Of a DNA stretch of 64,000 nucleotides, positions 1 through 64,000 are shown piece after piece. The DNA is from Liolophura sinensis. Its lineage: Eukaryota > Mollusca > Polyplacophora > Chitonida > Chitonidae. The notes below the pieces were generated by a model. The model did not search any database. It saw only the letters and a list, made by a program, of their open reading frames with translations, and was not told the DNA's origin. The stretch covers positions 19,275,608 to 19,339,607 of the forward strand of contig NC_088299.1 in NCBI RefSeq assembly GCF_032854445.1, written 5' to 3'. The stretch's first letter is position 1, and every line of letters starts with the position of its first letter. A program made the translations under genes and the position numbers.

Positions 1-1330
1 TGTAATATTAATTTATCAAATACCGTAATGTTTATTGCATATAATAAACAGTTTTTTGGATAAGATGAAGTGAAACTTTAGTTGACTTTTTATTCTCAGT
101 GATTTTACTTCTGTCAGATTTGCATGCGCCCTCTTAAATATGCAATGGTTGAATATTGCTTAAACGTAAAGACTTACACACATTTCACAGACATGATAAA
201 CCTTTCATGAAAACGTCACCCACATGTTAATGACTATTAAAACAGCAACAAATTTAAAATCCACGCCTGCAATGCCATGCAGAATGACATCAAGCTTCTG
301 GGCGGTCTTGTTTGCTCTGACATCTGTCAATCAAATGAAAAATACAGCTGTCTTCAAATCTCATTGATGATGCTGTAATTCAATGAAAATGGCTATAAAC
401 GACAGGCATTTAGCCAATGAAGTCAGGAGTTCGAATCCAGCTCCTGCTTTTGAGGCTGCCGTTTTAAGTCAGGATGTGTGTCAGGCACCGTGGCGAATTA
501 GGGGCGGGTTTTCTTATCCGGTTATTACGGCCCATAAAGTAGATGCTGTCCATTGGATTACATTGCGATCAAATGTATTTGAAAAGTGTGAAATCAAAAG
601 CATCTGGAAAACAGATCCATAAAGATGACAATTATCACAGCGTTTGCGATGGTGTAGTTTACCTCGCCATATAACACTTTGTTCAATGTACTCTTTCATC
701 ACTTAAACCATGTTACTGTTTTATTGTTACAAGACACAGGCCATATTTAATCTTAACAAATTAATGTCTATTTCAGTAACTACATGGTTCAGCACACATT
801 AAAATATTGAGGTTTGTCTGAAGCTTCGATTTATCTGGCCAACAGTAATGACATCAAAAGCATAGCATTATCTTTTAAGAATACAAAAATAATATGTTTT
901 TTCCACAAGGTAATTACCATTTTCAGCATAAAAGATAACGTGGTCAAAAGGCCATTAACCTATACGGAAAAATATAACATGTTGTCTTAAATAACAAATT
1001 AATTGACTTTTTGAAACACGAAGAATTTTTGTTTTAGCGAGGTGCTGAAAGAAAACTATCCATCTGCATTTTATTTGAAGCAAACCACGTTCTAGCCATG
1101 ACAGCGCATGTTCTTTGAACCGATAACTGTACTAGAGTGACAAAGGCCTCATCTCGTGCTATCAATATGCCAAAATGGATAATTTCAATTTTGAAATTGT
1201 AAACTATCTGGATTTGAACAGTAAGATACCAAAATTGTCCTGCTTGCCCTGTATGCATATGTCGCTTTTGTCAGATGTTGTGTAAAATGTAGTAATTTGA
1301 ATCTACGTCACAGCACATTGATTCAAAACC
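1..1330. other. Intergenic, no gene supported
   Basis: AT-rich DNA with frequent stops in all frames and no exon I can support. A box-B-like string (GAGTTCGAATCC, 427-438) could be the remnant of a tRNA-derived SINE head, but I see no matching box A, so this is only a suggestion. Confidence 0.5.
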
Positions 1331-1334
1331 ACAG

Positions 1335-1560
1335 TGGCGGCTCCGTGGTCGAGATGGTGAAAACTAATGACTGGTTCCTCGGGCATGTTACCAGCTGAAA
1401 GTACTATTTATGTATTATTTCTTACATGCAGCTTTGGGAACTGCCGCATTATATATTGCTGGAATTGGGTGTTGCGATTATCGACTGGAAACGCCCATTT
1501 ACGGTGCACGAATGGTACACGAATGTCGGGCTTGACACTTAGACAATGATGGTATGTTTT
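1335..1560. repeat. Dispersed repeat family R copy (3' end)
   Basis: The end of this stretch (GGAAACGCCCAT ... GAATGTCGGGCTTGACACTTAGA) recurs in diverged form at 3231-3300, 48990-49050 and, reversed, near 55225-55290. The copies lie in both orientations, as expected of a non-autonomous mobile element. Outer boundaries are not resolved. Confidence 0.5.
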
Positions 1561-1775
1561 TCAACAATAGAAACTATTTCGTGTTTTGGCCTATGACACC
1601 AAACGGAAGCTGGTTCATGACTTAAGAAGAATTAGGTAAAAACATGCAGTGATGTTAAGTGCAATTTATTAGACTACCATGTAAGGTACGGTAACATTAA
1701 AGCAATGCAAAGTTACCAGGCGTTGTGGATACTTAGTCCACCAGCAGAATCCTGGTTTATGGAGGAATATAACTA

Positions 1776-1956
1776 AGACGTACAGCACAGAAAGTAAAAC
1801 CAGAATAGTAACGACAGTGTGATACTGGCAAATGGTCAAGGTTCAGCAAATGTAACGGCAAAGGCGTTGAACATTATTTCACCGGTTAAGTGTGACAATT
1901 TGCCAGTTATCACACTGTTGTCGCTCCTCTGATCTTGCTCTCTGTGCTGTACATAT
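1776..1956. repeat. Inverted repeat (hairpin) of family R internal module
   Basis: About 60 bp at 1779-1838 is complementary to 1894-1954: TACAGCACAGAAAG and GACAGTGTGATACTGGCAAA on the left match TTTGCCAGTTATCACACTG and CTCTGTGCTGTAC on the right. The right arm is the same module that is tandemly amplified at 49652-50975, so this looks like a foldback form of that dispersed element. Confidence 0.65.
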
Positions 1957-2543
1957 TTAATTATTTTACATATGACATGTACGTCTTCCATTATAATGTA
2001 CATATCTCAGCTTGTAGCTCTGAAATTGCTACATACACAACCTAGAGCTAGGTCCTGTCCCTCTCGGTGTCCCCAAACTGTCATCAAAATCTGTTCACTG
2101 CGAAAACTGGTTTCCGTGGTCTGAAAGTAATTCTGAATTCATATCACCTCACTAAACGCCACTAATAAAGACAATAACGTCGCAGTTTGACACAAATATA
2201 ACTCATCCACATGAACAACTTCAGAACGTCGCAAATCGACATTTGTGAACCACGTGGAGGACTCGGCTGTTCTTCAGAATATTAAAATCATCGTGTTGTT
2301 TGTAGTTTGTAATGTTTATTATTAAAATAAAAAATGATGTCAAGATGAGCTGTCAGTCGTCGTTGCACTGGCCTGATCTTCTTGGTTTCATACCAGACGT
2401 TTCACCAGATTATCTTTCTTCCAGACCCACAGAGACCCATTCGAATAGAAAATGGCGGTCAGCGAAATTTGGCCTGCTTTCAATGGGACAGGGATATGTA
2501 CAATTTTGTTGCTTGTAATTGTGACGTTATTGTCGGATTATTC

Positions 2544-2716
2544 ACAGATAAATAAGTGAAATGAAGTCACGAATAAATAAGTGAAATGAAGTCACGAATA
2601 AATAAGTAAAATGAAGTCACAAATAAATAAGTGAAATGAAGTCACGAATAAATAAGTAAAATGAAGACACAAATAAATAAGTGAAATGAAGTCACGAATA
2701 AATAAGTGATATGAAC
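2544..2716. repeat. 25-bp tandem repeat, about 7 copies
   Basis: The unit GAATAAATAAGTGAAATGAA plus GTCAC is repeated about seven times with a few A/G changes. It is intergenic and no coding role is seen. Confidence 0.9.
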
Positions 2717-3084
2717 GCGGCATTACTTTTGGATTAAATGAAACACTTTTTTGTACAACATACACATGTTGAGGACAGCACACTCGACAAGAGACATAAT
2801 TGTATCAGATGTCCAGTTACCAGGAGCTGAGGGATGTATATGTATATGTCTTAGTTTATGTACTTTATTCTTTTTTGAGCTGCTAGGTTTTACAAACTTC
2901 TCTGTGAATTGCGGATTGTTTCGGAAATCAACTATCACACTTTTACTCTTTTATATACCTTCACAAATCAGATTCTGCTGGCTGACTAAGCACCCCGAGA
3001 CCTGGTCAACTGGACTACTTTTATGTTATTTTTTACAAACGTAATGACAATTCAGCTATTCAGTTGCTCTAGACCAGTGTATGA

Positions 3085-3300
3085 CATCAATGCATTTGTT
3101 TTTACCAAATTCTGCTTAAGCGATGTTGCTTGGGGGTGTCGACGTTGCTACTATTACGCATTTACATGAAACGTGATAGTAAATACGAGTAAATTGACCT
3201 AAGGCCGTATTTCACCGTTTTATCAAAATATCGGCTTGGAACGCCCATCGTGGTCCATGAATGGCATGCGAATATCGGACTTTGGGCTCAGATTAAAAAC
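3085..3300. repeat. Dispersed repeat family R, near-complete short copy
   Basis: It begins CATCAATGCATTTGTTTTTACC and ends ATCGGACTTTGGGCTCAGA. The left part matches 49532-49660 and the right part matches 1480-1545. Unlike the copy at 49.5 kb it lacks the internal minisatellite, so it may represent the unexpanded form. Confidence 0.5.
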
Positions 3301-5155
3301 TGCTTTTGAAAGTCGGTATTGACGTTAATGTAGAGTTAACCAGTTTTATTAAACACCCATACAATTAGTGATGAAATTCTATCAATTGAATCTGTGTGAG
3401 GAATTGTAGTATAGAGAGGAGACTCCCAAGGAGAGATGTCCTTATATTGTAAGTGCACTTGTGCGTCTAGTTCTCCAATGAGAATTTTTGAGTATTTAAG
3501 AATCTACATACAGTAGACGCCAGAATTTTTGCATTTGAACAACACTACTTTTTCGAAGAGTAGTTTTTGTAATGCCTCCGTTAAGAGAGTTGACACAACT
3601 TTGGTGGTACAGCTTGTCGACCCTGTAATAAAGCGAGCTTTGTACATTATTGGAATCCAGTGAAGTTGTTGTATATCAGTGTGACGGGAAGGTAGGGATA
3701 GACTCCTCTGTTTGAGAAAGGACTGATGTTGATAAAATAGTTCCTCCAGTGTATTGGTCTGTTTAGAATACGTCGATGTTGCGGCAGTTGTTGTGGTGAT
3801 ATTAAACTTATAATGATGTACGCCTACAAATACTGGCTGCTGAACGAGGCAAGACTCTCAGTCGGCAAACACGTCTGCTTAAAATCGATATACTGTTCAA
3901 CTGAAATATATGAGAAGCATAATAACAATGCCTCCTTGTTTTATTTAATAGTGTCGAGTTTACAGTTAGATCTGTATGAGCACACAAGGATATAGTTGGC
4001 ATTAACATGAGCTACTGGAAACTTTACAGCGCACACTCCACTGTTTACCCAGACATCGACACAGACTCAGGTAGACGAAACCAAAACACAGAACCTCACA
4101 GCTATTGACTACATTGTCATCGAGTGTACACCGGGGAACAAGCATGTGCGTAAAACCACAGAGAAACTGTTGAGAACAGTGGTATAACAAAGCCTGATAC
4201 ACTCCGTAACTTTTCCAATTAGCTAAATAATCCCTAAAAGTCGACTTTGCCACCTGTAGAATAAACCCTGCCACCTGGCGGCCAATCCCGTGTTTACATT
4301 GGCCGCGCGCCCTCTGTTGGCGGCACGCGCTTCTCTTCTCAGTTCACGCGACTTCTTTTGCTAACGTCATGCGCCGAGGTTTGACTTAGTTGCCCTGTGG
4401 GTCTGCAGGAAACCAGAGACTGTCTACATCTATAACTCCTAGTTTTCTATAAAACATATGAAAACAGAATATAGCTGTGGCCGCACATATTGTTAGGTCG
4501 ACCTGTGTGATCTTAGCGAATGCAAACCAGAGGCGACGACCACGAAACACGGCCAGAAATCCGAATCTACCCGACAGCTTCCCTGAGAGGGCAAAGTGGG
4601 TTAAACCACAGGGACAAGTTGATTTTCATATTTTCTTTATTACTTTATTTTAAAAAATCCTAGCGTCGTTTTACCATACACATGCGCAAACCACATAATC
4701 AACACACGCTGAGGACAATGCCGGGACAAACTGTGATAAATTGCAAAGAAAACATGTCAAGGTACAGGTACCTGTACGGTATACTGCAGTAACTTTCTGA
4801 AGTTAATAAAATATACTTCTGTGCATTGTAAGATCTTTTATCATAAAGTAAGTAAAATGTATATTTTCGTATTTTGCTTTGTTATTCGTTATATATTTTA
4901 CAGTTGTGAAAAACAAATCCAAATATATATACTTTATCCCATTTCAAATTATTTTCTCTTTGATAGTTTGTTAAATTGCACTTTGTCTTGATCAAGATTC
5001 CGTATTGATTTCAAAACTGGTGAACAATTGGCCACTCCATTGCTTCCTTAAAGCCTTTCCTTAAGAAATTAGAATGAAGTCGTCATGTAGAAGGAAGCAG
5101 TCTACAGTTTTCAGTGATGCTAGCAATGCTTGAAGAATGTTTTATCTTAACGTTT
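3301..5155. other. Intergenic, no gene supported
   Basis: No exon with convincing splice sites or recognisable protein. A GC-richer patch at about 4280-4420 contains an ACGTCA-type half-site but no gene can be attached to it. Confidence 0.4.
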
Positions 5156-5159
5156 TTTG

Positions 5160-5374
5160 GGTTTTTTTTGATGTTTTACGCCGTACTCAAGAATATTTCA
5201 CTTATACAGATGGCGACCAGCATTATGGTGGGTGGAAACCGGGCACTGTACGGGAAAACCCACGGAGAGGAAGCCAGCATGAGCTGGTCTTGAACTCACA
5301 GCGACCGCATTGGTGAGAGCTTCTGGGTCACTGCGCTGCGCTGGCGCGCTAACCGACTGAGCCACGGAGGCCCC
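5160..5374 (-). mobile_element. tRNA-derived SINE (family A), nearly complete
   Basis: On the minus strand it reads from a tRNA-like head (GGCCTCCGTGGCTCAGTCGG, box A) through a conserved body to the tail AGTACGGCGTAAAACATC. It matches the intact element at 62658-62911, minus about 35 bp of internal sequence. Confidence 0.85.
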
Positions 5375-7265
5375 TCTTAACGTTAAAGTGTTATACATAA
5401 CTTTAAGTAAAATCCACACTTTGGCAATGATGTAGGACAGAAAATATGTACACACTTAAATTAACACTCCCTAAAGTGTTAAGAATTTATGCTTTTTTAA
5501 AATGCTGAGAAAAATGCTGTAAAATAACTGTACCTTATAATGTCAGATCTTACTTTTAGATCTTGCGCATGTTACGGATGTTCATGATTCGTTTTACATT
5601 ATAAATTTTACAAAAGTGTAAGATCGCAGTGTAAAATTTGAAGATGTTGGGTCTCGCATTTTACATCATTTAACAGTATCAGTCTGACACTTAAAAAATG
5701 TTGAAAAATCGAACGAGTATCCAACTCGTTTACCATTCTGGCTTATGAGTTGTCATTAATGTGTCTCAGTTTGCGTTTCGATCGCAAACTGTTCATATAT
5801 CCAACGGTGTGATTTTATTCCAACGCGATGCATATACTTCTCCTGACCCCGGGTCAGGTGCAATTCCACAGTTATGAAGATGAGCGCGGGAGATTCTGGA
5901 TAGCATTTCAACATGCTTAAATCATGACATGTCCATGGGTCAACCCAGCTTATAGGCGTTCTAAAGACCAAATCATAGCTGATATATAACCTCAGATGGA
6001 TAACTGTATTGTAAGCTTTACAGTCATTCGCTTACAAAGTCGTTTTTGGGATCAACACACTTAATGGAGGCCGATTAATGTCGCGCTAAGATGAAAAAAT
6101 AATGCATAACTAATTAAGAATTTGACTCTATTAACGAGTTGACATCTATAAACAAGAACGAGAACGCTCAAACCGCACCAAATTTGTTATCAGATTCTCT
6201 GATTGTTCATTGCTGATATAAATGTACCATCTGAGAAAAGCCACCGAGTACGGATATTATACAAACAATTCTGGTCACATATCATAATACACACTCCGTC
6301 AATAAAGACACATTGTTGAGAGAAGTGAGACAAGCTAATACGACCCACAAACGCATCTGTTCTATTGCTGCAAAACTGAATATCTTTGAAAATACGAGAA
6401 AACCTCATCACCAGTAAATACGAGAACCAGGATGCCTGCTTTAGGGGAACAGAATTCCCTGCATTTTCTCCATCAGCCTCATTAGCGATATAAGGACGTC
6501 CTGGGGGTGTCCTAATAGCTCACGACCACATTTAATGGCTTTGTTTGATTTCGCCGATTGTCATCATCTGTAAGTGTTCCCATTGCCTCTCATGTAAAAC
6601 TGTATATCGTTTAGACAGACAGTATATACATGCACTTCCTGCTAATGGGTTTCATTTTATTCTGTTACAAAGTTTTATATCTGTAAAGAGACAGCTGTCA
6701 CCATAGCCATGAGATATTTGCAAGCCAACTGAGCAGTTAGCTGTATCAGCTCGGCCCAATGCACATTTTATGAACCCCATACACGTGAGTAAACGTGCGT
6801 AAACCAGAAAAACCGGAAACAGAAAACCTTGCCCTTGTTAGAACAGTTTGTGTACATGTACACTGGAACTTTCTTTAAACAACGACGTTGATTGAACAAG
6901 GGGATTAGTATTTAATGTATAAATTAAATAATATAAGGAGCGGTAGCAGTACACCTATGGATAACCTAATAGCTACTTTCGGCATTGAAATTCGATGCTG
7001 TATAGCAAAATACCAAGTAGACAAACTCGACATAAAAATCCAAAATTAACTTTCAAATTCGGTGCACATGAACATGCAGTTACTTTGGAGTTTTGGTGAA
7101 GAAAATATTTATCTTGATTGTTATTTCGCTGATATATATTCGCGGTATGTAACACAGAAACACTTTATTGTTACTGCTAAAACAAATGAATATTTATTTC
7201 GCTGGTTTTTCCGCCGTTGTCAAGAATATCTCATTTTCATGACGCTGGTTAGGATTAAGGCTAAA
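5375..7265. other. Intergenic, no gene supported
   Basis: Only short frames without conserved features are present. I see no repeats, RNA genes or exons that I can defend. Confidence 0.4.
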
Positions 7266-7267
7266 GG

Positions 7268-7562
7268 AAATCGAAACCACCGGCCCTTGCAAATCACCGC
7301 GCATCGGAACCACCGCACATGGCAAAACATCGCACCTTGTAAACCACCACGCATCAGGAACCACCGCATATGGCATATCACCGCCCCTTGTAAACCACCA
7401 CACATAAGGAACCACCGCACATGGCATATCACCGCACCTCGCACACCACGACACCTCGCAAAACGGCCACACCTCGCAAAACCAGGGAACCCCGCATACC
7501 GCCGCACCTCGCTAACCAGGGCACCATGCAAACCACCGCGTCGCGCATCCACCCAACGCGCC
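7268..7562. repeat. Degenerate 17-bp minisatellite (AACCACCGC type)
   Basis: About 16 imperfect units of roughly 17 bp resembling AAACCACCGCACCTCGC. Groups of three units form a 51-bp higher-order repeat between about 7300 and 7440. The arginine/histidine/proline-rich translation of this stretch follows from the repeat and is not evidence for a protein. A related degenerate motif occurs at 14290-15195. Confidence 0.7.
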
Positions 7563-7784
7563 TCGTCAGCTAGCTCACCAACCACCTGAGGTACTGATGG
7601 AAACCCAGGCATAGCATGCAGCTGGGTTACAACATGCAATCTCATTAGCAACTGGTGTAAAAAGAGTCATCTCATAAAGTGAGCACTGAGCTGAGACGGA
7701 CCTGTTTATGAATGTAACACAGGTTGTGTTGAGCCCCCCCCCCCCCCAAACCATCTATATTACACCTGTATTTAGGACGTTTAA

Positions 7785-8005
7785 TTTATTTATTTATTTG
7801 ATTAGTGTTTTTACGTCGTACTCAAGAATATTTCATTTATACGACCGTGGCCAGTATTATGGTGGGAGGAAACCGGGCAGAGCCGGGGGAAAACTCACGA
7901 GCTTCCGCAGGTTGCTGGGAGACCTTCCTACATACGGCCTTGAACTCACAGCGACCGCATTGATGAGAGACTCCTAAGTCATTATGCTGCGCTAGCGCAG
8001 AGTTT
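7785..8005 (-). mobile_element. tRNA-derived SINE family A copy
   Basis: The 3' tail (TTTATTTATTTGATTAGTGT on the plus strand) and body match the 62658 element. The tRNA-like head is cut short near 8000. A poly-C run (about 17 C) lies just upstream at 7731-7747. Confidence 0.8.
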
Positions 8006-8049
8006 TGATTTAAGACTTTTAACTGTATTTATTTGACTTGTTTTTATAT

Positions 8050-8215
8050 GACTTGTGTTTTACGCCGTACTCAACAATATTTCATACGACAGTGGCCAGT
8101 TTTATGGTGGGTGGGAACCGGGCAGAGACCAAGGGAAATCAACCATTATCGCAATGGTTGCCGGAAGACCTTCCTATTTACCACTGGTGAGTAAGCTGGA
8201 CTTCAACTCACATTT
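8050..8215 (-). mobile_element. SINE family A copy, truncated
   Basis: Starts GTTTTACGCCGTACTCAACA and follows the family A body to about 8215. The tRNA-like head is missing. It abuts a family B element. Confidence 0.7.
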
Positions 8216-8568
8216 ACTGGCCCCAGTAGCACAGTTGGTAGATCTAGGATCAACCCTGGGGGTCGGCTCACATTTAAGAGTTTAAAACAGGAAGCTACAG
8301 CTTTCTCCTTTCTCGATTGGCGTTCAGCATTAAGGAGATAGTCCTTGTTGACCCGTGTCAATATAATGGCTCCTGGCTGGGCGACATCCTTGCTGTCGGT
8401 AAGCCGTCTCAGTGAAGCAGCACTAGATAAAAGAGCGGCGGAAATCCGTCCCGCAACAAAAAGACACAATGCACGTACAGGCCACTCTAAGGACTCCTTC
8501 GTCGTCATATAACTGAGAAATTGTTCAGTACGACGTTAAACCCCAAGCACTCACTCACTCAAATCACA
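8216..8568 (+). mobile_element. SINE-like family B copy
   Basis: It has a tRNA-like head (CACAGTTGGTAGATC followed by a GGATCAACCC box-B-like string) and a body shared with 13625-13936. It ends ACGACGTTAAACCCCAAGCA followed by CACTCACTC repeats, a tail type I recall as common in molluscan repeats. Internal promoter activity is inferred only. Confidence 0.65.
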
Positions 8569-11045
8569 ACGACTGTATTAGTGAGAGGCTCCCGAGTCGC
8601 TGTTTTGCTCTTGCACGCATGAAGTTTTATGAGCAGTTTTTGATGGGCATGGCGTACAAGTCGATTCAAAATATTTTTAAGAGCTCATATTGAAATTTAC
8701 ACTTCATTGGTTTAGGAAAAAACTTTTATCACCTTAAGCTCAGTTGAAATATGGGGAGGCGTCTCTAAATACGAGGACTCGGCGGAAGAAATGTAACTTC
8801 CATGTGTGACATTTGCTGTCTTTTTGGTAGACGTCGGGCATCTACACTGCTGGGAGGGCCACGATACCCTCGTAAAGTAACACGTGAACTGAACTATCAC
8901 GGTAACGACACCTCTTCACTACTATAAAGTCATTGTGGTACATGCGTGTGTGTGTGTGTGTGTGTGTGCGGGGGAGGGGGGGGGGTGCCGGCTTTGGCCC
9001 CAAAAAATTGCATATAGTGTACTACAATTATAATAATAAAAAAATGCATTCAAAGGGGATGAACAATTGTTTAATTAGGGCATACAAAGAAAAGAGTGCA
9101 CTCAAATGAAGTACAAGTATCAAGAATATAAATTAATTTTTCTCCATTAATTTGGTTTATTTAGAACATGTTCAGAACCTTGTTTTCAATTGTTCGTTAC
9201 TGGATTGGAAAAAATCTCCAATTATAGATTCTTAAATATCTGATATGATTCAGTAACAGTATATTTATTTATTTCATTGCTGTTTAACACCAGACTCAAG
9301 CCTTAGGCACATTACTGCTTAACTTTCCCACATATTACATAGATATGCGCACATTATTGGCTGGAGACAAGTTCAGCGAGCATATAGAATATCGAGTATA
9401 GAGAATACGCGAAACTTTTAACTACAGTATATTCCCTGTTTAAATCGCGCATGCGTCAGAGCACAATTCTGTAGTATTTAAGATAACTAACAAATAAAAA
9501 AATTAATCGAAGATGTAAAATTTGGAGGTATATTCCTAATGCAGTAAGCAAAACACTTGCAAGCTTGGTTTACGTTCGTCACACGCTGAAAAATTTGTAT
9601 ATTAATTAGACACTTTCTGCGCGACACCGGACTTTTTTTCACCACAAATGTTTTTTCTTCTTTTTTTTTTTTGACAGAATGCCGTTTAGCTGAACATGAA
9701 CGCGAACAAAAACAGCTGAAACTCTTCTGCACATTTCCGTTTCATTAATTGTTGATTTTCGGAGCTTTTAATTGATATATCCAGGATATTGTATCAGGAC
9801 GCTTAATTAGTTAAAAATGAAGCGAAGTCGTTAATGAAATCAATTCAAGCGACCCATTTCAGCCTGGTAAATTTGACTTTACAACACTCCGCGTGCACTG
9901 TGCGGTGTTCAAATGAAATCTAACCCTTGAGCGAATCACCAATCGACATGAAGTACCTCGTGCCACCCGTACACAACCTCCTTGGATCAAGTGTTAGTTT
10001 AAAGTATGGCCAGTTATTCTCACGAAAGCCCAGTAAACTTCATCAGTGTGAAGTGACAATTTTATCGAATGGTTGCGTGTGTAATGGCTCGTGTTCGCGG
10101 GGAAACAATGAGATAAATATGGTTTAATCTCCAATCGAGTGCGCCTTTTTCCGTCCAGTCGCGTGCGTGTTGTCAATACCCCAGTCAATCTGCTGTTTAT
10201 CAGACTTGCTCAATCGCTCAAAGAAAACAAATCAAAATGACTCGCTTTGCGCTTGATTTATTTCCGAGTTAAGGTAAGCACCTATGTTACCAAGGCGACA
10301 CTTTGTTCTCGACATAATGGCATGCAAGAGAGCTGGCAATATCTCCACCGGCGATAAGTTAGTCAGTGTACGACTGATCTATAAATGCGCGTGTCTGTAT
10401 CATAAAAGAAGAATTACAATGAAAGAAAAGACCATTAAAACTTTGTTAGGAGATACCTTATATAGTGATTTTTAGATGTTTATTCCCTTAGCTAAACGCA
10501 GTCCAATGTGTGGTTTTTATAGTGAGCTTTATGTACCATATTGATCGTGTATGTCGTTCATGAGGTCACACTGACTTTTCTCTATTCCTAAAACAAGAAT
10601 TTAAGATCAGGTTCGCGTTTTCGAGCACGGGAGGCAAGGCCACAAGAATTTTATTCCAAAGTAAACAAGAAGAGGTGGAAAAAGTGGTGTGGCGCCATAG
10701 TATACAAACTGTAAGACGGAGAATTTAAAATAACGGCACAAAATATTACCACAAAACCTAGTTTATCAACGATAATCAAATAAACGCCTTCATTCTGAAT
10801 GTCTTAACTTTACAATGAATACAGTTTTCTTGTAAGTAAATATGGACAGAGCGTTCCAGAATCTCTGGGATTCAGCTTCATAAATGTGTAATTCCGCTTA
10901 GTTCAAGACTGTCTATACATCGTGTTGGGTTAAATCGCAGGTTTTATTTATTTATTTATTGATTATTAAGTCGATTGGTGGTTTATGCCGTACTAGCTGT
11001 AATAAGGATTAAGATGCTGATTAAATGTAAGCACCTATGTACGCT
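8569..11045. other. Intergenic, no gene supported
   Basis: It contains a (GT)n microsatellite at about 8945-8968 running into a G-rich stretch, and a short SINE-A tail fragment around 10938-10992. No exon is supported. Confidence 0.4.
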
Positions 11046-11050
11046 CAAAA

Positions 11051-11288
11051 AAATAATGTGCTAATTTTAACAAAAAGTCTGTTGGCTGAGTGGTGATAGA
11101 ATGTATTCTGTTATTATAACACAGTATTGTGTCATATTCAACATAATATCCTCTTGTTCTTATAGAATCGTTACGTCGAACTAAAAAGAATATGTGTGTT
11201 ATATTTAACACAATTACCCTGCTGCAAGAACAGAATACATTCTAGCATCATTCAGATAAAAGACTTTCTGTTAAAGTTAACAATTTAT
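11051..11288. mobile_element. MITE-like hairpin element
   Basis: Terminal arms of about 55 bp pair with each other. The left arm (about 11060-11112) holds TTTTAACAAAAAGTCTGTT and GATAGAATGTATTCTGTT; the right arm (about 11228-11285) holds AACAGAATACATTCTA and AGACTTTCTGTTAAAGTTAA. Pairing continues inward with mismatches to about 100 bp per arm. There is no coding capacity. A target-site duplication is not clear. Confidence 0.65.
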
Positions 11289-11289
11289 T

Positions 11290-13620
11290 TCTTTTCAGAC
11301 AGAATATTCTTTACTTCTGTGTGGAATGATGGGTAATTTTTGGCTGCTTTTTGTTTGAATTCGTCATAATTTCTTACCTCATATACAGTTTTTCTTCCCG
11401 TGGTGGTTGTACTGAACGTTGTTTTCAAACTTGATCTTACGAACATTGACGTAGATAATGTACATGTTTTTGACGATGGCTCCATGAAAGCCAAAATATG
11501 CAGCGTGTGTTTCTTTGTTTTTGTTTTACCCGAAGTTTATCTGTGGAACAACCAGTCTCACGTCTTTCTGAAGGACATTTGTGAGTATCCAGTCGAGATG
11601 GTCTGGAAAATGTCCCACATAATGTCTTGTTTACAGGCTAACCTGCATTGCGAGATGGTGGAACTTTTCCTGTTGGCTAACCTGACGACGTTCACTGCAT
11701 GCTTATACCTGATGAACCATTTAAAGGATATATAGATGCAGATTATAGATTAAAGGTGCGTTTTGTTGACATTGCACGAGCGGCATATTATGCACTGTAC
11801 GAAACAAACAAAAAAACTTGTAGCCTATCTGACGTGTGTATTGTTAATTTGACCTGATTTGTATGAAGGGTTGAAGGGGAGGGTGTGTGTGGATGTGTTT
11901 CGAGGGTGAGGAAGCGGGGTGAGAGGTTCAGGTGAGAAAAGGTACTGTTAGAATGACAAGATGATAGAGTGAGTGAGTTTGAATGTCTACTGACACCTTT
12001 TCATCAATCATAACTGCTGTAGGCTTACACGCTCCACGGATATCAATGCGACATGAAGTTCGCAATTAAATGTCTTCTGATTTAAATTTTAGATCGTGGT
12101 TAATGAGATTTTGAATGCATCACTGCAGGGCTGTGGAAATCTAGCTTGGAGCTAAACGTCTCTCGTTCCAGGTGAACGTTCTTCGCCCGTGTAACTGAGG
12201 GAGTTCGGAGCCCCGGGCTATAGGCCCAGGTTGACGGGACCGCGGTATGACGTGCGCGCTGCCGTCTGTAACACTGCAACAGGTGCGTTTACCAGTGGCT
12301 GGCGCGCAACTAGGCCTGAATCGGTTGGCCTTAACACGGACTGGCAAGCGGCGGGCCCGGATCATTTGGCCGGAGGGAGAAGTGCCAATTAGCAGGTTGA
12401 ATGGGAGTAGCCTAAACGTTCATGCCATCTAGTCAATATAGGATCTGTATCTGTTATATTAACACTACTTATCACATTGTATTTGGGGACATTTTTGCGT
12501 CCTTCTTCACTTTGAAGTTCGATAAAATTTAATTGATGTCTCTTTTTCCATCCTGGCGTGCTCATTATAATACGGACATAGGTGGGCTTAGTTGGTGTCG
12601 GCTCGAGATAATCACAGGTGCAGAGTGTATCCTTATTGATCGGATATAACCACCATGCTGGCCACTTCAAATCTAAACTAACAATCGAAAAGTCGATGGT
12701 AGATTCCCAGCCTTTGTTGAGGCTATTATAAACACTGATTAATAGATCTGATTTCGCTGCTGAGATCCCCCCCTCTCCCCATTATATTTACATGCGTGTT
12801 TATCAAAACAGGTAAAACCAATTGTACCAGGTTTAGAGCAAATAAAGCGATTTTAGGGCAGCTTATTCCCACACTTCCTGATAGAGGATTGGGTTATTAA
12901 AAAGTTGGAGAAAATTTCGAAAAACAAACTGCCACTGGCTGGCCAGTTGTACGGGGATTCACGAGGTAGTATTTAATTAAGCTAACGTGACAAACGGCGG
13001 TTAGATAAAGCGTTCATTATTAAAGCGAAAGTAAAGAGAATAAAGCTAGCAGGGAGCAGAGGAGTCATAGCCGCCAATCTATTTTTCGGACATAATATTT
13101 GTTCCATCAGGTATTAAAGTCAGTGCAATAATGAAGTAATACATATATAGGGTTAAATACAGGTATCTGCGAGGGTAACAGCGCCGGAGTGAGAAGCAAA
13201 TTCCACACTAACATTGTGGATAGAGGTAATAAGTAAACCCAGGATGACGTATGGCCGCACGTCACGTGCACATCTGAAACAGACGCTCGTACACCAGCCG
13301 TCAACCAAAATGGACGTTGCAGATCAATAATCACGAGGCCATTTCCTCAAAAGAAGTTTAACACAAACCAGCAAGGTATATGAAATACGAAATTAGGACG
13401 GAAGACGCAGGAAATGTTCTAGGGGAACGAGTAAAACCAACATTCAAATCCTATACCCTGCTAGCATGTAAGTTGTCGATAATAAACTATGTACCTCACT
13501 TATCGGTATATATACAATACTCCAGTAGGGAACCAGAGTTTACTGAAGAACGGGAGTTCACATGAAAACATATAGCCTGTCACATCCAGAGCGTTAGTTC
13601 CTTCGAACACTAAGCGGCAG
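11290..13620. other. Intergenic, no gene firmly supported
   Basis: A minus-strand frame at 11285-11494 ends in a lysine-rich tail (NILSEKK) and contains a GAG/GTAAGA donor-like site, but I do not recognise it. A GC-rich patch at about 12150-12400 is CpG-rich compared with its surroundings and could be a promoter island, with no gene attached. Confidence 0.35.
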
Positions 13621-13624
13621 CAGT

Positions 13625-13936
13625 AGATCCAGGATCAATCCTGGGTTGAGTCACATCTAAGACCTTAAAAGATGAAGTTGTAGCTTCCTCGCTTGGCGTT
13701 CAGCATGAAGGGGATAGTGCACCGACTGGTTGACCCATATCAGTATAATGGCTCGGGCGGGGCGCTTTACTTGCCTTCGGTAAGATGTCTCAGTGAAGCA
13801 GCACTAGACAAAAGAGCGGTGGAAATCCGTCCTGCAACAAGGAGGCACATTACATGCACTCTATGGATTCCTTCGTCGTCATATGACTGAAAAATTGTTA
13901 AGTACGACGTTAAATCCCAAGCACTCTCTCATTCAC
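13625..13936 (+). mobile_element. SINE-like family B copy
   Basis: Matches 8219-8566 throughout, including GTAAGATGTCTCAGTGAAGC, CTTCGTCGTCATATGACTGA and the end ACGACGTTAAATCCCAAGCA. The head is truncated. Confidence 0.7.
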
Positions 13937-13984
13937 CCAAGCACTGAGGTATCCTCACGTCACATGTTAGTGGAAAATCTATGT

Positions 13985-14164
13985 CTTGCTGACAGGGCCG
14001 GACGTGGAAAGACCCTCCAGCAACCTGCCGATGGTCATGGGTTTCCCCCGGGCTCATCCCGGTTTCCTCCCAACATAATGCTGGCCGCTGGCCGCCGTCG
14101 TATAAGCGAAATATTTTTGAGTACGGCGTAAAACGCCAATCAAATAAATAGATAAATAAATAAA
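13985..14164 (+). mobile_element. SINE family A copy, 5' truncated
   Basis: The 3' two-thirds of the family A body (CCAGCAACCTGCCGATGGTC to TACGGCGTAAAACGCCAATC) ends in an AAATAAATAGATAAATAAAT tail. The tRNA-like head is absent. It follows a family B element by about 50 bp. Confidence 0.8.
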
Positions 14165-14289
14165 TCTGACTGACATCAGTTCAATCCCAAAACACAGTAA
14201 CGATGAACCATACTCATGTGTAGAAGCTTTTTGAAAGGACATTCTCCGCGGTATAGCAAGAGGAAGGTTTTCAAAGAGCCTCTGCCACA

Positions 14290-15195
14290 ACAAAGTGAGG
14301 TCACAGTTCTGTGGAGAACTACAACTTATTCTGATAAAAACACAGATATTAGAGACATAAAAACCACAGTACGATTACAACCATATCCCAGTCGTCGACA
14401 AGTCGAACTGCAGTCTATATTGGACAAGGAATCTAGGAGGGAACCACACTCAAATGGCAAACCACGGCTTTGTGTAGAACCACATCATCGTTGGGAACCA
14501 CAGTCGTAGAGAACTAATGCCGTGGAGAATCATAAAGGAAAACCGCTTAGCATAAGATTAGTTCTAATTTTGGGCTTTGTGCGACACCATTCACCCACAA
14601 ATATGAAAGGTTTCAGGTGAAATAGTATTGATTGCTATAATCATTAATGTCAAATAAGAACCATGCCGTTTGATCAAAACCACAACCATGCCTTGGTACA
14701 GAATGGTTTCCCATCAACCATATATTCTCCACAAGGTCATTGGGAAGTATGTGGCTTTATACAAAACTGTGCTTCTCCTGCGAGATGTTGGTTCTCTATA
14801 CCATACTGACTTCCCAGGGGAGAACCATGCATAGCCCACTAGCAACCACAGCTCAGTGGAATGTCAGTATCTAAGGTTAACCCGAACCAGGTGTGGAAAC
14901 TCAGCTTATAAAACTGTGTCCTTGACGCGAATATTAGTCTGATCGGAACAATAACTAGCTCAGAGAGAAACAGTCTGGTAGAGGACCAGTTTTTTACGAA
15001 ACCATGCCCATGACGCAAGCCTCGATCGCGTGGAAAACATATTGCTGATCGGAAACCATATATATCCATATCAGAGGGAAAAAAGATTGAGAAAGAACCA
15101 CAGTTTGGTAGATAACCATAGCCTGATAAAGAACCACTGTTAAAGCTTATTCCGGCAGAAAACCTCAGCTTGGGAGAAAACCACAACCTGTGGAG
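14290..15195. repeat. Highly degenerate AACCACAG-type minisatellite
   Basis: Motifs such as GAACCACAG, AAACCACAAC and GAACCATGC recur every 17-20 bp, clearest at 15075-15195. The stretch resembles the 17-bp repeat at 7.3 kb but is much more decayed. Confidence 0.5.
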
Positions 15196-16045
15196 AGCGA
15201 GTGTGCGGTGTGGAAGACGGATGTGAAGACGCAAAGAAAAATTATTTACAGAATGACACATATATGTATATATAACATTCACACATATATACATATATGA
15301 ATAATATTGAAATGGACCAAAATGGTCAGTTATTTCTTTCTGATGTGCTTTTACTCTGGAATTCTGGGACATGTCATATTACAAAAACCGGAAACAAAAT
15401 GTTGCGTGATCCGTACAATATCCACATTCAGTCCGTGTGGCAGAAACGCAAAACAGGGATCGCGTGACTTCACACTCGAACCGGATGTTCTGATGTCATA
15501 GAAACACCTCCACATCAATGGTTAAATTTGAGAATATGGTGGCGCTTTCAATTTTCTTGGTGTGTACAATTTTGCTTACTTTAAACTGCGGTATCTCGGA
15601 TACAAACTACCACAAAAATAAAACGTTAAGTTTTTTAAACTGTACAGGTGATACTTTTTCGATACATGTATTAATATACATTTTGTGTAGAGTTGTGCAT
15701 TGTTTTAATTCCTTGTAGAAGATGCACTTATGAGTCCAAACGCACCCGGATTGTTCACCACTGTCACAAAGCTGAACAACTTCTAACTGTTTATGCAATC
15801 CTTAGGCTGTTTTAAAACACCAGTTCTTGAGGCAGAGGTCAGTTTTTTTAAGGGAAGCCTGCAGAGCTTGGAGGAAACTACTCCACTGTGCCAGCTTCCT
15901 CGCAAACCCAATGACTTAAAGGTTAAGGCTGAGCCAATCAGAGCAGGATGCCAGAACTCGATTCCCCTTTGTCAATGATTTGTTTGATACGACGCCCACA
16001 GGACAGTGAGGCCCTCAGGACAGTGATACAAGGTCTGGCAATGAT
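15196..16045. other. No gene firmly supported; two short signal-peptide-like frames
   Basis: Plus-strand frames at 15307-15501 (64 residues) and 15518-15718 (66 residues) both begin with a basic start followed by a hydrophobic stretch, as a secretion signal would. The second contains a possible donor (CTGTACAG/GTGATA near 15650). With no homology and no downstream exon found they stay unassigned. Confidence 0.25.
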
Positions 16046-16049
16046 TAAA

Positions 16050-16215
16050 CATTTCATTTATTTATTTTATTGGCGTTTTACGCCGTACTCAAGAGTAACT
16101 AACTTATAGGACAGATGCCAGCATTATAGCGACAGGAAACAGGGCAGAGCCCAGAGGGAACATATGACCATCCACACGTTGCTTGGCAGAATGTCTCGCG
16201 CAGTGCAATGATTCA
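16050..16215 (-). mobile_element. SINE family A copy, diverged
   Basis: Begins TTTATTGGCGTTTTACGCCG and follows the family A body with many changes until about 16215. The head is not recognisable. Confidence 0.7.
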
Positions 16216-16837
16216 AAAGACTGTTATTAAACTTCACATGCATTTAATCTTACTTATCTTGTTTAGGTACATATAGCATGTAATACAGGAATAGAAAAGG
16301 TTAGTGTAGCCATTTTAAATAGAATGTAAGAACGCATAATGAGACGTAAATTCTCTTAAAAAAAGATTAAACCATGCCCAAAACTCTATGCTTTTAACTG
16401 AATTAGCCCTCTTGAAATAGTTCTGGAAGTTTAAAGTGAAAGACAGCGCCTGACTAATGTTTATGTCCACTGAAAGACTACCATTCTAAGCATCTTAAAC
16501 TGGCATTAAAATATTTTAAAGATTTTTCCAGCCCAGTAAAATTTAGTGATAGCAGATAAAAGTTTTGAACATCAGCGATGAAGGCTCAAGTGATAAATAT
16601 ACTTTTCTCGGCAATGGGACCTACTCGAAGAATATTTCTTCCACTGCTTGAACTGTTGATAGAGCAGACCTACTACAAGGTACTCCAGTGACCCTATTTC
16701 AATAGCCTAGCTGCACATGCACGGCCGGGCTAATCCTGGTTCATGTCGTAGGCTCCAGAGGGGTTGTGCTGGTGATTTCAACCCCAAGTAAATGTTTACA
16801 AAATTACAATAGGATCGTTGTACAACTAGATTCATCC

Positions 16838-17100
16838 TCAATTCTGAAACAAATGGAAATAAATCTAAGTATCACTGAGAGAGATCTACGCATTCCACGG
16901 TTACTGGATCTTATATTGCACTCACTCAATTCTGAAACAAATGGAAATAAATCTAAGTATCACTGAGAGTGATCTACGCATTCCACGGTTACTGGATCTT
17001 ATATTGCACTCACTCAATTCTGAAACAAATGGAAATAAATCTAAGTATCACTGAGGGTAATCTACACACTCGACGGTCACTGGATTTTATATTTCAATTC
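16838..17100. repeat. 88-bp tandem repeat, three copies
   Basis: TCAATTCTGAAACAAATGGA starts at 16838, 16926 and 17014, exactly 88 bp apart. The third copy is diverged and partial. Confidence 0.9.
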
Positions 17101-17605
17101 TGCAGCGGTGGCTTTTAAGATTAGAGCAGTGCTGACCCAGTCGCGGGCGTCAGTTGCACCTCGGTTGAACACAGCGTTTCCATCATTTTACTGTGTTTCA
17201 TAAAACTAAGCAGAAAAGAAACATGACTTGTATGCGAGAAGGACGAAGGAGCAAAATTAAAGTTCTACAATTCTAATAATTTCTGAAAAAAAATTTATCA
17301 TAGGATTTTAAACCCTAAAATGAACGATAAAAATGTATTTCGGGAGATGAATGCGGTTTGGGCCGAGACGGTAAGCTACTGTCTGACATAATTTGTGATA
17401 CCATCGTTGAGTATTATACAGCTTGTAAATCAACTGATTTTACGTCTGTAATGGTCCGTCAGTGATACAGACCTGCCCCACCACATTTGGTGAAATGGCC
17501 CTTCAACTCCAAGAAACAGCTTAGGTCGCTCAACCTGATAGCAACGTGTTTGACTGGACAAAATTCTCATGTCCATACAAGAAGCATTAAGAATGTGTTT
17601 TTCAA
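17101..17605. other. Intergenic, downstream of CENPT
   Basis: No exon or repeat is recognised. It lies beyond the inferred poly(A) site of the minus-strand CENPT gene. Confidence 0.4.
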
Positions 17606-17626
17606 AAACTTGAAGATCTCTCTTTT

Positions 17627-17632
17627 TTTATT
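17627..17632 (-). terminator. Candidate CENPT polyadenylation signal
   Basis: AATAAA on the minus strand. No other AATAAA or ATTAAA occurs between it and the CENPT stop codon. Confidence 0.4.
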
Positions 17633-17798
17633 GAAGCCCACCTACTTGAGGTTCTGTTTCTTTCAACCATTCACAGCTAATAACAGCATTCAATCTAAAC
17701 ATTTTGGTACAAACGATATCAAAATATTCAGCAATGTTAAACAAAATATATATGTGGCAAAATGCCAAGCTTAATGATGTAATGGGACATTTGAATTC

Positions 17799-18502
17799 TG
17801 TTTGTCTGGTGTCCATCTGGAGATTATCTGTCTGGTGTTCATCTGGAGACTGTCCATATGTGTCCATCTGGAGATTATTTGTATTGTGTCCATCTGGTGA
17901 TTGGGTGTCTGGTGCCCATCTGGAAATTGTTTGTCTGGTGTCCATCTGGAGATTGTTTGCCTGGTGTCCATCGGGAGATTATTTGTCTGGTTTCCATCTG
18001 GAGATTATCCTCTGCTATCCATCCGGATATTGTTTGTCTGCTGTTCATCTGGATTTTGCTTATCTGATGTTCATCTGGATACTGTTTGTTTCGTGTCCAT
18101 CTGGATACTGTTTGTCTGGTGTCCACCTGGATAGTGTTTATCTGGTGTCCATCTGGAAATTGTTTGTCTGGTGTCCATCTGGATATTGTTTGTCCAAAGT
18201 CCACCTGGATATTGTTTGTCTGGTGTCCATATGGAGATCATTCTCTTCTGTCCATCTGCATATTGTCTGCCTGCTGTTCACCTGAATTTTGTTTGTCTGG
18301 TGTCCATCTGGAGATTGTTTGCCTGGTGTTCATCTGGAGATTGTTTGTCTGGTGTCAATCTGGTGATTATCTGTCTGGTCTCCATTTGAAGATTATTTTC
18401 TGCTGTCCATATGGATATTGCCTGTCCACTGTCCATCTGGATATTGCCTGTCCACTGTCCATCTAGATATTGTTTGTCTGGTGTCCATCTGGTGTCCATC
18501 TG
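17799..18502. repeat. 24-bp tandem array in the CENPT 3' UTR
   Basis: About 28 imperfect copies of GATTGTTTGTCTGGTGTCCA plus TCTG. Because 24 is a multiple of three, long frames stay open on both strands; these are artefacts. The array lies just 3' of the CENPT stop and is probably transcribed. Confidence 0.9.
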
Positions 18503-18545
18503 ACTGTCTGTGTGTTGCACATGTACATCTTTGCTGTGATATCAA

Positions 18546-18669
18546 TCAGTGGCGTGGGTAGAGAACGTTACCAGCTCTGGCCATGGGAACAATCTCCTGC
18601 TTGTACTCCAGAGGTAAATACTGCTCCACCAACGTGTACATAGACCTCCTGCCTGTGGCAAAGCCTTGT
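18546..18669 (-). CDS. CENPT: CENPT exon 10 (C-terminal extension, stop)
   Basis: Acceptor ATATTTCAG/ACAAGG; starts in phase 2 and ends with TGA at 18548-18546. It encodes residues 781-820. The segment SMYTLVEQYLPLEYKQ matches the conserved helical extension after the CENP-T histone fold. Confidence 0.92.
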
Positions 18670-21600
18670 CTGAAATATTACAACAATATACAACATTTTA
18701 TGCTTTCGTTCATCACACAACTTATTGGTTTTGATCACTCTATAGTGCGATACAGGTGGATTAGACTGGAACCTGATAATTCACATCACTTTACATGTAA
18801 CACATGTTTACTGTAAAAGAGCAGACAAGTTTAAAGAATAGTAAAAATACATGGCAGGAGACCATAAGAAACAATTCAGAAGCTACTTGCCAAAAAGACC
18901 ATAGGCAAACTAATTCACCCTGCCAAATACTTGTGACAGAAATAACATGAGACTAATCCACCCTGCCAAATACTTGTGACAGAAATAACATGAGACTAAC
19001 TCATCCTCACAAATACTTGTGACAGAAATAACATGAGACTAATCCACCCTGCCAAATACTTGTGACAGAAATAACATGAGACTAATCCACCCTGCCAAAT
19101 ACTTGTGACAGAAATAACATGAGACTAATCCACCCTGCCAAATACTTGTGACAGAAATAACATGAGACTAATCCACCCTGCCAAATACTTGTGACAGAAA
19201 TAACATGAGACTAATCCACCCTGCCAAATACTTGTGACAGAAATAACATGAGACTAATCCACCCTGCCAAATACTTGTGACAGAAATAACATGAGACTAA
19301 TCCACCCTGCCAAATACTTGTGACAGAAATAACATGAGACTAATCCACCCTGCCAAATACTTGTGACAGAAATAACATGAGACTAATCCACCCTGCCAAA
19401 TACTTGTGACAGAAATTACATGAGACTAATCCACCCTGCCAAATACTTGTGACAGAAATAACATGAGACTAATTCATCCTGACAACTACTTGTGACAGAA
19501 ATAACATGAGACTAATCCACCCAACTCATTGTGCCAAATACTTGAGGTAGAGTTTGAATTAATCTTGCAAAGCCTCTTTGTTTCAGGGGTTTGAGGAATG
19601 ACCCTTAAAATACAATAACTAAATCCATGACAGAATACTACACATAACATAATGTGAGAGCCACATGTACATGTAGAGGGCCAGTAATGGATGTCAGTGT
19701 AAAATGCCTGAAGGACTAATTTGAACCAGCTTCCATATCATACACCAGGCTATTAAATTAAACTGGCTTTGCATTGTGAATTTCTACTCCCCAATTTAGA
19801 TATTATACACAACAAAGACAGGCTTAATTGCATTTTAGAAATCAGATTGATATGATTTGCATAACTAAGCTGAGGTTAACAGAACACGTTTGGAATCAAA
19901 ATAATTGTTCTGTACCAAGTTCACTGGTGTTTATGCCTTTGGTAACAGATGTTCTTTTTTCAAAAAGTGAAATGCATTTTCACATTCATTCTGAAGGGAA
20001 ATTCATCACCTTGCATGGTTTTATGACAATGTCAATGTTTACGCCAGGCAATGTAATCAGGACATTTTTTACTCATAAATGTTTAGTGAAAATAAATAAA
20101 TAAATTCATGATTTTTGTCTTACATATTATTGTTTCCATGACTGAATCTAAATACTTTTCTTCATAACTATTTAGTCATGGTAATTAATTTGATCAATAA
20201 AATCTTCACCAAATAACATATTGTAATTTAAAGGAAAGAAGAAAATAATATATAAAAAAAACAAACTGAACTGACTTTGTGATTATTCAACGCAGTGAAC
20301 TGCAGACCGTTTCCTTAACATCTGTAACCTGTTGTCCTCTGTAAACTGATGACTTCAGTCTTCATACATGGATATTCATGGAACAGAAATTTAAGTTTTT
20401 CCCCCCACATGAAACTGAGCACTTAATTAACCTCTAATCTAGCTTTTGCTTTAATTTATAAACACATTCTGATAATCTGGAGCTTATTACAAGCTCAAAT
20501 GTGCTGATCTTAACTTTATTTCCCAAGTTTATGGGATGAAATGAGTATTTTTTCTTCACACTGTTTTAATGAGAAATGTCAGGGCTCTTGACAGTGGCTT
20601 ATTTTAGGCACTTTCTACCACTGGCTCAAGCTTCAACATCGTAGAAAAAGTGTAATCTAAAGCCGTGCAAAGATCAACACAGATGGTTTAGTGAATAGTG
20701 AAGAATTTAAAATGTCCATTCACCTCTACAAATGTCTTGTGAGATTTGTATGAGCACACAGACATTACCTCTTCATCAGAAGTTCTACGTCCTCCTCTGT
20801 GACCGTCACTCTGCCCGCATGATCAGCGAATGCTCCAAGGTCACTGGTCACATTGGTCCAATACTTGTCAGCACTACAACAACAACGGTACATCACATAA
20901 CTGCCAGTATCTAATCTACTTGCCACCACACTGTTTCTCTCCAAAAACAGGTTTAAAATAAATAAATACATAAAAACTGGGGAAAAAAATGAAATCAAGT
21001 GATGCAAACATGTTGCCTTGAAGTGCCCCATCCCAATCCCACATGTATCCAACCCTACATGTATCCAATACTACATGTATCCAACCTTACATGTATCCAA
21101 TCCTACATGTATCCAACCTTACATGTATCCAATCCCACATGTATCCAATCCCACATGTATCCAATCCTACATGTATCTAACCTTACATGTATCCAACCTT
21201 ACATGTATCCAATCCCACATGTATCCAACCCTACATGTATCCAATCCTACATGTATCCAACCCTACATGTATCCAATCCCACATGTATCCAATCCTACAT
21301 GTATCCAACCCTACATGTATCCAATCCTACATGTATCCAATCCTACATGTATGCAATCCAACATGTATCCAATCCTACATGTATCCAATCCCACATGTAT
21401 CCAATCCCACATGTATCCAATCCTACATGTATCCAATCCCACATGTATGCAATCCTACATGTATCCAATCCCACATGTATCCAATCCCACATGTATCCAA
21501 CCCTATATGTATGCAATCCCACATGTATCCAATCCCACACGTATCCAATGCTACATGAATCCAACCTTACATGTATCCAATCCCACATGTATCCAATCCT

Positions 21601-24600
21601 ACATGTATCCAATCCCACATGTATCCAACCTTACATGTATCCAACCTTACATGTATCCCATCCCACATGTATCCAATCCCACATGTATCCAATCCTACAT
21701 GTATCCAACCTTACATGTATCCAACCTTACATGTATCCAACCCCACATGTATCCAATCCTACATGTATCCAATCCTACATGTATCCAATCCCACATGTAT
21801 CCAATCCTATATGTATCCAACCTTACATGTATCCAATCCCACATGTATCCAATCCTACATGTATCCAACCCTACATGTATCCAATCCTACATGTATCCAA
21901 CCTTACATGTATCCAACCTTACATGTATCCAATCCTACATGTATCAACTCCCACATGTATCCAATCCCACATGTATCCAATCCCACACGTATCCAATCCC
22001 ACATGTATCCAACGCTACATGTACCCAATCCTACATGTCTCCAATCCCACATGTATCCAACCCCACATGTATCCAACCCTACATGTATCCAATCCCACAT
22101 GTATCCAACCCTACACGTATCCAATCCCACATGTATCCAATCCTACATGTTTAATACTACAGTCAATTTAGGAGATAAATTGTGGAAGTTGTAAGTATGG
22201 CAAATAGTGGCGATATGTTTACTGCACATTCACTGTCACAGGCTATTAAATTAGCAGAAATATAAGTCCATTAGACTTTGTCCTATATATCCTCAAGGCC
22301 TGACAATTTCATGGAAAATCAAACAAAGGTTATGAGAAACTCGACAGCTCACCGGTAATGGCTTCAGTTCAAATGACAGCCTAAGTTGACAGGACATTTA
22401 AATTCATATTGAGCAGGGTAGTGTCTTTATGATGAGCTCACTGTGTAAACGTTGGTGTGCACACCATGTTTAGAGTGAGTGAGTGCCCAGGGTTTAAGGT
22501 CACACTTAACAATTTTTCATCATATGACGACAAGCAGTCATGTGGGTGATGAACTGCAACTTTGTTTGCGCAGGGCAGTTTTCCATTGCTCCTTTATCTG
22601 GTGCTGCTCACCGAGGCGACATGCCAAAGGCAAGCAAGCCCTCTCACCCGGCTTATTATACTTAAACTGGTCGACCAGTCTGCAAATCTCCCTAATTATT
22701 TAAAATGAGAAAATCCCCAAATCCTGTCCATCATTCTCACCAAGGTTCATAAATATGATGTGAAAACTGATGGAATATCTGACCCAAACATAAATCCTTA
22801 CCATGGTCAACAAAACTGAATAGTACTGGCTAAGACAAAATGGCAAAGTCAAAAACCTGATAATTTGAATTAAAATCCAAATATACTTAAGTATTGAAAA
22901 TTATTTACTTAATGAGGAATTCTAGGCATGCCAATTGTCCACACCAAGTTTCAGCAAGACAGTGTAAAAACTGTGGCAACAGCTGACCCAAACAAAAAAA
23001 ACCTTACCCTAGCCTACTATAGTACTGGCTTGAATATAATGGCTAAGCCCAAAACCCGATAGTTTAAATAAAAATGAAAAATATCCCTAATTTATAATCA
23101 AAATGAGTAAATGTCCAAATCATTCATAGCAAATTTCACGAAAGTGGTGTGAAAACTGTAAGACTAGCCGACCCAAACATGAAAACTTACTCAATTAACA
23201 AATAAAAAAGCTTACTGAGACATTGGCACCATTTCCCCCCCTCAAACTCACAATACCTCACCTTACTTTGTAGCAGCAAGCTATAAAAAAGCAGAGCATA
23301 TCAAGGGAGTTTTATAATGTTATAGTGCAAACTAGTTCAGAAATACAACAGCTCAACAAATTCAATCATCACCAAATGCTAAGCAGAGTTAGGAACAAGA
23401 GAACAGGACAAACCAGTGAGTGGTCTGTCTTATTTGAAAATACTTTTTGCAGGGTGGGTATTTGGAACTACCTCTCGGTATCTATCTCCTTGGCATTATA
23501 ATCTTCTAAATAAGGATGTGATGTATTTCTAATAAATTTGTCTCAATGTAGATTTTCTGTTTATATCCAAAGACACATTTAATCTTCATTATAATAACAT
23601 TCATGAAAATATTAAAAGCATAAATGATTAAAATTCCATTTGAACACATTTGTTAGCTGAAAAAATCCAATTCTAACACAAATACATTTATTAAACATGC
23701 TTTACATCCTCAGTTAGAGCATTGCTATGCATACCAAGAGGTGGTCCTAAATACCCACCATACAATGACCATATATACCAAGAGGTGGTCCTAAATACCC
23801 ACCATACAATGACCATATATACCAAGAGGTGGTCCTAAATACCCACCATACAATGACCATATATACCAAGAGGTGGTCCTAAATACCCACCATACAATGA
23901 CCATATAATTATACCAAGAGGTGGTCATAAATACCCATCATACAATGTTGAGGAGGGTGGAACGTACACATGTTGAGGAGGGCGGGGACATACACATGTT
24001 GAGGAGGGTGGGGACATACACATGTTGAGGAGGATGGGAACATACACATGTTGAGGAGGATGGGAACATACACATGTTGAAGAGGATGGGGTAATACACA
24101 TGTTGAGGAGGGTGGGGACATACACATGTTGAAGAGGGTGGGGACATACACATGTTGAAGAGGATGGGGTAATACACATGTTGAGGACGGTGGGGACATA
24201 CACATGTTGAGGAGGGTGGGGACATACACATGTTGAGGAGGATGGGAACATACACATGTTGAGGACGATGGGGACATAGACATGTTGAAAAGGGTGGGGA
24301 CATACACATGTTGAAGAGGGCGGGGACATACACATGTTCAGGAGGGTGGGGACATACACATGGTGAAGAGGGTGGGGACATATGCATGTTGAGGAGGGTG
24401 GGGACATACACATGTTGAGCAGGGTGGGGACATACACATGTTGAGGAGGGTGGGGACATACACATGGTGAAGAGGGTGGGGACATACGCATGTTGAGGAG
24501 GGTGGGGACATACACATGTTGAGGAGGATGGGAACATACACATGTTGAGGACGGTGGGGACATACACATGTTGAAAAGGGTGGGGACATACACATGTTGA

Positions 24601-27600
24601 AGAGGGTGGGGACATACCCATGGTGAAGAGGGTGGGGATGTACACATGGGTGGAGATATACTCATGTGAATTCACTTTATCACATGGATGTGACGACCAG
24701 TTTTATGGGTGAAGGAAAAAGGGTTTTCCAGGGTTAGGAACACTTTCCTCCTTTGGCCACAAATGTAAGACTGTGCAGATCAACCCCAGAAGACTGCTTA
24801 CTGTCACCAAGGTCTCACAAGCAACAAGAGTGGGGAATAATCATATGATGGGGTACAGCACATATTATTCTGCAGTGTGTAAAACAATGAAAATCTCACA
24901 TCTTTTCAACTTCATTTAGGACATCCTTGGAAATGTTGGACTTCAAAAAATGGGAGAAAATTCCCTTAGTCAGACTTGCTGGCATTCGCAGTTTGCCGAT
25001 CATTTTTGTTTTCTTCTCAGGTCTGTGGGAAAAAGAACAGAAATACATCAAAAATGACAATTACTTACTTAGCACTCAGGCAGTCATACTGACCATATCT
25101 ACAGCCATCTTAGTTTCCAGGCTCTCAAAATGAACAAAAACATGATGTTTATCTATAAAAAGTTAAATTTTCATACAAATTTATTTCAATCCCAGGCTTA
25201 ATAGCTTTCAGAGAGCATCATTTTCAGTTGCATTTTATAAAATTTCTTTATGCATAGTCACATTGTCACCTTCAAAGATCAGAAACTTTTTTTTTCTTCC
25301 AGATATGGTCCTGATAGCACATGTAAATACTGTATCAAAAGTCATTAACTTTGTAACGAGCAAAAGATGATATGACATACAGAATAGATGACCAATATAA
25401 ACATGCCACTACACATGTGCGTACATTCATCAAAACATGTTGCTAATTGAAAAAAAAAAGGATATACTGTTTTTCAATTTGTCAGAGTTTCTAATGATCT
25501 GAAGATTTTTTTTTGGCAGATTTTGCTGCAGGTGGGATTAGTGCTTTCATGCCTTGTGTGTGCAAACATAGCTGATCATGAATTGATCACTTACCCTAAT
25601 TCCTCAACCTTTTCGCAAATAAAAGAATAACTTTCAGAGCAATTTAAGCATGTTTTAATTTGACTTAGGAGACAAAACTACATTGGATCTGTCGGCCAAT
25701 TTCAGGGCTTCTGACTTCTATCAGTCTACACAGAATAATGCCTCGAATATGCTTGAAATACCTCGCAAACATGTGAACAGGTTGAAGAATTACAGTAATC
25801 TTGAACAGCTCTATCACATGCACTTAACTGATGTGGCAAAGTCCCCAACTCACACAGAATTCATGAAAATCTGACATAGTTGTGTAGGAAATCGCTCAGA
25901 TGGACAGGTGTTCCTGATTTCTATGTATCTGAAATCTGTCTGATATTTCAAAAGCTTCCAATTACACTAGAGTTTCCATGCATTGTCCACATCCTAAGCT
26001 GGGCTGTTTTAGAAAGGTGCTGCACCCTCCCCATGAAATGTGCACCCTCCCGATGGAATGTGCACCCCACCCATAAAATGTGCACCCTGAGCATAAAATG
26101 TGCACCCCATCCATGGAATGTGCACCCTGCCCATGACACACTCATGAAATGTGCACCCTTCCCATGAAATGTGCACTTCCCATGAAATGTGCACCCTTCC
26201 CATGAAATGTGCACCCCGCCCATGGAATGTACACCCTGCCCATGGAATGTGCACCCTGCCCATGACACACCCATGAAATGTGCACCCTTCCCATGAAATG
26301 TGGACCCTCCCCATGAAATGTGCACCCCGCCCATGGAATGTGCACCCCACCCATGAAATGTGCACCCCGCCCATGAAATGTGCACCCTTCCCATGAAATG
26401 TGGACCCTGCCCATGGAATGTGCACCCCACACATGAAATGTGCACCCTGCCCATGAAATGTGCACCCTTCCCATGAAATGTGCACCCTCTCCATGAGATG
26501 TGCACCCCGCCCATGACACACCCATGAAATGTGCACCCTTCCCATGAAATGTGCACCCCGCCCATGGAATGTGCACCCCAGGCATGACACGCTCATGAAA
26601 TTTTTTCTCACAAGCTTAGATCTAATGGCATTAAATGGTTTAGTTAAACATTCTGGAAACTCAAATTCCAACTGCTGTACAAAAAAAAGGCTGAATGTGA
26701 AGATTATACCTTGGTTTGGGTTTTGTTATTTTCTGTTTGCCTGTGGTCACAGGTTTGGGCGCAGAGTTCATGTTTCCGGCCAGTCTCGAGACTGACATTG
26801 GCGTCAGCATTTTCCCCACGGTCGTATTCCTCACAGTATTTGGGGTTTTCACTTGAACATATTTCTGGACCCTAAAGAGCATGAGAAAAAAAAGTAGAAA
26901 TGCAAAAATTTCAGATACATGTAAGTAACCCACTGTTTGTCATCAAGTTCATGAGGCACAATTAATGTCTCCTGAATGAAGGCTGCAGCCAAACCAACAA
27001 GAGCTACATGTAGACTGCGACAAAGATAAGACTGTTCTAACCACAGGAGACACTCATCACTGTAAAACACCAAACCGACTTCTCTATTTAATCACAGAAC
27101 ACATCATTGAACACATCACCGTACACATCACTGAACACATCACTGCACACATCATTGCACGCATCATTGTATACATCATTGAACACATCACTGTACACAT
27201 CATTGCACACATCATTGTTTATATCATTGTACACATCACTGTACACATCATTGTACATATCATTGTACATTTCACTGTACTCATCATTGTACACATCATT
27301 GTATACATCACTGCATACATCACTGCACACATTATTGTACATATCATTGTACATATCACTGTACTTATCATTGTACACATCACTGTACACATCATTGCAC
27401 ATATCATTGTATACATCACTGCACACATCACTGTATACATCACTGTACACATCACTGTACACATCATTGTACACATCACTGCACACATCATGGTATACAT
27501 CATTGCACACATCATTGTTTAAATTATTGCACACATCACTGTACACATCATTGTATACATCACTGTACACATGATTGTATACATCACTGCACACATCACT

Positions 27601-30600
27601 GTATACATCACTCCACATGTCATTGTGCACATCATTGCATACATCACTGCACACATCACTGCACACATCATTGCACACATCCTTGTATACATCATTATAC
27701 ACATCATTGTATACATCACTGTACTGAATACATGTACATGGATGTCACTGTTTGGTAATGAGACTTACATGCGCTCCGGAAAACCAAACTGTTGGGTGCC
27801 CAAACCACGGTAAATGACCTAAAGTTTTACCCGCGGACTCGGAAGGTGTATCCCAGGATATACTGCGTTGATTTTGCCTGTTACTGACTGAGCACTGCGG
27901 TGGATCATCAGGGAAGGTCAGGGGATTAATGGGAGAGTTCAAACATGTAATACACAAGCTCACGCTTCACTGAGCAGTCAGTCTCTGCTTCTACCACCAA
28001 CGGTTAATGTTTTCCTCAGTCTTAACCATAATAACTGCAGTACATGCACTTTGCAACACGTTGAATGTTTTATTATTGTTAATTTGTGATAAATGGGAAT
28101 TTGGGAGAAAACCCTGTGGAGATTAACCATTACTACCCATCACCTTTACCCATGTGCAGTGTCATGTTAAATATCCGTTTTCAAACTACAGGGTTCTCTG
28201 TACAGAAAGTTGTAGCAGAATTTGGCACACTGCGAACCCATACTTGCAAACTAGGCCTAGCAGTAGCCGAGGTGAAGATGTCAAACTGTGATCAAAGCGA
28301 CACCTAAACACGTGTGTTTGCATCGCTGCAGCTAAACATTTCTTGTTTATTTCAGCTTAATTTGAGAGACTGTCAACTTCCGCCCGTGCATATTAATTTG
28401 AGAGACTGTCAACTTCCGCCCGTGCATATTAATTTGAGAGACTGTCAACTTCCGCCCGTGCATATTAATTTGAGAGACTGTCAACTTCCGCCCGTGCATA
28501 TTAATTTGAGAGACTGTCAACTTCCGCCCGTGCATATTAATTTGAGAGACTGTCAACTTCCGCCCATGCATATTAATTTGAGAGACTGTCAACTTCCGCC
28601 CATGCATATTAATTTGAGAGACTGTCAACTTCCGCCCATGCATATTAATTTGAGAGACTGTCAACTTCCGCCCGTGCATATTAATTTGAGAGACTGTCAA
28701 CTTCCGCCCATGCATATTAATTTGAGAGACTGACAACTTCCGCCCGTGCATATTAATTTGAGAGACTGTCAACTTCCGCCCATGCATATTTTGTATTCAT
28801 GAATACTTAATACTGAATCCATTCCCCTCAGATGAAATTCTAGTCATACAGATTGGTTTTATCTATACATGTACATGTAGATACAAGCCACTTACAGTCA
28901 AAAGACTTGAAATTTCAACGTATCTACCAATCGATCACCTGTTTTTCGCTGTCAAAAGGCAAAACAATAATCTTAAGTCACTTCTGGGCAAACTGTATAT
29001 GTAAAATCATAAAACATTTTGTTTATGAAGCCAGTGATGGTGTTTTGCGAAAACCTTGCGTCAATTACATTTTCTGTGTTTCATGGGAGGCTCCTAATAT
29101 AGAAACGCGGGAAAAGGAACTCCCCTGCAGTAAAAAGACAATTCTGACTGTAAAGAAACAAAATGTGCATGTAGACAGATATACTAAGGAATTAAATTGA
29201 CATGGGAAGCTGATGACAGATATTTCTCAGTGAAATTTGTTTTTCGCTGAAATACATTTGTACACATATTCGCTGCATAATTGAGGGCTCTCAGCTGACA
29301 ACCATTCACCACATAACGGTGTGAGGTGACTTCCCTGTAGGCCTAACCTGAATAATCGGTTTGTCGACAGTGTACGTTCATTGTTTGGCGTGGTCATGCT
29401 TTCAGTGTTTGGAATTTAAAGGAGGTTTGTAATAAACATCACCTGTCTTAATAATTTCATTCACGGGTATATTTAGAGACGTACATGTAGGCCTACTGGT
29501 CGGGAGACCGGCACACCTCACTGTCAGTAACTTCATCGCATGTGGCGAGGATTAGCAACCAGAGCTGCCATGAAGTGTCATGAAGGGTAATTAAACGGGC
29601 TAATCGTTGTCTTCTGTTTTTTTGCTGCCAACTCTGATCGTGCGACAGTAAATAAAAGTAAGTCACGTGCAGAACTTTAGGTCATTTACAGTAATCAAGA
29701 CGTATTAAAACTAACACATGAACTGGGCCCAGTGCTTCAGAAATGTATTATGACTTAAGCCCGGTACTAACGTTAGTCCAGACTAAAGTGCCGCTTAGTT
29801 TGTACTAGGATGAGACTGGCACTGAGATTTAAGCTTGGCTTAACTTTAATATACATTTGAACAATTATAAAAAAAGTTTTAGTATTCACACAAACTTCTT
29901 TCATACAAAGCAAAAGCTCTCAGAAAGCATCACTTTGAGTTGCACGGTCACAATGCCATCTTTAAAGTTTTGGATAAAACCTTCAATTTTGTTCTAGACA
30001 TGGCCCTGTGTCTAGCCACAACAGTACAGACATGGATCAAGGGGAGAGAACTTGTGAAACGAAATACCACCTTTCACACGGGTTTATTTCAAATCACATT
30101 CAATATTCAATGAAAAATTGTGTCCCACATTATTAGCTTTATGGAGAGCAACTGTAGACTTGACTATCTATCAATCAAAAAAGCCTTCATTTCCGATAAG
30201 CAAGTTATGGATCTGGGTCTGAATTATCTGTAGTGAGAACTACTCCGACTAAGAAACAAAAAATATCGTCTGAATTTCTTGAATAATATAACAAACCCCA
30301 GTCAAAATAATTTTTTGACTGGAGGGGTTTATGGGTGGAGGGGATTCGAGTGCCACGAGTATAGCCCTGCCAATCATCAAATACCTCCTGACAAAGCCAT
30401 AGCCAATCCAGTGAGAGTTGGAATAGAATCTGTGAGAACACTGGTCAAAGATCGACTGGTAGTTCAGAATGGAAGTCTTGTGTGAAGATTTCTTCAAGAA
30501 ATAATTGCACAGATTTGTAAGTGACATGTTACTTGTGTGAATTACCTGTGAGACGGGGTAGCTTCTTCTCCAGAATTTTCCCCAGAGGCGACAGAAAGGT

Positions 30601-33600
30601 TGGCCATTGCAACAGAGTCCCCAAGTCTGCTGTTCATGTCTTCTGTGGAGAGGGAATCACCAGGTCCCGCTGGGGAATCCCCCAGTCTTGACTGGGAATC
30701 CCTTAACACTGACAGGTCATGCTGTACATCCTGGAAACAGAGTAATGGTCATGTTAACATGATAATCGGACTTGTCGGTTTCTATTTTAGTATGCCGAGA
30801 ATCTGTCTGCCATAAGAGAGTGATGGCGATAAAATAAAATATAATGCTCTGATCACAATAACAATAATCATTGAAGTTCTCATTGTTGCCTACTGCGAGA
30901 TTCCTTACAGAATGCAGTCTGATCTTCTGGCATACTGTAAATCACTGAAAATTTGGGCCCAAAAATTAATTTTCAGAGGTAAGTTCAAAATGTCATAAAC
31001 TAGCACTTTTGGCACCTTTTCCAAACAAACTCCAAAATACCTTTATCATGTTTAAGATCAGCAGAGCTCTCAGAATCCGGCAAAATGAGTAACGGATGAA
31101 CTTTAGGTCATTTACAGTGATTGTTAAACAAGCAAAACCAACCAATAAATCTATCAGTATATTGTTGCACAATATAACACAGAACTGTATAAAAAGAATA
31201 CAACAACTACCATCAAATGTTAAAAAGTATTTTCATTTTATCCGTACATAAAAAAACAGCAGAGTAAGAATATGTGCTCTGACAAAAAGTTTGGGAACTA
31301 TTTGGCCCTGATGAATTCAGTGGTCATAATATGAAAGCCTTTTCATCCTATGTATTGGGCAGGGACATTGTGCCATACCTGTACAACCCCTTCCTGACTG
31401 ATCACTGCAGTGATGTCCTTGGCTAGTGGCCTGGCCTGCATTGATGTGTTCACACTGTGGCCATATATCACGTGTCTGTCAGTGCCACTGTCTTCACTCA
31501 CAGTCTCACGATTCTCAGTCTGCTTAACATGTTCTGGGGCAACGCTAACAGTCTCATTACCACCATCATTAACATCCTCTTCACCACCTTCAATGTCATT
31601 ATCACCATCAGCAACTTGTTCTTTGCCTTCATCTATAGCCCTCTCAACATCATCAACTTGGTTTTCAACATCTTCAATCTCATCATCTCCTTCCACATTA
31701 TCCCTGTCCTTATCACTGCTGTTATCACTTATGTGAAGATCAATGTTTTCTTCACTGCTCACCTCTTCAGGACCTGCAGAATTGTTTACCCTTTCTTTCA
31801 CAGATTTCATATCCTTGTCTACATCGTCTGTCAAACACCGGCTGTGACTTTGCCTGTCTCTGTGACTTGCCTGAGCCGATGTGTGGACCTCAGGGGCCTC
31901 ACTTCCACCATCAGGCTGAGACACACTGTCCTCACCCTCCTTGCTCTGAAGGATCCCTGCAGCGCTCTGCACACCTTGGACATCATTGTCGTCATGACTG
32001 AGAGACAGCTCTGCTCCCTCACTGAAAGCGGACTTTCGTCTGTGGTCTCTCCGTCCTGTCTCCTCCTCTGGTGCAGACCGTTCTGGATATGAGAGGTCAG
32101 GTGAACCCGGCCGACCACTGTGCCGCGGTTTTCCAGGGCTGCCCATGCTGGAGGCGATGTTCAGCCGGTTGTGGCTGTTCAAGTCACTGACTGCAGTTGG
32201 CTCCCACTGACCGTCTGAAGCTGATGCGCTATCATCATGATGCACCATGCCAGCACTGACGCTGTCCACAGACGTTCTGTCTGCGCTCCTGTGCCTACTA
32301 CTGCGCAGTGACTTCCGCCGATGTGTGCCACTGCTGCCGCTGCTGCCTGACCTTGATGTGGCTGTTATGTGTGGCCCACTTCTGGGTGTCGAAGACTCTG
32401 TGTCTCGCACAGACCCACTCCTCCATGCCCCACCCTGGGTCTGCTCTCTCTCAGGGGATGCCTGGGGCTGTGATTCAGGGATCACCTCTTTCTCATCCTC
32501 TAACTCTACAATGCTCCCCAGGGTGAAGTCAAACTGGACTGTAAACAAAAACCACCCACATCTCAATACAGCATCTGATAATGTTCGTTAGTATGCAATG
32601 AACTACAACTTTAGACAGTTGGTCAGTAATGCTCTAAACCGTTGCTGAGGATTTTTGTTGCACTGTTTCACAGGCGGAGGCAACCTGAGTGCCTGGACCA
32701 ACCTTTTGGATCAGATTTTCACAGACAGAGCAAGCCATTTGTGTATACCAAACTGATGGAAGGTATTCCATCAACCTTTTGGGTCAGATTTTCACAGACG
32801 GAACAAGCCATTTGTGTACACCAAACTGATGGAAGGTATTCCACCAACCTTTTGGATCAGATTTTCACAGACAGAACAAGCCATTTGTGTATACCAAACT
32901 GGTGGAAGGTATTACCACAACCTTTTGGATCAGATTTTCACAGACAGAACAAGCCATTTGTGTATACCAAACTGATGGAAGGTATTACAACAACCTTTTG
33001 GGTCAGATTTTCACAGACAGAACAAGCCATTTGTGTATACCAAACTGGTGATTATACCATCAACCTTTTGGATCAGATTTTCACAGACAGAGCAAGCCAT
33101 TTGTGTATACCAAACTGATGGAAGGTATTCCATCAACCTTTTGGATCAGATTTTCAAAGACAGAACAAGCCATTTGTGTATACTAAACTGATGGAAGGTA
33201 TTACAACAACCTTTTGGGTCAGATTTTCACAGACAGAACAAGCCATTTGTGTATACCAAACTGATGGAAGGTATTCCAACAACCTTTTGGATCCGATTTT
33301 CACAGACAGAACAAGCCATTTGTGTATGCCCAACTGGTGGAAGGTATTACAACAACCTTTTGGGTTGGATTTTCACAGACAAAACAAACCAAACTGATGG
33401 AAGGTATTCCAACAACCTTTTGGATCAGATTTTCACAGACAGAACAAGCCATTTGTGTATACCAAACTGGTGGAAGGTATTACAACAACCTTTTGGGTCA
33501 GATTTTCACAGACAGAACAAGCCAAACAGAACAAGCCATTTGTGTATACCAAACTGGTGGAAGGTATTACAACAACCTTTCTTGTCAGATTTTCACAAAC

Positions 33601-36600
33601 AGAACAAGCCATTTGTGTATACCAAACTGATGGAAGGTATTACAACAACCTTTTGGGTCAGATTTTCACAGACGGAACAAGCCATTTGTGTATACCAAAC
33701 TGGTGATTATACCATCAACCTTTTGGATCAGATTTTCACAGACAGAACAAGCCAAACAGAACAAGCCATTTGTGTATACCAAACTGGTGGAAGGTATTAC
33801 AACAACCTTTCTTGTCAGATTTTCACAAACAGAACAAGCCATTTGTGTATACCAAACTGATGGAAGGTATTACAACAACCTTTTGGGTCAGATTTTCACA
33901 GACGGAACAAGCCATTTGTGTATACCAAACTGATGGAAGGTATTCCACCAACCTTTTGGATCAGATTTTCACAGACAGAACAAGCCATTTGTGTATACCA
34001 AACTGGTGGAAGGTATTACAACAACCTTTTGGATCAGATTTTCACAGACAGAACAAGCCATTTGTGTATGCCAAACTGGTGGAAGGTATTACAACAACCT
34101 TTTGGGTCAGATTTTCACAGACAGAACAAGCCAAACAGAACAAGCCATTTGTGTATACCAAACTGGTGGAAGGTATTACAACAACCTTTCTTGTCAGATT
34201 TTCACAAACAGAACAAGCCATTTGTGTATACCAAACTGGTGGAAGGTATTACAACAACCTTTTGGGTCAGATTTTCACAGACAGAACAAGCCAAACAGAA
34301 CAAGCCATTTGTGTATACCAAACTGGTGGAAGGTATTACAACAACCTTTCTTGTCAGATTTTCACAAACAGAACAAGCCATTTGTGTATACCAAACTGAT
34401 GGAAGGTATTACAACAACCTTTTGGGTCAGATTTTCACAGACAGAACAAGCCATTTGTGTATACCAAACTGGTGATTATACCATCAACCTTTTGGATCAG
34501 ATTTTCACAGACAGAACAAGCCAAACAGAACAAGCCATTTGTGTATACCAAACTGGTGGAAGGTATTACAACAACCTTTCTTGTCAGATTTTCACAAACA
34601 GAACAAGCCATTTGTGTATACCAAACTGATGGAAGGTATTACAACAACCTTTTGGATCAGATTTTCACAGACGGAACAAGCCATTTGTGTATACCAAACT
34701 GATGGAAGGTATTCCACCAACCTTTTGGGTCAGATTTTCACAGACGGAACAAGCCATTTGTGTATACCAAACTGATGGAAGGTATTCCACCAACCTTTTG
34801 GATCAGATTTTCACAGACAGAACAAGCCATTTGTGTATACCAAACTGGTGGAAGGTATTACAACAACCTTTTGGATCAGATTTTCACAGACAGAACAAGC
34901 CATTTGTGTATGCCAAACTGGTGGAAGGTATTACAACAACCTTTTGGGTCAGATTTTCACAGACAGAACAAGCCATTTGTGTATACCAAACTGATGGAAG
35001 GTATTACAACAACCTTTTGGGTCAGATTTTCACAGACAGAACAAGCCATTTGTGTATACCAAACTGATGGAAGGTATTACAACAACCTTTTGGGTCAGAT
35101 TTTCACAGACAGAACAAGCCATTTGTGTATACCAAACTGGTGATTATACCACCAACCTTTTGGATCAGATTTTCACAGACAGAACAAGCCATTTGTGTAT
35201 ACCAAACTGATGGAAGGTATTACAACAACCTTTTGGGTCAGATTTTCACAGACAGAACAAGCCATTTGTGTATACCAAACTGATGGAAGGTATTACAACA
35301 ACCTTTTGGGTCAGATTTTCACAGACAGAACAAGCCATTTGTGTATGCCAAACTGATGGAAGGTATTCCATCAAACTTTTGGATCAGATTTTCACAGACA
35401 GAGCAAGCCATTTGTGTATACCAAACTGGTGGAAGGTATTCCATCAACCTTTTGGGTCACATTTTCACAGACAGAACAAGCCATTTGTGTATACCAAACT
35501 GGCGATTATACCATCAACCTTTTGGATCAGATTTTCACAGACAGAACAAGCCATTTGTGTATACCAAACTGATGGAAGGTATTCCATCAACCTTTTGGGT
35601 CGGATTTTCACAGACAGAGCAAGCCATTTGTGTATACCAAACTGGTGGAAGGTATTCCATCAACCTTTTGGGTCAGATTTTCACAAACAGAACAAGCCAT
35701 TTGTGTATACCAAACTGATGGAAGGTATTACAACAACCTTTTGGGTCAGATTTTCACAGACAGAACAAGCCATTTGTGTATACCAAACTGGTGATTATAC
35801 CATCAACCTTTTGGGTCAGATTTTCACAGACAGAGCAAGGCATTTGTGTATACCAAACTGATGGAAGGTATTCCATCAACCTTTTGGATCAGATTTTCAC
35901 AGACAGAACAAGCCATTTGTGTATACCAAACTGATGGAAGGTATTACAACAACCTTTTGGGTCAGATTTTCACAGACAGAACAAGCCATTTGTGTATACC
36001 AAACTGATGGAAGGTATTACAACAACCTTTTGGATCAGATTTTCACAGACAGAACAAGCCAAACAGAACAAGCCATTTGTGTATACCAAACTGGTGGAAG
36101 GTATTACAACAACCTTTCTTGTCAGATTTTCACAAACAGAACAAGCCATTTGTGTATACCAAACTGATGGAAGGTATTCCATCAACCTTTTGGATCAGAT
36201 TTTCAGACAGAACAAGCCATTTGTGTATACTAAACTGATGGAAGGTATTACAACAACCTTTTGGGTCAGATTTTCACAGACAGAACAAGCCATTTGTGTA
36301 TACCAAACTGGTGATTATACCATCAACCTTTTGGATCAGATTTTCACAGACAGAACAAGCCATTTGTGTATACCAAACTGATGGAAGGTATTACAACAAC
36401 CTTTTGGATCAGATTTTCACAGACAGAACAAGCCAAACAGAACAAGCCATTTGTGTATACCAAACTGGTGGAAGGTGTTACAACAACCTTTCTTGTCAGA
36501 TTTTCACAAACAGAACAAGCCATTTGTGTATACCAAACTGATGGAAGGTATTACAACAACCTTTTGGGTCAGATTTTCACAGACAGAACAAGCCATTTGT

Positions 36601-39600
36601 GTATACCAAACTGGTGATTATACCATCAACCTTTTGGGTCAGATTTTCACAGACAGAACAAACCAAACTGATGGAAGGTATTCCAACAACCTTTTGGATC
36701 AGATTTTCACAGACAGAACAAGCCATTTGTGTATACCAAACTGGTGGAAGGTATTACAACAACCTTTTGGGTCAGATTTTCACAGACAGAACAAGCCAAA
36801 CAGAACAAGCCATTTGTGTATACCAAACTGGTGGAAGGTATTACAACAACCTTTCTTGTCAGATTTTCACAAACAGAACAAGCCATTTGTGTATACCAAA
36901 CTGATGGAAGGTATTACAACAACCTTTTGGGTCAGATTTTCACAGACGGAACAAGCCATTTGTGTATACCAAACTGATGGAAGGTATTCCACCAACCTTT
37001 TGGATCAGATTTTCACAGACAGAACAAGCCACTTGTGTATACCAAACTGGTGGAAGGTATTACAACAACCTTTTGGATCAGATTTTCACAGACAGGACAA
37101 GCCATTTGTGTATACCAAACTGATGGAAGGTATTCCATCAACCTTTTGGGTCAGATTTTCACAGACAGAACAAACCATTTGTGTATACCAAACTGGTGGA
37201 AGGCAAGTAACCTTCCATAAAGTTTGTACAAGACCACCTTAGTGCTCCTACCAGCACTCTCAATAACCACATAAGATCATTATCAATACCCTAACAACAA
37301 TGGAGGACGAGAAGTCTCTAAACTTCTCCATCCCAGACTGGAACTGAATCAACACAATTTTTACTCCCCACAACAGGTGCTGAAATTAAGCCAGGTACAA
37401 TCAATAACCTTGTCATTAAGTTAAATATTCAATCTAATATTAGATATATTTCCTCATCTTTAGCCCAAATTATTGCAATCTAAAAGGTGCCCAAATTAGA
37501 TACGCCGTACTGGACCCAGATATGAGCAACAATGAGACAAGCCTTTTATTAACTGCAGGGCCACAGCAGACCCCAGTTAACGCGAAATTAACTTACCACT
37601 GTGCTGGGACACATAAGAAGTCATTGTCCTGGGGGAACGTCTGGGTCTCTGGTGGGCTGTTACATTTAATGGGCTGAAACACACACACACGTGTACATCA
37701 CGCATCACAATGACCACTCGTCGAGGGTTACAGCCATTGTATAAACCATACACTGAACAGTCCCACATAAACACAACCCATCCTGTATATGTAGAAACGG
37801 TACTACATCTGTATGTGTATTTAATATGGAAGTCTTCAAAAACTTCTTCCTATAAAAAAGATACTGACAGAGTGCTTTTATTTCACCAGGGTCATGTAAT
37901 TGGCTGAGAAGTACAACGAGTGTTTGTAGGTCTATGAATGACCTTCTCTGCAGAGGGTGGCCGGCTGCCACTGGGCTCTACGCAGTTTCTTCTCACCATA
38001 GTGCTGGCAGTTGCTGAACAAGTGAAATATTCTTGATTCATGAGTACAGAGTAAAACAGCAACCAAACCAATAAATACATGAATCACCACCTAGACAAAA
38101 ACACAGATTGTGTTTAAACAAAAGCATTACCATAAATGGCCTAAAATTTCACTCATGATGAAGTTGCATATTTGTCCAGATTCTGAGAGTGATCTCATAC
38201 AGGTGTTCTGAAGACTGTTCGGAAAGTCATATTTTATGGAATTTATTTGCTCCCAAAAACAAACTTTTTAAGACGTAATTTTAGGCATCTGTAAGGCTGG
38301 AATCTTACTGAGGTAAAACCAGGGTAAGAAAATACCCAAAGGCAAACTTCCAGACATCTAGTCCCTTTGAATGAGAGCTTAAAGCCATCTAAAATGCCTC
38401 CTGAATAAAAAGTGTTTTGAGATTGTCAAAAATGAACATGTCTCTGAAGGGCCATAATTCAAAAACTGCTTGGAATTGGGATACTAATGAAAAAGTCAAG
38501 ATACTGTATACTATTTACTTTATTAAACAAAAGCTGTTATTCACTCGATAAAGTTTCCAGCATGAAGATTGAAAGCTCCTGTAAAATTTCTAACTGATGT
38601 GGGGATGTCATGACCTCTGGGTTATTAAAGGAGACTCCCAATGCTTTTTTTTGACACTAAATGTTCCCTAGACATGCTATTTATGCTATGTTTAGTTGCA
38701 AACTGCATTTTAAAAAATATTAGGTCCACTAGTTCCACATAACAATTTCACTGAAGTTGAACCGTTCTATCTGCCTATCTTGTCGGCCACGGAGTTCTTC
38801 AGCAGTTGCTTGTAACAGCTCGGCCTCATCGATTCACTAAGTTTTCATGTGTGCGTCCTCCATAATTGAAGGGTGTTTTCGATGAGATCTGGCCCATATT
38901 TTCTCAATCTGTGGCTTTTCATAGGCCACATGTGCTGTTTTAGTGCAGTCACAAGGGACACCTGGGCATGGTATAATCCCGAAATAAGTTAGCCCCTGTG
39001 CTGTGTGTTGTCAACAAAGAGAAACCCCACATGTCTACAGGGTATGTGCATGTACAGTCGTGACCTCACAAGGTCAACGATCGTAGGCTGGATCGTAGTG
39101 GAGTAGATTTTCTGATGTTTGATCGACAAATTCTATTGTTTTTCTTCCGTTTTCCATGTTTAAATGACTGGAATTGATTCTGGGGACATTAAACTATCCA
39201 TCTGCAGTTTGACAGGACCAGTGCCAGGGATCTATTTTAACAAGGTAACTATCTTGCCTTACCTGTCCTCTACAATTAGCAGTGGCTCTGGGGGAATAGG
39301 AGGCAGGGTGAGGCCATCACTCTCCCTCTGACTCTGAATAGGAGTCTCAGACACAGCTGGAACAAATAACCACACAGATATCCAGTGTCAAACCTGTAGT
39401 CACACGGATCTTGTACAGTATTGGATCCAGGATTTCTGGCCACAGGGATCTGCTGTACACAAGTACAGCATTGGATCCAGGATTTCTGGCCACAGGGATC
39501 TGCTGTACACAAGTACAGCATTGGATCCAGGATTTCTGGCCACAGGGATCTGCTTTACACAAGTACAGCATTGGATCCAGGATTTCTGGCCACAGGGATC

Positions 39601-42600
39601 TGCTGTACAAAAGTACAGCATTGGATCCAGGATTTCTGGCCACAGGGATCTGCTGTACAAAAGTACAGCATTGGATCCAGGATTTCTGGCCACAGGGATC
39701 TGCTGTACACAAGTACAGCATTGGATCCAGGATTTTTGGCCGCAGGGATCCGCTGTACACAAGTACAGCATTGGGTCCAGAATTTTTGGCCAAGCGCTAT
39801 ACATGAACATTTAGAAGAACTTTTCCAATGAGAAATTAACAAATACGGTGCAAGCATTAGTATCTTTAAAACATTCTGTGTGACACTCACCCTGTGTCAG
39901 GAAAGATTTAATGATTTTTCAGAGGGTTAGAGCTTTTCTCTTTTGTCTCTACAACAGGCTACACTGAGACATACACTGTATTCAGGTCTTTTCACTTACA
40001 CGGTTTACAATCTTGTGATACTGCAGCCTGGCTGATCTCCACATTAAACTTACAGAATGTATTACTTGCGGCCCTTTGTCCTACTGTATTTCACCTCAAG
40101 CTTGGTATGTTAAAAGTGCACTTTTAAAAGCACACCATGACCATAAAATGATACTTTTGGTGCCAGTAATTAAGTTTTCCTAACAAGAAATTAATCAAAC
40201 CTCTTAAGTAGGATTATAAGATGGAAGAATCCCTCAGAATGAAGCAAAATGTGTCACTTGGGAATTGATAAGCTTTATGTAAACTACAGTACAGTCACCT
40301 GATCAAATGAAGCATATATAAACTCAATTATTTTGCTTTATCATTCTCAAAGACACTTTTAAGATTGTGTAAGACAATCTAACGCTGAGCTCCAAATAAA
40401 CTGAAGCCTTAAACCATCCTGTCAAACACTCACCCTGCCTCAGAAAACCTGCTATAACTGTTCTGGGGGTGAGGTTTTTCCCAGGTGTCTCTATCACCGG
40501 CGTCTGCAACCTGGCTGATCTGCGCCGCTGAGAGGTCAGACTGGCATAACCCCCCACACTTTCTCGTACCTCTGTTTCTTCTATTCGTCTGCGTTTGCGA
40601 GTTTCCGGTTTTGCAGTCTCGTGAGTTTCCAGAAATTTCTGAATCTACAACATAATTTGGAACATGCAGATGTATGTAAATCCATGTCTGTTTGTGAAAT
40701 TCCAACCTAACTGATCATCTGTGTGCGGAAACCCTCACGGAGAATCCACGCACATGTACATGTGTGGCATTCAATCAACATAATCATTCAATTTTAAAAA
40801 AAATACCTTAAAAAAAATTATAAAGCTTAAAGCAGTGCCCATAATTTCATCATTTAATTTACATGTACCTGAATTTAAAATGGATTTTCAGAGATTCACT
40901 TTGCAGAACTCCACCAGAAACTAGTCCAAACCGTAGTAGTACACAAAGCAGAACTTTGATTCAATGGAAGGTTTTAATGCATATAAAACACATTTTGTGG
41001 ATTCAGTGTTAATAATGTGAGTCTGAGTACACTTGGGCAAAAGATGAAGTCATGAACTGGATAGTTGAGAACCTCTGAACATATTTAAGTTGTTCTTGTG
41101 ACTTTTTTTTTTCATATGAAAGTCCTTGAAGCACATTTTGGTAGTTTTAGTTCACTGCAGTCAAGGAAAGAATAAGGTTTTTGTCAAAAGTGAAGCTCTA
41201 TATACATTACACCGTAACACCAGCAACCTGTGCATGGTTGTGGATGTTTCCCGGGCTCTGCCCGGTTTCCACCCATCGTATAAGTGAAATATTCTTGAGT
41301 ACGGCATAAAACACCAATCAAATAAATCAATAAATATAATTTATTATGGCTTATAAGAGACGTACAACTGAGCAGATTCATTGTTTAAACCTTGTACCTT
41401 GGTAATCCAGGCCTTTAATTTCATCATTAAAATTGATTCCTGCACATCCACTTTGCAGGAATCCACCAGACTTCAGGTGTAGTTTAATGCATTTAAAAGT
41501 AAACAGGTTTTAAGGATACAATGCTAATAGCTTTAATGCTATCACTGTGAAAGTATCAGTCCACTGGCCAAAAGACTTAGATATGAATGGAAAAGCTGTG
41601 AACATCTAAACATTTTAAAATTATTTTGGGGGCCTTTTTTGCTCACGAAAGTCAGATAAGAATCAAGATCCAGCCCAAAGTATAGCTCTACACACATTAC
41701 ATGGCAAAAACATTCAAGAAATATACATGCCTACTGCACCACACAGTGACAGAATGCCTACTGTACCACACAGTGACAGAATGTCTACTGTACCACACAG
41801 TGACAGAATGTCTACTGTACCACACAGTGCAGAATGTCTATTGTACCACAGTGACAGAATGTCTACTGTACCACACAGTGACAGAATGTCTACTGTACCA
41901 CACAGTGACAGAATGTCTACTGTACCACACAGTGCAGAATGTCTACTGTACCACACAGTGACAGAATATCTACTGTACCACACAGTGCAGAATGTCTACT
42001 GTACCACACAATGACAGAATGCCTTCTGTACCACACAGTGCAGAATGTCTACTGCACCACACAGTGGGAGAATGTCTACTGCACCACAGTGACAGAATGT
42101 CTACTGCACCACACAGTGACAGAATGCCTACTGTATCACACAGTGACAGAATGCCTACTGCACCACACAGTGACAGAATGCCTACTGCACCACACAGTGA
42201 CAGAATGCCTACTGTACCACACAGTGACAGAATGTCTACTGTACCACACAGTGACAGAATGCCTACTGTACCACACAGTGCAGAATGCCTATAGTACCAC
42301 ACAGTGACAGAATGTCTACTGTACCACACAGTGACAGAATGTCTACTGTACCACAGTGACAGAATGTCTACTGCACCACACAGTGACATAATGTCTACTG
42401 TACCACACAGTGACAGAATGTCTACTGCACCACACAGTGACAGAATGCCTACTGTACCACACAGTGACAGAATGTCTACTGCACCACACAGTGACAGAAT
42501 GCCTACTGTACCACACAGTGACAGAATGTCTACTGCACCACACAGTGACAGAATGTCTACTGTACCACAGAGTGACAGAATGCCTACTGTACCACAGAGT

Positions 42601-44983
42601 GACAGAATGTCTACTGTACCACACAGTGACAAAATGCCTGCTGCACCACGCAGTGACAAAATGCCTACTGCACCACAAAGTGACAGGATGTCTACTGCAC
42701 CACACAGTGACAAAATGCCTACTGCACCACAAAGTGACAGGATGTCTACTGCACCACACAGTCGCAGAAAGTCTACTGTACCCAGTGACAGAATGTCTAC
42801 TTTACCACACAGTAACAGAATACCAAGTGTACCACACTATACAGAAAGTCTACTGCACCACACAGTGACAGAATGCCAACTGTACCACACAGTGACAGAC
42901 TACCATCTGTACCACATAGTGACAGAATACCAACTGTACCACACAGTGACAGAATGCCTTCTGAACCACATGCTTTGATAAATCATGAGTATATCAGTGC
43001 TACAGACAATTTTTTGTCACAGAGAGTACGGTACTCTCGACTTTGAAAGAGAGGGAGTACATTACTTCCAACTTTCCAAGTATGCGGTACCGCAGAACAC
43101 ATTTTTTCAAATACTCAACACTTCATTATGTCGGGTCACCAGTCATACACTTGGAAAGTGTGAAACTGATCAAGTGAAAGTGGATGGAGAAAACAACTAA
43201 GACGTAAGCCCACATGTGCATAAAGGTATACACAGGCCGACATACAGATATTCTTTCCTTTGTGGTTAGGACTACCTGGTATACAAGTAGAGAGGATTCG
43301 TACAGGTATATACAGGTATCATTTTCAAGGCTAGTTTAAACATACCCTGGTGCAAATTATAGACTATAATTTACTATGGGTTACTATTTTTTTCAGCCAG
43401 TCACTTTCGCCACTCATCAGATTTTATAGTAAATACTATTTTTCTTTAGTCATACTTCCTTAGTGGCCATGACTTTGTAGGTTTCCTTCTGTAATTCGTT
43501 TTTATCTGCCTTGGTGTAGCTGCTAGACTCAGTTTGGTCTCTTCCAGCTACATCTGGAGTTTATCAAACATTACATTTAGAACAATTGCCCTCAAAATAA
43601 TGGATCAGGACTTGGCAGTGTGTATTCAACTTGCAACAATGCTGTTCCCCCCCCCCCCCCCCCCCCATGTAGATTTCTGTCAAGTAATCGTCATACAACT
43701 GTGTTGTTGTTGTTTCACCCAGATGAGGCCGTTTGAAATGAAAGTAAGTGGATTATTTTAATATGAACAATTGCAAACATCTGCTAAACGCCCCAGAAAA
43801 AGTAGATTTTGTATAACGTTTGTATTTTTTCTTAAGTAAATAAATTTGTCGACAAAAACATTCGCATTTTATCGCCATTTCACATAATTGTTCTAAATTT
43901 GCGACAATGGCGAGTGCCAGCGGAAGCCCTGATTAAGGGAGAATTATCAGCGAGCTTCCAATATACAGACTCGGCGGTCAGCAGACAATATTTAAGTTTG
44001 GGACAAACTAAGATTTTCAAGGATTTTGGGGAGTATTTGTCTTTTTTAAGGACTTTCAAGTGCTTGAAAATGAAATTGTATTTTTCAAGCACTTTCAAGG
44101 ACTATGCGCACCCTGGTAGATGTAGGCCTACATATAAACTGGCCAAGAAACATTCTAGAATTAAGTAATTATTTCAGCTCCTCTGCAAGAGGAATGAATT
44201 TGAATGAAATTAATACATTTATTGGGCATCAACCTGTGTGGGGTTTATTTCAGTAAGTCACTCACTGATGCGACAGGTGAATTTTCTTTTACCTGTCTAA
44301 CCATTTCTTGGCCCCACACAAACTTGTTAACAATCTCCACCTTTGGGTCAAAAGATGATGAAATGGTTGTTGATATGTGCTAAATCCAGATGTAGGGGCT
44401 ACATTAGAAGACAAGAATTTATTATTTTGTGCTTTAATTATTGGCAGTATTTGGTATAAATCTGAAGTGTTTCTTCAAAGCGGTTAGTGGGGGCACAGCT
44501 GTAGCCTAGTGTGTCTGAAAACTAACACACGGTGGAGAATGTCGAGCACATGGTTCGCTGTGGAGATTCACTTCTGATTTTGGCAGGGCTGTTTCTATGC
44601 TCTGTTTTAATTTTAGAAGCATATCACCTAATTTTTTAAGTGTATTTACGCCTGAATGCCCCTTATCTGTAGCACTGGCGTGTTAACTTTCTTTCTCAAC
44701 CATGCAGGAGATTCAACACCAGGCAGGTTATCTATTCTCCTGCCAATGATGCCGGCCTTACCGCACTTCTGGGGGTCACATCAGAGAATGAACTCCGTCG
44801 CTTGTTCTTTCTAGAGGTCGAAGGTTGTGGTACAGGGTTTTCCAACACAGGCTTAGTGTTTTGTGTTGACGAAGACTGTCGCAATGATCGTCGGCGTTGG
44901 GCTGAGACTGCATTCTGGGTAACCTTGGCCTCCAGAAGATCTTTGATCAGTGTGCGAGGTGTAATTGTAGAGTCATCTGCCAT
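18546..44983 (-). CDS. CENPT: CENP-T, centromere protein T (complete, 10 coding exons)
   Basis: Inner-kinetochore protein of the CCAN. In known CENP-T the C-terminal histone fold pairs with CENP-W on centromeric DNA, and the N-terminus recruits the NDC80 complex once CDK1 has phosphorylated TP sites. Ten exons with GT/AG borders and matching phases join into 2463 bp (820 residues plus stop). Visible parts: TPRT motifs at residues 8-11 and 133-136, matching the two TPRTLL motifs of the human protein; a Ser/Arg-rich then Asp/Glu-rich disordered centre (about 210-590); histone fold (about 715-785) with helix 2 motif AFADHAGR and helix 3 EEDVELLMKRQG; and a C-terminal extension with YLPLEYKQ. It is longer than the human protein (about 560 residues), mostly through exon 5. 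A 5' UTR intron is likely (acceptor at 45005). Identity is strong; exon borders are read by eye. Confidence 0.92.
18670..20768 (-). other. CENPT intron 9
   Basis: Phase 2 intron, donor AGAG/GTAATG and acceptor TTTCAG. It holds the 43-bp array; 19540-20768 is otherwise unremarkable AT-rich sequence. Confidence 0.85.
18908..19535. repeat. 43-bp tandem array, about 14 copies (CENPT intron 9)
   Basis: The unit begins ACTAATCCACCCTGCCAAAT and ends ATAACATGAG. Central copies are essentially identical and the edge copies diverge, the usual pattern of unequal exchange. Confidence 0.95.
20769..20873 (-). CDS. CENPT: CENPT exon 9 (histone fold helices 2-3)
   Basis: Acceptor TTGTTGTAG/TGCTGA, donor AAGAG/GTAATG; phase 2 in and out. 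It encodes residues 746-779, including TNVTSDLGAFADHAGRVTV, which aligns with the human stretch around EVFAAHAGRKTV. Confidence 0.93.
21031..22150. repeat. 16-bp tandem array, about 70 copies (CENPT intron 8)
   Basis: The unit is ACATGTATCCAATCCT with CCT/TCC/CTT variants. All three plus-strand frames stay open for over 350 codons because the unit lacks stops; this is not coding evidence. Confidence 0.95.
22472..22650 (-). mobile_element. SINE-like family B remnant
   Basis: Plus-strand GTGAGTGAGTGCCCAGGGTT and CATCATATGACGACAAG are the reverse complement of the family B 3' end seen at 8500-8566 and 13865-13936. The 5' part is diverged. Confidence 0.55.
22690..23215. repeat. Diverged 190-200-bp triplication (CENPT intron 8)
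   Basis: GTGAAAACTG ... GACCCAAACA ... CTTAC ... AGTACTGGCT ... TGGCTAAG recurs three times; the GACCCAAAC anchors fall at 22781, 22985 and 23170. The copies are far more diverged than the minisatellites. Confidence 0.6.
23731..23947. repeat. 44-bp tandem repeat, 5 copies (CENPT intron 8)
   Basis: The unit ACCAAGAGGTGGTCCTAAAT ... CAATGACCATATAT. The first four copies are nearly identical and the last is diverged. Confidence 0.95.
23947..24665. repeat. 26-bp tandem array, about 27 copies (CENPT intron 8)
   Basis: Unit GACATACACATGTTGAGGAG plus GGTGGG, with variants (GGTGAAGAGG, GAGGACGG). It follows the 44-bp array without a gap. Confidence 0.95.
24900..25022 (-). CDS. CENPT: CENPT exon 8 (histone fold helix 1)
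   Basis: Acceptor TCCCACAG/ACCTGA, donor AAGAT/GTGAGA; phase 2 in and out. It encodes residues 705-744. The segment LTKGIFSHFLKSNISKDVL is the start of the CENP-T histone fold. Confidence 0.92.
25023..26709 (-). other. CENPT intron 7
   Basis: Donor CCAAG/GTATAA. It carries the 20-bp array. A diverged segment at about 25190-25320 resembles 29895-30020 in intron 6. Confidence 0.8.
26020..26592. repeat. 20-bp tandem array, about 28 copies (CENPT intron 7)
   Basis: The unit is TGCACCCTGCCCATGAAATG. Occasional shortened units contain GACACACC. Long frames across it on the minus strand are by-products of the repeat. Confidence 0.95.
26710..26871 (-). CDS. CENPT: CENPT exon 7
   Basis: Acceptor GCTCTTTAG/GGTCCAG, donor AAACCAAG/GTATAA; phase 2 in and out. 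It encodes residues 651-703, a basic Thr/Pro/Lys-rich linker leading into the histone fold, with TP sites (VKTPNT, MLTPMS). Confidence 0.88.
27095..27725. repeat. 12-bp tandem array, about 52 copies (CENPT intron 6)
   Basis: The unit ACACATCACTGT alternates with ACATCATTGT variants. Both strands give long Tyr/Thr/Ser- or Asp/Val-rich frames because the unit is a multiple of three. Confidence 0.95.
28357..28790. repeat. 36-bp tandem array, 12 copies, almost perfect (CENPT intron 6)
   Basis: The unit TTAATTTGAGAGACTGTCAA ... CCGTGCATA is repeated 12 times. Apart from a G/A choice in CCC(G/A)TGCATA and one T-to-A change the copies are identical, so the array was formed or homogenised recently. 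Confidence 0.97.
30546..30730 (-). CDS. CENPT: CENPT exon 6
   Basis: Acceptor TGTTTCCAG/GATGTA (phase 0), donor TCTCACAG/GTAATT (phase 2). It encodes residues 589-649, a Ser/Asp-rich disordered segment with repeated RLGDS motifs. Support comes from splice sites and phase more than from conservation. Confidence 0.8.
30731..31378 (-). other. CENPT intron 5
   Basis: Phase 0 intron, donor GTACAG/GTATGG. No tandem array is present in it. Confidence 0.8.
31379..32538 (-). CDS. CENPT: CENPT exon 5 (large disordered exon)
   Basis: Acceptor TTTGTTTACAG/TCCAGT (phase 1), donor GTTGTACAG/GTATGG (phase 0). 1160 bp encode residues 203-588. It opens with FDFTLGSIVELEDEKEV, is Ser/Arg-rich in the middle, then strongly Asp/Glu-rich (VEGDDEIEDVENQVDD and following). 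No folded domain is visible, as expected for the linker between the NDC80-binding N-terminus and the histone fold of CENP-T. This exon explains most of the extra length over the human protein. Confidence 0.88.
32539..37596 (-). other. CENPT intron 4
   Basis: Donor AGTG/GTAAGT. About 90% of this 5-kb intron is the 73-bp array. Confidence 0.85.
32695..37203. repeat. 73-bp tandem array, about 60 copies (CENPT intron 4)
   Basis: The unit starts TGATGGAAGGTATTACAACA and ends CATTTGTGTATACCAAAC. Variants include a short form (GGTGATTATACCATCAACC), a form with a 15-bp duplication (CAAGCCAAACAGAACAAGCC) and a CTTTCTTGTCAG form. The last two travel together and recur, so there is higher-order structure. 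Since 73 is not a multiple of three, all three plus-strand frames open in turn; none is a gene. Confidence 0.97.
37597..37673 (-). CDS. CENPT: CENPT exon 4
   Basis: Acceptor GTGTTTCAG/CCCATT (phase 2), donor CACAGTG/GTAAGT (phase 1). It encodes residues 177-201, basic with an RRSPRTM motif. It fits between exons 3 and 5 by phase. Confidence 0.85.
37674..39262 (-). other. CENPT intron 3
   Basis: Donor GACAG/GTAAGG. Around 37930-38078 is a diverged plus-oriented SINE family A 3' end (GTGAAATATTCTTGATTCAT). No tandem array is present; the rest shows nothing notable. Confidence 0.75.
37930..38078 (+). mobile_element. SINE family A relic (CENPT intron 3)
   Basis: Contains GCTCTACGCAGTTTCTTCTC, CACCATAGTGCTGGCAGTTG and AAGTGAAATATTCTTGA followed by an ACCAATAAATA tail. 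It is much diverged from the intact copy at 62658. Confidence 0.55.
39263..39356 (-). CDS. CENPT: CENPT exon 3
   Basis: Acceptor TTTGTTCCAG/CTGTGT (phase 1), donor GAGGACAG/GTAAGG (phase 2). It encodes residues 146-175, Pro/Leu-rich and ending PLLIVED. It follows exon 2 in frame. Confidence 0.87.
39404..39791. repeat. 50-bp tandem array, about 7.8 copies (CENPT intron 2)
   Basis: The unit TACAGCATTGGATCCAGGAT ... GATCTGCTGTACACAAG. Each copy contains a GGATCC site. Confidence 0.96.
39891..40042 (-). pseudogene. Decayed duplicate of CENPT exon 2 (TPRT exon)
   Basis: Minus-strand sequence GAGATCAGCCAGGCTGCAG and GTAGAGACAAAAGAGAAAAG ... TTTCCTGACACAGG/GTGAGTG follows exon 2 (GCAGATCAGCCAGGTTGCAG, ATAGAGACACCTGGGAAAAA ... 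TTTTCTGAGGCAGG/GTGAGTG) up to and past the donor. The frame matching the TPRT region has a TAA, the TPRT codons are lost, and about 60 bp is inserted. Skipping it keeps exon 2 to exon 3 in phase. Confidence 0.65.
40434..40644 (-). CDS. CENPT: CENPT exon 2 (second TPRT motif)
   Basis: Acceptor TATGTTGTAG/ATTCAG (phase 0), donor AGGCAGG/GTGAGT (phase 1). It encodes residues 75-144. It contains basic KRRR, several TP sites and LTPRTVIAGFLRQ at 132-144, matching the second human TPRTLL motif (around T85), an NDC80-binding site when phosphorylated. Confidence 0.92.
40850..41700. repeat. Diverged duplication within CENPT intron 1
   Basis: The segment 40850-41210 (CACTTTGCAGAACTCCACCA ... CTCTATATACATTACA) resembles 41410-41700 (CACTTTGCAGGAATCCACCA ... 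CTCTACACACATTACA) along its length with small gaps. A SINE tail lies between the copies. Confidence 0.6.
41215..41337 (+). mobile_element. SINE family A, 5' truncated (CENPT intron 1)
   Basis: CCCGGGCTCTGCCCGGTTTC to AGTACGGCATAAAACACCAA with an ATCAAATAAATCAATAAATA tail. The tRNA-like head is missing. Confidence 0.8.
41735..42975. repeat. 27-bp tandem array, about 45 copies (CENPT intron 1)
   Basis: Unit CTACTGTACCACACAGTGAC plus AGAATGT, with shorter units that lose ACA or GAC. The single-unit deletions shift frame, so open frames hop across the array; they are not genes. Confidence 0.95.
43985..44114 (-). mobile_element. Possible hAT-type transposon end
   Basis: On the minus strand the segment starts CAGGGTGCGCATAGTCCTTG and runs through CTTGAAAGTGCTTGAAAAAT. 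hAT elements commonly start CAGGGT followed by such CTTGAAA/CTTAAAA-rich sequence. I see no partner end or transposase. Confidence 0.35.
44762..44983 (-). CDS. CENPT: CENPT exon 1 (start codon, first TPRT motif)
   Basis: ATG at 44983-44981 in the context GTCAAAATGG. It encodes residues 1-74; donor AGAAGTGCG/GTAAGG in phase 0. MADDSTITPRTLIKDLLEA aligns with the human N-terminus, placing T8-P9 at the position of the CDK1 site T11. A third TPR (residues 70-72) closes the exon. An acceptor-like TATGTTTTAG at 45005 lies 20 bp upstream, so the 5' UTR is probably split. Confidence 0.92.
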
Positions 44984-45109
44984 TTTGACAGTCTTTTAAA
45001 TGTCCTAAAACATAAACATAATATACAAACCTGATTTAAAATAACATGTTTTCAAACAAACTGAAATCACATGCCAATGGCTGGGTAGGGCTAAGCAGAA
45101 GATTTACTG

Positions 45110-45160
45110 ATTGGTGTTTTATGTTATACCCAAAAATATTTCACTTATACGAAGACAGCT
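45110..45160 (-). mobile_element. SINE family A tail fragment
   Basis: GATTGGTGTTTTATGTTATACCC followed by AATATTTCACTTATACGA on the plus strand, the reverse of a family A 3' end. About 50 bp remain. Confidence 0.6.
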
Positions 45161-45646
45161 TAAACAGAAGAATACTTTATAGTATGATTATCTAGCAACC
45201 ATGATTATGACGTATCCAAATATTTCTCAACCTACTGCACAGTGTAGGTTAACACCATCTCATCAGAAGCTATACATGTTATTGTACCTCATCATATATC
45301 TCAGCATCATTCAATGAATGAACTGATTCATCGCAAAAAATGTTGAATCAATTAGCCAGGTGTAACACTAATATTTAGGTTTACTTTTACAATAACATTA
45401 ATGCATGACTAAAATTTTCCGACAAAAACTCACAGCAAACACTGTGATAAGTCGAAAATTGGACACCCAAACCTCTGACAATGAGTGCCATGTCTACATC
45501 GTCATATTCCGTTTTTGATAAGCAGTGGATGTGCTCAGTGCACTACATTTCTACATCGGCAAAGATATTATCACATTATTGATCCAATTCTATGTCCACT
45601 TTCGTACAGCGAAAAGTCCATTTAACAGTCTATATATAACGCCAAA

Positions 45647-45656
45647 AATATGGCGG
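45647..45656. promoter_or_regulatory. YY1-like motif near the CENPT 5' end
   Basis: AATATGGCGG fits the YY1 consensus core (AAnATGGCGG). It lies about 0.65 kb upstream of the inferred CENPT 5' UTR acceptor, where the first exon and promoter are expected. A possible 5' UTR donor (GTTTCAG/GTACTT) is at 45802. A 35-codon plus-strand frame starts at this ATG, so another gene start is possible. Confidence 0.35.
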
Positions 45657-45719
45657 AGGAATCGGAATCATGTCGTTACGAAACAGGCAACAACAACAAC
45701 AGCCACACGTTACTAACGG

Positions 45720-46000
45720 TGTTGCTGTTAAGCCAGAGAGTACTGTATGCGTTCTGATCGTACATCTTTACTAGAAATCATAAACCATATAATTAAAGTA
45801 CCTGAAACATACATATATCAGCCACAATTTACGTCTTCCTTCCTCCTGCGCTGGACTCACCAAAAGCACGACATTTGAAGTGACATATTTCAAAGCGAGC
45901 GCCAAATCATGGGGTTCATCAAAAGACTAACTTAGCAAAATGTTATCATTACCTTTAAAAGCACGAAACGGACTAGGATGTCGCATAAAAAATTCAGGAT
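45720..46000. other. Intergenic upstream of CENPT
   Basis: Likely part of the CENPT promoter region. No further element is recognised. Confidence 0.35.
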
Positions 46001-46002
46001 TT

Positions 46003-46250
46003 ATATATTTATTTGATTGGTGTTTCAAGAATATTTCACTTATACGACGGCGGCCAGCATTATGATGGGAGGAAACCAGGCAGAGCTCAGAGGAAACGCA
46101 CGGCCATCCGTAGGTCGCTGACCTTCCCACGTACGACCGGAGAGGAAGCCAACATGAGCTGGAAAACTCACAGCGAGCGCATTGGTGAGAGGCTCTTGGG
46201 TCATTGCGCGGCGCTGGCGTGCTAAGCCCCTCGGCCACGGAACTCCTTCC
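46003..46250 (-). mobile_element. SINE family A, near full length
   Basis: TTTGATTGGTGTTTCAAGAA through ACGGCGGCCAGCATTATGAT to the tRNA-like head (GGCCGAGGGGCTTAGCACG on the minus strand). It has lost the ACGCCGTACT segment near its tail. Confidence 0.85.
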
Positions 46251-47105
46251 CATCCCTCAATTTAAATTTCAGGATAGCCGGCCTATTGTTATGCAGTCCA
46301 CTAATGTATTTATATTCGTTCAATCATTCAGCTCGCATCTGTGATCATGTCGGAGTTAATGTAGTAGGCTCTATATGATTATCATAATATCAAACCAGTT
46401 TTTTTTTTTCACTTACGTGGACCGTATACCTTCTATGTACACTCGAAAACTTAAATGAATACACAAATATGACAGGTTCTAAGTGTCCGAAACCCGCACC
46501 CGCGATGGTAGGATTGGAATCTTACGTTATGAGCGTAACTGAAACATTATGAATAATCGACGTTTTAATAATGCTAATGAAATAAATAAATAAATAAATA
46601 AATAAACGATCCGTAACGATCATATCGGCTTTTTAGCTTTGATTGTGATGTTGGCCTGTATATAGAACAACTGATTTTCATCCAACGTTAGGCCTAATCA
46701 ATCCATGCCGTTTGATACTTGTACCATATGTTATAGATTATGCGACTTTACACCTGTCCATGTTATAGCTGCCTGCCAGTAAACGTCATATATACTCATT
46801 TCAGCACATACATTTAGGCGCTACATCACATATATGTCGCACTATATATACAATCTATAGATATAAATAGTTGGGGTTCAACCCCGGCCTTGGACAAGGA
46901 ATTTGTAGTAGAATCCCCCGCTCTCACTGCTACTTGGATGCAGCAAGCCTGTCGACGTCAGCTGCACAAGGACGGCGATCACTATTATATATGGTGAGAG
47001 CAAACGGGGCAGTGTAATGTGAGGCTCCCTGTTATGATGCATCCTTCAGACAACACAACTTCATCACATCACCGGCACGTTGTTACCAGAAAGCACATCG
47101 TGATC
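46251..47105. other. Intergenic, no gene supported
   Basis: Holds an (AAAT)n microsatellite at about 46580-46606 and a tRNA box-B-like GGGGTTCAACCCC at about 46874-46886 with no matching box A. Confidence 0.4.
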
Positions 47106-47107
47106 TA

Positions 47108-47816
47108 TGTCACAGAATATGGTAAGGCTGTGTTTCACCCGTTTATGTAACGGTAAGGCTGTGTGCACCTGCCTATATAATGGTAAGGCTGTGTGCACCT
47201 GCCCATATAATGGTAATACTGTGTGCACCCGCCTGTATAATGGGTAAGGCTGTGTGCACCCGCCTATATAATGGTAAGGCTGTGTGCACCTGTCTGTATA
47301 ATGGTAAGACTGTGTGCACCTGCCCATATAATGATAAGACTGTGTGCACCTGCCTATATAATGGTAAGGCTGTGTGCACCTGCCTATATAATGGTAAGGC
47401 TGTGTGCACCTGTCTGTATAATGGTAAGGCTGGGTGCGCCTACCTATATAATGGTAAGGCTGTATGCACCCGCCTATATAATGGTAAGGCTGTGTGCACC
47501 CGCCTGTATAATGGTAAGACTGTGTGCACCTGCCCATATAATGATAAGACTGTGTGCACCTGCCTATATAATGGTAAGGCTGGGTGCACCTGCCTATATA
47601 ATGGTAAGGCTGTTGTGCACCTGTCTGTATAATGGTAAGGCTGGGTGCGCCTACCTATATAATGGTAAGGCTGTATGCACCCGCCTATATAATGGTAAGG
47701 CTGTGTGCACCCGCCTGTATAATGGTAAGACTGTGTGCACCTGCCCATATAATGATAAGACTGTGTGCATCTGCCTATATAATGGTAAGGCTGTGTGCAC
47801 CTGCCTATATAATGCA
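47108..47816. repeat. 30-bp tandem array, about 24 copies
   Basis: Unit ATATAATGGTAAGGCTGTGT plus GCACCTGCCT. Every copy contains ATGGTAAG, close to the consensus 5' splice site. The unit is a multiple of three, so frames stay open on both strands without meaning. Confidence 0.95.
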
Positions 47817-48980
47817 ATGATGATACACCCCCATGCATTATCAGAACCAGGGCCCGTAGTCATCAAGCAACTGAAGTTTTAAGTTATAAACTGTCAGTGC
47901 TTAGAAAACCAAACCCATGCAGAGGAAGAACAGCTCATATTAAGGCTAGCACATTGTTCTGCAATAAAGAATCACAATTTAAACTTTCTGGAGCGAAAGA
48001 TTTTAATTGTTGGTGTGATTTAATGTTTGACGTAAGTCTTATGACGTTTGGTAAAAACCGGCCCGTATTTATCAACCAACTTAAGACCTAAGTCATAAAT
48101 TGCAAGTCATTAAAAAGCCAAACCGAGAACAGGAAAGAACATAAATTTACCAGCATGTATACCGTACTTGGAGTTAATTTTATAATGAATTAAGGTTAAT
48201 TTGAAAACAAAACGGGCATATTTAATTAATTCATCTTAAAACTTATAACCCATAAATCGGTCGCAATGGTCTGATCAAGAGCAGGCTCTGAAATCTATTT
48301 CCGAATGGTACATGTGTTTGTTGGCGTGTAAAACACATATTCTTAAGCTGAGTCACATAGTAAATCAGTTGTCAACTTCAGAATGTATGGCTGTGTCTTG
48401 CGTCTATATATCATTAAACCAACTCAGTGAAAGGATTGCAGGGGTAAAACTTTATTATCACATCACCAAATATTTCAAGACATCGTAACAACCATGCTGA
48501 GACAACACCGAAATATGATTTTTGATCGTGAACTGTCGCAGAATGGCACAAATTAAGGTATGAAATCTATAGTAAATTACATCAAAACATCACTGATTAC
48601 AAATCCAATTTACAAATACACAAACTCGCTGTTGTACTCTAAGGCAGTACATATATCCTGGGACTAATATAACTGTTATATTAGTCCCAGCTGTATGCTA
48701 ATCCATAGGTCTATGAGATATCGCCTACATGCTGCTTCTATTGTGTGCCATCTGGAAAATGAATAAAAACTTGACCAACCCTATGGTTATCCTGCAGTAT
48801 ACATATCTCACGATTTGGTAAATGTGGTGTAAAATATGATTCAATCTGTGCCATAAAATGTATATTCAAAAACTACTGTGGTTTTAAGGATATAGGCATC
48901 CATGTTTATTACATTAACGCCGTGATTTTATGTTTGTGAAAAGTTCTCACTGCAGTTAAAGCGCGACTGAGAAACTTATA
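47817..48980. other. Intergenic, no gene supported
   Basis: Two related segments (about 47848-47905 and 48055-48125: GTCATCAAGCAACTGAAGTT / ATCAACCAACTTAAGACCTA) look like short diverged duplicates. A perfect palindrome is listed separately. Confidence 0.4.
48658..48690. repeat. Perfect 16-bp inverted repeat with 1-nt spacer
   Basis: CTGGGACTAATATAAC at 48658-48673, a T, then GTTATATTAGTCCCAG at 48675-48690. There is no T-run after it and it sits far from any known gene end. Confidence 0.95.
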
Positions 48981-48984
48981 TTTG

Positions 48985-49055
48985 TGTTCGACCTGAAAAT
49001 TTTCCAGGGATTATACGGGTATATGAATGTCGGACTTGACGCTTAGATACAAACA
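48985..49055. repeat. Dispersed repeat family R, 3' end copy
   Basis: ATATGAATGTCGGACTTGAC followed by GCTTAGA matches the family R end at 1520-1547 and 3275-3300. Confidence 0.5.
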
Positions 49056-49531
49056 AAAAGACGGTCTATATACGAAGACGCAAAGATAATACATCGAACT
49101 TGATATTCATTGAAAAAAGGTTTTGGTGGTGATGAGTTGCGGAACGGCGAATGATGGCAACAGACACAGGAATGAACTCTAGCATAGTAAGATACATCCA
49201 AATAGCGCTGCAGTCCAATTTACACGAAGAGGTACTATCTCGTTTTTACTGCCGTGCACTTGGATACACATCAGTATCCGAGTCCACAAATCTACGTTCA
49301 GCAATTGGACTGTCGAGTCAGACATCATTTGGTCAAAGGCTCTACTAAACGGCATGAGAAGACACCTAGCAGTATACTCTGTGACGTCATACAATCCGTA
49401 GAGAATCATTAACACCGGGTGAGATATGATTAATTTGTTTTAATGTGATTTGATTGTATGTTAAATGTGATGACAACACAGCATTCTTTGAGAATTTCTA
49501 GATCAGTGATCTCTAATAAATTGCAATTAAC
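49056..49531. other. Intergenic, no gene supported
   Basis: Short frames only; nothing recognised. Confidence 0.4.
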
Positions 49532-50975
49532 GTCAATGCATTTTTTTACCTAATTCTGTTTAAGCCATGCAGCTAGGAAGCGTGAAAATTGCTACTATTG
49601 ATACATTTACAGGAAAAGTTAGAATAAAACCCGGATTCAGGTAAATTGATTACAGGCCATATTTCACCAGTTACGTGTGGCCATTTGCCGGCTATCACAG
49701 TGTCATCGCTGCTCTGGTTATGCTCTCTGTGCTGTAGCCGTATTTCACCAGTTACGTGTGGCCATTTGCCGGCTATCACAGTGTCATCGCTGCTCTGGTT
49801 TTGCTCTCTGTGCTGTAGCCGTATTTCACCAGTTATGTGTGGCCATTTGCCGGCTATCACAGTGTCATCGCTGCTCTGGTTTTGCTCTCTGTGCTGTAGC
49901 CGTATTTCACCAGTTACGTGTGGCCATTTGCCGGCTATCACAGTGTCATCGCTGCTCTGGTTTTGCTCTCTGTGCTGTAGCCGTATTTCAACAGTTAGGT
50001 GTGGCCATTTGCCGGCTATCACAGTGTCATTGCTGCTCTGGTTTTGCTCTCTGTGCTGTAGCCGTATTTCAACAGTTACGTGTGGCCATTTGCCGGCTAT
50101 CACATTGTCATCGCTTCTCTGGTGTTGCTCTCTAAACTGTACATCTATCTCATTGTCGTCGCTGCATGCTCAGATTTTGCTCTCTTTGCTGTACATCTGT
50201 CACATTGTCGTCGCTGCATGCTCTGGTTTTGCTCTCTGTGCTGTACGTCTATCACACTGTCATCGCTGCTCTGGTTTTGCTCTTTGTGCTGTACATCTAT
50301 CACATTGTCGTCGCTGCTCTGGTTTTGCTCTCTTTGCTGTACATCTATCACATTGTCGTCGCTGCATGCTCTCGCTGTTATTCGAATAACTAATTCCTAA
50401 CCCGCTGCTAACTTCAGTGTGCCGCAACGACAACAGTGTGAAAGACGTACAGCACAGAGAGCAAAATCCACAGCAGCGACGACAGCGTGATAGACGTACA
50501 GCACAGAAAGCTGTGCTTTCTATGCTTTAAGTCTATCACACTGTCGTTGCTGCTCTGGATTTGCTCTCTATGCTTTAAGTGTATCACATTGTCGTCGCTG
50601 CTCTGGATTTGCTCCCTATGCTGTACGTCTATCACACTGTCGTCGCTGCTCTGGATTTGCTCTCTATGCTGTACGTCTATCACATTGTCGTCGCTGCTCT
50701 GGATTTGCTCTCTATGCTGTACGTCTATCACACTGTCGTCGCTGCTCTGGATTTGCTCTCTATGCTGTACGTCTATCACATTGTCGTAGCTGCTCTGGAT
50801 TTGCTCTCTATGCTGTACGTCTATCACTTTGTCGTCGCTGCTCTGGATTTGCTCTCTATGCTGTACGTCTATCACATTGTCGTCGCTGCTCTCGATTTGT
50901 TCTCTATGCTGTACGTCAATCACACTGTCCTCGCTGCTCTGGATTTACTCTCTATGCTGTGCGTCTTTAATTACA
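49532..50975. repeat. Family R element with expanded 81/48-bp internal array
   Basis: 49532-49651 matches the left part of the 3085-3300 copy. From 49652 an 81-bp unit (GCCGTATTTCACCAGTTACG ... TCTGTGCTGTA) repeats about 6 times to 50140. A 48-52-bp subunit (CTGTACGTCTATCACACTGT ... GCTCTCTATG) then repeats to 50390 and again from 50512 to 50975. The segment 50425-50511 is the same unit in inverse orientation. All frames across it are repeat artefacts. Confidence 0.9.
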
Positions 50976-51690
50976 TACATGATTTATAGAGATTATCTTT
51001 GTGTTCCATAAGGTGAAAGGTCAGAGTGTTCTCGTTGGGGATCGAGCCAGATATTGGATAGTTTGAGACATTCGTCAACGAAATAAGAGTTCGACTTGAG
51101 CGCACGTGAGCCAGGCGCTACGACGGAAAATTGCTACTCGAATTACACGGGTTGTAGGCACTCAGGAAATTAGACCAAGGTTATATTTTTATGAAGTCAC
51201 TGCTGATTACATTATTATTTTTTATTTGATTGGTGTTTTACGCCGTACTCAAGAATATTTCACTTACACGACGGCGGCCAGCATTATGGTGGGAGATTAT
51301 ATTAAGAATAACGCACGGCGGAAAGCTATTCACATGTTTACAGCGGGATTGAGCTTGAAAATTCAAAAAACTGAAATACATGCAGTTGAAAAATTACATT
51401 TTCTGTACTTAACTTCCACATTTTGCAAAGCAACTTGTAAGCAGCGATTCTTACAATAGACTAAGGCTTCGTGAGTAGGTCGTTCCCATTTAAATTTCAC
51501 ACACAAACAGATAAAACACCTAAATATTGACACGGAAATGTAGTAGAGGAGTAAGTATGGTTAAGCTCGTGAAGAACGAGTAGCCAGTGTGACCGAGATT
51601 TGCAAAGCCTAACTTCATTCACAGATAACGGTGACGTCACTGGTTACTGATATAGGTCGCTCTCGAGTATCTGAACCTCTCTAGTAGTGA
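50976..51690. other. Intergenic, 3' of the GPCR
   Basis: It holds a truncated SINE-A copy (51210-51297). No poly(A) signal for the GPCR could be assigned with confidence. Confidence 0.4.
51210..51297 (-). mobile_element. SINE family A, truncated
   Basis: TTTGATTGGTGTTTTACGCC to CCAGCATTATGGTGGGAG is near-identical to the 3' third of the family A body; the rest is absent. Confidence 0.8.
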
Positions 51691-51691
51691 T

Positions 51692-52801
51692 TCAGGGTTT
51701 ACAAGAAATTAGCTGCATGAGTTCCTTACGAAAACTCTTCCCCATGGCCGTATATATAAAGATGTTTACAGAGGAATTCAGGACTATCAGAATATTGACG
51801 GAAAATACAAACACTTGACCGAGGGTGTCATTGTCAAACCAGAAGAAGTCCTCTACAAAAACGGGTGTTTGGCAGACAACGAACACGGTGATGACCAGGG
51901 CCACAGCCAGATTCCATTCTCGTTCTTTCCGGTGAGACACCGAGTTGAGGTCCTCTTGAGCTCCTGAGATCATCATCTTCCTCTTACTGGCGAACTGGTT
52001 CAACTTGTACAAGATGCAGGCGTTCAGGGCAAACAGCAAGCAGAGAGGAACAATGAAGTTAACCAAACTTGTGGGCCATTTTCGGTACACTGTGTTCCAT
52101 TGCATCTCTCCAATTCGCGTGAAACTGTACATGTAACAACCCGGGATGCCACAAGATATCACTGTGGTCGTCAAGTAATACGGAATCCGGAAGGCGACGA
52201 CAAAGACGGTGGTGAAAACAATGGTGCGCCTGGCGTAGTGAGTTGAGCGAATGCTGGACGCTCGCAGCGGGAAACAAAGAGAGATGAATCTGTCCACGGT
52301 GATGACGACGCTGAGCCAAACGTTCCAGGTGAATGATGTCGACGCCAAGTAATGGAGGCACAACAGAACGAACGCCGTAGTCTTATCCTTGAAGTAGATG
52401 AACTTCGACGAGAAGGAGAATGCCAGGTAGGTTTCGATGGTGCTGTGGGCCGGGACGAGAACAACGACAAGAATATCCGAGATGACCAGCACGCGCAAGA
52501 ATACGAGGAAGGTGCTGTTTAGACTATGACGACGCAACACCATAAAGGTCAGGGTGTTGCAGATGAGACCCAACACTCCGATTATAGGCAGCACTACGCC
52601 CCACAGGACGAGTTGAGGGCCGGTTATCTTCCGGTAAGGTAGTTGTAGACTGGGAGGAAATTGTTCACAGTCAAAAATGGTTATATTCCTGAAAACCAAA
52701 CGCACACAAGGCCCTGTATCTATGACGTCAGTACTGTTGCTTCCATCTCCCGCTATTTCAGTGGTGTTCATGATTACCTGTTTTCCTGTATAGAGAGACA
52801 T
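51692..52801 (-). CDS. Rhodopsin-family (class A) GPCR, FMRFamide-receptor-like
   Basis: A single open exon of 369 codons. Seven hydrophobic segments lie at about residues 63-89, 97-118, 142-169, 193-213, 245-266, 297-318 and 328-350. Class A marks: N82 in TM1, D109 in TM2, DRF at 170-172 in place of DRY, CQTP at 310-313 in place of CWxP, and NIFIY at 346-350 in place of NPxxY. N-glycosylation sites (NTT, NST, NIT) are in the N-terminus, and FRKEL after TM7 suggests helix 8. The pattern fits invertebrate peptide receptors of the FMRFamide-receptor-like group; the ligand cannot be told. TCTCTATACAG/GAAAAC at 52786 looks like a splice acceptor, so translation may start at the second Met (52771-52769) after a noncoding exon. 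Confidence 0.85.
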   Translation of the reverse strand: MSLYTGKQVIMNTTEIAGDGSNSTDVIDTGPCVRLVFRNITIFDCEQFPPSLQLPYRKITGPQLVLWGVVLPIIGVLGLICNTLTFMVLRRHSLNSTFLVFLRVLVISDILVVVLVPAHSTIETYLAFSFSSKFIYFKDKTTAFVLLCLHYLASTSFTWNVWLSVVITVDRFISLCFPLRASSIRSTHYARRTIVFTTVFVVAFRIPYYLTTTVISCGIPGCYMYSFTRIGEMQWNTVYRKWPTSLVNFIVPLCLLFALNACILYKLNQFASKRKMMISGAQEDLNSVSHRKEREWNLAVALVITVFVVCQTPVFVEDFFWFDNDTLGQVFVFSVNILIVLNSSVNIFIYTAMGKSFRKELMQLISCKP

Positions 52802-52944
52802 GACTAGTTAAACAGTTAGACGGTGGATGTAATATAGAAATCCCTTTTTAAAGTTACATTAAATATTTACACACGCGTATATAAGCACGCTCTTCTGTGG
52901 TATTTATTTATATAAAATAAAAATTAGGCAGTTTCGAAAGAAAG

Positions 52945-53748
52945 CCACTCCCCTTTGTTATGCGTGCACCAACGTTAAAAACTACTGACTTAACACCACT
53001 GTTCTTTGTCATATATGCACCTAAACGTGCGTCACAAAACTACTGACCTAAAGCCGCCGCTCTTTGCCATATATGCACCTACGTAAATGTCACAAAATTA
53101 CTGACCTAAAGCCGCCGCTCTTTGCCATATATGCACCTACGTGAATGTCACAAAACTACTAACCTAAAGCCGCCGCTCTTTGCCATATATGCACCTACAT
53201 GAATGTCACAAAACTACTGACCTAAAGCCGCCGCTCTTTGCCATATATGCACCTACATGAATGTCACAAAACTACTGATCTAAAGCTGCCGCTCTTTGCC
53301 ATATATGCACCTACGTGAACGTCACAAAACTACTGACCTAAAGCCGCCGCTCTTTGCCATATATGCACCTACGTAAATGTCACAAAATTACTGACCTAAA
53401 GCCGCCGCTCTTTGCCATATATGCACCTACGTAAATGTCACAAAACTACTGACCTAAAGCCGCTGCTCTTTGCCATATATGCACCTACGTAAATGTCACA
53501 AAACTACTGACCTAAAGCCGCTGCTCTTTGCCATATATGCACCTACATGAATGTCACAACACTACTGACCTAAAGCCGCCGCTCTTTGCCATATATGCAC
53601 CTACGTAAATGTCACAAAACTACTGACCTAAAGCCGCTGCTCTTTGCCATATATGCGCCTACGTAAATGTCACAAAACTACTGACCTAAAGCTGCCGCTC
53701 TTTGCCATATATGCACCTACATGAATGCCACAACACTACTGACACAAA
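52945..53748. repeat. 58-bp tandem array, about 13 copies, 5' of the GPCR
   Basis: Unit ACTGACCTAAAGCCGCCGCT ... CACCTACGTAAATGTCACAAA. It begins about 150 bp upstream of the GPCR frame, so it lies in its promoter or a 5' intron. Confidence 0.95.
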
Positions 53749-55370
53749 ACCGCAGCCGAATCAGCAGAAACTTCAGAAAAAGAACTGTGACAACGATCGG
53801 CAACATCTTAACACTTTCACACTTCACATAAATCTGTAACCAGTTTCACGAAGCTCTCTTAATATCACATGCTCGCAACTAACATGACGACGTGATGCCT
53901 CCACTAATGGTTGCCGTGGTAGTTAAGTGAACGTCACGTTAGCAATGATTCATGAAACCGGGCCCTGCACTGTAACGTACCCGTTTATCAAACACGCACG
54001 TGTCACAATAATGCACGTACATGTAGGCCTATCAAACACACATGCGTGTCACTTCAGTACATCTATCAAACACGCACTTGTGTCACACACGTATACTAAC
54101 CTTGAATTCTATATAGTGACGGATGCTGTTCAGGTGTGAGGTGCCGGATATAGCCACTACGTAACTCGTGATGTTGATATGTTGATCAGTGATCTCAGAT
54201 CTAGTCATCTGTCGACACACTTCCGGAGCGATTCTTATACTCTCCTTTTGCTTTCCCCGGGTGGTAGCCCATAGACGTTTGAGTTAGGTGGGTGGGGTTG
54301 GGTGGGTGGTGGGTGGGGTTTTGCAGATTAGTTGGTTGGCAGTGTGAAATAAGTGTATGACGGAGTTAAATCATAGACATTGGATCTGAGAGTTGATACA
54401 GCATTTCCTCACGTCAATCAGTATTGTTTGAACACATGTATAAAACTATCAAAAAATGCGCCTGATAAACATATGCATATCCATGGAATTGAAGATAAAA
54501 GTGAAGGCTGATGTATGTTCTGTATATGCTATCATTCAAAGGGGGAGATAAGCAATTACCCAAATTAAGCCATAATGTTGAAACCAACCACATAACCTCA
54601 GAACCATCTATAGCACATTTTTGACGTAGCACAAAGCTGCGTCGTTCACGAGAGCCAAATCTGCCGCTTTAGCCGGGAGAACTTGCATAGCCTCAAGTTG
54701 TTTTGGTCTGTAATATTAATGAACTTGGGTTCCCAATCTGTTTGAAGACTCGACGACACGATCGGGGCGTCGATAAGGATGTTCCTGGTTATCAAGGTCT
54801 GCATAATCCCTGTTTAATGCGCACGGGGCATATACCACCACAAAGATGTCTGTCACAAAACAGAGAGATAACACGGAAACTGAAAACTTTTCCAATTCGC
54901 TTTCTTTACACAGCTTATCAATTGGAGTATGAGTGTTTGGCATTTACAACATCAATAAAAGCTGTTTGCATGATTGATCACATGATGCATACCAATGGCA
55001 AGAATCATGAAAATCGAACCTGGTTGCACTAGGGGATGATGGTTATCTTGGTGAGATAATGTATAAATGGGACAAGTCGACATGACAGAGCATTTTGTGT
55101 TGATGTTGTAAGTGTGATGGTTGGCACATAATCGGTGCATGAATGTCCTACTGTCAAGTTACCTGTGAGTTTCATCCTTGCTTTTCTTCACATGCGTATG
55201 CTTAAACAGCATGAAAATCCAACACCAAATCTAAGCGTGAAATCCGACATTTGTATACCACTCGAAAAAGGCGTTTAGCACTTCCCGTGCTGGCCTCAAA
55301 ACACTAATGCTGTTAGTGTAAATTATGTGTCTTTCCGTACTCATAGTCTGCTGCTGAACTATCCATTCGA
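53749..55370. other. Intergenic, no gene supported
   Basis: It may include the GPCR promoter or an upstream noncoding exon, which I cannot place. A family R 3' end occurs in reverse at about 55225-55290 (AATCTAAGCGTGAAATCCGA). Confidence 0.35.
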
Positions 55371-55374
55371 GGTA

Positions 55375-55784
55375 GATGTCCCCTAGACCGAAATTGCTCT
55401 GAAGTTAGACGTGGCAAAATTTTCTTCCACCATGGATGGTCCCCAAACCATCGCCAGAGTACGCTCCATTTAAAAACCTGATGCAGTTTTTTACCCTTGT
55501 AAAATATGTCGAGGCTGCAAGTGCAGACGTTCGCTTTGAGCATCACCAAAGAATCTTGGACCCATGCGGATTAGGAAATAACAGTTCCACGTTGTGCTTA
55601 CTACAAATCGACAGCATAAACGACTGCAAACTTAAGGCCGAGGAGACGTATTTGACAGACATTTTTTTGTCTCAACGCCGTGACACACTGCCACGGCAAC
55701 TGCATCAGGTTTTTAAAGGTAGCGCGCGGAATAACAAAAATTTGCCAAACCTAACGTCAGAGCAATCGCGGATTAGATGTCCCC
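55375..55784. mobile_element. Foldback element
   Basis: 55375-55487 (ATGTCCCC ... AAATTGCTCTGAAGTTAGAC ... TTTAAAAACCTGATGCAG) pairs with 55700-55784 (CTGCATCAGGTTTTTAAAGG ... CTAACGTCAGAGCAATCGC ... GATGTCCCC). The left arm carries a 28-bp insertion. A 146-codon frame across it is considered fortuitous. Confidence 0.6.
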
Positions 55785-55914
55785 ATGTGTCATCCCTGGT
55801 AAATCCACACAGGCATAAAACTGGTAGAAACTGGATTCCAACTCCAACCGCCGTGTTTGAATTTAGAACTACCTGAACACTAGTTTTCAAAGGAATAATA
55901 AAGAAGCAATATAC

Positions 55915-56100
55915 TTAAAGGTGGCAAGGTATGTATTGAGGATATGTAATGAGTGACCCGAAAATATCAAATTTATTAAACGAGAGTAGAGTTTCCAGAG
56001 GCTCGGAACAAATGAAAACTACTATTCGAGTTTAATAAATCTGATATAGAGGGTCACGAATTCGATGTCCTATTTATCCCATAAATACCTCATTGTAAAT
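55915..56100. repeat. Second foldback
   Basis: The left arm (about 55920-55998: AATGAGTGACCCGAAAATAT, AATTTATTAAACGAGAGTAG) pairs imperfectly with the right arm (about 56014-56097: CTACTATTCGAGTTTAATAA, GAGGGTCACGAATT, AATACCTCATT). Confidence 0.6.
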
Positions 56101-56194
56101 TTATAGCTGAAAAAATCACTACGATTTAACCTTTTCGGAAACTGCGCCGAATCTAACCGCGTAGTAATATCACATATATAGGTCAAGTCATCAG

Positions 56195-56455
56195 TTTATT
56201 TATTTATTATTGATTGGTGTTTTACACCGCACTCCGGAATATTTCACTTACACGACGGGGACCATGCAGCATCATGGTAGGAGGAAGCCGTACAGAGTTC
56301 GGGGGAAACCCACGACCATCCGCAGGTTGCTATCAGACCTTTCTACGTACGGCCGAAGAGGAAGCCATCATGAGCTGGACTTGAAGTGACAGCCACCGCA
56401 CTGTTGAGCGGCTTCTGGGTCATTACGCTCCTCTTGCGCTAACAAATGAAGCGTC
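56195..56455 (-). mobile_element. SINE family A, nearly full length, diverged
   Basis: TTTATTTATTATTGATTGGT through ACGACCATCCGCAGGTTGCT to the rearranged tRNA-like head (CTCTTGCGCTAACAAATGAAGC). It has a small insertion (CATG) in the tail region. Confidence 0.8.
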
Positions 56456-57570
56456 ATCAGTAAGTGACAAGTACATGGCGGAGTATAATATAGTACGGAC
56501 AAAATTTATTTATATAAGGACTTTTTTTTATACCATAGACATGTCAAAAGTTTGCTTTATACAATATATCGTTCAATGCGTTAATATTTATAATAAAATA
56601 CATTTTACCACAGAAAAAATTACTGTCTAAAAATAGACAAATTTCATATTGATTCGATTATCTTGTCACATTTATAACTCTGGTGCGTCCTTTTTTGTCA
56701 ATTTTTACGACATCTCCTGGTCGAAAGTCGGCCATGTTGACATTTACAGAGGACAAGAAAAAGTTGTAAAATAAAGTAGTGCCAGTGCAGCCGAGTTGTA
56801 ACTATTGATTGGTCGATTTGCTGAATGAAGAGATACACGGACCAGTCAAAATGTGGGAATTTATATTACACGTGGTGCATATCAAAACGATATGCCATGC
56901 CTTTATTACCTGGAGAAATGAAAATTTATGGGATAAAAGTGAAAAACAGCCATCAGTTTTCTGTAAAGACAGTCGACGTTCCATACCTGCTATCGAGTTC
57001 AAGTTGCAAACTCGTCCGTGAGTTCGCGAACAAATTATAGGTCTGATGTATATAGGTATCCCAGTCGCGATTCGTATGCAGCTGTTCCTAAAAGCAGTGT
57101 GTTAATGCAATAAACATGGATGATGCAGTGATGGATTCTGGGTGAATGAGCTGTGAACGTATATAGATGCGCATGCATTGGTTGCATTTCGCCAGTTGTT
57201 TTCCAAGTTACAGTTGAATCTTGGCCTGAGAGAGAGCATGTCAATAGAAAGCTTTTCTACGTTTTTGGACGAATTTTCATTTTCGCTTGAAATTCCTGCT
57301 TTATTTGAATGGTTTGGTGCGTGGATAGTCCTAAATACTAGTGGATAAAGGGTATATCGCTTGATTTACTGCCTGGTATGGAGACTGGGGGATTCACCAT
57401 TGTCTGTGGCTCCATCAGTCTTTATTTATATGGTTTGTGTTTAATGCCGTACTAAAATATGTTCTCATCTCATCAATGTTGATGCATGAAGTTGCAGCAC
57501 AGAAACGCGCGACTTGGATTTACTATTTTATTTTAGCAAGGAACGAGGCCATATCAGATACCCTGGAAGT
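56456..57570. other. Intergenic, no gene supported
   Basis: Contains a short SINE-A-like tail near 57425-57460 (GTGTTTAATGCCGTACTAAA). No exon is recognised. Confidence 0.4.
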
Positions 57571-57574
57571 CAGG

Positions 57575-57870
57575 TGACATGAGATCAAACCTGGGCCTGG
57601 CTATACAAAGACATTTTAAAAGGATACTTGTTGCTGAGAGGGTACAGAGCAAGGAAACAGGACTGTCTGACCCTGCGTCTGCATAATGTGACAGGGTGGG
57701 GTGTCATGTCTGGTGTCTTCGGCGTGATACTTCAGTGACGGCATCACTTTGGCGGCATGGCCTCATCCTGCCACAAAATGACACAGTATACACACATGAC
57801 TCCTCGTCGTCATTGGCAGAAAAAAAAAATGTTAACCGACGTGTGAAACGCCAAGTATACATACATACAT
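57575..57870 (+). mobile_element. SINE-like family B, diverged
   Basis: TATACTTCAGTGACGGCATC (cognate of GTAAGATGTCTCAGTGAAGC), then ACTCCTCGTCGTCATTGGCA and a tail TTAACCGACGTGTGAAACGC, give the family B order with many changes. Confidence 0.45.
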
Positions 57871-58430
57871 ATAAGATACCGCTCTAAGTTTTAGCGTGGT
57901 CAAAGAGAATCATTTACTGATAAACAATCCATTAAAGTATAGGTCCCTTTCATCAATAACGGATAAATATCAAACCAGCGGATGGACAGAATGTCAAGGG
58001 TTATTTGTCTATTAGGTCTATGAATGACTTAAGTACATACATATCTACAGGCGGAGATAAATGAGCCTCTATGTATGTAGGGAAAGCTTGATTGGAAGCG
58101 ACATACAGGCGCACGATATACATGTAGCCTACGTAACTCGTGTAGCTCGGCCAGACGGTTAACGGGTCAAATTATCCACGAGCACAACTGTGCGTGACAA
58201 ATCGTCCAAGACAGTTGGTCAACTCGACCAAGATATATAACATAGTAAAATGGAGTCCTCTTTCACGATAAGGTTGTATTTATTAGCATGCAGGTGTGTA
58301 ATACAGCTCGATGAACTCAAAGATGTAGCGTATATATTCAATTGTTTTACAAAACAGGACGTCTCTCCAGAATGTAATATAGGTCATCATCCATGACATT
58401 GAGCCTCCCTATCTATTACAGGGTCAACCC
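57871..58430. other. Intergenic, no gene supported
   Basis: Nothing recognised. Confidence 0.35.
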
Positions 58431-58439
58431 TAACACAAA

Positions 58440-58604
58440 CCTCTCCTGAGGTACGTGGGAAGCTCTTCAGCCTCCTGCGGATGGTCTTGGCTTTCCCCCG
58501 TGTTCTGCCCGGTTTCCTCCCACCATAATTCTGGCCGCCATCAAAAAGGTGAAATATTCTTGAGCACGGCGTAAAACACCAATCAAATAAATAAATAAAT
58601 AAAT
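58440..58604 (+). mobile_element. SINE family A, 5' truncated
   Basis: TGAGGTACGTGGGAAGCTCT through CGGTTTCCTCCCACCATAAT to GCACGGCGTAAAACACCAAT and an AAATAAATAAATAAAT tail. Confidence 0.85.
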
Positions 58605-59320
58605 TAACACGAACTTTTTCAGCAGGTATATATATTGAGAAGATCATAAACATTGTTATATATACATACGTAGCGCTTTTCCGAATGTATGTTTAATAAC
58701 ATATAACTGCCTCCGATGAAATAAAAATCTCTACATGGACGATGATAGTGTAAGGAAGACAAACACATATATACATGAGTCCTTGCGAATTCCATGCCTC
58801 AAAAGGCAATTGTGGGAAGGTCTAAGGGTATTTCTGATACTAGTAGTTTAAACGTTGAGTCGAATCACAACTTATCAAGTAAAGGTCTGGACAGTATATA
58901 GGCTTAATTCATTAAAAATATATAGGCCCTATATTTAATTTAAATAAATCCCTGTAACTTTATTTTTTAGAAGTTTGCTGACGCGATAACGGAAGGCCAG
59001 ATATGCAAATTGAAAAACGCGTAAGTGCTTTCACATCGGCATTATTATGAATGCAGTTTTGCGCATCCTTTATATCTATTGCCTACAGGGACTGGATTTC
59101 ATGTCTGCTTTTACAGTGGGCGACATGCCGTCCCACATTGACAACAAATCTTTGTATTTTTTTTTCTATTGGCAATGAAAGACTGCATGCGATATAAATT
59201 ATATAGTGGTCGTATTTTATCTTGTCCCTATCCCTTTGTTTATACATATGATAGCTGAAGATAAGAGGAAGGTATATGTGTTTTTTATCTTCTTGAAACA
59301 AGCATATATGTATACACCTT
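58605..59320. other. Intergenic, no gene supported
   Basis: AT-rich. If the minus-strand exon at 59323-59466 is real this would be its first intron. Confidence 0.35.
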
Positions 59321-59322
59321 AC

Positions 59323-59466
59323 CCGTAAGACGTAGAAACCAAAGTATGCCTGTATGAAGCGCCTCACTAGTCCGTGTTCGTTTATAATGAAACCATTCGA
59401 CACCTCACTGTTCCTTATTTTATATATTCGAGAATCTCGTGGAAGGCGAGTATTTTGTCCCGCCAT
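59323..59466 (-). CDS. Candidate first coding exon, head-to-head with NUTF2
   Basis: ATGGCGGGACAAAAT opens a 48-codon frame that ends at a strong donor, CGTCTTACGG/GTAAGGTG, in phase 0. The peptide is basic (MAGQNTRLPRDSRIYKIRN ... RRFIQAYFGFYVLR) and I do not recognise it. The start overlaps a YY1-like site, so the ATG could be a chance product of that site. No downstream exon was found. Confidence 0.3.
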
Positions 59467-59470
59467 ATTG
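59460..59470. promoter_or_regulatory. YY1-like motif in the NUTF2 5' region
   Basis: CCGCCATATTG matches the YY1 core. It lies 153 bp upstream of the NUTF2 start codon, in a locally GC-richer stretch (59440-59480), and probably marks the promoter. Confidence 0.4.
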
Positions 59471-59622
59471 TCGGCGTTATTCAGACTCTGAAGCGCATTG
59501 AGAACTCATATAGATTTCTCTGTTGTTCTCAGCAGATTTTCTCAGTCGTTTTTATTCCGTATTTGTGTCCTTTTCTGTACATCTGTAGTTTGTCGTGAAC
59601 GTGTCTCGGCGGTGCTGTCAGA

Positions 59623-59751
59623 ATGAATGGCCTTAACCCCCAGTTCGCTGTGATCGGTACCACCTTCGTGGAGTCCTTCTACCCAATGTTCGACAGCCTA
59701 ACTTTCAAAACAGACGAAAATGCTAAGAGACAGTTGCTCTCGTTCTATCAT
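59623..59751 (+). CDS. NUTF2: NUTF2 exon 1
   Basis: ATG in the context GTCAGAATGA; ends at TATCAT/GTAAGT in phase 0. It encodes residues 1-43. Confidence 0.9.
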
Positions 59752-62700
59752 GTAAGTGAGGAATGCTGACTTCTGTAAATTCGCCATTTACCTTCATATT
59801 TGTTGTGAGTCATACACATCATAAGGCCTGTAGTTATCAGTGAATTGTTGTCATTATCATATTGGGCTGATAATCTTCTTTCTTTCTTTCTCTTTTTTTA
59901 TTTTGCGATTTTTGATTGGAAAGTGGCATTGTGCATTGTCTGACACCATGTAATCTCGTGTAGGTGTGGTTGACAGTTACGCCAGCATGATGTCAGCCAT
60001 CCCAGCATGATGTCAGAAGATGAACAAGCGATGTCACACTCCTCACAGTGCATGGGTTGCTCCCTACTTTCACTTACTTCACCGAGTCAGCGTTCCAGGA
60101 GTCCTGCATGTTCATGCAAATGTGGATGAAGCAGGGTGGGGGCATTGGCAAACTAACGCAGATTTTATGGTACTTTCTAGACTGAATACATATGGTGTAT
60201 AGCCGGGCCTGTTGGCTCAACGGCACTGTGATCAGCTGCCATGAAATCACACTTTTAGCAGTGTTAGTTTGCAAGAGCCCCAACTCTGTGTCGTCTTAAC
60301 ATGTGTGAACTCAGTGAGATTCCTGAAATGCTGACTAGGCTTATAGACAAGCTTGACCTTTAGATTCTGTGCAATATTCAACATTTGTGAGGAAAATTGT
60401 TTCAGTTGTATGTTAAAATAATGTTGGGCATACTTCAGTTAAAGAGAATGAATATGTATCAAGTATAAAGGCAGACAGAAATTGAGAAAGTGCTCATGTC
60501 TTATGGAATCACTTTCTGCCTCATCACCCTAGTGACCTCTGCTTTGTTCTAGAGTTTGTCAGTTGTAAAGGCTAGGTTTGTATGTACATGTAGCTTTCCA
60601 CGCCACTACTTACTTCACTCATTCAAACTTCCCTGAATGAGTCCGGCCAAATATGAAGGAGATGTAGTACACGTGACAAAATCATATGAAGCATGAACAC
60701 ATGCATTCAAGCCTTTCAATGTTCATCTGTCTTTAACACGTCTAAGTAACTTATTCTGTGACAACAACTCAAATGGTCTAGTGCTGTAAACTTCAGGCTA
60801 TGGACCCAACATGCTGTCTGGCAAGTTCAAATCCAGAGCTTTCCAGAGCGACAAATGGGAACGGGTAATACAATGAAGCTTACATGTTAGCTGAACACTC
60901 ATGGATTACAGTATCAGGTGACAGAGAAAAGTGTAAAAAAACATTGTACTTACGCTGTATTTTTGTTATTATTCAAGCATTTCCCCGTCTTGGGTTGAGT
61001 CTTGAATACTATCTTGATAATTCACAACCTTCATCTATAAAACTAATTAACATGCTGTATAGTGGTTACATTTACCACAAGAAATGCTCGCTGTTGACAG
61101 CCATTTTGAAAAGTTCTGTGACCTATTAGTATACGTGGTTTCTGAAATGTAACTGAACTTTTGAAAGTTTGCGTGATCTTAGCTCTGTAGAGCTGTGCAC
61201 AGCTTACATACTGTCACAGCCCTGTCTTGTTCCATCTGATTGCCTTGAACACCTCAGTATTTCACGTGTTGCCCTCAATATAGTGTCTGCCCCAAATGTG
61301 GGTGCCGTACATGGGAAGGGCTGGTTTTATAAGTGAAATATTTTTGAGTACGGTGTAAAACACCAATCAAATAAATAAAGGAATAAATCTGGTTGTATTT
61401 CCGTGTAGTTCTTCTGGGTGGCGACATTTTGAGTCCTGTTGGATGGAGTTGGGTTGTCTTTGACCCCTTTGAATCCCTAGGCGTCCGCATCTCTCCAAGG
61501 GAAACAAATGGGGCCAAAGTGAACCGCATGTGATCTGACGAGACCCAAAATATTAGTTCCCAGAAGCCTTGTATGTGGTAGAGCTGAGCCATACCAAGGT
61601 GGATGGGAACTTTTTGAAACATCAGAATCATTTTGACACTATAGGAACAAGACGGGTATGAGTCTCACAATTACTGAATGGTAATGATTTGAGCTTTTCT
61701 TGGTAAATAGAGAAAGTTTGATTTGATCATTGAAAATTGATTTTTTGTCAAAAATCCAGCATTGAGAGGCATAGGCAAGATCATACATGTCCACAAAATT
61801 TCATAAATTGGACAGTTTCCCCATGTTAACGCCTCAGAATCATGGCTTACAACATCAACTGCACACATATTATTGTGTTGTATTTATCTTTCAGGAAAAT
61901 GCTATGCTGTCTTTTGAGGGCTCACAAATACAAGGAAATGAAAATATTGTCGCCAAATTTATTGTAAGTAATTGTTACTTTTAGTCCATCTGTTAACAGA
62001 AGAGCAGAAAGCGAATGGCAGGGTTTTCTCTCTTTTACTGTGCTTGTGGAATTTTTGAGGTTATAAATTATGAATACAGTTTATGCACATTACAAAAGAG
62101 GTGTCCAATGAAATAATACTCGTGTAGATGTGGTTGGGCTTAAATCCCAGGCTAAGATAGGGAAATAGGTGCACCCACTGGCACTTACTGTGGGGCCTTC
62201 GTAGCTGCTCTCTAACATTCGTTTTTTCCACGAATGTCTATATCACACTGGGATAGCCCATCAGTAACATGCCCAGCGTCGGTGGGTTATCATGGCACTC
62301 CAGTTTCCTCTGTTTGTTCACACTGTGGGGTTTTTGTGACCGCTCTCTAGCATTCGTTTTTTCCACGAATGTCTATATCACACTGGGATAGCCCATCAGT
62401 AACATGCCCAGTGTCGGTGGGTTATCATGGCACTCCAGTTTCCTCTATTTGTTCTCACTGTGGGGTTTTTGTGACCGCTCTCTAACATTCGTTTTTTCCA
62501 CGAATGTCTATATCACACTGGGATAGCCCATCAGTAACGTGCCCAGCGTCGGTGGGTTATCATGGCACTCCAGTTTCCTCTATTTGTTCACACTGTGGGG
62601 TTTTTGTGACCGCTCTCTAACATTCGTTTTTTCCACGAATGTCTATATCACACTGGGGGCCTCCGTGGCTCAGTCGGTTAAAGCGCTAGCGCAGCGTAAT

Positions 62701-64000
62701 GACCCAGGAGTCTCTCACCAATGCGGTCGCTGTGAGTTCAAGTCCAGCTGCTGGCGGCCGTACGTGAGAAGGTCTCCCAGCAACCTGCGGATGGTCGTGG
62801 GTTTCCCCCAGGCTCTGCCCGGTTTCCACCCACCATAATGCTGGCTGCTGTCGTATAAGTGAAATATTCTTGAGTACGGCGTAAAACACCAATCAAAAAA
62901 AAAAAAAAAAATCTATATCACACTGGGATAGCCCATCAGTAACATGCCCAGCGTCGGTGGGTTATCATGGCACTCCAGTTTCCTCTATTTGTTCACACTG
63001 TGGGTTTTTTGTGGCCGCTCTCTAACATTCGTTTTTTCCACGAATGTCTATATCACACGGGGATAGCCCATCAGTAACATGCCCAGCGTCGGTGGGTTAT
63101 CATGGCACTCCAGTTTCCTCTATTTGTTCTCACTGTGGGTTTTTTGTGACCGCTCTCTAACATTCGTTTTTTCCACGAATGTCTATATCACACTGGGATA
63201 GCCCATCAGTAACATGTCCAAGGTCGGTGGGTTATCATGGCACCCCAGTTTCCTCCATTCGTTCTCACTGTGGGTTTTTTGTGACCGCTCTCTAACATTT
63301 GTTTTTTTCACGAATGTCTATATCACACTGGGATAGCCCATCAGTAACATGCCCAGCGTCCGTGGGTTATCATGGCTTTCCAGTTTCCTCCATTCGTTCT
63401 CACTGTGGGTTTTTTGTGACCGCTCTCTAACATTCGTTTTTTCCACGAATGTCTATATCACACTGGGATAGCCCATCAGTAACATGCTCAGCATCGATGG
63501 GTTACCATGGCTCTCCAACATCCTCCATGTGTAAAACTGTCTTCATCATAAATGATAAGTTTTCTCAATCAGTCAACCCTCGATGATAGAGTTCATCTCA
63601 TGTTGAGCCAGGTCATTGATGTACCATTAATAAAATTTCCCAAGTTTGATTGCAGTAATCTATTCAGTCTGTGATTTGCCTGTGCAATGCTTTGGTTTGC
63701 AGAGTTTACCATTCAAGTCATTAACAAGAGTAGTGACAACAGTCGACTCGCAGCCAATTGCAGATGGTGGAGTGGCAATCATGGTTGTTGGACAACTCAA
63801 GGTAAGATCGTGTACAAAAACATGTTGCTGTTTCCATTAAATGTTCTCATCACTGCCACTCACAATCCACTGGCCCAACTGCATGGATCTGCCTGTTGCA
63901 GATCCTCCATGCTATCACCCAGTCGCCATACTGTACATGCCATCACCCAGTCGCCATACTGTACGTGCCATCACCCAGTCCCTATACTGTACGTGCCATC
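59623..64000 (+). CDS. NUTF2: Nuclear transport factor 2 (NTF2), 5' part; continues past the window
   Basis: NTF2 is a small homodimer that carries Ran-GDP back into the nucleus through FG nucleoporins. Three exons join in phase 0 to give 99 of about 127 residues. The cone-shaped NTF2 fold begins with PQFAVIGTTFVESFYPMFD, followed by AMLSFEGSQIQG (human has LTWEGQQFQG), SLPFKSLTRVVTT and MVVGQLK, identical to the human motif. The start ATG at 59623 sits at the family's usual N-terminus. The last exon or exons lie beyond 64000. Intron 2 carries a 135-bp array with a SINE. NXT-type relatives are less likely because of the SLPF and VGQLK motifs. Confidence 0.92.
59752..61894 (+). other. NUTF2 intron 1
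   Basis: Donor CAT/GTAAGT, acceptor TATCTTTCAG. A SINE-A tail is present at 61325-61388 (AAGTGAAATATTTTTGAGTA). The rest shows nothing notable. Confidence 0.85.
61325..61388 (+). mobile_element. SINE family A tail fragment (NUTF2 intron 1)
   Basis: TATAAGTGAAATATTTTTGA then GTACGGTGTAAAACACCAAT and AAATAAATAAAGGAATAAAT. Only the 3' 60 bp remain. Confidence 0.75.
61895..61963 (+). CDS. NUTF2: NUTF2 exon 2
   Basis: Acceptor ATCTTTCAG/GAAAAT, donor TTTATT/GTAAGT, phase 0. It encodes residues 44-66, including LSFEGSQIQG and the IVAKF helix. Confidence 0.92.
62207..63530. repeat. 135-bp tandem array, 8 copies, with a SINE inside (NUTF2 intron 2)
   Basis: TCTATATCACACTGGGATAG anchors at 62237, 62372, 62507, 62642 (interrupted, resuming at 62912), 63047, 63182, 63317 and 63452, exactly 135 bp apart once the insertion is removed. 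A small palindrome (ACATTCG ... CGAATGT) lies in each unit. Confidence 0.97.
62658..62911 (+). mobile_element. Intact tRNA-derived SINE family A with 16-bp target-site duplication
   Basis: Box A TGGCTCAGTCGG at 62666-62677 and box-B-like GAGTTCAAGTCC at 62734-62745 form a tRNA-like head. A conserved body and AGTACGGCGTAAAACACCAA end in about 16 A. TCTATATCACACTGGG flanks it at 62642-62657 and 62912-62927. Mobilisation by a LINE is implied but no LINE is present. Confidence 0.96.
63703..63801 (+). CDS. NUTF2: NUTF2 exon 3
   Basis: Acceptor TTTGCAG/AGTTTA, donor CTCAAG/GTAAGA, phase 0. It encodes residues 67-99, ending AIMVVGQLK. Confidence 0.93.
63893..64000. repeat. 28-bp tandem repeat running off the window (NUTF2 intron 3)
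   Basis: CCATCACCCAGTCGCCATAC plus TGTACGTG repeated about four times to the last base; the first copy is diverged. Confidence 0.85.

Follow-up and report, generated by a model that had tools for sequence, protein, structure and literature searches.

The 64,000-nucleotide stretch of Liolophura sinensis DNA analysed here (hereafter the window) contains a complete CENP-T gene with eleven tandem arrays. The explanation that we consider very probable is an intact gene whose introns gained length through the neutral growth of minisatellites, within DNA that is prone to repeats. A CpG-depleted domain that coincides with CENPT, a depletion common to ten of its eleven arrays, is a new observation of this study. 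We found nothing that ties the arrays to the centromere role of CENPT, as there was no k-mer common to the units, no 146-bp period and, apart from loose matches to one unit, no occurrence of the units elsewhere in the window.

The CENPT gene and its tandem arrays

CENPT lies on the minus strand (44983-18546) and comprises ten coding exons with 820 codons, including a stop codon that ends at 18546 (Table 1). All nine introns are of the GT...AG type, and all exon joins are in phase within a single full-length, intact frame, in agreement with the preliminary description. The span given there, 17799-42975, indeed holds the arrays, but the gene continues beyond it to 44983. A CENP-T_C histone fold was identified at the C terminus (Pfam PF15511; E 4.5e-22, 78.6 bits against a cut-off of 28.1), and 102 residues of the C-terminal piece matched PDB chains named CENP-T or Centromere protein T (E 1.1e-26). 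Exons 1 and 2 contain the stretches TPRTLI and TPRTVI, which may correspond to the N-terminal Ndc80-binding motifs of CENP-T. Exon 4 was placed by splice signals and phase only. The large exon, when searched alone against Pfam, and the open reading frame 30249-30656 yielded no match in this database. An additional exon near 27.9 kb was rejected, since the junction of exons 6 and 7 is in phase without such an exon. Immediately upstream of the start codon, an acceptor-like site is present at 45004, and a non-coding first exon is therefore possible. The introns measure 0.6-5.1 kb each and 23,975 bases in total. Within intron 2, the segment 39866-39959 is about 70% identical to 40409-40501, which spans the last part of exon 2 together with the donor site; the peptide of the segment is split between frames, and it therefore resembles a degenerate copy of that exon end.

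Table 1. Coding exons of CENPT, tandem arrays of the gene and the CpG-depleted domain (positions in the window; TRF, Tandem Repeats Finder)
Feature	Position	Strand	Basis and remarks
CENPT exons 1-5	44983-44762, 40644-40434, 39356-39263, 37673-37597, 32538-31379	-	820-codon frame
CENPT exons 6-10	30730-30546, 26871-26710, 25022-24900, 20873-20769, 18669-18546	-	820-codon frame
26-bp-unit array, probable 3' UTR	17799-18502		TRF; starts 43 bases past stop codon
43-bp-unit array, intron 9	18909-19522		TRF; 14.3 copies, 96% matches
16-bp-unit array, intron 8	21033-22150		TRF; about 70 copies
44-bp-unit array, intron 8	23731-23947		TRF
26-bp-unit array, intron 8	23939-24666		TRF; abuts 44-bp array
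20-bp-unit array, intron 7	26021-26601		TRF
12-bp-unit array, intron 6	27099-27724		TRF
36-bp-unit array, intron 6	28357-28790		TRF; 98% matches, CpG o/e 0.97
73-bp-unit array, intron 4 (89% of intron)	32699-37203		TRF and unit split
50-bp-unit array, intron 2	39413-39792		TRF; 56 bases from exon 3 acceptor
27-bp-unit array, intron 1	41727-42970		TRF
CpG-depleted domain over CENPT including probable 3' UTR	17501-45500		CpG o/e bins

TRF recovered all eleven different arrays named in the preliminary description. Ten of them lie in introns and one in the probable 3' UTR, and their best scores extend from 384 for the 44-bp unit up to 6396 for the 4.5-kb array in its row of period 146. Twenty dinucleotide-preserving shuffles of the window produced five TRF rows in total, which occurred in four of the shuffles and reached a top score of 67; in comparison with these shuffles, head-to-tail units of roughly 10-100 bp, as expected of minisatellites, are present beyond chance. 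The array coverage of 17799-42975 amounts to 11,142 bases, close to the 11 kb claimed before. Two earlier statements have to be corrected: arrays occupy seven of the nine introns (1, 2, 4, 6, 7, 8 and 9, with introns 3 and 5 empty) rather than six, and the unit of the 3' array has 26 bp rather than 24 bp. Altogether, 10,438 of the 23,975 intron bases (43.5%) are arrays, and the share per array-bearing intron ranges from 29% (introns 6 and 9) to 89% (intron 4). Matches between copies are highest for the 36-bp unit (98%) and lowest for the 20-bp unit and for the 3' array (78%). The intronic array closest to a splice site is 56 bases away from it, and all others keep at least this distance. Beyond the 3' array, an AATAAA motif was found at 17632; the array is probably part of the CENPT 3' UTR, a position that fits the placement of the stop codon and this motif.

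The 4.5-kb array of intron 4 consists of 60 units, which have lengths of 73, 70, 71, 87 or 60 bases and comprise 35 distinct sequences. Blocks of units, for example 12-13, 15-16-17 and 13-27, are repeated in order, as is typical of arrays shaped by unequal exchange or conversion. The whole array is listed by TRF at period 146, and its autocorrelation was 0.73 at lag 73 and 0.55 at lag 146, with peaks at very long lags disregarded because few bases lie behind them. Given that units of other lengths blur the lag test, the units were aligned directly. Their mean identity was alike at separations of one, two and three units (0.873, 0.882 and 0.888), and a 146-bp two-unit repeat was therefore rejected; a slight rise was seen at five and ten units (0.905 and 0.906, compared with 0.885 for all pairs).

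Nearly all units are unrelated to one another. Among 136 pairs of 17 unit consensuses, 11 reached p<0.05 (6.8 expected), and four pairs, compared with about 0.7 expected, gave the lowest p-value that the shuffle test allows. In one of these four, the 81/48-bp pair, the two arrays overlap; the others (27/48, 20/30 and 50/27) scored 13-15 in local alignment, where the null means were 6-7, and the 50- and 27-bp units both belong to CENPT. Some units may thus be slightly related, judging from these sequence comparisons. None of the 5- to 8-mers shared among 16 units recurred beyond shuffles. The motif test covered units other than those of 81, 135, 28 and 17/51 bp, the last three of which were also outside the pair test. 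The earlier claim that the units share no obvious sequence is borne out for nearly all of them. A search of the window for further occurrences of 17 units, with those over 40 bp represented by their first 40 bases, yielded nothing beyond some loose matches, all of them to the 12-bp unit. In a masked self-BLAST of the window (E 1e-5), no match linked the flanks of two CENPT arrays. A Helitron or MITE with an internal array was likewise rejected as a source, since the window self-BLAST, which single-copy elements would escape, revealed no common element ends at the arrays. The nine intronic array blocks contain no four-run GGG G-quadruplex on either strand, and the 50-bp array has seven loose GG-run matches on the strand opposite to CENPT. 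Donor-like sites in these blocks were restricted to the 16-bp array on the CENPT strand (12 weak sites, top score 3.6) and to the 73-bp array on the other strand. Rfam and tRNA scans across the window returned nothing.

Apart from the arrays, the window harbours a short interspersed element (56195-56439) which may resemble gastropod elements. It has 13 further matches in the window on both strands, and two of the 14 places, the reference copy included, lie inside the CENPT coding span. At 7170-7539, a fragment resembling this element abuts a compound 17/51/35-bp array, which may mark a site where an element gave rise to an array.

Density of arrays in CENPT and its flanks

Arrays account for 39.5% of the CENPT coding span and for 25.0% of the window as a whole. 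In the flanks, they reach 22.0% on the right side and 3.9% on the left side; without its single 4.5-kb array, CENPT has 27.1%. When 18 array blocks were placed at random in 5000 trials, only 3.4% of the placements reached the array bases of CENPT (p = 0.034), while the number of arrays gave p = 0.22 and a circular-shift test p = 0.052. These tests concern one gene that was chosen after its arrays had been seen, and their p-values are therefore at most a hint. The density described as striking in the preliminary description is above that of both flanks, but stands out less in terms of array number and when the largest array is set aside. The arrays that it noted in flanking DNA are dense in the right flank but sparse in the left flank, which shows that the tendency to expand arrays is not uniform along the window. 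Its interpretation as a whole, in which a regional tendency to expand repeats was held to be as likely as any function, is partly supported: the regional tendency is the better reading, and the sequence comparisons revealed no connection of the arrays with the centromere.

In the right flank, a rhodopsin-type GPCR open frame is present on the minus strand (51692-52807; Pfam 7tm_1, 5e-15) with arrays on either side. One array (52978-53743) starts 171 bases from the upstream end of the frame, and a second one ends 726 bases from its other end. In another mollusc, a slug, the use of TRF enlarged the repeat mask by 28.39% of the genome (PMC12506671). The figure of 57.72% in the excerpt on the Rapana genome was not used as an array base rate because we read it as referring to repeats of all kinds. 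Among the literature matches listed, the titles and the starts of the abstracts gave no account of arrays in CENPT introns.

CpG depletion of the gene and its arrays

The observed/expected (o/e) CpG ratio of non-array DNA in 1.5-kb bins, with no value for bins that are nearly all array, was 0.19-0.68 at 18-45 kb compared with 0.67-1.14 before 18 kb and at 45-60 kb. Up to 60 kb, the depletion is thus confined to the gene. Bins of 500 bases reveal a clear upstream edge, with 0.37 followed by 1.13 at 45.5 kb, and a less clean 3' edge, with 0.51-0.57 at 15.5-17.0 kb, then 0.99, and 0.35 from 17.5 kb. The ratio was 0.43 in the coding exons, 0.38 in the non-array introns of CENPT, 0.11 in the nine intronic array blocks and 0.83-0.84 in the flanks. 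Gene-body methylation causes CpG loss of this kind, and we infer from the base composition that the domain is probably the imprint of germline methylation of the gene body. Such methylation is known in a bivalve mollusc from the oyster methylome (PMC3840415). The stretch 60001-64000 is CpG-poor too (0.32-0.39 in 1.5-kb bins, 0.25-0.48 in 500-base bins) and is perhaps another methylated gene; the 135-bp-unit arrays located there are less depleted (0.67-0.73).

Ten of the eleven CENPT arrays have a CpG o/e of 0.21 or less, compared with 0.27-1.93 in nine arrays outside the gene (Mann-Whitney p 0.001). Across 19 arrays, the CpG o/e of an array correlated with that of its nearest non-array bases, taken up to 600 on each side (rho 0.82, p 2e-5, a p-value that is optimistic because neighbouring arrays are not independent). 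The GC content of the arrays does not account for their CpG o/e (rho 0.12, p 0.62). The only CpG-normal array of the eleven, that with the 36-bp unit (0.97), is surrounded by DNA of 0.63, the least depleted part of CENPT. Outside the gene, exceptions to this tracking are R30 (47119-47814), with 0.27 in DNA of 0.89, and three arrays at the right end, with 0.67-0.74 in DNA of 0.52-0.56. The correlation points to local amplification of intron DNA that was depleted already as the likely source of the arrays. A part of intron 6 (27501-30000), which contains the uniform 36-bp array, has a CpG o/e of 0.52-0.72, above that of most of CENPT, and is perhaps a recent insertion.

Transitions in a CpG context accounted for 15 of 151 variant types summed over ten of the eleven CENPT arrays, and for 19 of 121 in seven arrays outside the gene. 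This count used a fixed-register split, which is rough for arrays with indels, above all R30; in four arrays it was limited to units of consensus length (41 of 60 in the 73-bp array), and I8_44, L88, L17/51 and R28 were left out. Given that such variants are few, the units were probably CpG-poor already when the present copies arose, and an in-place decay of the arrays from CpG-rich units is disfavoured.

Origin and meaning of the arrays

According to the explanation that we favour, each array would begin when a short piece of the local intron sequence was duplicated by chance, and would then grow by replication slippage together with unequal exchange or gene conversion. It would be tolerated because it lies in the 3' UTR or in an intron, there at least 56 bases from splice sites. 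Array lengths would be expected to differ between individuals, and the arrays would be expected to have no kinetochore role. In their unit length of 12-73 bp, their extent of a few hundred bases to a few kilobases and their position in introns and UTR with the exons spared, the arrays resemble the intronic minisatellites (VNTRs) of animals. CENPT has more arrays, which form a larger share of its introns, than typical vertebrate genes are known to have.

It is also conceivable, but in our view unlikely, that methylated, germline-transcribed gene bodies are preferred sites for the birth and growth of minisatellites, and that CENPT is rich in arrays as such a gene and not by its function. The densest array stretch does coincide with the CpG-depleted domain at about 17.5-45.5 kb, and ten of the eleven arrays inside it are poorer in CpG than the nine outside. 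However, this argument draws on one gene in which methylation is deduced from CpG loss, arrays still occupy about 2.8 of the 15 kb of CpG-normal DNA at 45-60 kb, and introns may simply be the place where array growth is tolerated. Gene-body methylated genes of molluscs, as in the oyster methylome (PMC3840415), share with CENPT an imprint that is limited to the gene, although the imprint of CENPT is one of CpG loss. We are similarly doubtful about the general form of this idea, namely that in this lineage methylated germline-expressed gene bodies are minisatellite hot spots, and that the introns of housekeeping genes grow largely by unrelated arrays with the CpG-poor imprint of their host gene. 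If it were true, the CpG content of an array would reveal its birthplace.

A regulation of CENPT by its arrays, for example by slowed transcription or by steering of alternative splicing, appears very unlikely, although such roles have been suggested for some intronic minisatellites. The C. elegans minisatellite CeRep25B is over-represented in introns that flank alternate exons of genes with multiple splicing decisions (PMC4039745), and the satellite introns of Drosophila kl-3 and kl-5 are proposed to require a special expression programme (PMC6508621). CeRep25B resembles the CENPT arrays in being located within introns, but it is a single family that is mostly clustered on chromosome III and contains known splicing motifs (PMC4039745), whereas the units of CENPT differ and have no motif in common beyond the null expectation. 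Donor-like sites on the CENPT strand are confined to one of nine intronic array blocks and are weak. In kl-3 and kl-5, as in CENPT, tandem repeats form much of the intron DNA of the gene. In the Drosophila genes, however, they comprise megabases of simple satellite that account for more than 99% of the locus (PMC6508621), while CENPT has about 10.4 kb of arrays with many units in 24 kb of introns of non-gigantic size. We give hardly any credence to the view that satellites of the centromere or pericentromere reside in this kinetochore gene as its arrays or spread from it. The TRF period of 146 of the 4.5-kb array is close to nucleosome length, and a pericentromeric satellite with 179-bp units is known from a limpet (PMC11121367). 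However, a centromeric satellite would be one family with higher-order structure, whereas eleven different units occur in this single gene, the direct alignment of the 73-bp units revealed no two-unit period, and CENPT is intact and CpG-depleted like expressed genes.

The arrays of CENPT reveal nothing about kinetochores. The gene is a clear worked example of how minisatellites can come to occupy more than 40% of the intron DNA of a conserved gene while its coding frame stays intact. Furthermore, a comparison of the CpG content of arrays with that of their host DNA provides a cheap test to tell locally born arrays from imported ones.
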